From the NCBI RefSeq assembly GCF_037392515.1, contig NC_090281.1, positions 42,384,645 through 42,448,644 on the forward strand: a stretch of 64,000 nt of DNA. The letters run 5' to 3'. Source of the stretch: Haliotis asinina. Taxonomy: Eukaryota; Mollusca; Gastropoda; Lepetellida; Haliotidae. Below the pieces are notes generated by a model. The model was not told where the DNA came from, did not search any database, and worked only from the letters and a program-made list of their open reading frames with translations. Both the position numbers and the translations under genes were made by a program. Below are positions 1 to 64,000 of this stretch, piece by piece. Position 1 is the stretch's first letter. Each line of letters starts with the position of its first letter.

Positions 1-213
1 TCCTGGCATTTGTTATGAAACGTACAAGATAAATATTTTGTAAGTATGCAATTCTGAAACTGACTTACACATGTATTTCTTCTCCCTTTTAGTGCCTTCG
101 TTTGAGATTGTGAACACAAACTGGATGATATGTAACTTTGAACGTAAGAATGACACATTTGTAAATACAACAGTGAACTATGACATGTAACAAAAGATAC
201 AAGTGAAACTTAC

Positions 214-3200
214 ACTCCACTGTTCTGTCACTCCAGGTTGATCCACATCCTTTCTGACTGTTGTCCCGGCCCATATCAACCTCCAAATAGTCATATCTAC
301 AGTTAGTTGAGGACTCCAGGTCAAACGTTGTGAAGTTGACGACCAAGATGTATGGTAAACTGGGACCTGTGATAACAGTGACACATCGCTCGTTGTTGGC
401 GTAGCTGCCGTTGCCGGGGCTTGTCAGGATGCCATTTTCTGATGTCAGGACTTGGTTGCAGGTTTCTAGCATTATGAGACGGCAAACAGAATTTGTTACT
501 GCAGTGGATGTGCGCTGGGTTTAATGCTGTTTTGAACAGTATTCCAATTATATCAGGACGTGTCTGGGTTATCATTTGCTTCGAGCACTTGATAGTACAT
601 ACTGTGTGACACTTTGTGCAGACACAGAAGAACATCAGGAGAATCATTATTGGTGACTATTTGTGGACAGAGTAAGATCCTGTGTTTCATGGATTCAGTG
701 GCGCCTTAATATATATGAAATGCCTGGCTATCATACAGGAAGACTGAATGCTATTTAACACTGCAGTCAGCAATATTCAGCTATATTTCGACTGTAAGGT
801 TTACTTAGACTCACCAGGCTCAGTGGTAGGGGGAATGGTTGTCACTGAAAAGTAATGTCAAACATGCACTTTTGCAGGTATGAAACAAATATATCAGATT
901 ATTATTTGGACGTCTTAGCTAGATGTAAAATCAATTTCAGTAATGAAATAGAGGATTGAGAAAACAGCTTAGTATGTGAATAACATGTCGACTCGAAGCC
1001 ATGGTGATTCATTAGAGGGCTCAAAATCTTTATTGGAACGTTGCTGATACAACATCACTCCAAACCCAATCACTTTGGTGATTCCTTATACAAAGAAGAA
1101 GTTGGAATCCCTCCCCGATTAGTGCCAGGAAATACATTTCTCGCCACTCTCAGACCCTGTACCTGGTAGTGTTGCTGGTGGAGATGTAGTTACATTGGTC
1201 TGAGTGAAGTTGAAGTTTATGCGGAAACCTTCACCCGTTACAGAACCGTCACTTGTGAAGACGAACTGGAAATGCCCGTCCGTACCTGTGGACACATACT
1301 TATATCTTATTTACACAATAAAGGAGATCGATATTTTAAAGATAAAAAAACAAAAAAATAATCTGTTCTTTTCCGAGAGACTAATAACCAATATCCATGT
1401 ATCATAATTTCGACCTCGAGGAACACCAGCGAGCACACGTGATCTGTGAATACCTGTCTAAAGAGATACTGATGTGTCACAGGTGCTCCTAGAGATATGA
1501 GACACACATACGTTACTTAATTTGAAAGGTCTTCAAAAACAAAGGTGTTACTGCGACATGTTATGTTGTTCCCTGAAATATCAAATCTTAGATCTAGATG
1601 GACATTTGTGGTACATAAGGTATATTCTTCAGAGCACGTGTCCCCTGAAAGGTGAAGCATATCTTGATTCCTATAGTGCACGGTATGTGTGTTTGTGCAT
1701 CTTTGTGTCCTACTTACTGTATGTCTTGCCTTCAACGTTTGTTCCACACAACCTGTCTCCCTCCATCTCAACAGCGTCGTATCGGCAGCTGCTGGCTGTC
1801 TCAACGTCAAACGATGGGAAACTGAAGACAAGTTCCCCAGGACCAGGGGTGTTGATGGTGTAGGTGCAGTACATGTTGTTCTCGTAGCCACCGGGTAGTG
1901 ACTCAAAGGTTCCTGATGAAGCGTTGATAGTGGCATTGCAGTATACTGAAACCGGAGAAAATGCTACATTGCTTCATCGACTTTTGTGAAAAGTAAGGGC
2001 GCCTGATTGAACTCAGGAGGAGGTTAGAGAAAAAACAATGACTATGTTTGTGTTTCAACTTGATTCGTTTGATTGTGTTTTAACTTGATTCGTTTGATTG
2101 TGTAAGTATATGTTGCAGGAAGAAATTCTAACCGCATCTTCTCTTATACATGTCATTGTTAAACTGATAGAATGCCCCTGGACAAACTCCCACATGGCAC
2201 ATGTAAATATCTGATACTGGATACAAACATACGTACCAATTTCAGTGACATAATCAAAAGAGAAACCGCTTCGCACAACACTTCCGTCACTGCTAAATGT
2301 CATATCAACTGACTGCCCGGTGTCTGCGAAACAGTAAAATGTATGAGAAACATGTCACTGTCATTGTGTCTCTGAATGCGAAGGATAATCCACATATATT
2401 CTTCAGTTTGATAAGTGTATACATGGTCGCTACCTAAGACGTGTCGATGCATTTATAATTGCTGGATTATCTCCCAAACTAGCACCTTCTCGCTCCGTTT
2501 AGACTATGGCCTTGTACTACTGGAGAACGTTAGCACGGGTTTTGCTGGAGTTCATAACCATGGGAGCTTTTGGTTCATAGCATATTTTGTGGAGCAAGAC
2601 TTACATTGTCGGACAAAGGACTCTTTTGGTCCGCACAGTTTCTCGGTGCCCTCATCGCTTGTTATCGTTAAACTGTCATAGTCGCAGCCCGAATCATCCT
2701 CGAGGTCAAAACGGGTAAAGTTGACAGTGGTGATGTGAGGGGTGGGGGGAGAGCGGATAGTGATATCACATCGTTGGTTGTTTTCGTATTGTCCCTCGGA
2801 ATCTGTGGCCAGGGTGTAGCTGCCCTCAAGATCATCAATGTCACGGTTGCAATCTGGAATTTCGGAACACCAACAATTACTAACTCATGCATCTGAAACT
2901 CTTCAGGTTTTATTTAAATGTTAAAATGAATAATGACTATCGAAACGTAATTATACATGGATATATAGATTAAACGTAGTTAATAATCAAAGAAAGCTAT
3001 TCAAGCTACATATGTGACTCTAGCTTTTCCACTCTTGACTATTTATTTGATTATCACTCTCCAATGACTACATTAACTTCGTAAGTGAATTGTGACCCAT
3101 TCACCTTGTTATGACTATGAAGAATATCTGAAGGGATATGATTTAACCCCAGCAAGTTCTACTCACCGTCACCTGCGTCGTCTGTAGTGTTCACGGTTGT

Positions 3201-6200
3201 GTTTACTGTCCGCAACACAAACGCATATTACACATAATCTAAGCAAAGGTGCATTGAATGATTGGTGAATTTCAAATAATTTAATGCAATACTGGCATGA
3301 AAGAGAATCATAATTACTTCAGGTGATATAGTGCCATTTCATTTTTCGGATAAAGCACAAGAACTCTAAAAGTTTTGATTGGCTGAAGTTTAAAGTTTCC
3401 TTTGTTAAACAGGAATCAGTTCATAGCACACTTCGAATACCTGGTAGATTTGTGACTTGTGTGGTATTAGGTGACATCGTTGTGTTGAAGATAGGGTCCA
3501 CTGAATATAGAAAATACCATTACACATGAAGTAACAACAAATGTGTAGTCTCGGTATGGGTGGATGTAGTCTGTATCTACGTTATTGTCAGCCTCATGTC
3601 TCATGCTATCCGTGTAGTGTCTGGGCTACACAGACACCATGCTGCTTCCAAAATGAAACACCATCGAATGGTGTCGTACACATGCAACATTAACATGATA
3701 GAACAGGGACATGCTTGATGCTAGATGTCAATTCTTGGAAAAAGGTTTATACAAGAAGTACAGTGATGTAAGAGAACTAAGTTCACAGTACAACATAGAA
3801 CATGGATTACCTGGTAGCGTAAAATTAGGTGATATGGTTAAGTTGAAGATGTCCACTGGAAAAGGTGTTGTCACACTAGAGTCAACCTCTCGAACTGCAA
3901 GGCATGACAAATAACATGTTAACATATGTAGAACACTAACAACTAGAAACCAGAATATATATCATATTGTCAGCTTAATGCCTAGAACTGAATGTGTGCT
4001 TTGGATGTCCGAAACCAGTATTTCACTCTCCTTTGTCCGGTATTTACCTGGATTCATGGCATACGTTGCCTGGAAACCCCGTTTGGTGACTGATCCGTCA
4101 GAGTGAAAGCAGACACTGAAACGGCTGTCGTGGACTTCAACTAGAAGCACAAAATCAAAACATTATGTAACATGCCCAGTACAAAACCAGTGTGTCACCA
4201 TGAATAACTACAGTTTTGATCAAACAATTTGCTAACGTTTCAATTCATCCTACAGCGCTCGTTTACAGGTAATCCTTTGCCACTTTGGGGGATAGACGTA
4301 TATACATGGCGGACGTGTGATTGTAAATACATACATGTTCAACATAGGTGTTTTTCCAACATACGAGTGGAAAGCTGAAATGTTTCCAGCTGTGATAATA
4401 CGCACCTGCAGCCGTTTGCTAAACATTTATATTAAATTATCCCGAAACAGCTCTGTTCCTTAGAATGTTATGTATATATGGCAGCATATCCAAGCTATTA
4501 GTCACATTCAGACATGATGTGGCTATTTCACACTGAGTAGCATATACAATATATAATGACTGTATCTGATGAACATCTAACTTAATATCTTGGTGTCACA
4601 AACCATAGGTCTGTGGTATATGACACATCGAATTAAGATACTACATGGAACCCTTACACTCATCCAGAACAAAGTCAGACGTCAACTCACACTCTCTCTG
4701 TGTTCCCTCATCAACAGTGCCACATTCCCTCAGTTTGGTGTTGCCGTCATCAAACTCGACATAGTCAAATATACAGTCCGTGGCCTCTTCAATGTCAAAC
4801 ACGTTAAAGACGAAGGTGATGATGCCCGAACCCATGAAGCTTGGATAAAGTGAATAACAGACGTCCTGGTTATTGTCGTAGTTGCTGACACTGATGTTGC
4901 CTTGGTTACCATAGTAGGTTGCATTGCCTGGACAAGATGCATTAATAGTAAATTCACATTTCCCACCCATCGGCGATATGAAAGTCGAGACCAGAAACAG
5001 AATTGTTTCTTACCCTTTAAGGAAAAGGTCAGAAATGTCATGAGTTAGCTGACTTTGCTCTAGCCAGAGGTCTGCTGCAGATACGTGACCATTATCCGTT
5101 ATCAATGACTCTCGAAAAACATGCTGGTTTACTGCTAGCAACACTAAGGTATGTCCTCGGGAGGTGGAATAAAGGCATAACCTCAACTTCTATTTATATA
5201 TGATTGTTTCACTAAAAATTACAGTGAAACAGAAATAGTGAAGGCCAAGTTAGTGAACCAGTGACATACAACGATATTGCTAAATCGTTTCGTTGCATGG
5301 CATCAGAACATGTGAATTCTTAAACAGTACAGACTCAAACTTGGTTTATCGGTTTTAGTGTGAACAAAGTCAGTAAATGCGCTGTTGTGTGGCTCCATGC
5401 TTGTTCCAGCAGTTGCTGGCCAATGCAGTTAGCAAAGGTACTGTAAGTCCCCATGGTCCCTAGTGTGGTGATCTACCATCGGTTGTTGGCGATCTATAGC
5501 CTGTTTTTATATCGTGTTGTCCCGTCTAGTTGAAATGTTTTATATATAAGTACTAGTTTTACATGTATATCTGTGATATTCTAGTTATTTTACTGTCCTT
5601 TGTCGACAGTTTTTAATATATGCATACATTCCATTTAAATATTAAATCTTCTCGTCACTCCAGCAGTTGCTCTGTGATTTCAGGAAACTACAGATTGTTT
5701 CAGTTTTTATGGGAAAGTATTAGAGGCGAGCCGTAGGTCAGGACATGTTTAGTCATGTTACGAACCCCTGGTGCCAATAACAATGTTCAGTGGTCAGATT
5801 CCACACCCACACTAATGTGTTTCGTTGATTAATCGAGCCTGATGATATCTGGTGTTGGCGTGTTATGGCAGGTGGAACAAGAGAAGCTGATTTCTTCGGT
5901 GCAACTGTTGTCATCATTGCTTACGGTGAACCAGAAATTCAGGTGAAATAAATGTCAAATAATGCAAATTTTCTCTTCAGATTGGCGTGTTTTATGTTTG
6001 TGACAGCTGGAACAAGAGAAGCTCATTTCTATTGTCATCTCTGGTTTACAGTGATACAAGAACACAGGTTTATGAAATAGTCCACATCCTAAACTGATTC
6101 CGGTTATAGCAGACATTCCAACTGAAGAGGGAACAACACTTGTGTAGCTACAAAACTGAGGTAGATTTCTTGAATTATAAATGGGAAAAGACTGTATATC

Positions 6201-9125
6201 TTTTTCATGCCGCACTTAATGTGAAATGGCCCTAAAACATCGAGGTACAACGAACCCTAATAAACTTGCTGACAATGAGAGATTATCAGTGTCACAGTAT
6301 CACAGAATCCAATGCACATGTTTAATACATTCAAACACCAGTTTTTTGTCGATGATACGTGCTGTGCATTCGTAGTCATAATTGCCAACTTATGCAAATA
6401 TCTTTGTTCAATGGCTAATAAAAGAAGACTTGAAGAACGTATGCGTTTCGAAGCATGACATTTGGCTTAACGATAAGGAAAAATACATACCCATGGTGGT
6501 GTTTCTGCTGTAATCGCTCATCACTGGATAGCCGGTAGTAGCATATTGTGGATAGCCAGTTGTAGGGTAGTCAGTAGTAAAGTAGTTGGGATATGAAGTT
6601 GTTAAATAATCTGTATATTGGTAGTAGGGATAGCCGGTAGTAGCATATTGTGGATAGCCAGTTGTAGGGTAGTCAGTAGTAAAGTAGTTGGGATATGAAG
6701 TTGTTAAATAATCTGTATATTGGTAGTAGGGATAGCCGGTAGTAGCATATTGTGGATAGCCAGTTGTAGGGTAGTCAGTAGTAAAGTAGTTGGGATATGA
6801 AGTTGTTGAATAATCTGTATATTGGTAGTAGGGATAGCCGGTAGTAGCATATTGTGGATAGCCAGTTGTAGGGTAGTCAGTAGTAAAGTAGTTGGGATAT
6901 GAAGTTGTTAAATAATCTGTATATTGGTAGTAGGGATAGCCGGTAGTAGCATATTGTGGATAGCCAGTTGTAGGGTAGTCAGTAGTAAAGTAGTTGGGAT
7001 ATGAAGTTGTTAAATAATCTGTATATTGGTAGTAGGGATAGCCGGTAGTAGCATATTGTGGATAGCCGGTTGTGGAGTAGTCGACAGGGAAGTAGCTTGG
7101 AGTAGTAGACCCACTGTAACCTGTAAACAGATGGTCAGATGTTCTGTCATCCAGGTAACAATACATGAGATGTAAAGTGGATTACGGAATTGTATCAAAT
7201 AAAATCACTATCCATCGTCCAACTCGCCAACAAGTAACGGTTCCGCACGACTACTGGATTCCAGATGCGCCTCTTACACAGGACAGCAACCCTCATAATG
7301 ACTATAGGAGTGTTTCTTTGAGAACATTTCTTGTCATCTATTCTAGACGCACAGTCAAACGACCAATTCTGACGGTAGAGCATCGATGTCGAGATCTCCA
7401 CTGGAACACACAGTACTTGAACAGGGGAGCACATGAACAGAGAAGAGGTTTCTTCGCCCATGAGTCACGTTTCTTTCTTCATCCATCTAGCGCCAGGACT
7501 CTTGTCGACAGACGCACACGTGAGCGTTACATTCAGCCATGTAGGCAGAAGCGGATTGTTTTGGAGGCGGGGGTGTTATAATAGCTATAGCAAGGACACT
7601 AATGATGTTGGTTCAGATAAACGTGAATGATATGAGGAACCGAGACGACATTTTACCTTGGAATGTCCCACAATAGATTATTCTGCTCACCTTCGTATAT
7701 GCTATAGGATCCACTGACACCTTCTCCGGTTACAGAGCCGTCGCTGGTGAAGCACACTCGGAAGAGATCTCCTGTGACGGTGACTGTAATATATGAGTTG
7801 AAAATGCTAACATCATAGCGTTTAGAAGCTGTAACAACCAAACAACAAAACTTTGATCCACTGCATCAGAAAAAACATTGCGCCATCAAATTTCAGTTGT
7901 TCGCATTAACTGACTGGATCAGCTGAATCATGTTTCTTGGGGCGATGGGATACCATAATGGTTAGAGCGTTCGGTCGTCACGCCACAGACCTGGATTCGA
8001 CATGGGCACAACATGTGAAGCCCATTTCTGGTATCCCCCGCTGTGATATTGCTGGAATATTGCTGAAAGTGGCGTAAAACTAAACTGATTCATTCACGTT
8101 TTGATATTGATCATGTAAAGAATAAATGAAAATGGACAATGGATACCTATTTGCTTTATTTTTTTTGTGTGTGATACTTTCAACGTTAATTTGTAATAAG
8201 TAGCAAATACCAAGGACTTCCGGAATTATATCAGGTATTGTCAAGATCGTATTGGTGCTAAATAAATGACTTTCGTGTTTGGCTGTTTGTGGATTGTTAC
8301 CTCACGACATACAACTGTGCAGGGCAGGCCTTTTCAAGTACCTTGTTCGTTTAAGCATTGGATGTATATGCTTCAGGGTGAAATACACTCTGATGCACCT
8401 AAATATGGAATAACAAACCATTCAAAGCCAAGGTGGAACACTACTACAGAAATTGATCGATGAGCTCACAAAGACCATTACTGTTTGTCTACACACTACA
8501 TTTTCCATGCCTGCGTATATCATTACGTTTGCAAATATGAACTTCAATAAGCATACTACTCACATGTACTTGAGTAGAAGGACTTCCGTCCACACTCCTT
8601 CTCAGGTCCATTTTCCGTGTAGAAAGTAAGAGCATCATAACTACAAGTGGAACTACTTTCTAGGTCAAACGTGTCCAAGTTGAACGTAATTGTCCACGTG
8701 GTCCCTTGTACGTCAGGTGTGAATTCCCAGCAACAGTTCTCGTTGTTGCTGTACTGATCGCCAGTGTTGGTGGAAATTACCCCGAAAGTATCATATCTTG
8801 TTCCTCCATCACAACCTGCAGAAGGAACGTGACTCGACCTTACACACTAATAATGGACAACTATAGAAGATCCAGATGAACAAAATTTAACCAGTTCATC
8901 ATAAAACCTATGAGTTAATAATAAATTTACTAAATGGCGGTCCGTTTAAGCAGCTGTAATATAATGGCTTAGAGGACAATTTTAGGACTTCAGTGATACC
9001 GTCAAAATCAGCTCACCCGACTTTACATATTTATATTATATATATGTGAAGTCGGGTGCGCTGATTTTGACGGTAACACTACCACTGAAGTCCTAAAATT
9101 GTGTATGTATGTATATATGTATGTA

Positions 9126-9171
<46 letters not shown>

Positions 9172-9740
9172 GGACTTATATATATATATAGGACTTATAT
9201 ATATATATACACGAATTGGAATTTTGAAGACAGTCCTTGATTAAAATTTATGACTTACCGTTTGTTTGTCGCTTCTCTCGTGCTTGAGCGTTCTGTGGCA
9301 TAAGTGTATAAATTGATATACTCTATGATGAAAATTGGCACAAATAGCATAGAAAAAAACAACATCTAACAATGACGAATGTATGACTCATTAACACGGC
9401 ATAAACGTATTATGGATCACACGTTACGCCCCTTTTCAACTAAGATGCACGCAAATGCACATACATAAATGTATGTTAAAACTGAGCATTTTCCCAGGTG
9501 CCACGACCGTAGTCATTGACTTAGTAAATGAAAGGGCATAATACGAAACACACAAAACATATTTCAACGCATTACAGAAACCTTTAAGTTGACAATTTCA
9601 GATACCTTTGAATTTCACCATCATACCCTTGTAATAAAACAATTCTCAGTACATATACTCACGTTGAAAGCCCGTCCTTCGGTCTGAGCCAAAAGAAGGC
9701 TCACTACCAGAGTAAAGCAGATCATGCCTGGGACATTCAT
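214..9740 (-). CDS. Secreted multi-CUB protein with Tyr-rich repeats, copy A (partial, runs off left edge)
   Basis: Sixteen exons are readable on the minus strand: 9740-9663, 9292-9259, 8815-8564, 7783-7691, 7120-6491, 4927-4691, 4140-4048, 3894-3811, 3500-3441, 3205-3167, 2853-2605, 2323-2237, 1945-1718, 1285-1163, 844-815 and 465-214. All have AG/GT borders, and all are phase 1 from the second exon on. They total 2569 nt (856 codons). The start gives a signal peptide (MNVPGMICFTLVVSLLLAQ). CUB domains are recognised by the pattern YxNNxxC, then FDLExxxxCxYD, then CG, then F(T/S)SDGSVxxxG in the following exon. The order is CUB1, a 630-bp Tyr/Pro/Thr-repeat exon, CUB2, Thr/Asn-rich linkers with Asn-glycosylation sequons, CUB3, CUB4, a micro-exon and the first half of CUB5. 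Copy B is its tandem paralogue. The small leader exon carrying the first Cys of CUB2 is missing here, but the frame is kept. Function is unknown; a secreted matrix or mucus role is only a guess. Confidence 0.85.
5428..5665 (+). mobile_element. LINE 3' tail fragment in an intron of copy A
   Basis: Matches the 3' part of the LINE relic at 10880-12390: TAGCAAAGGTACT, then GTCCCTAGTGTGGTGATCTAC, then CTGTCNTTTGTYGACAG and TCTCGTCAC. It is inserted in the copy A intron between the Tyr-rich exon and CUB2. It has no coding part. Confidence 0.7.
6529..7075 (-). repeat. Coding minisatellite, 102-bp units, in the Tyr-rich exon of copy A
   Basis: About five and a third units of 102 bp (34 codons) lie inside one exon of copy A. 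Each unit encodes YPQYATTGYPYYQYTDY followed by (L/S)TTSYPNYFTTDYPTTG. About 10 of 34 residues are Tyr; the rest are mostly Thr, Pro, Asp, Gly and Gln, with no Cys. Units are nearly identical at the DNA level, a sign of recent unequal exchange or slippage. The equivalent exon in copy B has shorter units of different sequence. Confidence 0.9.
7200..7600 (+). pseudogene. Tc1/mariner transposase relic in an intron of copy A
   Basis: The plus-strand frame 7165-7581 carries the middle of a Tc1/mariner transposase: VEHRCRDLHWN, then HESRFFLHPSSARTLVDRRT, then RERYIQPC. In intact family members the second block reads T/DESRF with the first catalytic Asp; here that position is His (AHESRF). Neither the N-terminal HTH nor the later DDN and PIEHLWD blocks are present, so this is a short dead fragment. 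It lies between the second exon of CUB1 and the Tyr-rich exon. Confidence 0.65.
7945..8100 (+). mobile_element. tRNA-derived SINE
   Basis: A-box-like TGGTTAGAGCG and B-box-like TGGATTCGACA lie about 30 bp apart, followed by a non-tRNA body (CCCGCTGTGATATTGCTGG) and an end reading GTAAAACTAAACTGATTCATT. The body is one I recognise as very common in gastropod, especially abalone, DNA. It lies in the intron between the two CUB1 exons of copy A. Confidence 0.8.
8976..9102. repeat. Near-perfect 127-bp palindrome (foldback / MITE-like)
   Basis: The left arm begins ACAATTTTAGGACTTCAGTG and the right arm ends with its reverse complement. Arms of about 55-60 bp include GTCAAAATCAGC and CCCGACTT blocks and meet in a short AT-rich centre. 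It is not found in copy B at the matching intron, so it was inserted after the duplication or lost from B. Confidence 0.8.
9103..9210. repeat. Compound microsatellite (TGTA)n (TG)n (TA)n
   Basis: TATGTATGTA repeats run into about 18 TG dinucleotides, followed by two copies of AGGACTTATATATATATATA. It directly abuts the palindrome. Confidence 0.9.
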
Positions 9741-9773
9741 GCTGCATGTGCTGGATTATACGAAATGTGCCTG

Positions 9774-9781
9774 CTTTTATA
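9774..9781 (-). promoter_or_regulatory. TATA box of CUB gene copy A
   Basis: TATAAAAG lies on the minus strand about 34 bp upstream of the predicted ATG and is preceded by TGTG. The same block stands at the same distance in copy B, so it was kept after the duplication. With usual TATA spacing the transcript would start only about 5-12 nt before the ATG, so either the leader is very short or the second Met (codon 6) is used. Confidence 0.6.
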
Positions 9782-10879
9782 CACAGTCAAAGACTAAACA
9801 CCTGCTGACTACTACAACAAAAACATTTTATAAAAAGAATGCTTGTCAGTATAACATGACGGAACAGTTACACAAGATGGCACACTTGATGGAACATCTG
9901 CGCTCTGGCGATGTTTCACCTGTATTCTTGGAGCTTGGATATCCCAACTAATGGACAGGTGAGGTGAAACTAGGAATATTATTGTGTGTTACGTTTATCC
10001 AGCTGTTTGTTCGCACTGGCTGGCAGTATTTCGGACTTGTTTGGACTATCATTGACTACGCGAATTACATAATGACGTCATTAATCCAAGGGGTAATTCA
10101 GTGATACATGGCAAGTTTAAATGTTCATCGGTGATAGTATAGACATTTGACTGTTCTTCGGTAACATGTATTTGTGCGGACTAAACATTTTTTTAACACG
10201 GAACTCTCATAGTCACGATATGACTCAAATAATGGGAATGTGAACTCAATCACTCAAGTGAGAGAGAATGTGTGAGGTATACATAGAATTTTGTGATATA
10301 TGGAAATTATGAAAAATATGTCGACAAAGGACAATAAACGTCACTAGCATATCACGAAACAAACATTTAGAACATCATCTAACTCTAAACATAAGTGTCT
10401 AAACAGACCAATCCAATATATAAACGGGCAATATACAGTGAAATGATTAGATTTATATCCTTCCAATTGCAATTTTTATTGCTTATTGATCGGGTTATGC
10501 TATTTGAGCAAGTCTTCAAATAAATCCAAATATTTTTGTCGATTACTGCACATCTTGAAATTTTCTTGCTACTGAGAACTCACTGCATGCATACCTTTAC
10601 CCTTAGACCTATTAGACTGTAACTTATTTACTGGTTAATAAATGATAAATTCTCAATCTCCCCATTCTTTTCTTGTTACCAAACACAAGGAAAACACTAT
10701 TCATCTTGTAAACAGCCTGTAAAATGATAACATTTGTATAACTTCAATACAGCGTTTTTACGACTGATGAAGTCTCAAGTTCGATTGTTGCCTTGAAATG
10801 TGTCAAAGCAGCTGGTGTCCTGGTATCTTGCCCGAAATGTGAAAGTGTGGTAAAATATCTTACTTCCTTATCTCCTTAA
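9782..10879. other. Upstream spacer of copy A, no gene seen
   Basis: No coding signal. The first 300 bp align by eye with the region upstream of copy B (about 32690-33010), for example GACTACGCGAATTACAT in both, so the tandem duplication reaches past the promoter. The rest is AT-rich and unrecognised. Confidence 0.6.
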
Positions 10880-12390
10880 TGGTTTTAATAATATATTTAG
10901 AAGTGGTAATTTTCCAGATCCATGGTCCAGGAGTATATATCTTTCCACATTGCAAGAAAGGAAGTGTTCATAATATCAACAACTTTCGTGGTGTTTCACT
11001 TATTAGTGGCTAGATTTGTCCACAAGTTATAAATAACAGATCAAAATCCTTTGTAGATTTGTACAATAAGACAAATAACCCCAGTGTCAAGCTGGCTTTC
11101 AGAAGGGGTATTCTACAGTTGATAACATGTTTACTCTTCAGTCTCTAGTACAGATGTATTTATCTAAATCAAAAGGAAGGTTGTATTGTCTATATGTCGA
11201 TTTTCAAAAGGTTTTTGATTCCGTCAGCATGAAAGTTATACAGTGTGGTCTTTATTCAAATGTTAAAGATGGTAGGGGATCTTTGTTCATGAAAAATTAT
11301 TACAGTTCTTTATACTTCTCTAAGCCATGGATTTATGTATATTTACAGACTCTGTTCTCGAGTTACAAAAGAAAAAAAAGACGTGTTGTGTCAAATGGGG
11401 TTTAAGAGTCAAATTAGATAAGACTGAAATATTGGTTTCCCGGAATGGTGGCAAACTAAGGAAATATGAAAATGGAAACTGGCCGATGTCTAAATGAAAA
11501 AATCAACCTACTATTGTCATCTCGGTATCAATGTTTTTTCAAATAGATTGTGTTGGGTCACAGCTGTACAAACATTAGTCCAGAACGCTACTGAAGATGT
11601 GGTTTCCATCCATTAACTATGTGGCAAATTTCGTAATATTTCTCCAGAGACTATGTTTAAAATGTTTGATTCACAAATCAAACCAATAACTCTGTATGTT
11701 TCAGACATTTGGGGTGTCGACAAGCACTTGTGTCTTGAACGCTTTCAGGTTAAATTTTGTGAATTTGTAATGGGTGTTGGTTCCATATCTAACATCACAT
11801 TTAATTATTGTCTTTTTAAAGAAATTAATTTCATATATGACTTTTTATTATTATGTTCTGTTGGTAGATCTATTTGTATGATTGGTAGCTGAGATTAGTA
11901 ACTTGAATTGTTAGTGGCTGCACCCTCGAAGGGGTTGAAGTATGGTAAAATTATTGTCCTCCTGAGAGGGTACGTAAGTCCCGAAACGTTCAAAGTCAAT
12001 GTAAACTTACCAGGAATTTTTATGCGTAGTGTTTGTGGTATTTTAATTTTGGCTAAAATATCTTACAATCGCCAGCGGCTGAGGGGATGGTGTGAATCCA
12101 GCTAGGGCCCATGCATGTAGCAAAGGTACTCTAAGTCTCCATGGTCCCTAGTGTGGTGATCTACCGTCTGTTCTTGGCGATCTGTAGCCTGTTTTTTATA
12201 CTGTATTGTCCATATAGTGATGTCAGTTTTCACTTTCCACGCTAGTTTTAATGCTAATTGTGATATTCTAGTTGCTTTCCTGTCTTTTGTTGACAGGTTT
12301 TATAATATACATTGATAATATGCCTTTTCATTATTAAATGTTCTCGTCACGATACGGTTGAAATATTGCCGATGTGACGGTAAATGTAGC
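10880..12390 (+). mobile_element. Decayed LINE (RT fragment plus 3' tail)
   Basis: Broken frames show RT blocks of a CR1/Jockey-like LINE: NGSGNFPDPW, then QAGFQKGYSTVDNMFTLQSL, then YCLYVDFQKVFDSV around 11090-11230, and later GVDKHLCLERFQVKFCEFV (11710-11780). Several stops interrupt the frame and the YADD block is gone. The piece runs into a 3' tail of about 480 bp (GTTAGTGGCTGCACCCTCGA ... GTCACGATACGGTTGAAATA) that recurs alone at several other places in the window. This copy therefore ties those tails to their parent LINE. Confidence 0.75.
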
Positions 12391-14986
12391 TCACTCAGTC
12401 ACTGACTCAATATCTAACAAGGCTGATGTATTGGACGCATGTGGCCGTTATGGTATTTATGTAGATGCATATGTCAGATGTATAAGATACTGATTCAAAC
12501 TTCTTAATATGTCACAAAATAGGGACCCCAAAGAGGGTTATTGTATATCAGCAGGTTTAGATGCAGCTGTTAGGGAAACGTGGGTTACTAATACTAAGCA
12601 TCATTTGCATTGTTTGGTTAGATACCAACTTCAAAACATGTGCATGTCCTGCAGTCTCGTTGGCAGTAACATGTCGATAATGGAGATGAATCACCCATAT
12701 GTAGTGATCTCGGACGATATCAGGCTGAATTGAGGTTGGCTTGTACAGACAGATAGCTCTGCTAAACTTTGAATTGGTGAGCAAATGCAGACTGGAACTT
12801 TCCAGCTTCAGGGTGTCCTGTTGCAGGATGTCGATGTTGCAAATCACAGCACTAAGTTTTGATAAATCTTCCATAAAGTCGACAAAAGCATGCTTAACAA
12901 ATGGTGACTGACATTTGACCTTTTATTGTCACTGCACATGAGTGTCACAACATGAACGTGCGTTCTGGTTATACGTTCAAGTGATCAAAACAGTTTGTGT
13001 GAGTCTCGTGAAGCTGAACAAGTATTATGTTTGAAATTGTTACATTTATGCACTTCACATATATTTAATGAACAATATTGTATTTGCATTAAATAATTCC
13101 TGATTAAACTTCCACCTTGTTCAGTATGTAGTATGCGTTTCCTTTGTCATGCATTTGCATCTTTTGAATGCAAGGTTATTTATTAAGAATTGTTTCATTA
13201 TTTAGTGTTTTCTTTAAGATGAACATTGTATTTCATCACGCTTAGTGTTGGAATCGAGCAGAAACATTTTTATAACAAAACCTTTTCCACACCCTTAAGA
13301 AATATCTGTCAAAAGCAGAGACGAGTGTATGATTCCGTCTGCTTCACGAACTAATATATAAACGCTTACCCATAATGCCATTTGGGAATGTTCTCATCTC
13401 AAGAAAATCCATGTAACGTATCTAATGCATACATTTATTTGCTTTATTTCTCCACTGGACACAAGGGCTAGTAGACCCAACTTTGAATCAAACATCTTCA
13501 GTATTTACTAGTTTAGCTGGATGTTCGATCATAATTAATTCCTGAGACTGACGGAACAATCTAATTACTCCCGAGTTCATTTTTCACAGTAGCAGGAAAT
13601 CGGTATTTCAATATTCCTTTCTACAAAACCAATGCACATCATGTTAAAGCTTTATTAAAAATACAATTGCTAAATACAGTTTGGAATACGATCGAAGTTA
13701 TAGTGTTTTTTTTTGTAAATTCAGTGTGTTAAGTAGCTACTTAACTGTTCAGTATCCCCGAAACTGAGAAATGATAAAGAACAATTATCGTCCTTTCTTC
13801 AGCACACAAACTTACTGATGGTGGATATTTTATGGGCAAGAAAGATTGCCCAGCCTTTATAACACGAAGCTGTGCAAATGGTCCTTGGAGTAGATTAGAA
13901 CATTCATACCAAAACAGGGTCTCATTAGAATGTGAGGAATTTCGGGTCAAACATGCCGAAAAGACAATATTCAATGAATTTTGATCGATTGTTTATGTCT
14001 TTATTACTGATGGAAGGGGTGATATGTAAATGGTTTTAATATGGAATATATCAGCTTCTGCAATTTATCCCTTATTGTGGAAAGTGGAGTGTTTTGGGGT
14101 TTTTTTATATTTGGCAAGATAAAATCAAATTCAGCGAATACACAAGTCTTTAGCAAACCTACCAGTTGTGATAATGTGACAGTGTGTTTACAAGAGACAC
14201 AGGTCATGGAGACATTTCAAGATATAACCTGTGATGTCAGACCAGCCTCATGAAGAGTACTGAGTACTGACTGACTGAACAGAAACGTTGACGTCGCTGG
14301 CGCTTAGCAAGCCATTGACAGTGATATCTTGCTTCTGTAAGGAGAAATCTATTAATATGCTTTGTGGTGGAACACTGACATCATCCTGCATAACGAGGGA
14401 ACTATCCAATCACTGTGTAATGGGATTAGTTGGATTGTACGTTACTCACCAGCCTGCTAGTGTGATGTGTAGGCGCCAAGACGAATGTTTGGGTCTTTAA
14501 TATGACTGGTAATGTATGTATATATACTCATCGAAATAGGTTAGAGATATTGGTATTTTTATGGTTGATATTTCATCATTGTTTCTATGAATAGATAGAT
14601 CATCATTCATAATTTCCACAGCATATTTACTGTGTTAACTATGTAACATATACGTTATTTAAGATGAATGAGCTTACTCTATGTGTGTTTGAGAGCTGTA
14701 TAGGAAAGACAAGATATAATTGGACAGCGAAATGTACCTACCCATGTCAGCACAACTGACAACAGGGTCAGAAGATATGAAAGACACAAGTAATATTATT
14801 TACCATCTGTCCATGGTGTGACCGACGTGTGGTGTTTTCAGCTTCTTTACTCATGATTTTGACATAGTCAAATTACTGGTTACCACAAACCATTCGAACA
14901 TGAAATTGTCTTCTTTGACATACGCCTGTGTGTCTGAAATAATATGACAACTTCTGTACGTCATGTGAAATACATTTTACTACTTT
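12391..14986. other. Intergenic, no gene recognised
   Basis: AT-rich sequence. The 13060-13600 part resembles 33500-33900 upstream of copy B by eye, which extends the tandem duplication. Short open frames (for example minus 12557-12874) show no family motif or splice context. Confidence 0.5.
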
Positions 14987-15115
14987 GTGCTACAACATAT
15001 TAAATGGTGATTCACAACGACATGTTACATTGTGTTGTGCTACAACATGTTAAATGGTGATTCACAACGACATCTTACATTGTGTTGTGCTACAACATGG
15101 TTCACAATGACATTC
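14987..15115. repeat. Tandem repeat, 50-bp unit
   Basis: About two and a half copies of a 50-bp unit beginning GTGCTACAACAT and containing GGTGATTCACAACGACAT. Copies start near 14987, 15037 and 15087. Confidence 0.85.
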
Positions 15116-17211
15116 GACGCTGCTTCACAATACTCCGATGCGTTTTTGTGCAGCACACCAGATCGTCTTGATATAGCATGATATAGCATGCTACAATGGG
15201 TTGTCCCATACAGGCTATTTGTAATGTACAGTGTCATCCCTAAAAGACGCTATGTTGCAGGGATAGTAATGCCATATAGGCACAATCTTTATATGACATA
15301 CTGATTTGCGTGTGGTGTTACGACATATACCTCTGGTGTCAAACTGGATGGTGTTAAACAGCCGTCACTCTCCGAAGTTGGAGGAAGGAAAGATCATTCC
15401 TTACTTCCTTCATTCATTCATTCTCAAACGTTGAGATGAAATAGTCTCACAAGTAATAGTACACATCATGTACTTTGTGTACCTCTCTGACAAGTGTAAA
15501 TTGGCACGTCGTCTTCGGACGAAAATGAAATGAATACACAATGTCATTTAGAAAGTGGCCAAATGTAGACTATGCTATATTTGGGTTTACACTTTCTCAG
15601 TTCTAGTACTTTTACTGCAGAGTTTGTCCACATTTCAAACGAACTCCCAGAGTCTCGACTCATGTGTAAATGCAATATGCTACTGTTACCTTTATTTTGA
15701 AATCGGTACGGAGTAAGACGCACATATCAGTGTAAAGATTCATGTTGTGTGAGTGAATGAGTGAACAGGATAGTTTCACATCGTACTGCATTCATATTAC
15801 AGATACACACTGTGCTGCATTACATCTAATTGATCTTAATCATTCAATGCTTGATTATATATTATTGCACATGTTGTTTTGCTGTTGTTGTTGTTGTTGT
15901 TTTGTTGTTGTGGTGGTGGTAATTCATTGTGAAGATGAAGTGTGGGTAGTGGACACTTTACTACACTCATTTCTTGAGCATGGACTCCGCATGGCCTGAC
16001 TCACATGCAGAAGAGACAATTCCAAAATGGTTCCAACGTTATCATCTGTGGATGAAAACAGCGCTTTTATGCTCACTCATATAGAAACAAAACAAATAGT
16101 CAGTGCGGTTTTTATTGCAGATTTTTATTGAGCATGTGTTCCATCTTGTGGTAAATGATCCACGGATCTGTAAACAAAATTAACATGCATTAGAATCATT
16201 GAAGAGAAACGCTGCTCACACATGCATTCAGACAATCAAAATTGGTTTTGTGAAGCTACTATATATAGATCATCCCATGTGTAGTCACCAGCATTACTTT
16301 GAGCAAAATATCGAACTACTCTCATAACTTAAAAATATGACGAAGGTATGAGAACCCTTCTTGAGGAAATTATGTGTGAGGGTTTAATGCAACATTGCAC
16401 TTTCAGTATTTTCTGTGTTGGAAACTACATTGGAATGTGTGGATATTGGAGTCTATTTTGTAACTGAGATATAAACATGTAAATGCAGGTACCAACTATG
16501 ACAGTAATAGTGATGTGTGGTCAAACTGTAGGGAGATGGCTGATTAGACTGGCCATCAAAACACGCCACATATAAACTTGCAAGGCTGACTTTGTACCTT
16601 GTTATGTGGCAGTGTTGCTCATTATGTAACAATATTACAAGAATCATGCATCGCATTTGCTGACATTTCTCAGCATTCTTTTTCTGGTAAGAGGAATTAA
16701 TTCTTGCCTCTCATCTCTCATTAGGTCCCAGGTTTCAAGGAAACCAGCATAATGTATGATAATCAGTATGCCTTGCACTATCAGCTTTGGCTGCGTTGAT
16801 TTATCCTGACCTTATATTTGAGTCAAGATTTGAACCCAATTGTTGAATTATTGACCAAACTTCTACAGAAGACGTCTCCATGCTCATATTGGGCGATGTA
16901 GCTTTCGCCTTGATTGAGGGGAAGAGTGGCACTTTGGTATTAAGGAAATTACAAGTGGAAATGTAGCCCAGAAGCATTGTAGGTGAGGAAGATTTAATTT
17001 GAAAATGGATGCTTATGCAGATAAAGTGAGATTTGAAACTAAGCAAGACGAGAGCGAATTTCGGATGAAGCAATCGGAAGTTGAAAGACGAAATTATGAT
17101 GAGGGAACTCGATTTACAAAATCTCCCCTTATGTCAACTGGCGATATACTGTTATATCTCTAAAGGCAGCTAACACCTATTCACAACTTTCTCCGAATGT
17201 GATGTTGAAAA
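15116..17211. other. Intergenic, no gene recognised
   Basis: It contains a (TTG)n/(GTT)n microsatellite at about 15880-15920. A short open frame on the minus strand at 16801-17073 shows no family I recognise. Nothing else supportable. Confidence 0.5.
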
Positions 17212-17760
17212 CTATATTTTTAAAATTTGGAGAGATGAGTAAAATCTGAAATTTTGATCCTGTTGTTGCTTTCTGTCTGTGTACAGTAGTTGCCTTTTCA
17301 TGTTGATCGACTTCACGATAACCTTGTTGAAATCTGTTTGACATGGTGTGAATTCGACATTATCAATATCATGCTTTACCATTACTAACCAAGCAAGATT
17401 ATCTGCTTTCTCATTACCCTGAAAGTATAGCAGGAGTATTCTCAGCTCTAAATATGGCCCCAAAACAGATTTTAAACTGACATCATACTTAATCCTTACT
17501 TTCTTGATGTTAATGGTCATTTTAATTAAAAAGAGATGAGCATGTAACAGTTTCTGGCCCCACGTGTTTCAAGCAACACTTTTGCCTTCCTTGGGATTTC
17601 GCAGGTACAAATTACCTGTATACTTTTAAGACAGTACTCACTCTTACCTACCAATCGAAACAGCGAGTATAAAACCAACCTAACTGTCAAATGTGATGAC
17701 GTCCATGACTCTACGTCCAATGGATTCCATTTGTAAGAAAGTTATTACAGGAAAATTGGC
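17212..17760 (-). mobile_element. LINE relic with RNase H-like end
   Basis: The minus-strand frame contains FQGNEKADNLAWL followed by VEFTPCQTDFNKVI. This matches the GHxGIxGNExADxLAK block near the C-terminus of RNase H domains in I/Jockey-type LINEs. The preceding frame (17720-17526) has VTVRLVLYSLFRL-like text of the same domain type. No full domain, no RT and no intact frame are present. It lies downstream of the stop of CUB copy B. Confidence 0.5.
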
Positions 17761-18053
17761 TAGCACTCCAAAGAAAGACCAGGCATTTCTTTTCATTGAG
17801 AGATGTCTTCATGTCCTTTACAACTAACGGTGGTTATGGTTTCTGGGAGGTAAGAGCTCAGTTATTACCTTTTTCCATAATCTCGTTACTTTAATGGTTA
17901 GGAATAATGTCGTGTAAATTAAGAATGCACCAACCATGGGTAAGGGTTTAAAGGCTGGTGTAGGTTTATGGATATTAGACCCCTGATGATACATCGAATA
18001 CGATTAATGGGAAACATATTTATACTATCTAAAATTGGTGATTACTCACCTAC

Positions 18054-21000
18054 CTAGTATTGAATGTCTTCAGGGAGGAAGACGTATTCTGTCTTGAAAC
18101 CGTCTCTTGTCACAGATCCATCGCTTGTGAAGATGAATTGGAAATGACCATCAGTACCTGCAAAAACAGAAATACCGACATTTTGTGTCCAGTAAAGGAA
18201 GGCGAAAAACTGGTCTTAACATATCAACGTTATGGGTAATACATGCGTGCTACTCACTGTAAATCCTCTCTCCGATGTTTGTTCCACACAGCCTCTCTCC
18301 TCCTATCTCAAGAGCGTCGTATTGGCAATCCCTGCCACTCTCAACATCAAACAGTGGGAAGTTGAAGACAAGTTCTCCAGGACCAGGGGTGTTGATGGTG
18401 TAGGTGCAGTTCATGTTGTTGTCGTAATCACCAGGCTGTGACTCAAAAGTACCGGAAGTGCCGTTGACAGTTGCATTGCAGTAGACTGAAACAGGTGTGA
18501 TTTATCGCGTAATTAAGTGATTATTATAAATAGGGAATATGGTTTTATATGGTTGCATTGCAAAAGACTGAAGAAAGTGCGATTTGGAAAAGTGATGCAA
18601 TGACTATTTAAGCCTAACAAGAGTTTAGTTTTATAAATAACAGAAAAAGGAAATACATAAATGTAGACACGAAACGGATATAATTCAGACAGGAAACTGA
18701 GATATCAAACGTATAAAATTTACATTACATGAAGTTACGTACCCAATTGAGTGACATAATTAAAGGAGAACCCGCTACGCACAACGGTTCCGTCACTGGT
18801 AAATGTCATGTTAACTGATTGCCCATTGTCTGCAACACAGTAAAACATAGTCTCCAATTTCACTCTTGTGAATACGTCACTCTCCACAGATGCCCTCTGT
18901 GAGCATCAAATAATCAAAGAAGCATTACTTTATGTAGCATAACTGAGGATACGTACATTAATACAAGGATAACCGTATAGTCGGTCGAATTTTGATTTGA
19001 AATACCGATTAACTACGGCTAATTACTCAGCATTGTGAGACTATCTTACATTCTCGGGTAAAGGACTCTCTTGTTCCACACAGTTGCTCAAGGGTGTCGC
19101 CACTTGTCACTGTCAAACTGTCATAGTGGCAGTCCGGTTCGTCCTCGAGGTCAAAACGGGTAAAGTTAACTGTGGTAATGTGAGCGGAAGGAGGAAAGCG
19201 GAGAGAAATGTCACAGTGCTCGTTGTTTTTGTATCGTCCCTCGGAATCAGTGGGCAGGGTATAGGTGCCCTCAAGATCATCACTATCGAAGTTGCAATCT
19301 GGAATGTCACAGGAAACGACGAGAAAATAAGGTTCTTCATTTGATACTTGAACTTGAACTTGATACACAAACATTTATCCCCATCTCTGTCCCCCGTGAG
19401 ACGTATTTGTAATGCAAAACCTCACCATAAGTATAAATACTCTATTCCTTTTTGTAAACCCAAATACAACATATATTACATCTTCACTTATTCGTGGCCA
19501 CGTTACGATAGAATGTTACTGACACAAAGCTCCACATCAACTTGTGATCTCTTAAGGTTGTACGTATTGTCATACAGCCTTTGTGACACTGGTGACATGG
19601 TAAGGTCTTCACGTGTGCCTTACTGTAAGCAAATATGAACGACTTTCTTATTTTATGAGACAATACAAAGACAATGTTTCATATCAAAAGGTGATTAAAT
19701 GGCAGCTGTGGCAGTCTGTACAAACAGATAAAACAAGGGTTGTTTACTGTTTCTATGAAAATCTGTGGTATGTTGTTTCAGTGACTTAGACCTATGGAAT
19801 ACTTACGCTCCTCAATACTGAACAAAGCCACAAAACCCCTTCCTGTAACACTGCCGTCACTTCTAAAGCGGATTATGGCTGATCCACCTTGTACTGACAC
19901 TGAAGGAAAGCCAAAAATAATATCAGAGCTGCAAGAATATATGAAACTGTCGTAAAGGAAATGCAGACGACTATTTTCGTAATCCATGTTTCCATTGTGT
20001 GTCCTTTTGCTATCATTACATCTATAGGTACTTTTGATTTCACGATCTCAAACGTCACTTTTTACCATATAATACGCTTACGTCTTGTTGCGTTGGGCAA
20101 ATCACTTCCACAGTATTTGTCATCTCCAACCTGGACGTAGTCATAGCGACAGTTGCTTGAGGACTCTGTGTCGAGGGCGGTGAAGTTGATGTTCAGATAG
20201 AAGGGGGTGTTGCGAGTAAACACATACGAGCAGTCCATGTTGTTGGGGTAGTTGCTGCCGGTACCAGGGAGACTTTGGATAACGCCCTCCGAGATGTTGG
20301 TGTTGATATATGAACATTCGCCATTACTCAAGGAAGGAACACCTCCTGTTTGGCAGAAATAATGGAACACTACACTCAAAGTCGTTACTATAAAAACATT
20401 TTATCAAGAAGCCAACTGAATCAACAAAAATGCACCACCTGTTCACCTAGCAGATTTGGTTTTAATGTCACAGAATGGTATGATGCATAATTAATGCCAG
20501 TACACGTGGGTTTAACTTACTTGGCTGGAGGGTGTAGGTGGCGTTGTATCCCAATCCTGTCCTACTGGAGTCAGAAGAAAACGTCACTGTGGTGTTACCT
20601 CCGTCTGACGTGTCTAAAATTAAGCACATTACTGTTTTAAACCTAACTAAGAATACAATCATTAGCTAAAACATGTGTTACTTACACCTCTCATATATGC
20701 TAAACTTGTGTTAATCGCTCTTTGAGCGCTTGACACATCTCTCTTCCTTTTCATGAAAATTTATAAGAAGCTATCAAGGAAGAAATTTATGAACGCCACA
20801 TGTGTGTCGGTAGTTTCAGTACAGCCTCTCGTTATGAATGTAACAGCTTATTGTGGAAATCTTGTGACATGCTTTAATCATATATGAACACACCAACCCA
20901 CCTCAACTGACAAGTTGCTAAGTGACATTCCTGGTATTTGTTATGAAACGTACAAGATCAATATTTTGTAAGTATGCAATTCTGAAACTGACTTACACAT

Positions 21001-24000
21001 GTATGGCTTCTCCCTTTTAGTGCTTTCGTTTGAAATTGTGACCATAAACTGGATGATATGTAACTTGAAACGTAAGAATGAGACATTTGTAAATACAACA
21101 GTGAACTATGACATGTAACAAAAGATACAAGTGAAACTTACACTCCACTGTTGTGTCACTCCAGGTTGATCCACATCCTTTCTGACTGTTGCCCCGGCCC
21201 ATATCAACCTCCAGATAATCGTATCTACAGTTAGTTGAGGACTCCAGGTCAAACGTTGTGAAGTTGACGACCAAGATGTATGGTAAACTGGGACCTGTGA
21301 TAACAGTGACACATCGCTCGTTGTTGGCGTAGCTGCCGTTGCCGGGGCTTGTCAGGATGCCATTTTCTGATGTCAGGACTTGGTTGCAGGTTTCTGTCAT
21401 TAAGAGACGGGAGACAGAATTTGTTACTCCAGTGGGCGTGCGCTGGGTTAAACGCTGTTTTGAACAGTATTCCAATTATACCAGGACGTGTCTGGATTAT
21501 CATTTGCTACGAGTACTTGATAGTACATACTGCTTTTGAGACACTTTGTACAGACACAGAAGAACAGATATCAGGAGAATCATTATCGGTGACTATTTGT
21601 GGACAGAGTAAGATCCTGTGTTTCATGGATTCAGTGACGCTTTAGTATATATGAAATGCCTGGCTATCATACAGGAAGACTGACTGCTATTTAACGCTGC
21701 ACACAGCAACATTCAGCTATTTTTCGACTGTATGGTTTACTTAGACTCACCAGGCTCAGTGGTAGGGGGAATGGTTGTCACTGAAAAGTAATGTCAAACA
21801 TGCACTTTTGCAGGTATGAAACAAATATCATATTACATTATTATTTGGAAGTCTTAGCTAGATGTGAAATCAAATTCAGTAATGACATAGAGGACTGAGA
21901 AAGCAGCTTAGTATGTGAATAAGTCTTTGGTTTCTGTCTAAATATTTGAAGAAATCTCATATAATGTTGACTCGAAGCCATGGTGTGCACATTACTGATT
22001 CATTAGAGGGCTCAAAATCTGTTACTCCAGTCGGTGTGCGCTGGGTTAAAAGCTGTTTTGAACAGTATTCCAATTATATCAGGACGTGTCTGGGTTATCA
22101 TTTGCTTCGAGCACTTGATAGTACATACTGTGTGACACTTTGTGCAGACACAGAAGAACATCAGGAGAATCATTATTGGTGACTATTTGTGGACAGCGTA
22201 AGATCCTGTGTTTCATGGGGAGTGAGTAAGTGAATTTGGTTGCACGCCGCACTCATCAATATTACAGCTATATGGCGGCGGTCTGTAAATAATCGAGTCC
22301 GGATCAGATAATCCAGTGATCAACAACATGAGCATCGATCTGCGCAATTGGGAACCGATGACATGTATGAACCAAGTCAGCGAGCCTGACCACCCGATCC
22401 CGTTAGTCGCCTCTTACGACAAGCATAGTCGCCTTTCATGGCAAGCTTAGGCTGCTGAAGGCCTATTCTACCCCGGTACTTCACGGAACTGTGTTTCATG
22501 GATTCAGTGGCGCTTTAGTATATATGAAATGCATGGCTATCATACAGGAAGACCCAATGCTATTTAACGCTGCACTCAGCAATATTCAGCTGTATTTCAA
22601 CTGTAAGGTTTACTTAGACTCACCAGGCTCAGTCGTAGGGAGAATGGTTGTCACTGGAAAGTAATGTCAAACATGCACTTTTGCAGGTATGAAACAAATA
22701 TCATATCAGATTACTATTTGGACGTCTTAGCTAGATGTGACATCAAATTCAGTAATGACAAAGGGGATTGAGAAAACAGCTTAGTATGTGAATAACATGT
22801 TGATTCGAAGCCATGGTGTGCACATTACTGATTCATTAGAGGGCTCAAAACCCTTATTGGAACGTTGCAGATACAACATCACCCCAAACCCACGTGAACA
22901 CTTTGGTGATTCCTTATACAAAGAAGAACTTGGAATCCCGTTCCGATTAGTGCCAGGAAATACAACACTCGCCACTCTCAGATTCAGTACCTGGTAGTGT
23001 TGCTGGTGGAGATGTAGTTACATTGGTCTGAGTGAAGTTGAAGTTTATGCGGAAACCTTCACCCGTTACAGAACCGTCACTTGTGAAGACGAACTGGAAA
23101 TGCCCATCAGTACCTGTGGACACATACTTATATCTTATTTACACAATAAAGGAGATCGATATTTTAAAGATAAAAAAACAAAAAAATAATCTGTTCTTTT
23201 CCGAGAGACTAATAACCAATATCCATGTATCATAATTTCGACCTCGAGGAACACCAGCGAGCACACGTGACCCTGTGAATACCTGTCTAAAGAGATACTG
23301 ATGTGTCACAGGTGCTCCTAGAGATTTGAGACACACATACGTTACTTAATTTGAAAGGTCTTCAAAAACAAAGGTGTTACTGCGACATGTTATGTTGTTC
23401 CCTGAAATATCAAATCTTAGATCTAGATGGACATTTGTGGTACATAAGGTGTATTCTTCAGAGCACGTGTCACCTGAAAGGCGGGACATGTCTTGTTTCC
23501 TATATTGCACGGTGTGTGTGTTGTGCATCTTTGTGTCCTACTCACTGTATGTCCTGCCTTCAACGTTTGTTCCACACAACCTGTCTCCCTCCATCACGAC
23601 AGCGTCGTATCGGCAGCTGCTGGCTGTCTCAACGTCAAACGATGGGAAACTGAAGACAAGTTCCCCAGGACCAGGGGTGTTGATGGTGTAGGTGCAGTAC
23701 ATGTTGTTTTCGTAGCCACCGGGTAGTGACTCAAAGGTTCCGGATGGAGCGTTGATTGTGGCATTGCAGTATACTGAAACCGGAGAAAATGATGCATTGC
23801 TTCATCGACTTTTGTGAAAAGTAAGTGCGCCTGATTAAACTCAGCAGGAGATTATAGGAAAAACAATGACTATGTTTGTGTTTTAAGTTGATTTGTTTGA
23901 TTGTGTTTTAACTTGATTCGTTTGATTGTGTAAGTATATGTTGCAGGAAGAAATTCTAACCGCATCTTCTCTTATACATGTCATTGTTAAACCGATACAA

Positions 24001-27000
24001 TGCCCCTGAAAAGACACACATATTGCACATGTAAATATCTGATACTGGATACAAACATACGTACCAATTTCAGTGACATAATCAAAGGAGAAACCGCTTC
24101 GTACAACACTTCCGTCACTGCTAAATGTCATATCAACTGACTGTCCGGTGTCTGTAAAACAGTAAAATGTATGAGAAACATGTCACTGTCATTGTGTCTC
24201 TGAATGCGAAGGATAATCCACATGTATTCTTCAGTTTGATAAGTGTATACATGGTCGCTACCTAAGACGTGTCGATGCATTTATAATTACTGGATTATCT
24301 CCCAAACTAGCACCTTCTCGCGCCTTTTAGACTATGGCCTTGTACTACCAGAAAACATTAGCACGGGTTTTGCTGGAGTTCATAACCATGAAAGCTTTTT
24401 GTTTACAGCATATTTTAAAATGTGGAGCAAGACTTACATTGTCGGACAAAGGACTCTTTTGGTCCGCACAGTTTCTCGGTGCCCTCATCGCTTGTTATCG
24501 TTAAACTGTCATAGTCGCAGCCCGAATCATCCTCGAGGTCAAAACGGGTAAAGTTGACAGTGGTGATGTGAGGGGTGGGGGGAGAGCGGATAGTGATATC
24601 ACATCGTTGGTTGTTTTCGTATTGTCCCTCGGAATCTGTGGCCAGGGTGTAGCTGCCCTCAAGATCATCAATGTCACGGTTGCAGTCTGGAATTTCGGAA
24701 CACCAACAATTACTAACTCATGCATCTGAAACTCTTCCGGTTTTATTTAAATGTTAAAATGATTAATGGCATTTAAACGTAATTATAAATGGATCTATTA
24801 GTTGACAAACAATGAAAGCTGTTATAAACATGAATCATGTTGTCCTATTTGAACATGAATCTACTCTATGCGGCTTTTCCACTCTTGACTGTTTACTTAA
24901 TTATTGCTTTTCAATAACTATTGACTTCGCAAGTACATTATTGCTCATTCACCTTGTTCTATCTGAAGAATATCTGAAGAATATGATTTAACCCCAGCAA
25001 GTTGTACTCACCGTCACCGGTGTCGTCTGTAGCGTTCATAGTTGTGTTCACTGTCCAGAACACAGAGGCATATTTAACGTTCAATTTAATAGGAATGATT
25101 GGTGAATTTTAAATTATTTAATGCAATGATGACATGGAAGAGAACTAGAATTACTTCACGTCATATAGTGACAGTTTTACACAAGAACTATTGATGGCTG
25201 TGATTGGCAGATGCTTTAAGCTTCAGGTTATTAGATAGGATTCAGTTACATAGCACACTTGGAATACCTGGTAGAGTTGTGGCTTGTGTGGTATTAGGTG
25301 ACATCGTTGTGTTGAAGATAGGGTCCACTGAATGCAGATAATACCATTACACATGAAGTAACAACAAAAGTGTAGTCTCGGTATGGATGGATGTAGTCTG
25401 TATCTACGTTATTGTCAGCCTCATGTCTCATGCTATCCGTGTAGTGTCTGGGCTACACAGACACCATGCTGCTTCCAAAGTGAAACACCATCGAGTGGTG
25501 TCATACACATGATAGAAAAGGGACATGTGTTCATCACAGCTTAATGTTTGAATTCAAGGAAACAGTTTTACACTAGAAGTACAATGAGTTAGTTCACTAT
25601 AAGACAGAAACGTGCACTACCTGGTAGCGTGGTATTTTCTGTAATGTTGTATAAGTCGGTTGTGTTGAAGATGTCCACTGGAAAGGGTGTTATCACATCT
25701 GAGTCAACCTCTTGAACTGCAAGACGTGACAAATAAGAGAACGTACGTTATTGTCATCTTAATGCTAATGGCCGTAGATGTGCAATGGGTGTTTCCTCGG
25801 AACCATGTTCCGAATCTAGCTTCCTGGTTATTTATACGCTTGTAACCGAATATTCACCCTCCTTTGGTGCAGCTAGTCAGGTATTTACCTGGATTCATGG
25901 CATATGTTGCCTGGAAACCCCGCTTGGTGACTGATCCGTCAGAGTGGAAGCAGACATTGAAACGTCCGTCGTGGAACTCAACTAGAGGTACGAAAGCAAA
26001 ATACAATGTGTTCAAAGTAATATGCATCATGAAGAACTGTTTATAAAATCTCATAGTATAACTGTTCTATTCACATAACTGTAAAAGTTATATTTTCTTG
26101 ACACCATTAGAAATATATTTCTGTAGATATTCTCTTGCACTGGCGTTCTTAATTATGTCTTGGATTGATTGTGAACTGCCTAAGCTCTAGATCAATGTCT
26201 AGATGATAACATACGCCTGCAAAGTCGTTTTGAACTTCTCAACAATTAACATTGTAATATTATGCACCGCCAACAATTTCCTGAACTCTCTTAATTTTTG
26301 TATAATCACGCATAAATTGGAACTACACGTGCTTCAGTTTGCATGGAATGTTATTTGCTTAACAACATATCCGACCAGTCTGTCATGGTAAGACTTCGTC
26401 TGGACACTCCTCATACATGTATTCCCATCTCAATGTACCGTTGAGTTACATATAGAGATACGGATATATGGATTTTACCAAAAATCTCTATCCTGTTTCC
26501 CAATGCTCTAAGCCTGTGGTATATCACGCATGAAACGCTAACACAGGTCTCCTTTGAGGAATGAGAGAGTGGGTTTACATTTAAATTCAAATCAGCAGTA
26601 TTTCAGCTATATCGTGATTAAAACTAGTCCTAATTTAGGAATACATATAAGACAAAAATGATGTCAGCGAAGAACTGTAAACTTACTAGATTATCACAAA
26701 ATGATGTAAAACTAGCTACCATATGTCTGTAAAGGTAGAAAACTATTGTTGGACAATGCAATGTAAATATAGTGTATTTATCGCCAACACGTGAAGGTAG
26801 TTTATAATACTGGGGTCCATAGAGACTTACATTACTTTTGCTACTTGTATGAACCCTAGATGGGTTTACACCAACATTTCAGTCGTTGGCGGATATGCTG
26901 AGATTTAGCCATACATTAAAATAACAAAATGTCAGGTATTGTCGATCTATAGCCCATTTTTATAATGTCTTGTCCACAATTCAAATATCATTTTGGAGAT

Positions 27001-30000
27001 TGACGCTAGTTTTACTTCTACATTACTGTGATATTCTATATAGTTGGTTTCTCTGTCCTTCGTTGACATGTTTTTAATATCTACATGTCTTGCTGGTGAC
27101 TTTACAACTTGTTTAAGTCACGATATGGCTGAAATATATCCGATGTGACTCACTCACTCACTAAAATGACAAAATTACTACGATAAAAAACCTGGTTGAC
27201 TTACATTTACACCAGATGTTTTCGGACTTTCGTACCCTGGCTGGAGGGCAATAATTTTACGATATTTTAACCCCCTTTGAGGGTACAGCCACTAACAATT
27301 TGGGTTATAAATTTAAACTTCAACCAGAACAAAATCAGTCGTCAACTCACACTCTCTCTGGGTACCCTCAGCAACAGTGCCACATTCCCTCAGTCTGGTA
27401 TTGCCGTCATCAAACTCGATATAGTCAAATATACAGTCGGTGGCCTCTTCAATGTCAAACACGTTCATGACAAAGGTGATGATGCCCGAACCCGTGAAGC
27501 TTGGATGAAGTGAAAAGCAAGCGTCCTGATTATTGTTGTAGCTGCCGTCATCGTTGATGCTGATGCTGCCATGGTTTCCATAGTAAGTAGTGTTGCCTGA
27601 ACAAGATACATATATACTAAGTTAACATTTCGTCACATATATTAACGGTTTGAAAGTCGAACCAAAAACAAGTATGATTTAGAAACAAAACTTGAAATGC
27701 AAATTTCTTACTCTTTGAGGAAAAGAACACACATGTTATTAAAGCTAATTGATCATGCCCTGGCTACTAGCAGATCCATACCCATTATTCGTTATCATTA
27801 ACACAAGAAAAACGTGCTGGTTTACTGCTAGCAACAAAACATCATGATTATCATGGCTTAATCTACCATCAGGGGTTACGTTGATAGTGTCACATCTGGG
27901 TATGTCCTCAGGGAGGGGAAACACTGAAACCAACAAGAGAAAACATTAGCTCCTGAAGTTTCACTAGCCATTACAGCGAAACGGACATAGTTGTAAAGAG
28001 TCAGTGAGTAAATGCGTGAAAGTAATATATTCCATAAGGGCTTCTTTGCTGAGCAGAAGAATATATAAAATCATACCCAATACAAAATCAAAACTTGCAT
28101 GTCGTTTTTAGGTTAAACAAGGCCAGTAATTGCGCTATTGTGAGGCTCCATTTCTGGTTAGTGATTGCCTGGTCTGTTAACATGCTTCTGGTGCAGGGCA
28201 GGAGTGCTGCTGGATGACGTCAGGAAACAGTCATACTCGTACTGGAGTCGTTTTCTGTGTAAGTGGAGGACGCTACCCGTATGTCAGGACATGCGCACTC
28301 AATTTACATGACTACACTCACAATAATGTATTTCGTTGATGAATCGAGCCTGATGTTATCTGGTGTTGGCGTGTCATGACAGGTGTAACAAGAGAAACTG
28401 ATTTCTTCGGTACAACAATACATTTTTTGTCTCCAAGTCCTAATAACAAACATGAATAAACATATGTGTTTTGAAGCACGATGATAACACTTGATGATAA
28501 GGAAAATACATACCACCGATGGTCCCTGGATAGTCAGTTGTGGCATAGTAGGGATATGGATAATAGTCGGGATAGCCTGTTGTAAGTTGGGGATAGTCTA
28601 TAGGGACGTAGTAGGGGTATAGGGTAGTCACATAATCTGGATATTGGTAATAGTCGGGATAGCTTGTTGTAAACTGGGGATAGTCTGTAGGGACGTAGTA
28701 GGGGTATGGGTTAGTCACATAATCTGGATATTGGTAATAGTCGGGATAGCTTGTTGTAAATTGGGGATAGTCTGTAGGGACGTAGTAGGGGTATGGGGTA
28801 GTCACATAATCTGGATATTGGTAATAATCGGGATAGCCTGTTGTAAATTGGGGATAGTCTGTAGGGACGTAGTAGGGGTATGGAGTAGTTGCATAATCTG
28901 GATAGTCAGTGGTCAAGGAGCTTGTGGTAGTAGGGTCGATGTTATCTGTAAAAGAAGATGACCTGTGTTATTATTTCTGTTAGAACTTAGCACTTGTTAA
29001 ATCAAATCCTGCAAAGGTAGTAATGAGTGAATTACTATGAAAATAGTGAGTGGATAACTGATGTTTTAACAGTACCTAAGTACAAAATATCTTCCTTCTG
29101 TCAATATAGGCTGCAGTACAAGTAGAATGCCCTATTGTTTTACTGAACAGATGCATGACCTTCTACCATCCAGCTTAGTGAACGTCCATACTGAGCCCAG
29201 AAAATCCGTTTAAGAATTGGTCTTCGGAAACCAATTTGTTTCGTAACTTACGGGATCGGATGGTCAGGTTCACTGCTTGGTTGACACTTGTCAGTGCATA
29301 GACCGGTGCTCATGATGTCAATCACTGGATTGACTGGTGAAGACTCGATTACTTACGGACATTCGCCATGTAGCTGAGATACTGCTAAGCTGCGTTCAGC
29401 AACAAACAGTTATAATTTAACACTGATAAACTATTGAAGCAGTGTCAACACTGCAACAACGCACATCTCTATGGGAAGGAGAATCTGGTAGAACCCTCCA
29501 ACCGGAAGTCGTCAACGAGTGCATGCCTAAGGGGTTGATTCATAAGTGGGATCGGGTTCAACTCTTTGGAAGACGATAACATCAGCACCACCCTAATGTA
29601 ACAATTTGTGCGTCAAACAGAAGTATGGAGTATGCATCTGCGTGAATGTCAAAAGGACTGGGGTCAATGTTTCTCACTCTCCTGGACGGAGAGATCGCCC
29701 TTTGTCACAAAATGCCCCCGAATCCATTATGCTGTTCGTTTGAAAGTGGCAAAACGCAACGAGAATCTTGTTCCACTGCTTTTGTTTGAAACTGCTATTT
29801 CTACATGTCTGTTGAGCACGATGGAATTGGATGAGGAAAGATCCGTTTTGATGTCGTCCACCTCAGCATGCAATGAATTAGAGTGTCGCCAGTTGAAATA
29901 GGGTGGGCGTGAGTGGAGAAGATGGTCGCGAATCCCTTCCGGACACGTGTCATACAGGTGAGTATTACACCAGGCCATGTGTTCTTAAAGTTTGTTATAA

Positions 30001-32648
30001 GCAGGACGGTAATATCAGCTTTAGTTTGAATGTTATGAGATATTGCGGCGAGATTTTGCAAATGACCATTTTACCGTTTTTACGTTTGGCCCTGGAGTCG
30101 TGTTTCATTACGACAGGGGCAGACAAAACGTTGTTCGAGTTGCAGGGCAGAACAATGTTAACGTCTTACAATGTCCCACAATATCCCCATACTTCCCAGC
30201 CAATGACCACATCTGATACACTAACGCTAAAGAAACTCTGCTGAATCATTCCTCCTTTGACATCAGCGTTTTTTGCCTTGATAAAACCTGCATCTATGTA
30301 CAAGGTGGACGCACGTTTTGAACCTCTCTTGCACAGTTACTTACAAACATATGTCAGATGCGCTTTTCAGGTGGACTGTTAAGATTCCTTTCCAATAATG
30401 GCATTTTATTGGTGGCAGGAAACGTTTAACAATTGTTCTTTTACCTTTGAATGTCCTACAATAGATTATTCTGCTCACCTGCGTATATGCTGTACGATCC
30501 ACTGGCACCTTCTCTGGTAACCGAGCCATCGCTGGTGAAACACACTTGGAAGAAATTGTCTGTGGCCGAGACTGAAATATATGATAGTTGAAAATGTGCA
30601 CAGCACAAAGTTTAAAAGCTGTAACAACCGAAAAACAAATGTTTGGTCCACTGCAGTTGACAAACATTGCGCATCACATTTCGGTTGTTCCAGATAACTA
30701 CACTGAATTCATGTTTTAATGTTTACAATGTAAAGAATAGATAAATTGGACAACTGATATCTATTTGCTTTAGAGTTTTTGTGGGATAGTTTCAAGGTGT
30801 ATTTGAGATAATTAGCAAATACCAGGATATCCCGAAAGTGTGCCAGGTATCATTAGAATCTTATTGGTGCTAAATAGATGACTTTCGAGTTTGGCACAGT
30901 GTTTGAGATGTAACGACCGACAATTGTGCAGAGCAGGCCCCTTTAAGTGCCTTGCTTATTTAGTCAGTAGTTGTATATGCTTCAGGGTGAAATGCACGCA
31001 ACACTCTGATGCACCTATATGTGGAATACCTAAACATTTAACGCCAGTGTTTAGAGCTATCTACTAGAGGAATAGAACCGTGTACTAACAAAGGTTACAT
31101 TTTTCTACGTCTACGTTCAGCATTACGTTTGCAAATATGAACTTCATTTATCATACTACTCACATGTACTTGAGAAGTTGGTCTTCCGTCCACACTCCTT
31201 CTCAGGTCCATTTTCCGTGTAGAAAGTAAGAGCATCATAACTACAAGTGGAGCTACTTTCTAGGTCAAACGTGTCAAAGTTGAACGTAATTGTCCACGTG
31301 GTCCCTTGTACGTCAGGTGTGAATTCCCAGCAACAGTTCTCGTTGTTGCTGTACTGATCGCCAGTGTTGGTGGAAATTACCCCGAAAGTATCATATCTTG
31401 TTCCTCCATCACAACCTGCAGAAGGAACGTGACTCGACCTTACACACTAATAATGGACAACTATAGAAGATCCAGATGAACAGAATTTAACCAGTTCATC
31501 AAAAAACCGCTGTGTTAATAATATTTCTGCTAAATAGTTCGCTGTTTAATGTGCCGTGCTACAATTGTTCAGATGACAAATATTAGGATCTTAACGGTAG
31601 ACAACACACGAAGAATATATATTCGTCAGTAAAAACAGGTCATATTGAAGACAACTCATGTATAAACATTTTACTTACTGCTTGTTTGTCGCTTCTCTCG
31701 TGATTGAGCGTCCTGTGGCATAAAATGTATAAATACTAATGAATGTGATCTCACAGTCACTCCAACAAAACATACATGCCCTATGCGTGTACAATCATCA
31801 CGTGACTATTTTTAATCGGCTTGGCCGTTTACTAAGCACGTGCCGATTCCAACTAAACTGCTGAAAATTCAAACTTGTTTATTATTTACTCAAGAGCGTA
31901 AACTGACACACTCGATGATAGATATGTGTATTAATAATATAAGAAAACAGTATATAACAATGACAAATATTTGGTGGCTGGAGGTGTAACGTCGTAGCTA
32001 CAAATATTTTGTTCATATGACGTCGTGCATGCATGTGTATATGCGGCTGCTTGTACTCGCCCAGGCCTAGCTGGTCTTATAGTGCTAGCTAGCAGAAATA
32101 CCATGTCGCAGTTAAGCATGAATGTTCAGACACACTATACTGACTCCGTTCCGGCAAGTCCTTGTTGTACCTACTAATGCCGAGCGCCAGACATTGACCA
32201 ACAAGTGTTACATTTTAACGATTTTTGGTATGTCGCAGTTGGAGTTAGAACCTGCACCCTTCACACGGGCAGACGCTTTAACCACTACACCACAGGGGCG
32301 GTCATATGACACATTAACGCTGAGGAAAATCAGTTGAGGATGATACCTTGCGTCCCCTTTTGACATCATGTATATACTTGTACATAAAAGTACCTTTCCC
32401 CTCCTGCCTTCACTTTAGGCACATACTTAACAACTGAAAGGCATATATTTCAATATGTTTCCAAAATCTCTATAGCGGACATGAATTAAACAGTTCCAAG
32501 ATTGTTCAAGCAGTTTCGCCATCATACCTTATCTTCATGTGATATAACCATTCTGAGTATATATACTCACGTTGAAAGCCCGTCCTTCAGTCTGAGCCAA
32601 AAGAAGGCTCACTACCAGAGTAAAGCAGATCATGCCTGGGACATTCAT
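18054..32648 (-). CDS. Secreted eight-CUB protein with Tyr-rich repeats, copy B (complete)
   Basis: Twenty-five exons on the minus strand: 32648-32571, 31712-31679, 31415-31164, 30571-30479, 28945-28514, 27923-27867, 27596-27351, 25981-25889, 25716-25621, 25327-25268, 25050-25012, 24686-24438, 24151-24065, 23773-23546, 23113-22991, 22653-22624, 21780-21751, 21393-21142, 20613-20521, 20345-20082, 19899-19807, 19298-19050, 18829-18743, 18485-18258 and 18157-18054. They sum to 3597 nt, 1198 residues plus a TAG stop. Approximate residues: signal peptide 1-20, CUB1 38-152, Tyr/Pro-rich repeats 153-296, CUB2 308-428, Thr/Asn-rich linker with NTT/NAT/NIT sequons 429-493, CUB3 494-605, CUB4 606-722, two copies of a VTTI(P/L)PTTEP linker 723-742, CUB5 743-857, CUB6 858-976, CUB7 977-1088, CUB8 1089-1198. 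The acidic residues typical of calcium-binding CUB domains (FDLE, CxYD, SDGS) are present. There is no protease, transmembrane or EGF domain, so this is not a tolloid or cubilin. Splice borders are read by eye, not confirmed by RNA. Confidence 0.9.
21422..22855. repeat. Intronic tandem duplication in copy B that doubles a micro-exon
   Basis: About 600 bp (21422-22019) is repeated at 22020-22855, the second unit being longer because of an inserted SINE. Both units start TTACTCCAGT and end with GATTCATTAGAGGGCTCAAAA. Each carries the 30-bp VTTI(P/L)PTTEP exon (21780-21751 and 22653-22624) with AG and GT borders intact. Copy A has one unit only. Confidence 0.85.
22219..22488 (-). mobile_element. 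SINE with 13-bp target-site duplication
   Basis: A 270-bp insertion flanked by CTGTGTTTCATGG at 22206-22218 and 22489-22501. Read on the minus strand it contains GGTGGTCAGGCTCGCTGAC, TCATCGGTTCCCAATTGC and TCGTAAGAGGCGACTAACGG, and ends in TCACTTACTCACTCC. This is a body I recognise from molluscan DNA. It interrupts the second unit of the intronic tandem duplication, so it is younger than that duplication. Confidence 0.85.
25982..27350. other. Large intron of copy B with LINE tail fragments
   Basis: A LINE 3' tail lies in plus orientation at about 26940-27165 (CGATCTATAGCCC, CTGTCCTTCGTTGACATG, then GATGTGACTCACTCACTCAC). Minus-orientation pieces lie at about 26565-26640 and 27240-27310 (TTTAACCCCCTTTGAGGGTA). 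The last piece stops about 40 bp before the CUB2 splice donor. No further exon is seen. Confidence 0.65.
28540..28915 (-). repeat. Coding minisatellite, 84-bp units, in the Tyr-rich exon of copy B
   Basis: About four units of 84 bp (28 codons) lie inside the exon 28945-28514. Each encodes YPYYVPTDYPQFTTSYPDYY then QYPDYVTT or a close variant. About nine of 28 residues are Tyr and there is no Cys. The exon sits in the same place in the gene as the 102-bp array of copy A, and shares the TTxYPxYY style of motif but not the unit length. Confidence 0.9.
29900..30245 (+). pseudogene. Tc1/mariner transposase relic in an intron of copy B
   Basis: Broken plus-strand frames read MRYCGEILQMTILPFL and then, in another frame, GVVFHYDRGRQNVVRVAG and NNVNVLQCPTISP. 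These match the YRDxILxxxVVPF, FQxDNARPH and NNIPxLxWPAxSPDLSP blocks of Tc1/mariner transposases. The relic sits in the same intron (between CUB1 and the Tyr-rich exon) as the transposase fragment of copy A, but keeps a different part of the gene. Confidence 0.5.
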
Positions 32649-32681
32649 GCTGCATGTGCTGGATTATACGAAATGTGCCTG

Positions 32682-32689
32682 CTTTTATA
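32682..32689 (-). promoter_or_regulatory. TATA box of CUB gene copy B
   Basis: TATAAAAG on the minus strand, 34 bp upstream of the predicted ATG. The sequence from the box through the ATG is the same as in copy A, which argues that this is the core promoter of both paralogues. Confidence 0.6.
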
Positions 32690-34544
32690 CACATTCATAG
32701 AACAAACACCTGTTCGATGCCACAACAAAAACATGTTACATAAGAATCCTCGTCAGTATAACATGACGAAACAATTAGACAAAAAGGCGAACATCTGCAC
32801 TCGTGTCGACGGTCCACTTGCTATCTTGGAGCTTGGATATCAAAACTAATGGACAGGTGAGCTGAAACATGGAATACGATTACATGTAATGTTTGCACAG
32901 CTAGATCGCTCATATGCAGTACTTCGGACTTGCAGTTGTACAATTGACAGTCGTTATTGACTACGCGAATTACATCATCTCTCTATCAATTAAAGGGATA
33001 ATTCAGTTAAAACTGACTATGAAGTACACTAATAGCAGTGATGCCAAAAACATTCATCAAGGCACCATATACGTTAATATGTAACTACATGAATTATGTA
33101 TCATTTCTGAATTCATTCTGAATGTCAATTTAGTTACACCGGTGACGTCATTAGCAACTCAAAGTATACTTTAAACGTCACGATCCTCTGAAGAGAGTGA
33201 GTGAGTGAGTGAATGTGTGTGACAATACTTGAGAGTGAGTGAGTGCTTGAATATGTGAGTGAGTGAGTGAGTGAGTGAGGATTTATGTCGGCGATATTTC
33301 AACCATATCGTGACTAAAACAAGATTTTAGATTGGTTTTAGATTGATTACCTTGTTTTCATCGCTATATGGCTGTAATATACCGATGCGATGTAAAAATT
33401 TAACTCTCTCACTCAAAGTATTTTGCTTTGCATTATATTGCAAACCTGAGTAATTGAATATATCTGAACCTATCTGAAACAACACTCAGCAGGAAAGACT
33501 AAACTGTGAAGAACAATATTGCATTTGCATTGAATATTCCATGACTGAACTAAAGTCACTTTCTAATTTTCTCCTGTAAAACGCGTACTTGCATTACTTG
33601 TCATGCATGATGACTTTATGACGAATATTGTCATCACCGATTTTGTTACAAGTGCGCAATGCATTTCATGTCCAGTGGATTGTACGATTCCGACAAGGTC
33701 TTGAGGCTGTAGTATATATGGAAAAAGATACCCAAAATGCCAAATCCGGACCAGGCTCATCTCATTCATACATTTATTTACTTATTTCTGTACTGGTCAT
33801 TAGGGCGAGAAAATGTCATTTCCTATCCGACATTCACAAGCTTCCTTGTGGCTGGAGGAGCAATCCAACTACACCCACACTGATTTTTCACAGTACTAGC
33901 AGAGTTGTGGTTGTATCTAACGTCTACACAAGAAAACTATAAATTTCGACGATAACACAAAGCCACTTTTTTCAGTGCAGAACCGTGAGCTCTAATGTGT
34001 GGACCACGAAGAAAATGTGCTTTTGAAAATTCCCAAGTGTCGTTGATCTTTCAAATTATGGGTAAGAAGAAGAAAGCATAAGTAGAGGTACTCAAATTGA
34101 AGATTCGTTACTTATATTCTTTCCTTTTTCAAAATATTGGCACTCTCACAGACAGCAAATTGCCCTCTAAACATGGCACAAGTCTGTCCATCTCCGATCT
34201 CATGTGAACCGCGTTGTGCTTCCAAGTGGTGGGATGAATGTGTTCATGTGTGTATCTCGTCAGTAATATTTTAGCATTATGTATCACCCTCCCGTAGATT
34301 TTGTAAAGATCGTGGGCACCATATTCTGCCTATATTGTTGTGCACTACAGCATGCTACACGATTATTTACAACACCACGCTACATTGTGTTGTACTGGAA
34401 TAATCCACAGAGCGGTCAGCTACATGGTACGTTATGATTCGCTCTGACATGCTTAGATAATAACCCACGAGGTACGAGTGATTACGGGAGATAAATCCCG
34501 AATGAAATTAATCTTCAGTGTCCCGAGGTTTAGCGGGTAAGTGG
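32690..34544. other. Upstream spacer of copy B, no gene seen
   Basis: The first 300 bp are shared with the upstream region of copy A. A (GTGA)n-rich stretch lies at 33196-33290 and continues into CGGCGATATTTCAACCATAT, the usual end of a minus-oriented abalone-type retroelement tail. No coding signal. Confidence 0.6.
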
Positions 34545-34823
34545 GTTTACATTTAAAGTCACATCGGCAGTATTTCAGCCATCACGTGACTAAAGGAAGT
34601 TGTAAATTCACTATTAATACATGTCGAGTTTAAACACCTGTCAATGAAGAATATTATTTTAGAAGTAAAACTAGCATCTCTCTCTCTAATGAATTTCAAA
34701 TGTGGACAAGAGAGTATCGATCGCCAATAACTGACGGTAGATCACCATACTAGGAACCATGGCGACTTTCAGTACATTTGCTTCCTGAATGGACCCCAGG
34801 TGGATTTACACCATCCTTTCAAG
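34545..34823 (-). mobile_element. LINE 3' tail, distal part, split by the Penelope-like element
   Basis: The reverse complement matches the 3' end of the LINE relic at 10880-12390 (CATGGNNCCTAGTNTGGTGATCTAC, GTCACGATATG-like, GATGTGAC). Its missing upstream part continues at 37657-37950, on the other side of the Penelope-like element. Confidence 0.75.
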
Positions 34824-37656
34824 GATGACAAGAATTGTTTATGGATGATCAACTTCTTTATTCCAGGGTAGCGACGTTTCGGTATAGATTCTTATACCGT
34901 TTTCAAGCGTGTGGGGAATGGCAGGGGGAGTACAATATATATACAGCAGAGATGAGCATGTGATGACAATACAACAATGACAGGATTAACAATAACTATT
35001 TGAGGTAACAATACATTAGAGAAGTGTTGAGGTAAGCTGATTAAGGACTGAAGCCAGCGGGGGGGGGGGGGGGGGGGGGTAAGAGGGTGAGTTGACAGAA
35101 GCCAGAGTGAGATGAGTGGATTAATTGGTGGAAGCCAGGGTGAGTTGAGTGGATAAATTAAGACTGGGGGCCAGAGTGGGTTGAGTGGATTAATTAGTGT
35201 TAATGATGCAGTTGAATGCCGGAGAGACAAAGACGCCTTGGTCCCTGTTGATTGTTGGGTTGTGTCTGCGGATTTGTACTGCTTCAGCAAGTTTGCGTTG
35301 TTTGAAGTCATGTTTGTTGCTAGCAAGTGTTGTGACAGTGTCCCAGTTGATGTTGTGGTCAGGAAATTTGGTGATGTGTTCCGAAATGGCTGATTTTGTG
35401 TCACCTTTGTTTGTGGAGGTTTTGTGTTCTTTAATGCGTATGTTGAGTGGTCTGGATGTTTCCCCAATGTAGTTGCTGCCGCAGCTGCAGCTGATGTTGT
35501 AGATGACGCCTTTAGGGTGTTGTTGTTGTGTACTGTGTTTCCTACCGTTAGCCTTAATGATTGTTTTGAGGGGTGTTCCTGTTGTAAAGTAGGTGTCAAT
35601 GCCTGCTTGTTGCTTGAGTAGACGACTGATGTGGTGTGATGTTTTGCCGGTGTATGGTAGTGAGATGCGTATGGGAGCGGGATCAGGCTTGGTAGTAGTG
35701 GGTTTGGGAGGTGGGTTGACAGTGGAGTTAATGACACGGTTAACAAGTTGGGGAGGGTAGTTGTTTAGTTGGGTGAAGACATGCTTGAGATGGTTTAGTT
35801 CGGGTTGAGGAGAGACAGAGGATAGGTTTAGGGCACGGCGGGTGAGGGTAGAGATGATGCCCGTTTTAGTTCGGAGTGAGTGGTTTGAGTCAAAGTGGAG
35901 GTATTGGTCAGTGTGAGTGGGTTTACGATAGACAGAGGTTTGGATGGTGTTGTCAGTAGTGCGGGTGACGAGAACGTCAAGGAAGGGGAGTTGTGAGTTG
36001 CTTTCAGTCTCAAACGTGAACTGAATGCGGGGGTGTTGCTGGTTAAGGTGCTGAAGGAGAGCGGAGGGGTCGTTAGCTTGGGGCAGAATGACAAAGGTGT
36101 CGTCAACCTTCCTGAACCAGCAGGTTGGTTTAATTAGTGAGGAACTGAGGGCTTGGTGCTCAAAGGAGGTCATGTAGATTTCAGAGAGGATGGGAGAGAG
36201 AGGGGATCCCATGGGCAGACCATGGATTTGCTCATAGAGTTCATCACCCCAGGTGAAGTATGTGGAGGTGATGGAGTTAGTAATGAGCTGAAGGATGGAG
36301 TCAGTAGAGAGTTTGGTGTCCAGAGGGGAGTCGAGGTTATCAAGGCGGTTACGGAGGATGTGCAGGGTTTCGTTAATGGGAACACTGGTGAACAAGTCCA
36401 CTACATCATAACTAACGATTTTTCCAGGGTTTTCAACAGTCTTAAGTTTCTCACAGAAGTCAGTAGAGTCTGATATGTAGGAGTCCGCGGTTTTGCCGAG
36501 AGGGGCCAAAACTTTCGTGAGGTGCTGGGCAGTGTTATAAAACACTGTGTCTCTGGAACACACAAGGAGTCTGGCTTTAGGAGGGTTCTTGTGGATTTTC
36601 ACAGTAGCTCGTGCGTAGGGAGCTTGAGGGTGGGACACAGCAAGTTTGTGGTGCAGTTCATGCGAGAGTTCATAGTTGTCACGTAGTTGTTTCAGGTGGG
36701 CTTTGTGTTGTCTCTGGAGTTTCTGTGTGGGGTCTTTCTTGATCTTGCGGTAGGTGGTATCATCGTCGAGGATGTTGCTGACCATTTTGTTGAAGTCATT
36801 GGTGTTTAGGACTACAACCGCTTTGCCCTTGTCTGCTTGGACGATGGTGATGGACTTGTCTTTTCTCAGGTCTGTGATGGCTTGTCGTTCAGGCTTGGTG
36901 ATGTTGGGCTGCTGGGGCTTCGACTTCTGGAGGATGTCAGCAATCTGGTGGCGGAGGAAGTCAACCTTGCCACCAGGTGCCAACTGCTGCAGCCCCTTCT
37001 CTACGTTGATGATGAAGTCATCGTGGTTGCGTAGAGGTCGGGTAGGGACGAACTTGAGTCCTCTGGACAGCACGCTGATGTGTTCTTTGTTGAGGGGCTT
37101 GTCACTAAGGTTGACAACAGTCTTCCTCTGGTAGTCGGCTTTCTGTAGTCTGGTGGTGGTGCAGTCAGCGGGTTTAGGGTTGAGTTGTTGGAGTTTCTTG
37201 AGATGGGTAGTTTTGGTTTTGTTGTCAAGGATGTTGTTGGACTTGGTCTGGGCAGCACGGAGAGAGGAGTAGGTTTCTAGTTCGAGTGTAGAGCTGAGGG
37301 TGTCAAGGTGGCTGGTGATGCTGTTCAGGGTGGTGGCTTTTACCTTGCGGTGGTGGCGGATACGTTCTTTCACTAGGAGTTTAGAGGCGTTGTGTAGGAT
37401 GGATCTCGCTGCCGGAGAGTTGAAATGTGAAGACAAACTGAGACCGTTGGGGACCAGGTTCAGATCTCTGCATCTCATCAGGAAAGTAAGGTGATTGCTG
37501 GAGTTGATGAATTTCTTCTCTAGCCGGGTGAGGGAGTTGATGGTTTGGATTGCCACGTCTCCATGTAGACGACGGATAAACTGTTTGAGAGGCATTCTAG
37601 AAGTTGCTGAGATAGAGATGACAAGAATTTTTTATGGATGATCAACTTCTTTATTC
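34824..37656 (-). mobile_element. Penelope-like retroelement (PLE), apparently whole coding region
   Basis: A single long reading frame is bordered by 40-bp direct repeats (34824-34863 and 37617-37656, 39 of 40 bases the same, GATGACAAGAATT then TTTATGGATGATCAACTTC). The 3' region (34864-35189) has a hairpin built on GGTATA/TATACC and a run of about 18 G near 35060. The flanks are two halves of one LINE tail and share about 31 bp (GGACCCCAG then GATTTACACCATCC), most easily read as a target-site duplication. High frame integrity suggests a fairly recent insertion. Confidence 0.85.
35190..37595 (-). CDS. Penelope-like element polyprotein (reverse transcriptase + GIY-YIG endonuclease)
   Basis: 801 codons with no stop; ATG gives MPLKQFIRRLHGD, and the frame ends in an INTN stop. 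The N-terminal 240 residues are basic. DKGKAVVVLN (about 255-264) and PPKARLLVCS (338-347) are the Penelope-specific early RT blocks. SYDVVDLFTSVPI (395-407) holds the first catalytic Asp pair, GLPMGSPLSPILSEIYM (459-475) is the B motif, and FRKVDDTFVIL (494-504) holds the catalytic DD in place of the usual YADD. QLPFLDVLV (535-543) and SVYRKPTHTDQYL follow. The C-terminal GIY-YIG nuclease begins KGVIYNISCSCGSNYIGETS (695-714), with RPLNIRIKEH after it. All expected catalytic blocks are present and the length fits the family, so the protein could be functional. The overlapping frames on both strands are shadows. Confidence 0.93.
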   Translation of the reverse strand: MPLKQFIRRLHGDVAIQTINSLTRLEKKFINSSNHLTFLMRCRDLNLVPNGLSLSSHFNSPAARSILHNASKLLVKERIRHHRKVKATTLNSITSHLDTLSSTLELETYSSLRAAQTKSNNILDNKTKTTHLKKLQQLNPKPADCTTTRLQKADYQRKTVVNLSDKPLNKEHISVLSRGLKFVPTRPLRNHDDFIINVEKGLQQLAPGGKVDFLRHQIADILQKSKPQQPNITKPERQAITDLRKDKSITIVQADKGKAVVVLNTNDFNKMVSNILDDDTTYRKIKKDPTQKLQRQHKAHLKQLRDNYELSHELHHKLAVSHPQAPYARATVKIHKNPPKARLLVCSRDTVFYNTAQHLTKVLAPLGKTADSYISDSTDFCEKLKTVENPGKIVSYDVVDLFTSVPINETLHILRNRLDNLDSPLDTKLSTDSILQLITNSITSTYFTWGDELYEQIHGLPMGSPLSPILSEIYMTSFEHQALSSSLIKPTCWFRKVDDTFVILPQANDPSALLQHLNQQHPRIQFTFETESNSQLPFLDVLVTRTTDNTIQTSVYRKPTHTDQYLHFDSNHSLRTKTGIISTLTRRALNLSSVSPQPELNHLKHVFTQLNNYPPQLVNRVINSTVNPPPKPTTTKPDPAPIRISLPYTGKTSHHISRLLKQQAGIDTYFTTGTPLKTIIKANGRKHSTQQQHPKGVIYNISCSCGSNYIGETSRPLNIRIKEHKTSTNKGDTKSAISEHITKFPDHNINWDTVTTLASNKHDFKQRKLAEAVQIRRHNPTINRDQGVFVSPAFNCIINTN

Positions 37657-37950
37657 TTTATGGACCCCAGTTTGATTTACACCATCCCTTCAGCTGCTGA
37701 TGATTGTACAAAATGTTAGTTACAGTTAAATACAAGCATACTACTTCTAAAAATCCTGGTAAGTTTAAATTTACTTCAGTTTTTTGTTACTTACATACCC
37801 TCTCAGTAGGACAATGATTTTACAATACTTTAACCCCCTTTGAGGATACAGCCACTAACAATCTCAGTTACTAATCCAAACTACCAATCATTAAACGCAT
37901 AAAAAACAGTAATTAAATGAGAACTATCTGAGTTAAAAAATTTCCTTAAC
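37657..37950 (-). mobile_element. LINE 3' tail, proximal part, split by the Penelope-like element
   Basis: The reverse complement reads GTTAGTGGCTGTATCCTCAA, GGGGGTTAAAGTATTGTAAAA and AAACTTACCAGGATTTTTA. These match 11900-12110 of the decayed LINE. It continues at 34823-34545. Confidence 0.75.
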
Positions 37951-38549
37951 TGTTTTAATGGTACAATGTTCACAGCAGGCAGGCAGGGGTGTAAGGGAAA
38001 CAGCTATACGGGTAGATATGTCAACCAAAAACAACAATATCTTGAAATTTATCAACCACAAAAATCAGATGCCAGTACCATACATTATCTACGCCAACTT
38101 CAAAGCTATTATTAAACCAATCGATACGGTGGTGCCATCCCCTGATAAACGGTTCACCAGGGAGACTATATATAGGGAGAAGAAACTCCCCGAAAAGCCA
38201 CTGAACGTATGTCTCGGGTCGTTACGTAACCAGTGTAGTCAATATGGCGGCAGCGTAGTATTTAAGATTGAGCCCGTTTTATTTTCAGCAGCTGATTAAA
38301 TTCGCTGAGTGTTATAACAACTGAAATCCTGCATGTAGAAGATAAGTTAACTATTTTGTCACTTTTGTTTAAGTCAAACAGTTGGTATTAGTGTCCGTGT
38401 TAGGACAGTAATTAGCAGAAAAGTTACAGTTAAGTCGGTATGTTCTATAGTTCACTGGCTTCTATTCTCGATTCACCGCGCAGATAGACTAAACTGTGCC
38501 TATGAAAACTTCTTTCACACATTCGTTTAATTTTTAGAATGGAAACATG

Positions 38550-39110
38550 CCTTTAGTCGAAGGTATTTGCAAGTAATGGTAATAGTTGTATGACTTAGAA
38601 AAAATTGTTAAGGTGTTTTTGAAGTGTGTGAAAAATATGACATGTCGCCGATCTGTTCTGATCCGCCATTGAAATGCTACACGCTGTTGTTTGAGTGTTA
38701 CAAAATCATCTTTGACATACACCTTTAATTCTTATGAAGGAAGTATACTATCAGGTGAAATGTCTTTGCAAGTAATAGTGATAGTTTCATAATCTAAAAA
38801 AAAGAATGTTAGGGTGTGTTTGGGGTGTGTGAAAAATGTGACATATCGCTGATCTGATTTGATCTACCATTGTAATACTACTCGTCGTTGTTTGAGTGTT
38901 TCTAGTTGTTACTTTAAATACATCTTTCACATACACCTTTAACTCTTAGGAGCTGAATAAACTTTCAGGTGAAATGTGTTTGCAAGTAATAGTGATAGTT
39001 TCATAATCCAAAACAAAAAGTTAGGGTGTATTTGAGGTGTGTGAAAAATATGACATATCGCCTATCTGATCTGAGCCGCCATTGATGCTTGTGATGCTTG
39101 AGGGTTATAG
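38550..39110. repeat. Tandem repeat of about 200-bp units within the Polinton remains
   Basis: Three imperfect units start near 38566, 38768 and 38981. Each contains TTGCAAGTAATRGTRATAGT, then GTGTGTGAAAAATRTGACAT and GATCTGNYNTGAYCYRCCATTG. They do not look coding and differ from one another by many substitutions. Confidence 0.7.
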
Positions 39111-42100
39111 TTCCATAACCTCTTTCTTTCTTGTTGATCTTATTATTTGACAAAACAGGAAAGGTGTTCAGGACGCTTTGTGACAGTTTTACACATTCTG
39201 TTTTTGAGGGTTGTATGACAGTGTCAGTTAACATTTTGTTCATGTCCACTCCATTTCCCACAATAAGATATCTGAATTAATTATTAATGTAAACAAAAAT
39301 GTCTCAAATTAGATTTTTAAAAAAGCACAGATGGAGTTAACACATGTGTTCTCGCGATACTTTTGCGTTCTTTGACATGTTTTGGGAGGGAAGGCCGTGG
39401 TGTATCATTTATTCTTTCATTCACTCACATATGTACTTCTTTCTTTTGTTGTGTTTCTTTCATTCAATCACATAATTCTTGCTCTTCATTCATTCATTCA
39501 TTGTAAAATTCCGACCTATACAATATACTGGTTGAAGTTCTGTTAAACCAGGGAGGCTATATAGACGAGCCAAGTCACTGGAGCATAACGAGACACACAT
39601 TAATTAGTACAAATGGTAAAGAAAGCAAGCGAGTGAGCTATCCCTGTTGTAGAGTATCCCTGGTTTCACGCAGAAAGTTCAACAGCATGAAGCATGCAGG
39701 TTTGGGTATGTGGTTGTTCATTGTGATGGCCAAACTAACCCTGCCGTTATTTACAGAGGCCCAGACGCGGTGGGTAAATTTCTAAAGTGCTTACAACACG
39801 AGGAGGGAGATATCAAGAGAAAATTACGCAATATAACGCCAGTGTGCATGACCCAAGTAGATAGGGAGGACTATATCAAAAGCACGCATTGCCATGTGTG
39901 TTGTAAACCTCTGAATGGTGATTCAGTGCGAGGCGACTGCCACGTGACAGGGAAATACAGAGGTGCGGCTCACAATGACTGTAATCTAAAGCTTCACATA
40001 AACCCCAATCTTATTCATATCCCGGTGGTGTTTCATAATTTACGAGGATGTGATTCACACTTGATTATGCAAGCTATTGCAAAGGTAGAAGGAAACATTT
40101 CCTGTATCCCAAACAACATGTAGAAATATATATCCTTTTCATTGCTGGCAGATGTGTTCGAGACATTCAGGAAAACGTTTTCAAAGCAGTACGGGTTATT
40201 ATTCAAACCCTGGGCTATCGCGGGATGCCCTACTGAAGAAAATAGGTGTGGAGTTAGAATTATACACTGATTATGATATGCACCTGTTTATTGAGAAAGG
40301 ATTACGCGGGGGTATTTTCATGGTATCAAAATGTTATGCTAAAGCTAACAACAAGTATGTGGAAGGTTATAATCTTAATGAACCCTCAACCCACCTACTC
40401 TATTTCGATGCTAACAACCTGTACGGCTGCGCTATGAGTCAATATCTACCAACAGGGGGATTTGAATGGTGTGGGGCTTTACCTCACAGGGATGTTATGA
40501 GTATTGCACCGGATTCCCCCACTGGCTATATATTTGAAGTGGACTTCGAATACCCAAAGGAATTGTATCAGTCTCATAACAGCTACCCCCTGGCACCCTA
40601 ACGGTTGAGTGTTAACCCAGACTGGATGTCTGAGTACCAACATAACCTGATGAATGGACCGCTAGCAAATGTAGAAAAAACTGGTGCCTAATTTGATGAA
40701 TAAAACATAGCATATCGTTCACTACCGTAAATTACAGCTGTATTTATCACTGGGTATGAAACTTACCAAAGTACATAGAATAGTGAAGTTCAGTCAAAAC
40801 CCATGGATGGAACCCTACATCAGGATGAACAGAGACTTGAGAAAGGTGACCACTAACGACTTTGAGAAAAATCTATACAAACTCATGAACAACTCCGTAT
40901 TTGGTAAAATGATGGAGAAAGGTCGAACGAGGATAACAAGCTCAGCAAAATGATAGCGAGTCTTGCGCGAGTTGAAGCACCATATTCGATGATGACCTGA
41001 CATATGAAAAAAAGCCACATTAAACTCAATCGACCCCTCTGTATGCTGGTATGAGTATTCAAGACTTATCTAAACACCTGATATATGATTTCTACTATAA
41101 AGAGCTCAAGAAACAATATGGCAACAGGTGTGGTGTGCTGTACACGGATACGGATTCATTGCTAATGGAGATTCAAACCGAGGATGTGTATGAGGATATG
41201 AAAACCAATATACACCTGTACGACACCAGTGACTACCTGCGAGACCACCCATGCATAACCAGACCAACAAAAAGATCTTAGGCAGGATGAAAGATGCTGG
41301 GACACCAATCGCTGAATACATGGGGTTGAAGCCTAAGATGTATTCTATCAAGAAAGCAGACAACGCTGAAATAAGGAAGGCTAAGGGTGTGAAAAAGAAC
41401 ATGGTGAAGCGACATATCAAGCATACCCTGTACAAACAGGCCCTATTCGAGAAGAAAACATTCGATCACCAGATGAACACACTCTGTAGTGACGGGCATA
41501 AAATATACATGCTGACTTTGAATAAGGCGTCTCTATCATCCATGGTCACAAAACGATGGATAGCCGCAGATGGTGTCAACACCTATGCTTACAGCCACGG
41601 TGGGTGTTCCCCCCACACCCCCAAGTAGATGGTAATAGCTGTCCGCAGGACCCCATACCCCCAGCCAACCGCAACTAAATATTTAGTGAAGTAACATATA
41701 ATGGAGAAAGTTTACTACAGCCCGCGTGGATAGTCGAAAGGGGTAGATGCTATTAAAAAATTAGCTAAAGCCACACCTGTGTTGGAAGAAAAGGCCGAAG
41801 CCTGGTTACAATAACAAGCTATGTGGCAAGTATACTTACCTGCACCACGATATATACCCAGAAGAAAATTCGGTATTCACATTGCCCCAATACAGAATGG
41901 GTAGTGCGACTTAGGGTGACTGACTCAATGAACTGTGAAACAACTAGACTACTAGAGGGTATGGGGCATCCACCCACGAGGCCGATCGAGGCAATCCGTA
42001 TGAAAACCACTAAAGTGGAGTCAGCAGCACCATGTCGGGGGAAAGAAAAAAACATTTCTAAATCGTGCACTCGTTAGATATTTATATCAACCCGGTGAAT

Positions 42101-43545
42101 ACGAGGGAGACACCCGTAAACGTGCGACAGATCCTGTCTGGTCTATGAAAACATATAATATCGATCGAGTGGATGTCAAAGCCGGGGAGCCTAACCTGTA
42201 CCTCCTGGTAAATGGTCCGTGTAGAGGATTCGTACACGAAGAATTACAAATCATACCTTGATCTTTAACAGGCGGTTAACCTCAACGGTGCAACCTTTTT
42301 TCTTCTCGTAAATACGCTGAAATCGTCTTCTATCCGCGCCATGAGCTTTACATAAACGGCAATGACCTTTCACCCCTATTCCGCAAACCGAGTATGATGA
42401 AGACCAGTTCACGATCTTTCTGACCCTCTGAAGGAGTGTCACACTGTGTCAACGTTGGTTCAATTAATGGTTCCCGTTTTTTATCCGTTAATACATAGTA
42501 TTCTTTTAAAGCTTCATTGACGTCTGTGAAAGTTCTGACAGCATGATTTTCACGCTGGAGTTGTTTATTGATAAAATCTAGTCTCTTGAAACGTTTCTCA
42601 GCGTATTCAGCCTGTGCATCTTGTAGTTCCTCTGTGGCTATATTGTGTGGTTTACGTTCCTCCTCTATCTCAGCCTCGTTTGACTCTCTCAATTGTGAAA
42701 ACAGGAAATTACTCCTGGAAAATGCCAGGACATTCACGAGAGCCCCACCAACCATCATTGCTTTAGTGGCCATATATTATATACATTACTTTAAAATATT
42801 TTCAGGTATAATACCTTGCTTTACCAGAACGTCCTTGGTGGCCATTGCCATACCAATGTTCATAGTAAGCATAAACATATCTTGTAAATCAAAGTCGAGT
42901 TTGATGATCATTTTAGTCACCCGGGCGTACCCTACTGCTAACCCGGAAACCACTAATGTGTGGTATGCGTCGTTAAAAATGTTTTCCCCTCAGACATAAT
43001 GTATTAATGAAAATGTATAATTTTAATTATAACATAATATGAGGGTCGATGGGTGACTTGAAGTACTGGCTGTGCAGGGGTGACTTGCACTTGACTGTCT
43101 ACCAGCTTCAACTCAGTTTTGGTTCTTCTTCTTCGTGGCTTGTGTCACTGGCTCCTGTCGACTCTCTGTCTGGCTCTCCACCATCTGGCTGTCCATCAGT
43201 TGGCTGTCCGCAGCACCCATCTTGTATAATATCATTGTCATTATTTGTTTTGTTAAATTTACAGTGCTTTGCCATGATAATCGCTGCCGTCATCGGGGCC
43301 AGATACATGCTATATTTGTGGTACAAAGCACAACTTATACTACCAAGGGAACCAAGAAATTGAATGTAGATGACTTTGACTGTGACAGGGTCCGTTATCG
43401 TGGCGTATCTCCCAAACGCAACATCCAATGACAATGGAATTTCGCATAATGCATGCCCAGCACGTGCTACAGAAGTTAACTCCTGTAAATGTACTGGAGA
43501 AGTCGCAATCACTAATGCAATAGAGATTGACACTTACTGACAGAA

Positions 43546-44571
43546 ATGCCCCCGAGGCAGTATCTCGGTGAAGCAACAAAATGGAGAATTGTGGGGATGA
43601 TAGAGGGGGGGACATCATTATGTGAAGTTGCCCGGTAGATGGGTAAATCAAAAAGTGTAATTTCACGCCTGTGGGATAAGTACCGTCAAACGGGTGGGGT
43701 TGCAACGAGACCTGGGCGTGGTAGACCAAAATCAACGACACCACGACAGGATCGTCTCATTACGTTAATTGCTCTACGCGATAGGTTTAAATCGGCCCCT
43801 GCCATCAATAGAGAATTCCGCACACTCACTGGAAGACGCATTTCAACCTCAACCGTTAAAAACTGACTCTATCAAGCTCGTCTGAAAGCAAGACGGCCTT
43901 TTAAGGGTGTCACCCTTTCAGCTCACCATAAGCGCCAAAGATTGGCATGGGCTAGGCAGCATCAGGGACGGGCTATGCGCCACTGGCGTTACACCATGTT
44001 CTCTGATGAGTCAAGGTTTTGCCTACGATTCACAGATGGCAGAAAACGTTGTTGGCGTCGGAGCGGGGAGCGATATGCCAGAGCAGCAATTCTTGACCAT
44101 GGTCGATATGTAGGTTGTAGTGTCATGGTGTGGGGTGGGATTACACATGACAGACGATCAGATTTGGTCATCATTAAAGGAGCCATGACTGGTCAGCGAT
44201 ACGTTGACCAAATATTGCGTCCTGTTGCGGCTCCATTGGCTAGTTATCGGCCGAAATTTTGTATTCCAAGATGATAATGCCAGACCACATCGGGCCCGAA
44301 TTGTCTCCGCATATCTCCGACAAGAAGGTATCCAGACATTGGACTACCCCTCTAAGTCCCCAGACCTGACCCAATTGAACATCTCTGGGACGTTCTTGAT
44401 CGAAGGGTGTACGCCAGGGACCCAGGACCCGCCAACCTTGCCCAGCTTGGTGCAGCTCTCCAAGAGGAATGGCGGGCAATACCACGGGCAACCATCCGGA
44501 AATTGATTAACAGCATGCCATCAAGGTGCCGTGAATGTGTTGCCCAACATGGTGGACACACCAGATATTGA
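43546..44571 (+). pseudogene. Tc1/mariner transposase, broken, inserted in the Polinton remains
   Basis: The frame starts MPPRQYLGEATKWRIVGMIE (HTH region) and runs through MGKSKSVISRLWDKYRQTGG and GRGRPKSTTPRQDRLI. Then come FSDESRFCLRF (first catalytic Asp), VMVWGGIT, FQDDNARPHRARIV (second Asp) and PIEHLWDVLD (Glu), ending ECVAQHGGHTRY and TGA at 44569. It is about 340 codons when the frames are followed, the normal length for the family. It is inactive: TAG at 43636, TGA at 43864, and frame changes near 44230 and 44360. All three catalytic residues are still present. Terminal inverted repeats were not identified by eye. Confidence 0.85.
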
Positions 44572-46560
44572 ACTTGACGCCTAAAATTGATTTACTGGAT
44601 ATTTAAAGCAGTTTTAAATTCGCTATTATTTCATTAGTTCCCTTATTTCTTGTCGGTAGTATATATATAACTCAAGGCATAGACCCTATGACTTTTCTCA
44701 TCTCCCCCCCCCCAAGTTGTATCTCGTACCTAGCGTATAAATTATTGATCTCCTCTTCCGACATTTTCTAAATTTTGTCAGCGGTGATGTTGTCGCCTAA
44801 ATATTACTTTCTCTTACCACCCCGACTAGCGTTAGCAGTCTGTCTCGTTGTTCGTTGTCCTCTGCGACCAACATCTGCTCTAGTTATTCATTGCACTCCA
44901 TTTCATGATATAGTACTCTAGTTCTCTCTCAAATACACTCCTCGAACGAATCCCTGTCCTTGCAGTGAAATAATGCCACCCAACACGTCCGCTCCCTCAA
45001 GTCTTTCAACACCGAGTTGAATTTTTGCGTCAACACCCATATGCTGTGATTCGCGTGCCAGCCAGAGAAGGCTAAATACGACAGCATGTCTCTCTTTTTT
45101 TGTTATCTCTCTGTTAGCGCTACTGTAATCAAGGATGACAACATCGGTATTCCTTTAAATTTGTTGTGAAACAAGGTTAAATACTCTTGCAACTGTGTAT
45201 AAGGTCGACTCTGTGTACGTCTGAGTCCATCATCACCCAAGTTCTTTCCTTGTACGTTTTATTCATGTTTATAGTAGGACACAAGGTAACGACTTTATCA
45301 AATACTTCCTTATAATACCCCTCCAACAAATCCAGCATGAAAACAGTCTTACCACAACGCGACTGCCCGCATATAATAGCGCAGTGTGGATCGTGGGGCA
45401 AGCCCACACCCCAGTGGACTTGTGTGGGTGACTTACAGTCGGCTGTTCGAGGGTGTGAGGGTGTCCCCCACTAATAAATGGCTTGCACGAATGTCCAATT
45501 GTCTATATTAAGTTGCGCATCCATAATTACATAAAAATATAATTTCAATTTACCTGATCTCTGAGCATTCTTAAGTATTTGAAGAGTTATCCCCTCACTT
45601 CCATTTTCAATACGGCAATCACTACCGTGTAGAGTGTTATCATCCGTCGATCTCAAATCCAACCACAAGGCGTACTTCCTACTTAAGTAATCACCGATAT
45701 TCACAGAGTATAGATCCAGTTCACTGACCACGTTGTCGACTATTGAGTTTCATTTGATTGCCGGTAGCTTCTATATTTCATCCCATTGCTGGTATGCTTT
45801 TTTTCATTTCATGGCTAAATACTAGTAATTGATTAGGCACTCCGTCTAAGGTCACTTCTACTTTGGTGGTTTCTGGATTGCAAAATTTCTCACTGTCTCT
45901 ATCGAATGTGATGTATTCCTCCATTGGTATGATCAATACGGCACGTTCATGGTGATATTCCATATTTCTTACAGTCTTTTCACATATTATCATTCTATGT
46001 CGCAGTATCCTGTATCAGCACCCTGCGGCGTACGCACGACTTTGTCGTAATCATTGAACGTAAGTTCGTATTCCAGGTGCATTAAAACGGTGCATGTGAT
46101 GTTGGCAACTCAAAGTCCAGCGGGATGCAAAACCTGTTCCCGTACACTTCGGCGACAGCTTTTTCACTATTCGATATTTTATCTCTTCTAGTGTGAAAGT
46201 GTACCCAACACGTAACTTATTACGGACATAACACAGCATGAGTAAACACATGACCCCACTGATCACACCAAAGCGGAAGACGAGGGTATGAAGCGCCGCA
46301 TGATTGAATGACTACGCAATTTACAAGACGAGAGACACACGCGATTAGAATCCGCTTCCTCGAATCATGAACAGCTTCGAACTCAGATCAGCTGCACTCG
46401 GGAAACAATCGGTAGAATACTGAAGAAGGATACATCGTTAGCCAACAGGATCCGAATATTGTTCCACGAGCAATACATCACCATTGCTAGCGTTTTGATG
46501 GCATTGGACTTCATCATATCGACTATTGTCACTGGAAAAAAGTTCAACTTTACAAGCTTG

Positions 46561-47880
46561 TAAATCTTTTGTAAAGATGATGTTTACAAGACATTTACAA
46601 TTTTGGAAAGATGATGTTTACAAGACATTTTCAGTTTATAAAGACCCACAAGGGGAGATAACTGGTGGGTGATGGTAAAACGGTCTGCAAGGCCTCAAAT
46701 TCACACCTAATAAATCCCAAAGGCTAATTACAGTTTGACCCCTCGACATAATTAATGAGGTAATTGCTGCGTGAAATAAGAGTGGGACAGACCACTGTTC
46801 ATTGGACAGGGGTCACTCTGTTAGGGGTAGGATGCTGATGCTCTTACTACAGTGTTCGGTGGTGTGAAGATGCATGGGTGTGTCTTTCACTATGCGCAAG
46901 CTGTTTAGAAAATAATTCCGACTCAGTATCCCACTTATTTTGTGTTTGAGAACAGTGAATAACAATAACCATAAACAACATCACCTTGTCACCTCTGATA
47001 ATATGCTAAATGATACAGACTGTGTTGTGATAACATAACACATGACAGTATATGTTGCTATGAATCATGTGGTCGATCCAACTTTTACCAGTAGTACCAG
47101 TGATGCAGATGGGACAGGTCACCTTTTGAAATATTTCACAATCATATTTGATTTTTGTTGTTTCTGTTGATTCTTCCTTTCTGTGGTCAGCCAAGCAACA
47201 ATCCACCACAATCCCATAAAATCATTGAGGCATGAAGTCCCATAAGCCAACTGAATAATTTTAGGCTTCGTGGGACTACACCTGTTGTACACGGGCTAGT
47301 GGCAGTTAACACATACTGCTATATTTAACATAACTAAACAATAACCTTCAGGAATGGAAGCCCATGACAGAAATGTGCCCTGGACAAATAACAGGTTGGA
47401 GGTTGGCATGGGAGGTTAAAGTAACTTGTTGGAAAAGTCCATCCCAACGTTTTCGAGATGATAAATTTCATGTTGGACTGGAGACGCAAATTAATAAACT
47501 GAACATGGTGCAACATAGTGCTGGCCAGACACTGCTCCCAAAGAAAAAGAAACATCAAGACCTCCAGAGAGAACTGCCCACCCTGGAACATAGGACATTA
47601 TTGATATGTTGTATTATTTTGATAGGTTATCTCATGGAACGAAACTTTCTAAAAGGTCACATGAAAAAGGAAAACACAACTTTGAAGATTCTGATACCTT
47701 TTGGTATGCAGTTACCGAAACAAATTATAAAAAATGCCAGTTCAACCTATAAAGAAAAAAAACGCGATGGAAAAAACCCGCGAATTCGGAGTTCAAGCGA
47801 TTCACTAAATTTCCCCCCGCGCTGGGGGAAGAAGTTGTTTCAACAGTTGTGCTGCGCTGCGCCCATACCGCATGCGCAGT
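46561..47880. other. Unassigned sequence left of the LINE
   Basis: It begins just after TTTACAAG/CTTGTAAA palindromic motifs (46550-46640). A plus-strand frame at 47364-47882 (172 codons) is open but shows no recognisable domain. A GGGGAGATAACT block, common in molluscan repeats, is at about 46653. No gene call. Confidence 0.4.
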
Positions 47881-47889
47881 GAATAGCAG

Positions 47890-50800
47890 TCAATAAACGG
47901 TTAAACAGCAGTGTAAAGATGCTATCACAAACTAATGATATCTTACTTTGGTGTAAGATAAGTGGACATATACTAAGACTTGAAGAAGACCTTATACCTG
48001 GATGTATATACATACCTCCAGAGGGTAGTAAGTATGCTTCGAAGGAACACTTTCCCGAATTTGAACGTGACATCATAACTATGTGTGTGTTGTTGGGGAC
48101 TTGAATGCGCGTACCAGTGACCTCCCTGATTATGTAGAAATGGATGAATGCATTGAACGTGATGTAGACGATAGCATGTTCCAGTCAGTTAACTTACTTA
48201 AAAGCGCTGGAGTTAATTTAGTGAGAGACTCTATGGACCGTTCAACAAACTCACATGGCTATAAACTGTTAGAAGCATGTAAAAACACAAGCTTGTTCAT
48301 CGCTAACGGAAGGATCGGCGAAGACGAAAACATTGGTATGTTAACTTGTAAAGATGCAAGTGTAGTAGACTATTGTATGGCAACAGCCAATGTATTTCAT
48401 TTCATAACGGAATTCAAAGTGTGTGAATTTGATCCTTGTTACTCCGATGTACATTCATGCATAACTTTTTCATGCACAACATACCGTTGTGATAGAGTTA
48501 CTTCCAAATTCCCGGTCTCCAACTTGACCGAAAGGACTAAACATACTGTTAAAAAGTGGGATCCAGTTAATCAAGATGCGTTTGTACAACATTTTGACCA
48601 GACGTTTATAGAAGATATTTGTAAGAGAATCGATGCACTGGATGTCAACGATGCTGAGGAATGTATTAATATTGCTACCAATCTTGTCAATGACAAACTA
48701 ATTGCTGCAGCAATGGCTACTTTGGGCAGTAAAAAGAAACGTAATATATCCAAAACAAATTCCAAACCATGGTTTAATCAGGAATGCAAACTGACACGTA
48801 AAAAGTATCATAACTGCAAAAAGCAATATGGTAAACTGAATTGTGTCGAGAATAGATCGGCTTTTTTACAATCTAGTAAACGATACAGTAAAATCCTGAA
48901 AAAATCTTATAAAAATTATAAGCTCAAGTGTACAAATACTCTCCGGGATACAAAAGATAAAAACCCTAAAGAGTTTTGGAAGTTGCTAAAATCTTTTAAT
49001 AATAAGCCCGAAAAGCCTATAATTGCTGTAGATAAATTATATGAATATTTTAAAGAGTTGAATGAATGTGAGTATGAGGATATTAGCTTGGATGTGAATG
49101 ATTTGCCTGTTAACGAGGAACTTGACTGTGACATAACTGAAGAAGAGATTCTGTCAGCTACAAGCAAGTTACGTAACAACAAGGCTTGTGGTGTAGACAA
49201 CATATACAATGAGTATATAAAAGCAACCACTCGTGTTTTAATGCCTGTATATATGAAACTTTTCAATTGCGTGTTTAACAATGGTGTAATGCCTGAAGCT
49301 TGGCTTGTTGGTTACATAAAGCCAATCTACAAAAATAAAGGGAACCCTGCGGAACCATGTAACTACAGGGGAATCTCTTCGTTAAGTTGTTTAGGAAAGC
49401 TTTTCACTTCCATCTTAAGTGCAAGACTGCAAAAGTATTCAGACAAATTTGACTTAATCAGTAAGGCTCAAGCTGGCTTTAGAAGCAAATATTCTACGAT
49501 GGATCAAATTTATGTTCTGAAATCACTACTTGACATTTATCAAAATTTTAAAAAGAAATTGTTCTGTGTTTTCGTGGATTTCAGTAAAGCTTTTGATACT
49601 GTTTGGAGAAGTGGCCTTTGGTATAAATTAATTCAAAGTAATATCAATGGAAAATGTTTCTGTATCATAAAGAATATGTATGAGCGTATAAAATCAAGAG
49701 TTGTACATTGTGATGTTGTAACTAATGCCTTCCCATGTAAGAGCGGTGTCAGACAGGGTGAAAATCTATCTCCCTTCCTTTTTGCCTTGTACATAAATGA
49801 TCTTGAGTGTTTCCTCTATGAACATGATGTAACTGGCCTCGAACATGTAAATAAGCTTATTGAGGACCAGATTGGTATTTTCATGAAACTGTTAATATTA
49901 CTTTACGCCGACGATAGGGTCATTTTAGCTGAAACAAGTGATGGGTTGCAGAATTCTTTGAATGCTTTTGACCAATATTGTAAAAAATGGAAACTTAGTG
50001 TGAATTTAGAAAAAACAAAGGTTGTTATATTTTCAAAAGGATATTGTAAGAAGAAATACAATTTTACGTTAAATGGTACAACTATTGACATCTCTAATGA
50101 ATATATATATCTTGGTGTACTTTTCACTGGTAATGGACGGTTCGTTAAAGCGATCAAACGTATTTCTGTACAAGCCAATAAGGCAATGTTTACCATCTTC
50201 AAAATCATTCGCCAACTTGACATGCCGATAGACTGCCAGTTGAAATTATTTGATAATCTTGTTAAACCAATTCTTCTCTATGGTGCAGAAGTGTGGGGAT
50301 TTGAAAATGTTGCCATGATCGAACGTGTCCATCTTAAATTTTGTAAATATATTCTGAATGTGAAACAATCAACTCCAGATTTTATGATATACGGTGAATT
50401 AGGTAGATACCCCATCAGTATATCCGTTAAAGTTAGAATTATATCAAACTGGGCCAAAATGTTAAGTTGTAATAACAAATTAAATACTATCTTTTACCAT
50501 GTCATGTGCAATCTATATTCCGTAAATGCTGATTTTAATTTCCCTTTGTTATCAAGCGTCAAACGTATCCTTCAGGATACGGGGTTGTATTATATCTGGC
50601 TCAGCCAGTCTGTACCTAGCATTGTTTGGCTTAAAAATGATGTTCATCTCACTCTTATTGATCAGTTTAAGCAATTATGGTGGCGCTCTGCTGTGGATTC
50701 GTCGAAAGGTTGTTACTATGTAATGTATAAGCATTCTCTATTTTTAGAACCTTACTTGTTACAACTACCCTATTACTATAGACGCTGGTTGACTAAATTC

Positions 50801-51175
50801 AGAACTTCAAACCACAGGTTGCCCATTGAAACAGGACGCTGGTACGGCACCGAACGGTGTAATAGAACCTGCCATCTTTGTGCATCTTCGACGTCTGTCT
50901 GTGACGAACTTCACTTTTTATTATACTGCCCAGCACTCAATACCTTCAGACATCAATTTCTTCCTCAATATTTCTGTAAGCATCCAAGTACTGAAAAATT
51001 TGTGTATCTAATGAAATGTGACTATCCACCACTTAACTGTAACATTGCCAAATTTATCAAAACTGGGCTTTGCTCTATGTTTTAAGTAATTTTATGTATG
51101 AAATTGCTGTATGTTCTCTGTGTCACGATATGTGATTTTTGAGAATAAAATTTCTGTTCTGTTCTGTTCAATAGG
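47890..51175 (+). mobile_element. 5'-truncated LINE (CR1/Jockey-like) with nearly intact coding region
   Basis: It starts inside the endonuclease domain (NDILLWCKISG then YIPPEGSKYAS, 47919-48080), passes a frame change at the TGTGTGTGTT run near 48083, and then stays open for 1000 codons. The 3' end is short: a stop at 51083, CACGATATGTGATTTTTGAG, AATAAAATT, and two to three TTCTG units in place of a poly-A tail. Such short 3' repeats are typical of CR1-group LINEs. ORF1 is absent. Confidence 0.85.
48083..51085 (+). CDS. LINE endonuclease/reverse transcriptase (N-terminus missing)
   Basis: 1000 codons. The rest of the APE-type endonuclease is at the start: GDLNAR at residues 5-10, then VVDYCM near residue 93 and SDVHSCI near 120. 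RT blocks: NYRGISSLSCLGKLFTSIL (about 430), CVFVDFSKAFDTVW (about 493-506, first Asp), GVRQGENLSPFLFALYIND (554-572), LLYADDRVILAE (603-614, catalytic ADD) and YIYLGVLFTGNGRF (thumb side). Near the end CNRTCHLCASSTSVCDELHF (about 923-942) followed by LLYCP resembles the Cys/His knuckle of many CR1/Jockey-type ORF2 proteins. It is the best-preserved LINE in the window, but probably dead because the endonuclease start is missing and one frameshift lies upstream. Confidence 0.88.
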   Translation: MCVVGDLNARTSDLPDYVEMDECIERDVDDSMFQSVNLLKSAGVNLVRDSMDRSTNSHGYKLLEACKNTSLFIANGRIGEDENIGMLTCKDASVVDYCMATANVFHFITEFKVCEFDPCYSDVHSCITFSCTTYRCDRVTSKFPVSNLTERTKHTVKKWDPVNQDAFVQHFDQTFIEDICKRIDALDVNDAEECINIATNLVNDKLIAAAMATLGSKKKRNISKTNSKPWFNQECKLTRKKYHNCKKQYGKLNCVENRSAFLQSSKRYSKILKKSYKNYKLKCTNTLRDTKDKNPKEFWKLLKSFNNKPEKPIIAVDKLYEYFKELNECEYEDISLDVNDLPVNEELDCDITEEEILSATSKLRNNKACGVDNIYNEYIKATTRVLMPVYMKLFNCVFNNGVMPEAWLVGYIKPIYKNKGNPAEPCNYRGISSLSCLGKLFTSILSARLQKYSDKFDLISKAQAGFRSKYSTMDQIYVLKSLLDIYQNFKKKLFCVFVDFSKAFDTVWRSGLWYKLIQSNINGKCFCIIKNMYERIKSRVVHCDVVTNAFPCKSGVRQGENLSPFLFALYINDLECFLYEHDVTGLEHVNKLIEDQIGIFMKLLILLYADDRVILAETSDGLQNSLNAFDQYCKKWKLSVNLEKTKVVIFSKGYCKKKYNFTLNGTTIDISNEYIYLGVLFTGNGRFVKAIKRISVQANKAMFTIFKIIRQLDMPIDCQLKLFDNLVKPILLYGAEVWGFENVAMIERVHLKFCKYILNVKQSTPDFMIYGELGRYPISISVKVRIISNWAKMLSCNNKLNTIFYHVMCNLYSVNADFNFPLLSSVKRILQDTGLYYIWLSQSVPSIVWLKNDVHLTLIDQFKQLWWRSAVDSSKGCYYVMYKHSLFLEPYLLQLPYYYRRWLTKFRTSNHRLPIETGRWYGTERCNRTCHLCASSTSVCDELHFLLYCPALNTFRHQFLPQYFCKHPSTEKFVYLMKCDYPPLNCNIAKFIKTGLCSMF

Positions 51176-54100
51176 TTCACGGAGCTTGAAACAGTATGCA
51201 TGCCCGGAGTATGAGATCGTGAGCAGTAGTCTAATTTTGGTTGTGTACACAAACAAGTAAATAATCTACTCGTTACATAAAAAACATGTTGATTGTAAGA
51301 AGAAGCCTCTATCACAGAGAAAGCTTAATGTCTGGTTTATTGACACCTATATGTATGGCTGCCTGTCTGCTAAAGACAATATGCAATACACAGCTTCAAT
51401 CATTGACCACATGCAATTTAAACTTAACACCTAGCAGGCTATACGCCATAAACAAAATAAATTGATTGATGACTCATGCATCCGAGTCCTGTCTCAGCCA
51501 CATTATGTAATTAAGCAGGTGTGATACTTGTACATATGACATGTTTTTATGTCTATGGGTTGCAAAGAAACTACATCCGTTTTTCTCGGATGACTGGATC
51601 TCACGGAAACTGGTGCAAACGCTTGTCAGTTTCAAGTCCTGCTTTGTGCTTGGACGAATTACAGCTTCCAGTCGTTCACCATCTCTACTGAGATGATTTG
51701 TGATTGGATCGAAGGCAAATTCAGAGATGGCTTTACAAAACCCAACATCTCTACATACATTCTTTATGGATAACAACCTAGTGTATATGATTTTGTTTGA
51801 CAACGGTATATCAATCCATGGTGAAACGACGCATCATATACAATACAAAACTTGTTATCCATAAAGAATCTTTCTTTCTTGTGACTCGCCATACTTCTAA
51901 AATGCCCATCAAACACATCATCTTTCTGAACATACTGTGGGCCCCACCTTATGAGCCCTCGGCGTATCAGCAAATGAAGCAGACACTCGGTAGCCGTCAT
52001 TACACTTGAGTGCACATCCACCATTAATGACTGGGTTTGGTCTCCCGCGGGCTTCGTTACAAGGGACGAAAGTCCAAGTACAACCAGGGATACTCTACAA
52101 TACTCTATATAGGCTCCCTGGTACAACATATTGCACTTCTGAATCGCGATTGTATGCTTGTCATTTTATTATTTTCTTACAAACAGCAGAACTGATATAA
52201 TGGTATATATCTTACTAATACTTATAGTGGTGGAATATTTGACATATTGATATTTCATATGTTTTGGGGGTTTTTTTATCTCGTGACCAATAGTGGTAAC
52301 GCCAAATACTAGTAAGTTCTTATCCACCTTGTGCCTGTAAAAACACAGAATGGCCTTCGTTCGACTTTGTGCATTGTCAGCTTATTCACATGGCATAGGA
52401 ACTATATTTGAGGTGTGGCGAGTCACACTGCTTCCATTTCCCTCGCTACTCTGCTACATCTTTATTGGATAAAAAATTGGATAAAAAACATTTTGAAATT
52501 GTTTCTGAGGAGTTGCAGGCTGGTTTGACATCTTGCAGTGCAATCACCGCGATAATGCGCCGAGGAGTGGGTTGTTTAGGTGGTGAAAGTTGTAGTGTGC
52601 TGAATTTGGTTTATGACGCGTGAACAAGGAATTTAGCATATCATAACATTGAAATAAATTCGATGTTCGCTTGATAGTGCTCCATGGTCAATACTGCACT
52701 GTTGATGGAAATGGTATTCTTTAATGCGGGATTTGTTTCACGTTTATAATACTCCCGTCTTTCATGCAAATTAAATTATCCCAAAACAAATAGACAGTGT
52801 CAAGCTTACACTAGATGTTTATTTACAGATTATAACAAGAGGAAGATTAAATTTCATACAAAAACATTCCATTTACAAATTTACGGAAAATATGTTACAC
52901 ATTATTATCAAATATACAATCAAAAACATTGTAGTTGTGCATTCTTTAATACTTGTTCATTTTTTGCTTTCTTATGGCTGGGGAGGTCTGCCTGTTGCAT
53001 CCCTTCGACTCGATTTCTGAAGAAAACAGTCAATATGATGATGCTTGCATTAAGTGAATGGTAAACCAATGTGAAAATAGAATCAATGGTTATTCTCATT
53101 ATCTCATAGCAGGTATTATTGATACTTGTGTATTTAGTGCACTAGTACACAGGTGTTGTATAGTACAACCTTTTTTCTCCTTTGAAATATCACACGGATT
53201 AATACTGTGGGGTGATTGTTACTGTATCTCCCAGCCTTGAACCAAACCTCAACACATAACAAGGCCTAATCCCTTGTTCATTGGTGAGCAAGTCTAATGC
53301 CTTGTTAATTGATATCATCTCAGTTAAGATTTATCAATTAACATGCCTTTTTCCTTTCTAATTGATGGTAAGCCAAGTTATGTAGTGCATCCTCTTAAAG
53401 AAATTCATCTAACTCTTGATTCCCGAAAGCTACTTAAATTGGTTTTCATGTTTACTTACTGTAGTTTTTCTGGAACTTCTTCTCATGACATCATTGTGTT
53501 TGTTTTGGTTGTTTTTCTTTCTTGGGACGGTTTAATTTTTTGTCTGCAAACATCTTGTCATAGCCACTGCAACAAACAAAATACAGTACCCTGACAGAAA
53601 CTTTATGTTTCAATAAAACTGACGTACATTATAGAGTGATTACAGAATTATAGCAAGAAATCGTCACCAAACACATGCACCCGATTCAAACGGTTGAACA
53701 AAATCGCCCATGAACATCTCATTTTGTTACATAATTTTACTGTTTGGAGCTCAAGAAATGAGCATTCTTATTTATATGACAGTGGGTTGTGCTCATTTTT
53801 TGTTGTGCACTGATGCATATAGGACAGAGCATTAAGCAGAACTGCAATACCTTGAAACTCAGCGTGCGGAATAACAGGGAGAGCTGCCTTAGCGTCCTTA
53901 TTCTGTCCTGTTTCCAACCTAAAAAAATACAATTCTAAATTTATTGTCAGCACAATGAAGATAAATTCATGTCGAGGTTATTGTAGAAACACCTGAAGTT
54001 TTACTTGTTGAATGGTTTAATGCATTGAAACTCTTGCAGTTACTGTATTTAAATCATATTACGTCTGTTGTGGATTTAGGGTCATTCCTCCTACAGACTC

Positions 54101-56235
54101 AGCATTCCGTAGAGCCTGCCTCACAGTTGTCTGTGAAAGTAAATTCATGGGGAAAATGCAATTAGCATTTTGCAAAACCTAACAAAATGACAAGCAGGTA
54201 TTACAACTAAAGTCTTAAATAAAGTCGAATTACTGCTAATACAACATCGTATAAGAATATATTGTCTGAAAATGTTACTAACATTTACGAAAGAATAAAC
54301 AATCAATTTAGTTTTTAAAATATATTTGTGTTAATTTTGATTTTGAAATGCCTTAGCGATTTTGAAAAGGATATATCTATTAAAGTCACTATTCCATCCA
54401 TATAATGAGGTGTGATATGGGAACCCAAAATACGTACATGCATGAATACTGGGATTAGTCTGTATTGCTCCGTCGTTGTTGTTTTTGATGAAACCTATCT
54501 CTTAAAACATAAAACAGAACATTTCACAAATGTAAGAATATGTCCAAAATCAGTCTTATACTGATTATACATTATGATTAAAATTACATGCAACAGGTAA
54601 TCCTTCAGCTCGACCACAAAAAACAGCTGGTGTTACCTGGGGAATATATTCCACCCTAATAGCCTGATTAAGTCCCAGGAAGGATATTTATGACATGTAA
54701 TAAACCTTTGATCAGCCAATTAGTCGGGCTGTTGTTCTCATATCGTGATTCAATATACTAAACACTTACTGAATGGCAGGGATACTCTACGACTCTGTAC
54801 ATTGAGCTCCCTGCTAAATGATATGGTAGTCTTGAGTGTAAGATTTCTCAACAACCATGCTGCTGAAGGAACACCTGGCATCATCAGGGTTGCCTTACTG
54901 ATTTTACAAATAATATACTTGCATCATCTGCAATATACTCACCTGAGCTGAATGTGCCATCTGAAGAAATATCGCTGACAGACATTCTGAACGGCTTTGT
55001 AGATGTAAAGTCTCAAATTCACGATAGCAAAAATGTCCGTATGTTGGTGTGCAATGATCAACTGCATTTTCCCATCGGGTGTTCATATATGTATTTAGAT
55101 CTCAAAAGGTCATCACATTACTTTGAGTTACTCTTCCTCTCTGTAACTTCTCCAACTAAGAAATACAATGGACAGTGCACGTGTACACAACGGTTTGTGA
55201 AACATGTAAATAAAGGTATGTCACTTTAATATGAATTTTACCAATTGACCATGTTGTTGAAATAGAGTATTGTTCATCAAGACTAAGCGTTATCAAAACA
55301 CTAACTCAAATCGGCCAAATAATCCCACTAGTGGTATCCTCTTTGGACTGAAGTTGTTTATTTTAAGAGTAAGAGAATTATAAGGCATGCTCAACTGGGT
55401 TTAGTCGTTTAATTAATCCCACACAGCCATCACCAGCAGAGGGAATAATTTACACATCTCATTTTTGTGCTTAATTATTGTGTTTGTTTTTAATTGGTAA
55501 AAAATGACATGGGATTGTGAACAGCTTTACAGTTTATATCGACACCGGTACCATACAACATACAATACAAAATTTAAATGCAGCATGTGATGTCACATAT
55601 GTATATAAATTTGAATAACAAACATGGGTAAAGCTTGAAGACAATCTTATATGGAAATAGTGAATTATCTGATCTTAATAATGTGTCTATCTTAAGATCT
55701 GCCTACCTCTTCGTCACTGCTTCTTTTAGATTTGATGCTATATATGATTGAAGAATAAACCTCGTGGTTTGTCATATGATAATCCTGTATTAGACCTTTG
55801 GTTTATTTACCTTTGTAAAGTGCATTCCACACATACAAACTAATTGTATCAATATAGAGCATTTACGAGAATGTTATTGGTAAGATAATTATTTTTGGTG
55901 TCTTGATGGTAAAATTGTGTATGCTCACCGAAGTAACCATAGACTTAAGACAAAAAAACATTTTCAAGCAGAAAGGAAGACCATAACAGAGTATGGAAAA
56001 GTTTTTTTCCCATCTTGTTGGGTCAGTTGTGTATGAAGTGAACTATCACTGTTGATACTGATGATGTATGATTGTATAGAATTTCTTATATTCACGAAAG
56101 TCACCAAATGCAAATCCTTCCTAAATTTCCAAACATTTACAAGCCTTGTAAACATCACCTTTACAATCGTTGTAAATGTTTGTAAATATGACATTTAAAT
56201 TTTGTAAATGTTTGTAAATCAACATGTTTTTTCTT
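51176..56235. other. No gene recognised; a few exon-like fragments
   Basis: Open frames at minus 52129-51764 and 51803-51474 overlap in different frames and have no recognised domain. Exon-like pieces with plausible borders are minus 53927-53852 (T-rich acceptor, LETGQNKDAKAALPVIPHA, GT after it) and the segment around 54950-55210, open on both strands. None can be linked into a gene. Palindromic TTTACAAG/CTTGTAAA motifs recur at 56130-56220. Confidence 0.35.
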
Positions 56236-56239
56236 CTGT

Positions 56240-57965
56240 ATGAGCACACCAAAACATCCACTAATGCATGGGGCACCAGCACCCTCATACAAGAGACACC
56301 ACCATCACATCCACCAATGCATCGCACACCGCCACCGACATACAGGAGTACACCACAACATGCACCAATGCATGGCGCATCGCCACCAGCATACATGACA
56401 CACCACCATCATATACACCAATGCATGGCGCATCGCCACTGGCATACAGGAGTACACTACAAAATCTACCAATGCATGGTGCACCACCACCGGCATACAT
56501 GGGTACAGTACAACATCCACCAATGCATGGGGCACCACCACATTCATACATGAGTACATAACAACATCCACCAATGCATGGTGCACTGACACCAGCGTAC
56601 ATGAGTAAACCACAACATCCACCAATGCATGGCGCACCACCACTGGCATACATGAGTACACCACAACATCCACCAATGCATGGTGCACCACCAAAGGCAT
56701 ACATGAGCACACCACAACATCCACCAATGCATGAGGCACCGCCACCGGCATACATGAGCACACCACAACATCCACCAATACATGGTCCTCCACCACAGGC
56801 ATACATGAGACACCACAACATCCACCAATGCACTGGGCACCACCATCGGTATATATGAGCCACCACCATCACATCCACAAATGCATGGCGCACCGCCACA
56901 CGCATACATGAGTACACCAAAACATCCACCAATACATGGTCCACCACCACAGGCATACATGAGACACCACCATCACATCCACCAATGGATAGGACACCGG
57001 CTCCTGCATACCTCAGTGCACCACAACATCCACCAAAGTATGGGACACCGCCACCGACATACATGAGTACACCACAACATCCACCAATGCATGAGGCACC
57101 GCCACCGGCATACATGAGCACACCACAACATCCACCAATACATGGTCCTCCACCACAGGCATACATGAGACACCACAACATCCACCAATGCACTGGGCAC
57201 CACCATCGGTATATATGAGCCACCACCATCACATCCACAAATGCATGGCGCACCGCCACACGCATACATGAGTACACCAAAACATCCACCAATACATGGT
57301 CCACCACCACAGGCATACATGAGACACCACCATCACATCCACCAATGGATAGGACACCGGCTCCTGCATACCTCAGTGCACCACAACATCCACCAAAGTA
57401 TGGGACACCGCCACCGACATACATGAGTACACCACAACATCCACCAATGCATTGCGCACCGCCACCGGCATACATGAGCACACCACAACATCCACCAATA
57501 CATGGTCCTCCACCACAGGCATACATGAGACACCACAACATCCACCAATGCACTGGGCACCACCATCGGTATATATGAGCCACCACCATCACATCCACAA
57601 ATGCATGGCGCACCGCCACACGCATACATGAGTACACCAAAACATCCACCAATACATGGTCCACCACCACAGGCATACATGAGACACCACCATCACATCC
57701 ACCAATGGATAGGACACCGGCTCCTGCATACCTCAGTGCACCACAACATCCACCAAAGTATGGGACACCGCCACCGACATACATGAGTACACCACAACAT
57801 CCACCAATGCATTGCGCACCGCCACCGGCATACATCAGCACACCACAACATCCACCAATGCACTGGGCACCACCATCGGTATATATGAGCCACCACCATC
57901 ACATCCACAAATGCATGGCGCACCGCCACTGGCATACATGAGTACACCAAAACATCCACCAATTC
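56240..57965. repeat. Minisatellite, 51-bp unit with a 360-bp higher-order repeat
   Basis: The basic unit is 51 bp (for example copies at 56621 and 56672) and on the plus strand reads MHGAPPPAYMSTPQHPP. Seven variant units form a 360-bp block repeated about three times: 56881, 57241 and 57601 are equivalent points, almost identical in sequence. Some units are a few bases short, so plus-strand frames change and stop. The minus strand stays open for 518 codons (57841-56285) as a Gly/Cys-rich frame. I call it non-coding or of unknown coding status. Confidence 0.85.
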
Positions 57966-59040
57966 ACAAGAATGACTGCATAGAAAATAAAAGTCACCGG
58001 AACCGTTATGTTGAAAGAAAACGTGTTTAAAGTCGGAATGAAATCACATCTGATCTGAACGCCCCGTGGTACAACTTGTGTATTTGAAAGGCATTAAATC
58101 TATCGCTTCTCCAGTAACTCTTAATTTGCTTTCCAGAAACCGCTGACACAAATTGCATAGTGTTATTTCCAAAACAATTTCCTCGTCAATTTCCCATACT
58201 TAGGTTCGGCTCGTGTTAAAGACGTCATTCATCCTGCCTTGCCTATTCCAATCTGTTTTTTTCGTCATCGATTCCATTCCGTTAAACCAGTCTAACTTAC
58301 TGAATGGGATAACAATGGTTCCTCCTTACACGTGTCTGAAATCACATTTAGTATCAATCTTGGGATACTGCAAACACGACTCAGTGAAGAATGGCCACCC
58401 CTACCTATCGATGAACGTTTGGATGATTCAGGTGATGTATTATACCATTATATGAAGTGATGAATTGTACCATTATATGAAGTGATGTATTATACCATTG
58501 TATGAGTGTCCATGTCAGATTGAGATTCATAATTTACCTTTACAGACAATCAGTGGTGCCTACAAAGACGAAAGTTGGCACAGGTGGATGACGAAACATT
58601 GATTATAATGTAGAATGTACAGAAAGTACCTTATTATTTAGCATCATTTCATTTCTGAGACAAGAAGCTTTATACAAATATTCTCCTAATTTACACAACT
58701 GTTTTACATTTCTAACACTTACAAGTTGAATGCGTTTATGTATTGTACTAATATGGTTTTATATGTTAGTAATATGGCACCTGTAGTAATATGGTTTTAT
58801 GTACAGTTTTCTGTAATTAATAAAATAGTGACATACTAATATAGAATGAAACTCGTCTTCAATGTCGTCTTCACAAAAAAACATAGTTTCTTTGTGTTAT
58901 TTCAACATGCTTTTTCTATTGTTGAATTACGAGAGTTACGTCAGAATTTAGATAAATATTTCCCGAAGATGGGCGGGATAGCTTTACATAGGTAATACAG
59001 CAGAGTGCAAATATCAATAATATTTATATAAATTACACAT
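57966..59040. other. No gene recognised; short tandem repeat
   Basis: AT-rich. About 58430-58505 holds three units of roughly 30 bp built on GTGATGTATTATACCATTATATGAA. The open frame 58213-58455 has no known motif. Confidence 0.45.
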
Positions 59041-59049
59041 TCTGATCAA

Positions 59050-59740
59050 TTGGATAAATAACAACAATCTCTTGAGATGCTTGATCGAAACTTCGTATGT
59101 AAGAAGGTAGGTATGCAGGACATACTTCATCTATATGTCATAATTCATTGATACCAATGTTAGATCAAATATTGTTCCCCTGATACGCCCAGCTATTTAC
59201 ACGACGGTTCTTTACTTCTAACAAAAGACATTCATAATAATTTCGAAGGATAAGATCATTTGAGTGAAGCAACTTGCACCAATACTTTATCATGTTAAAT
59301 TGTCTCTGATATATGCGAGGGAGACGACCCAATTCTGCATAAGCCATAGAATTATATGTATAGTTTTTTAACTTCAGTGGAGTAATTCAACAACGAATCT
59401 AACTGCTTTTCTGTACCATCAACTGATTCAGAAATTAGGACACGTCGTCTGCATACAGTAACAGAAAAATACTTAGGGATTTACATTTATAAGAAATTCA
59501 GTTATCCTCAAAAAAGGGGGTGTCAAAATCACTGAGATAAAATGCAAACAGAATTGGAGACAAAACATCGCCTTGCATTAAATCCGAATTATTCTTAAAA
59601 GATTCACTAAACTAGCCGCCAACGCTAACAAACGATCTAACGTTCAGATACAAAGAATATATAACTGACATTATCACCTCACCATGACAAAGTAATATTT
59701 TCCCCTAGGTCATCGTATGAAAAATATGAACCCCGATATT
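59050..59740 (-). mobile_element. Decayed LINE reverse transcriptase fragment
   Basis: The minus strand reads MQGDVLSPILFAFYLSDFD (RT block B), then LLYADDVS followed by a stop, and further on ELGRLPRIYQRQFNMIKYWC, the conserved stretch between RT and C-terminus of CR1/Jockey-like LINEs. About 50 codons separate blocks as expected. It is interrupted by stops, with no 5' part. It belongs to a different LINE lineage from the 47.9-51.2 kb copy, since the blocks differ clearly. Confidence 0.75.
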
Positions 59741-59799
59741 TTCGACCTCGTAGTTAATATGGCTCATGGGCCAATCTGGTAGAAATATTAATATTAATT

Positions 59800-60190
59800 C
59801 TTCTGCTGGAGTAGATCATCCGGGTATCCTTGGTGCTGTAAGGTGGAGACCCACTTGCTTTTAGCATTGTCCTTGTGATACTCCGTGGGTGGGTGGCTCG
59901 GATGATGAACCATATTGCACTAACCATGGCTTACAGCTATGAAATTCCGCCCAAAAGCCCAAAATGTCCACTTGAAATTGACCCTATTGATACTGATCAC
60001 AGACCCTCTGCATCGATTGAGTATTGGCCGCTTTTCCTTGTGATCGAGACTCCTTACAAGACACCGTAAAAGGTGAACCCCTCTGCTGTATCCAAGGGTA
60101 TTGAAGTAGTACAGGAGGAGGCAGCTGAAAACTCTGATGTCGTAGCCTCCCCAGTACTGGGTTTGTTTGACACTATCTTCAGTTAGTATG
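59800..60190 (+). mobile_element. Probable LINE 5' region / ORF1 relic
   Basis: After a stretch reading GGTGGAGACCCACTTGC, a frame gives RMMNHIALTMAYSYEIPPK, then YWPLFLVIETPYKTP, a stop, and NPSAVSKGIEVVQ. The WPxFLVIES ... PFAISKGIQ pairing is what I expect from gag-like ORF1 proteins of molluscan LINEs. This is from memory and weak; the frame is broken. Confidence 0.35.
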
Positions 60191-61200
60191 ATGTCTTTGG
60201 CTCATGAAAAGGCCTTTAATACTCAGGTTTTCACAGGCCATTTTATGTGGTGGAGGTCTGTGAGCATTTTCATGACATTTGGTTTGCTGGCCGACAACAT
60301 CTCAAAGTTAATCATGGATAGTTTTACTAATATCAATCTGATCACTGTCATTGTGACTTTTGTGTACTGCTAAAGGGTGTATATGTTTTTTGACATATAT
60401 TTGCTTTTGAAAATAGTGAAAATGACCGCCATTTTGAATTGTCTTCTCGGCAGTTACATTTACATAAAAATTAACACCGAATGTGTCCATTTACGGCCAA
60501 TGTTGATACTTTTTATGTTTTTTTACACTTGTATCTTCTAGAGTGGTGACTCGGGCACAAAACAGGTGATTTTGTATGGTCATGTCGTGATAAGATAATG
60601 TTTTACAGCTTACTCTTTGAGACGAGATTTTGTTTCCTGTTTACTTCTAGAGTGACAACATGTTACATGGAATAACTTGATATTACCCAGAATTCAAAAA
60701 TGGCTGCCAAGATGGCCACCATTGTAGTTTTAGTGCCTACACAGAGCAGAGAACTAACAAACAATTCATTTGGTGTCACATGTTTGACACAGTTTAGGAA
60801 AAAACAAACTTCAATGTTATGGTTAATAAAAGCTATACATTCCTAAATTACTTGATGAAATAGCAGTATCCAAAGTATTAGAAAACTATGCTTCACGATC
60901 GATAACTGCCTCTAAGCTCTCGTAGTAGCTATTCAAATGGTCTCTCAGATAACTGTTAATCACTTTTGATACATTCAGAAGCTTACAATTTGTTCAGTTT
61001 ATCTGCTTTGATATAGTTCTCTCTCTGATGGCATACTGACTTTATTGCATTTACTCTGTGTCAACCAATCCACGGGGATCAGCATCTCTCGACATCAGAA
61101 CACCAGAATAGGGATACGCTGACCATCACAAATGCTCCATGGTCAACTGGTTAAGGAATATGATTGGCAAACATGCACTTGGTTGTTTACTTGCGCAATG
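60191..61200. other. No gene recognised
   Basis: AT-rich, with CAAAAATGGCTGCCAAGATG-type text (60697) seen in many invertebrate repeats. No supportable feature. Confidence 0.5.
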
Positions 61201-62381
61201 TATACTGAACATCATTGAAAACGCACCACCCCTAAAATTGTGGATTTCTAAGAGCAGAAGTGAGCAATCTATGTAAATTTTACATATTTGTGTAGACCAA
61301 TGTTTGATAAAGAAAAGAAGCAAAAAACAATCAAGCAAAACAGTGAAGATTTAATGCAGCTGACAATGAAATAAAGATGGGGTCAAAATGGAAAGTCAGT
61401 AGCGTGTATGACCCCCGTTAGCAACAACACAAGCTGTGCAACGTCTCCTCATTGAACGGATAAGTCTCTGAATAAAGTCCTGAGGCACTGCATTCCACTC
61501 TTGCTGCAAGGTATTGTCGAGTTCCCCAAGGTTGTTGATCTGCGGACGACGTGCGAGGCGTTGGCCGATGTAATCCCACAAGTGTTCGATGGGTGACAAA
61601 TCTGGTGACAATGCAGGCCAATGAAGTAGAGGAATGTTGTTGTTAGCCAGATACTGTATCGAAACACGTGCAGTGTGGGCTCGTGCATTGTCATGTTGAA
61701 ATGTGTGCAGATCTTGATGCTGGTGAAAGAAGGGAACGACGTTGTTCTGAAGAATGTTGTCACGGTAGTAAACGTCATTCACTCTGCCACGACAAACAAT
61801 CAGAGCGGTTCTGTTGGCGGTTCTGGCAGCGGGCAAGGTTCGATCCCGAATATGGCGCCGTACAATGTCTCGATCTTGACGAGGGGTGGTAACACGTGCC
61901 TGACCTGGGCGTTGCCGGTCCCTGCTGGTTCCTGTTTGTTGGTATCTGTTAGCAAGCCTCAGAATGGTCGAATGATGACACCCAAATCGTCGTGCAATGT
62001 TTCTGCTTGAAGCGCCGACCTGCAACATACCCAAGGCCTGTTCTCGTTCCTCTGGTGACAATCTTGGCATGGCGAAAAAACTTTACTTACGAAAGTACTG
62101 CGAAAATGAGAACGGTTTTGTGCCGAAGGTCATTTATACCCCTGAACAGCATGCTTTCTGCATGCAATTTGTGCCCTTCGTGTGTGATGTGCATGAATTG
62201 TGTTGTTTTCATGTGATGTGTTCGATGATGTGTTCGAACGATCCGTTTTTTACTGTAGAGCGTTATTTACGATCTAGTGTGTTATTATCAAAATTCCCAC
62301 CCTTAATTTTCCATTTCCAAAAGATTCTATTGCCTTATTTCAAAATTTACAGGTGGTGCGTTTTCAATGATGTTCAGTATA
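61201..62381 (-). mobile_element. Tc1/mariner deletion derivative with perfect 30-bp TIRs
   Basis: The 30 bases at 61201-61230 (TATACTGAACATCATTGAAA then ACGCACCACC) occur as an exact reverse complement at 62352-62381. The outer TA on each side fits the TA target-site duplication of the Tc1/mariner superfamily, making the element about 1.18 kb. It encodes a shortened transposase frame on the minus strand. Exact TIRs and an unbroken frame suggest a recent copy spread by a full-length relative. Confidence 0.9.
61396..62070 (-). pseudogene. Tc1/mariner transposase with internal in-frame deletion
   Basis: 224 codons without a stop, against roughly 330-345 in full members. The N-terminus is MPRLSPEEREQALGMLQVGA with an HTH (ARRFGCHHSTILRLANRYQQ) and a GRPR-like RPGQARVTTPRQDRDI. 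The middle jumps from LPAARTANRT to ALIVCRGRVNDVYYRDNI, so about 110 residues with the first catalytic Asp (DESRF block) and the MVWGGIS block are gone. The second Asp (FQHDNARAHTARV) and the Glu (SPIEHLWDYIGQRL) remain, as does the end TACVVANGGHTRY. It cannot catalyse transposition but could still bind the TIRs. Confidence 0.9.
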
Positions 62382-62994
62382 TTATTCTAGACTGTTGGAT
62401 ATTGGTGGGAGCTTTTCATTTAATGTCTTGTCTCATCTACAGACACCACTGGATTGTTTAGTACATACATTGAACTAAAGGTCTGTGCGATGTGATCTAG
62501 TAATGCTGATAGGCTTTTGTATTGTAAGTTCTGGTTTGTAGACATTAGAATACCCCCGTGTATTGATCTATTGTTTTAATGTTGGACTTGTTTCGTGATG
62601 TGTTTCTGTGTTGGCGGTGTTTAGCAGTGCATGGCAGTATATGGCTAAAAACAAGCACTCCTACAAGGCGATAAAGTAGTGCACATCCGATTTCCATGGA
62701 CAAAAACAATTCTTCTCGAGTTCACAAGTTCCACAAACAAAACAGCAAACAAACAAGTAAAATTGGACCAGCTGTGCGGATTATGTTTTATTAATGTCAT
62801 CATTCCCAACATTGTTGTCGCAGAATGTGTGTCTAAATTGATCTTGATCAAATTTGAGATTTGAACAAGGTCAAAGGTAACTGAAGCCCGACACGTAAAA
62901 CCAGAGATAAAAAACATTTTTGAGAAAAAAAAAACTCTGGAACCGTGTTCCCTCAACGTATGCAACGCTACCTATTCTACTGGAGGGTTTACAG
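62382..62994. other. No gene recognised
   Basis: AT-rich spacer between the Tc1/mariner derivative and the exon-like segment. Nothing supportable. Confidence 0.45.
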
Positions 62995-63180
62995 TAGTAG
63001 ACACGCAGAGTACATTGTCACAAAATATCCGAACAGTGAAACATCCACATGATGCTCCAGAAGAATCCTTGATCCACTTCTGTCCATGGAATATGTTCTT
63101 GGCAGCCGTCCTGCCTCTGGGGGACTTCAGGGTCCATTTCCGCCCCCAGGACGATGGCATCCACGCTCCTGATAATAAAG
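62995..63180 (+). other. Exon-like segment, unknown protein
   Basis: 186 bp between GGGTTTACAG and GTAAAC, open in one frame with phase 1 at both ends, encoding (x)VDTQSTLSQNIRTVKHPHD, then CPWNMFLAAVLPLGDFRVHF and RPQDDGIHAPDNK. Its GC content is higher than the surroundings. The family is not recognised and no partner exon was found, so it may be an orphan or chance frame. The other strand is also open over much of it. Confidence 0.3.
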
Positions 63181-64000
63181 GTAAACATATTTTACATCAT
63201 TTGTACTGTGTGCATAAATGCAAAATATATGATTCCACGAGAACATATCTCAAACACGAAAATCAAGTTGTGACTTGTAGACGTCATTGTAGACAAGGAG
63301 GCCCTTTATGTTTTCTTTAAAAGATCGTTTGGAAGAACACAGTGGCTTCTGCTAATAAAGGTAAACAGTATTCTGTATTATAATTTATACTTCCAGCACA
63401 TATTAAGACTACATGAGTGTCGTTTTCACACTGCTTTTACCAGCATACCAGCTATATCACGGGGAGAAACAACAAATATCGGCTCCACACATCATTCAGA
63501 TATGGAAAATCGAAATCGGGTTGTTTGGAGCGTCATGAGCGAACGCTTTAACCATTCGGTTACTCGACAATCCCCTTACATTTAAATACAAAGCAAATAT
63601 ATCGGGACGTGAAAAACAAAATTTCATCTAAGTTTTAAACTGAAATAGTGAATACTTTACCAGCAGGTGGCCAGTACACTGATTTTCAAAGTGACCATCC
63701 GGGACTTGCTTTGTCTCGAACTACCTATTGAAGGACGGAATGGTGGGTTAACACTATGTTATACTATCTATAGATAGCATCGTACAGGGCATGCACGAAG
63801 GGGGCCCTATCTACACTAACCCCTAAATCTACCAGTCAAGTGCAGTCAGCATTGGGTCTACTGGGGGTGCTGAAAAGACTGGGGCCACAGAGTGTGCCAA
63901 CCCTAAACTAGCTGCGTTGCTGTAACAACCATCCTGACTGTACAGTCAGGCCCTAGCACCGAACCTACTCCATGTACGCTCGGCAGGGGGCTACGCGGAG
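63181..64000. other. No gene recognised; possible 5' end of a retroelement at the right edge
   Basis: The last 270 bp become GC-richer (CATTGGGTCTACTGGGGGTG, CTGTACAGTCAGGCCCTAGC, CTCGGCAGGGGGCTACGCGG). This text looks like the start of a repeated element running out of the window. The identification is only a hunch from composition. Confidence 0.25.

What the first reader, a model, noticed from the sequence alone, without database searches (positions are those of the whole stretch)
6491..28945. Tyr-rich repeat exon homogenised independently in the two paralogues
The orthologous exon has 34-residue units in copy A and 28-residue units in copy B, each array nearly uniform inside, while the flanking CUB exons stay alike. 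Concerted evolution within each copy has overtaken divergence between copies. A Cys-free spacer in which about a third of residues are Tyr suggests a structural or cross-linkable role, as in other Tyr-rich extracellular proteins.
Basis: partly seen in the sequence, partly recalled or inferred. Interest (0 to 1): 0.7.

Follow-up and report, generated by a model that had tools for sequence, protein, structure and literature searches.

The report
Tyrosine-rich repeat exon, separately homogenised
A secreted snail-family protein carries a tyrosine-rich repeated spacer that has been rewritten separately in neighbouring gene copies, while some nearby exons are being copied between those genes; the process is known from silk and egg-coat genes, and what this protein does is not known.

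Summary
Exons at 6491-7120 and 28514-28945 (minus strand, phase 1-1) encode Cys-free arrays with 27-28% Tyr, not a third. Units are 34 aa in A and 29 aa in B, not 28. Units differ by 0-1 of 102 bp in A, 3-6 of 87 bp in B, 24-30% between A and B. A third paralogue, C, 82 kb beyond B, has four diverged composite units of the same plan (21-33% apart) and a 48-bp sub-array of its own (91%). So each gene amplified its own version of an ancestral unit. The A-B unit comparison shows purifying selection (dS 1.3, dN 0.15). Two inverted relatives carry NTTFVPG sequon arrays in their spacer. The gene encodes a secreted protein with eight CUB-type domains, in a gastropod with egg-lysin genes. An extended acidic spacer is likelier than a DOPA adhesive; function is inferred.

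The parts
6491..7120 (-). Gene A, Tyr-rich repeat exon (630 nt, 210 aa, 34-aa unit x 5.5), phase 1-1
   Evidence: AG/GT borders, 27.1% Tyr, 25.2% Thr, no Cys
28514..28945 (-). Gene B, Tyr-rich repeat exon (432 nt, 144 aa, 29-aa unit x about 4), phase 1-1
9663..9740 (-). Gene A, signal-peptide exon; TATAAAAG about 40 bp upstream of the ATG
   Evidence: near-identical in A, B and C
9259..9292 (-). Gene A, small exon with RxKR (REKR) furin-type site
   Evidence: REKR in B, RQKR in C, RFKR in E, none seen in D
8564..8815 (-). Gene A, CUB1 first exon (CUB1a), overlapped by an A-B conversion tract (206 identical positions at 8882-8677)
7691..7783 (-). Gene A, CUB1 second exon (CUB1b)
4691..4927 (-). 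Gene A, CUB2 first exon (as spliced, lacks the first Cys of canonical CUB)
4048..4140 (-). Gene A, CUB2 second exon
3173..3894 (-). Gene A, three small linker exons (3894-3811, 3500-3441, 3205-3173) with NFT/NTT sequons between CUB2 and CUB3
2237..2853 (-). Gene A, CUB3 exons (2853-2605, 2323-2237)
   Evidence: CUB3a A-B dS 0.00
1163..1945 (-). Gene A, CUB4 exons (1945-1718, 1285-1163)
215..466 (-). Gene A, CUB5 first exon (aligned core); the gene continues off the window to a stop after CUB8
32571..32648 (-). Gene B, signal-peptide exon
31679..31712 (-). Gene B, RxKR exon
31164..31415 (-). Gene B, CUB1 first exon
30479..30571 (-). Gene B, CUB1 second exon
27351..27596 (-). Gene B, CUB2 first exon
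18066..27350 (-). Gene B, stretch holding the remaining exons CUB2b to CUB8b and introns (stop codon a few codons below 18066)
   Evidence: only exon cores aligned, borders not delimited

Best explanation
Shown by sequence: A and B are tandem genes for secreted proteins with eight CUB-type domains. Between CUB1 and CUB2 a symmetric (phase 1-1) exon encodes a Cys-free, acidic, Tyr/Thr/Pro-rich spacer built from an octapeptide of the form YPxYxTT(D/S/G/P). Composite units of it occur in A, B and C, so they probably predate the split. In A (very recently) and in B (earlier) one version of the composite unit spread through the exon. C has four diverged composite units, plus a 16-residue unit amplified at its 5' end. 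The A-B and C unit comparisons show purifying selection on the peptide. CUB exons of the same genes are homogenised in patches between paralogues by gene conversion. Inferred: spread within the array was by unequal exchange or slippage. The spacer is extended, probably O-glycosylated and perhaps Tyr-modified; it sets the distance between CUB1 and the other CUBs and adds weak multivalent contacts in a secreted matrix, mucus or egg-coat layer. Its exact sequence and length can turn over as long as the Tyr-Pro / Thr-Thr grammar persists.
For: Units: A 0-1 of 102 bp, B 3-6 of 87 bp apart; A-B 24-30%; C composite units 21-33% (6 of 6 pairs); unit tree with a B clade (0.995) and an A clade (0.816), C units not one clade. 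No synonymous difference in the A unit pair scored (A2-A3, 0 of 23.2 sites); every A difference traces to one codon-position-2 change in A3. Peptide constraint: A1-B1 dS 1.30, dN 0.15; six C pairs dS 0.60-1.70, dN 0.17-0.35. Gene conversion: A-B dS 0.02 in CUB1a against 0.51, 0.30 and 0.28 in CUB1b, CUB2a and CUB2b; 206 identical positions at 8882-8677, about 67 of them intron, in a stretch 75% identical overall, 0 of 2000 shuffles; Fisher p=1.1e-4 for CUB1a against CUB1b+CUB2. Secretion: signal peptide, RxKR, stop codon right after CUB8b in A, B and C, no TM segment in the exon model. Disorder: AF2 model of the A exon, mean pLDDT 40.9, weak evidence. pI 4.05, 39-42% Thr+Ser+Pro.
Against: No expression, proteomic, population or sister-species data. 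The A clade has modest support (0.816), units are short, and unit dS rests on about 18 synonymous sites. C is not simply an unhomogenised array: its 5' part is a 48-bp array of 4.2 copies at 91%. Two of the three B pairs have dN above dS (0.08 v 0.06, 0.06 v 0.05), so constraint is not visible inside B. B could be read as simple recent growth. The shuffle test ignores exon constraint. Glycosylation and spacer function are inferred from composition. Tyr is held at 27% in A, B and C, which a plain spacer would not need. The crude hydrophobicity scan flagged three open frames in and beyond gene A, none in the exon model. CUB5-8 were aligned but not scanned with Pfam, and the CUB5 second exon was not delimited.
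Confidence: 0.62

Rival explanations
1. Cross-linking or adhesive role: Tyr residues of the spacer are hydroxylated to DOPA or oxidised to dityrosine and cross-link a secreted glue, mucus or sheath.
For: 27-28% Tyr in A, B and C, with constraint in the A-B and C unit comparisons; secreted protein.
Against: No Lys, no Cys, at most one Arg, pI 4.05, opposite to Lys-rich DOPA adhesives (recalled). The D/E relatives fill their spacer with an almost Tyr-free sequon array.
Confidence: 0.2
2. Gamete-recognition or egg-coat protein whose repeat turns over as in abalone VERL.
For: The genome has molluscan haemocyanin units (16 matches) and egg-lysin family exons (6 matches, two with stops inside), so it is probably a gastropod of the kind in which VERL repeats show concerted evolution (PMC9265791, passages). 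CUB domains occur in sea urchin EBR1 (same passages).
Against: No ZP match in the gene A pieces scanned (CUB1-4 and the Tyr exon) nor in the C Tyr exon; the rest was not scanned. Pooled dN/dS is 0.10-0.63 in three exon groups and three gene pairs, so no sign of positive selection there. No expression data.
Confidence: 0.15
3. Simple recent growth: each array expanded from one or two units after gene duplication, with no homogenisation of an older array.
For: A units are almost identical; arrays can grow by slippage; C has locally amplified a 16-residue unit.
Against: C carries four diverged composite units of the same plan, and array ends are shared between paralogues (TTTSxLTT(D/G)YPDY in B and C; YP(V/A)M(S/T)DY in A and C; by inspection), so an array with these ends probably existed before the split.
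Confidence: 0.25
4. Assembly artefact or collapsed haplotypes.
For: Nearly identical units are hard to assemble, so unit number in A could be wrong.
Against: A, B and C lie at separate places on one 102-Mb contig with A-B dS 0.20 over CUB1-2; exons keep frame and splice sites.
Confidence: 0.04

Closest known systems
Aciniform spidroin AcSp1 of Argiope spiders (PMC3933166; abstract and the section on repeat homogeneity read)
   Same: Intragenic concerted evolution: 98.7% mean unit identity within the gene, same codon at the same place across units, repeats grouping by species, less uniform end units, several loci per genome, purifying selection.
   Different: A silk with Gly/Ala/Ser-rich 612-bp units that make up most of the gene; here a small exon in a multi-CUB protein, and the comparison is between paralogues of one genome.
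Abalone VERL egg-coat repeats (PMC9265791, passages)
   Same: Gastropod secreted protein; repeats 3-22 homogenised by concerted evolution while repeats 1-2 are under positive selection.
   Different: VERL repeats are folded 153-aa ZP-N-like domains; here an octapeptide-based, probably unfolded spacer between CUB domains.
DMBT1 / salivary agglutinin (PMC4851238, abstract start and passages)
   Same: Secreted glycoprotein with CUB domains and repeated parts that vary in number.
   Different: SRCR repeats with SID domains and a ZP domain; no Tyr-rich array is mentioned in what I saw.
CUB proteins with solved structures: procollagen C-endopeptidase enhancer 1, cubilin
   Same: CUB domain by sequence (E 3e-11 and 1e-8 for the signal peptide + CUB1 query).
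   Different: No match of the A Tyr exon in the PDB up to E 1.

Membership tests
CUB domain (Pfam PF00431) | Profile match above the curated cut-off (21.4 bits) | tested here: met
   Four of four spliced A domains scanned (CUB1-4): 39.1, 44.6, 54.1, 55.1 bits (the CUB2 query carried residues later placed upstream of the acceptor). E second CUB 47.8, D CUB1 39.6. CUB5-8 were not scanned.
CUB domain (Pfam PF00431) | Four canonical Cys | tested here: inconclusive
   CUB1 has them plus two extra; CUB2 as spliced lacks the first Cys and has one extra in its second exon; position of the canonical Cys is recalled
Intragenic concerted evolution of tandem repeats | Units more alike within an array than between homologous arrays, silent sites included | tested here: met
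   A 0-1 of 102, B 3-6 of 87, A-B 24-30%. In C not met for the four composite units (21-33% apart); its 5' 48-bp sub-array is 91% uniform
Intragenic concerted evolution of tandem repeats | Array ends escape homogenisation and stay shared between copies | tested here: inconclusive
   Shared terminal peptides B/C (5') and A/C (3'), by inspection output only, no statistic; A's 5' end and B's 3' end differ from these
Intragenic concerted evolution of tandem repeats | Unit variation among alleles or species | not testable with these tools
   Only one genome is held
Interlocus gene conversion | Tract of near-identity including silent and intron sites inside diverged paralogues | tested here: met
   206 identical positions at 8882-8677 (about 67 in the intron), 0 of 2000 shuffles; CUB1a 1.0 of 49.8 synonymous sites against 23 of 84.5
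Mussel-type DOPA adhesive protein (recalled) | Lys-rich, basic Tyr repeats | tested here: not met
   No Lys, pI 4.05
Mussel-type DOPA adhesive protein (recalled) | Tyr hydroxylated to DOPA | not testable with these tools
   Needs mass spectrometry
Grass antifreeze beta-roll (PF21300), for the D/E arrays | Specific profile match | tested here: not met
   Above the 30-bit cut-off (E 64.4, D 32.4 bits), but two order-scrambled control peptides scored 37.6 and 48.1 bits against 31.1 for the regular motif at equal length: period and composition artefact

The most novel reading that the evidence does not exclude
In one gene cluster the spacer behind the first CUB domain has switched chemistry: a Tyr-based octapeptide array in three paralogues and an N-glycan-sequon heptapeptide array (NTTFVPG) in two inverted relatives, both constrained at the peptide level and both with a Thr-Thr plus Pro beat every 7-8 residues. 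The spacer would be a slot in which Tyr-based and glycan-based cohesion are interchangeable, refreshed by DNA turnover within the exon while conversion between genes keeps CUB parts matched.
Probability: 0.3. Interest if true: 0.62.

Novelty: new variant of a known kind. Interest (0 to 1): 0.42.

Why it matters
Within one locus several states of a protein repeat can be read side by side: a freshly homogenised array (A), an older one (B), an exon with diverged composite units beside a locally amplified short unit (C), and arrays kept uniform in peptide but not in DNA (D, E). The same genes show inter-paralogue conversion of folded-domain exons near intra-exon turnover of a spacer, so the two kinds of concerted evolution can be compared in one chromosomal setting. 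If the spacer chemistry really switched, it gives a natural test of what such linkers are selected for.

Tried and rejected
Rejected: (1) Antifreeze beta-roll for the NTTFVPG arrays, because scrambled controls score higher. The AF2 model of the E array is low confidence (mean pLDDT 58.2, single sequence) and was not used. (2) B as a pseudogene because of an in-frame stop upstream of CUB2a: the shared acceptor lies 3' of it in A, B and C. (3) The genome-wide hit on C1: satellite-like repeat peptides, not a relative. (4) D/E arrays as strict positional orthologues of the Tyr exon: in the stretches held, D/E have one CUB of the CUB1/CUB2 clade and then a CUB3/7-type domain, with no separate CUB2. 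Their spacer could equally match the NTT linker exons between CUB2 and CUB3 of A-C, and the branching of CUB2 with the D/E CUB1 has support 47 only. (5) A weak Pfam match of the C Tyr exon (DUF3432, E 0.0098, 16.6 bits against a cut-off of 26.7), below the cut-off. (6) Naming the species through chromosome sizes in print: no paper; the two papers (a sponge and equids) do not fit. COX1 search: no hit in the assembly.

Literature: searches returned no paper; some searches returned 2, 4, 4, 27 (20 listed) and 1. None of the listed titles and abstract starts describes a Tyr-rich repeat between CUB domains. This is a statement about these searches in an open-licence library, not about all print. 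Of PMC5120217 I saw the abstract and outline only.

Limits: intron identities come from a fast alignment, used after the first attempt was killed for memory. In one search the C CUB3b assignment (which had picked CUB7b) was corrected and CUB2a was trimmed to start near the true exon border. CUB5 is not in the CUB tree, and the second D CUB is there with its first exon only.
Full report
WHAT WAS CHECKED. The window lies on contig C2 of a 1.14-Gb genome. Tandem Repeats Finder gives a 102-bp array at 6526-7082 (5.5 copies, 98%) and an 87-bp array at 28552-28904 (4.1 copies, 94%). Both sit in open frames on the minus strand. Splice borders are clear: A 7120..6491 and B 28945..28514, AG before and GT after, phase 1 at both ends. 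The unit of B is 29 residues, not 28. Tyr is 27.1% (A) and 27.8% (B), and Cys is zero.

THE GENE. In A the 13 internal exons that I delimited, from the RxKR exon to CUB4b, have AG/GT borders and end in phase 1; the 5 B exons delimited behave alike (anchors chosen by eye). The order is: signal-peptide exon with a TATAAAAG box just upstream; a small exon with RxKR; CUB1 (two exons); Tyr exon; CUB2 (two exons); three linker exons with NFT/NTT sequons; CUB3; CUB4; and so on to CUB8, followed within a few codons by a stop in A, B and C. Pfam recognises CUB in the four A domains scanned; CUB5-8 rest on alignment only, and the CUB5 second exon was not delimited. A crude scan flagged three hydrophobic open frames on the gene strand in and beyond gene A; none is part of the exon model, so I read the product as secreted.

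MORE COPIES. I fetched 100 kb on each side of the window. In six-frame translations of these 264 kb, Tyr-rich stretches (11 or more Tyr in 40 aa) occur in A, B, a further paralogue C (C2:42495303-42496025, minus strand) and one low-complexity place. Whole-genome searches with the A and B repeats returned A, B, C and one stretch on C1 that is satellite-like; only the best candidates were scored. Two more genes, D and E, inverted and further along C2, share the end of the signal-peptide exon and a CUB1-like domain. E keeps RFKR; no such site was seen in D.

HOMOGENISATION WITHIN ARRAYS. The 10 pairs of the 5 full A units differ by 0 or 1 of 102 bp; the 3 B pairs by 3, 5 and 6 of 87 bp. Between A and B units 24-30% of aligned bases differ, and the four composite C units differ by 21-33% (6 of 6 pairs). 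C is not wholly diverged: its 5' part is a 48-bp (16-residue) array of 4.2 copies at 91%. The unit tree has a B clade (0.995) and an A clade (0.816), and the C units do not form one clade. The composite plan, a Tyr-rich hinge followed by YPxYxTTx modules, occurs in all three genes, so it probably predates their split; each gene then amplified a different unit (34, 29 and, in part, 16 residues). Some array ends are shared between paralogues: the 5' end between B and C, the 3' end between A and C (by inspection, no statistic). This is what is expected if the interior of an older array was overwritten. The A-B synonymous difference in units (11 of 17.8 sites) exceeds that of CUB1b+CUB2 (23 of 84.5), Fisher p=0.011; B against C1 also exceeds its flank (p=0.019), while A against C3 does not (p=0.79). 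A and B may therefore have amplified different members of the old array. These are small counts and three chosen contrasts.

SELECTION. Between A1 and B1 dS is 1.30 and dN 0.15; among the six C unit pairs dS is 0.60-1.70 and dN 0.17-0.35. Within B there is no such excess: two of three pairs have dN above dS (dS 0.05-0.12, dN 0.01-0.08), as expected if the copies are young, but it is not support either.

EXCHANGE BETWEEN GENES. The CUB exons are a mosaic. A-B dS is 0.02 in CUB1a, 0.51 in CUB1b, 0.30 in CUB2a and 0.28 in CUB2b; A-C dS of CUB1a is 0.54. CUB3a has A-B dS 0.00, but A-C there is only 0.14, so it says less. Over 2,147 aligned positions upstream of the Tyr exon A and B are 75% identical, yet 206 consecutive positions (8882-8677, about 67 of them in the intron) are identical; 0 of 2000 column shuffles reach this (shuffling ignores exon constraint, which is why the synonymous test, Fisher p=1.1e-4, is given as well). 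A second run of 104 positions covers the signal-peptide exon, where C is alike too. A-B identity is 0.89-1.00 in windows below 3.0 kb, patchy (0.74-0.99) from 3.0 to 3.7 kb, and mostly 0.52-0.83 outside the CUB1a and CUB2a exons from there to 9.6 kb (rough). Near 1.0 kb B and C are 99% identical while A and B are 89-92%, so C takes part as well. The likeness of CUB exons is thus partly recent copying, not only constraint.

THE RELATIVES D AND E. Their spacer is of NTTFVPG type: 19 pattern-matched units in D (NTTFAPG 11, NTTFVPG 5, others 3) and 29 in E (27 NTTFVPG). Silent differences are frequent (pS 0.36 and 0.29) and replacements rare (pN 0.05 and 0.02), so their peptide uniformity is kept by selection, unlike A, where the DNA itself is uniform. 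D also has a short exon with TTTYPSYYATT, like the A-C octapeptide. But in the stretches held D and E have no separate CUB2, and the tree joins CUB1, CUB2 and the D/E CUB1 (96) without resolving them (47). Homology of their array to the Tyr exon is therefore open; it may match the CUB2-CUB3 sequon linker instead.

ORGANISM. Molluscan haemocyanin units occur 16 times in two groups of 8 on C2, and egg-lysin family exons occur on C14 (6 matches, two with stops inside). That such haemocyanins and egg lysins point to abalones, top snails and their kin is recalled. It is probably a vetigastropod; the species was not identified.

FUNCTION. Best-supported reading: an extended acidic spacer (pI 4.05, 39-42% Thr+Ser+Pro; AF2 mean pLDDT 40.9 with three sequences, some low-confidence strands) between CUB1 and the rest of a secreted protein. 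Glycosylation and Tyr modification are inferred. A DOPA-type adhesive is less likely on composition (no Lys) but not excluded. An egg-coat role is possible in this clade and untested.

KNOWN OR NEW. Intragenic homogenisation with purifying selection is described for spider aciniform silk (PMC3933166, abstract and one section read), and concerted evolution of repeats for abalone VERL (PMC9265791, passages). The process is therefore known. What I did not find in the searches listed under Tried and rejected is a Tyr-rich octapeptide spacer between CUB domains, its different states side by side in one cluster, or sequon repeats in its place in relatives.

Noticed in passing
L030 2978-3237 (continuing into L047) and L031 2339-2989 (genes D and E): NTTFVPG-type 21-bp arrays behind the first CUB domain, peptide conserved while silent sites vary.
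   Followed up: yes
L011 7114-7317 (gene C Tyr exon, 5' part): 48-bp sub-array, 4.2 copies, 91%: a third unit length amplified inside the same exon family.
   Followed up: partly
window 56240-57963: 51-bp array (33.5 copies, higher-order period 360 bp). Plus-strand frames read MSTPQHPPMHGAPPPAY-like units but are short and broken; one minus-strand frame is open for 537 aa.
   Followed up: partly
window 35190-37631 (-): 813-aa open frame with a reverse-transcriptase match just below the Pfam cut-off (26.6 against 29.6 bits). The look of a Penelope-like element is recalled, not tested.
   Followed up: partly
window 48071-51085 (+): 1004-aa open frame that reads like a LINE reverse transcriptase; not searched.
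   Followed up: no
window 21616-22017 and 22489-22850: Internal duplication in gene B, about 0.85 kb apart, 92.5% and 98% identical pieces; C seems to have a similar duplication.
   Followed up: no
window 1-1400 and C2:42488200-42490000: DNA around CUB4b-CUB5, exons and non-coding, is 89-100% identical among A, B and C, more than introns elsewhere in A-C; B-C reach 99%.
   Followed up: partly
window 4691-4927 and 8564-8815: CUB2 as spliced lacks the first canonical Cys, and the second exons of CUB1 and CUB2 carry an extra Cys, suggesting changed disulfide pairing.
   Followed up: no
G000 C2:96255865-96318095 and C14:26671878-26918244: Two groups of 8 haemocyanin units and a cluster of egg-lysin family exons.
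   Followed up: partly
L031 3090-3237: 35-bp minisatellite just behind the E array (4.2 copies to the end of the locus, 92%).
   Followed up: no
L049 1-1200 (C1:630001-631200): Two satellite-like repeat peptides, one STVSYIPV and one of SILHPS type, in a stretch reported as part of a 3681-aa open frame near the contig end.
   Followed up: partly
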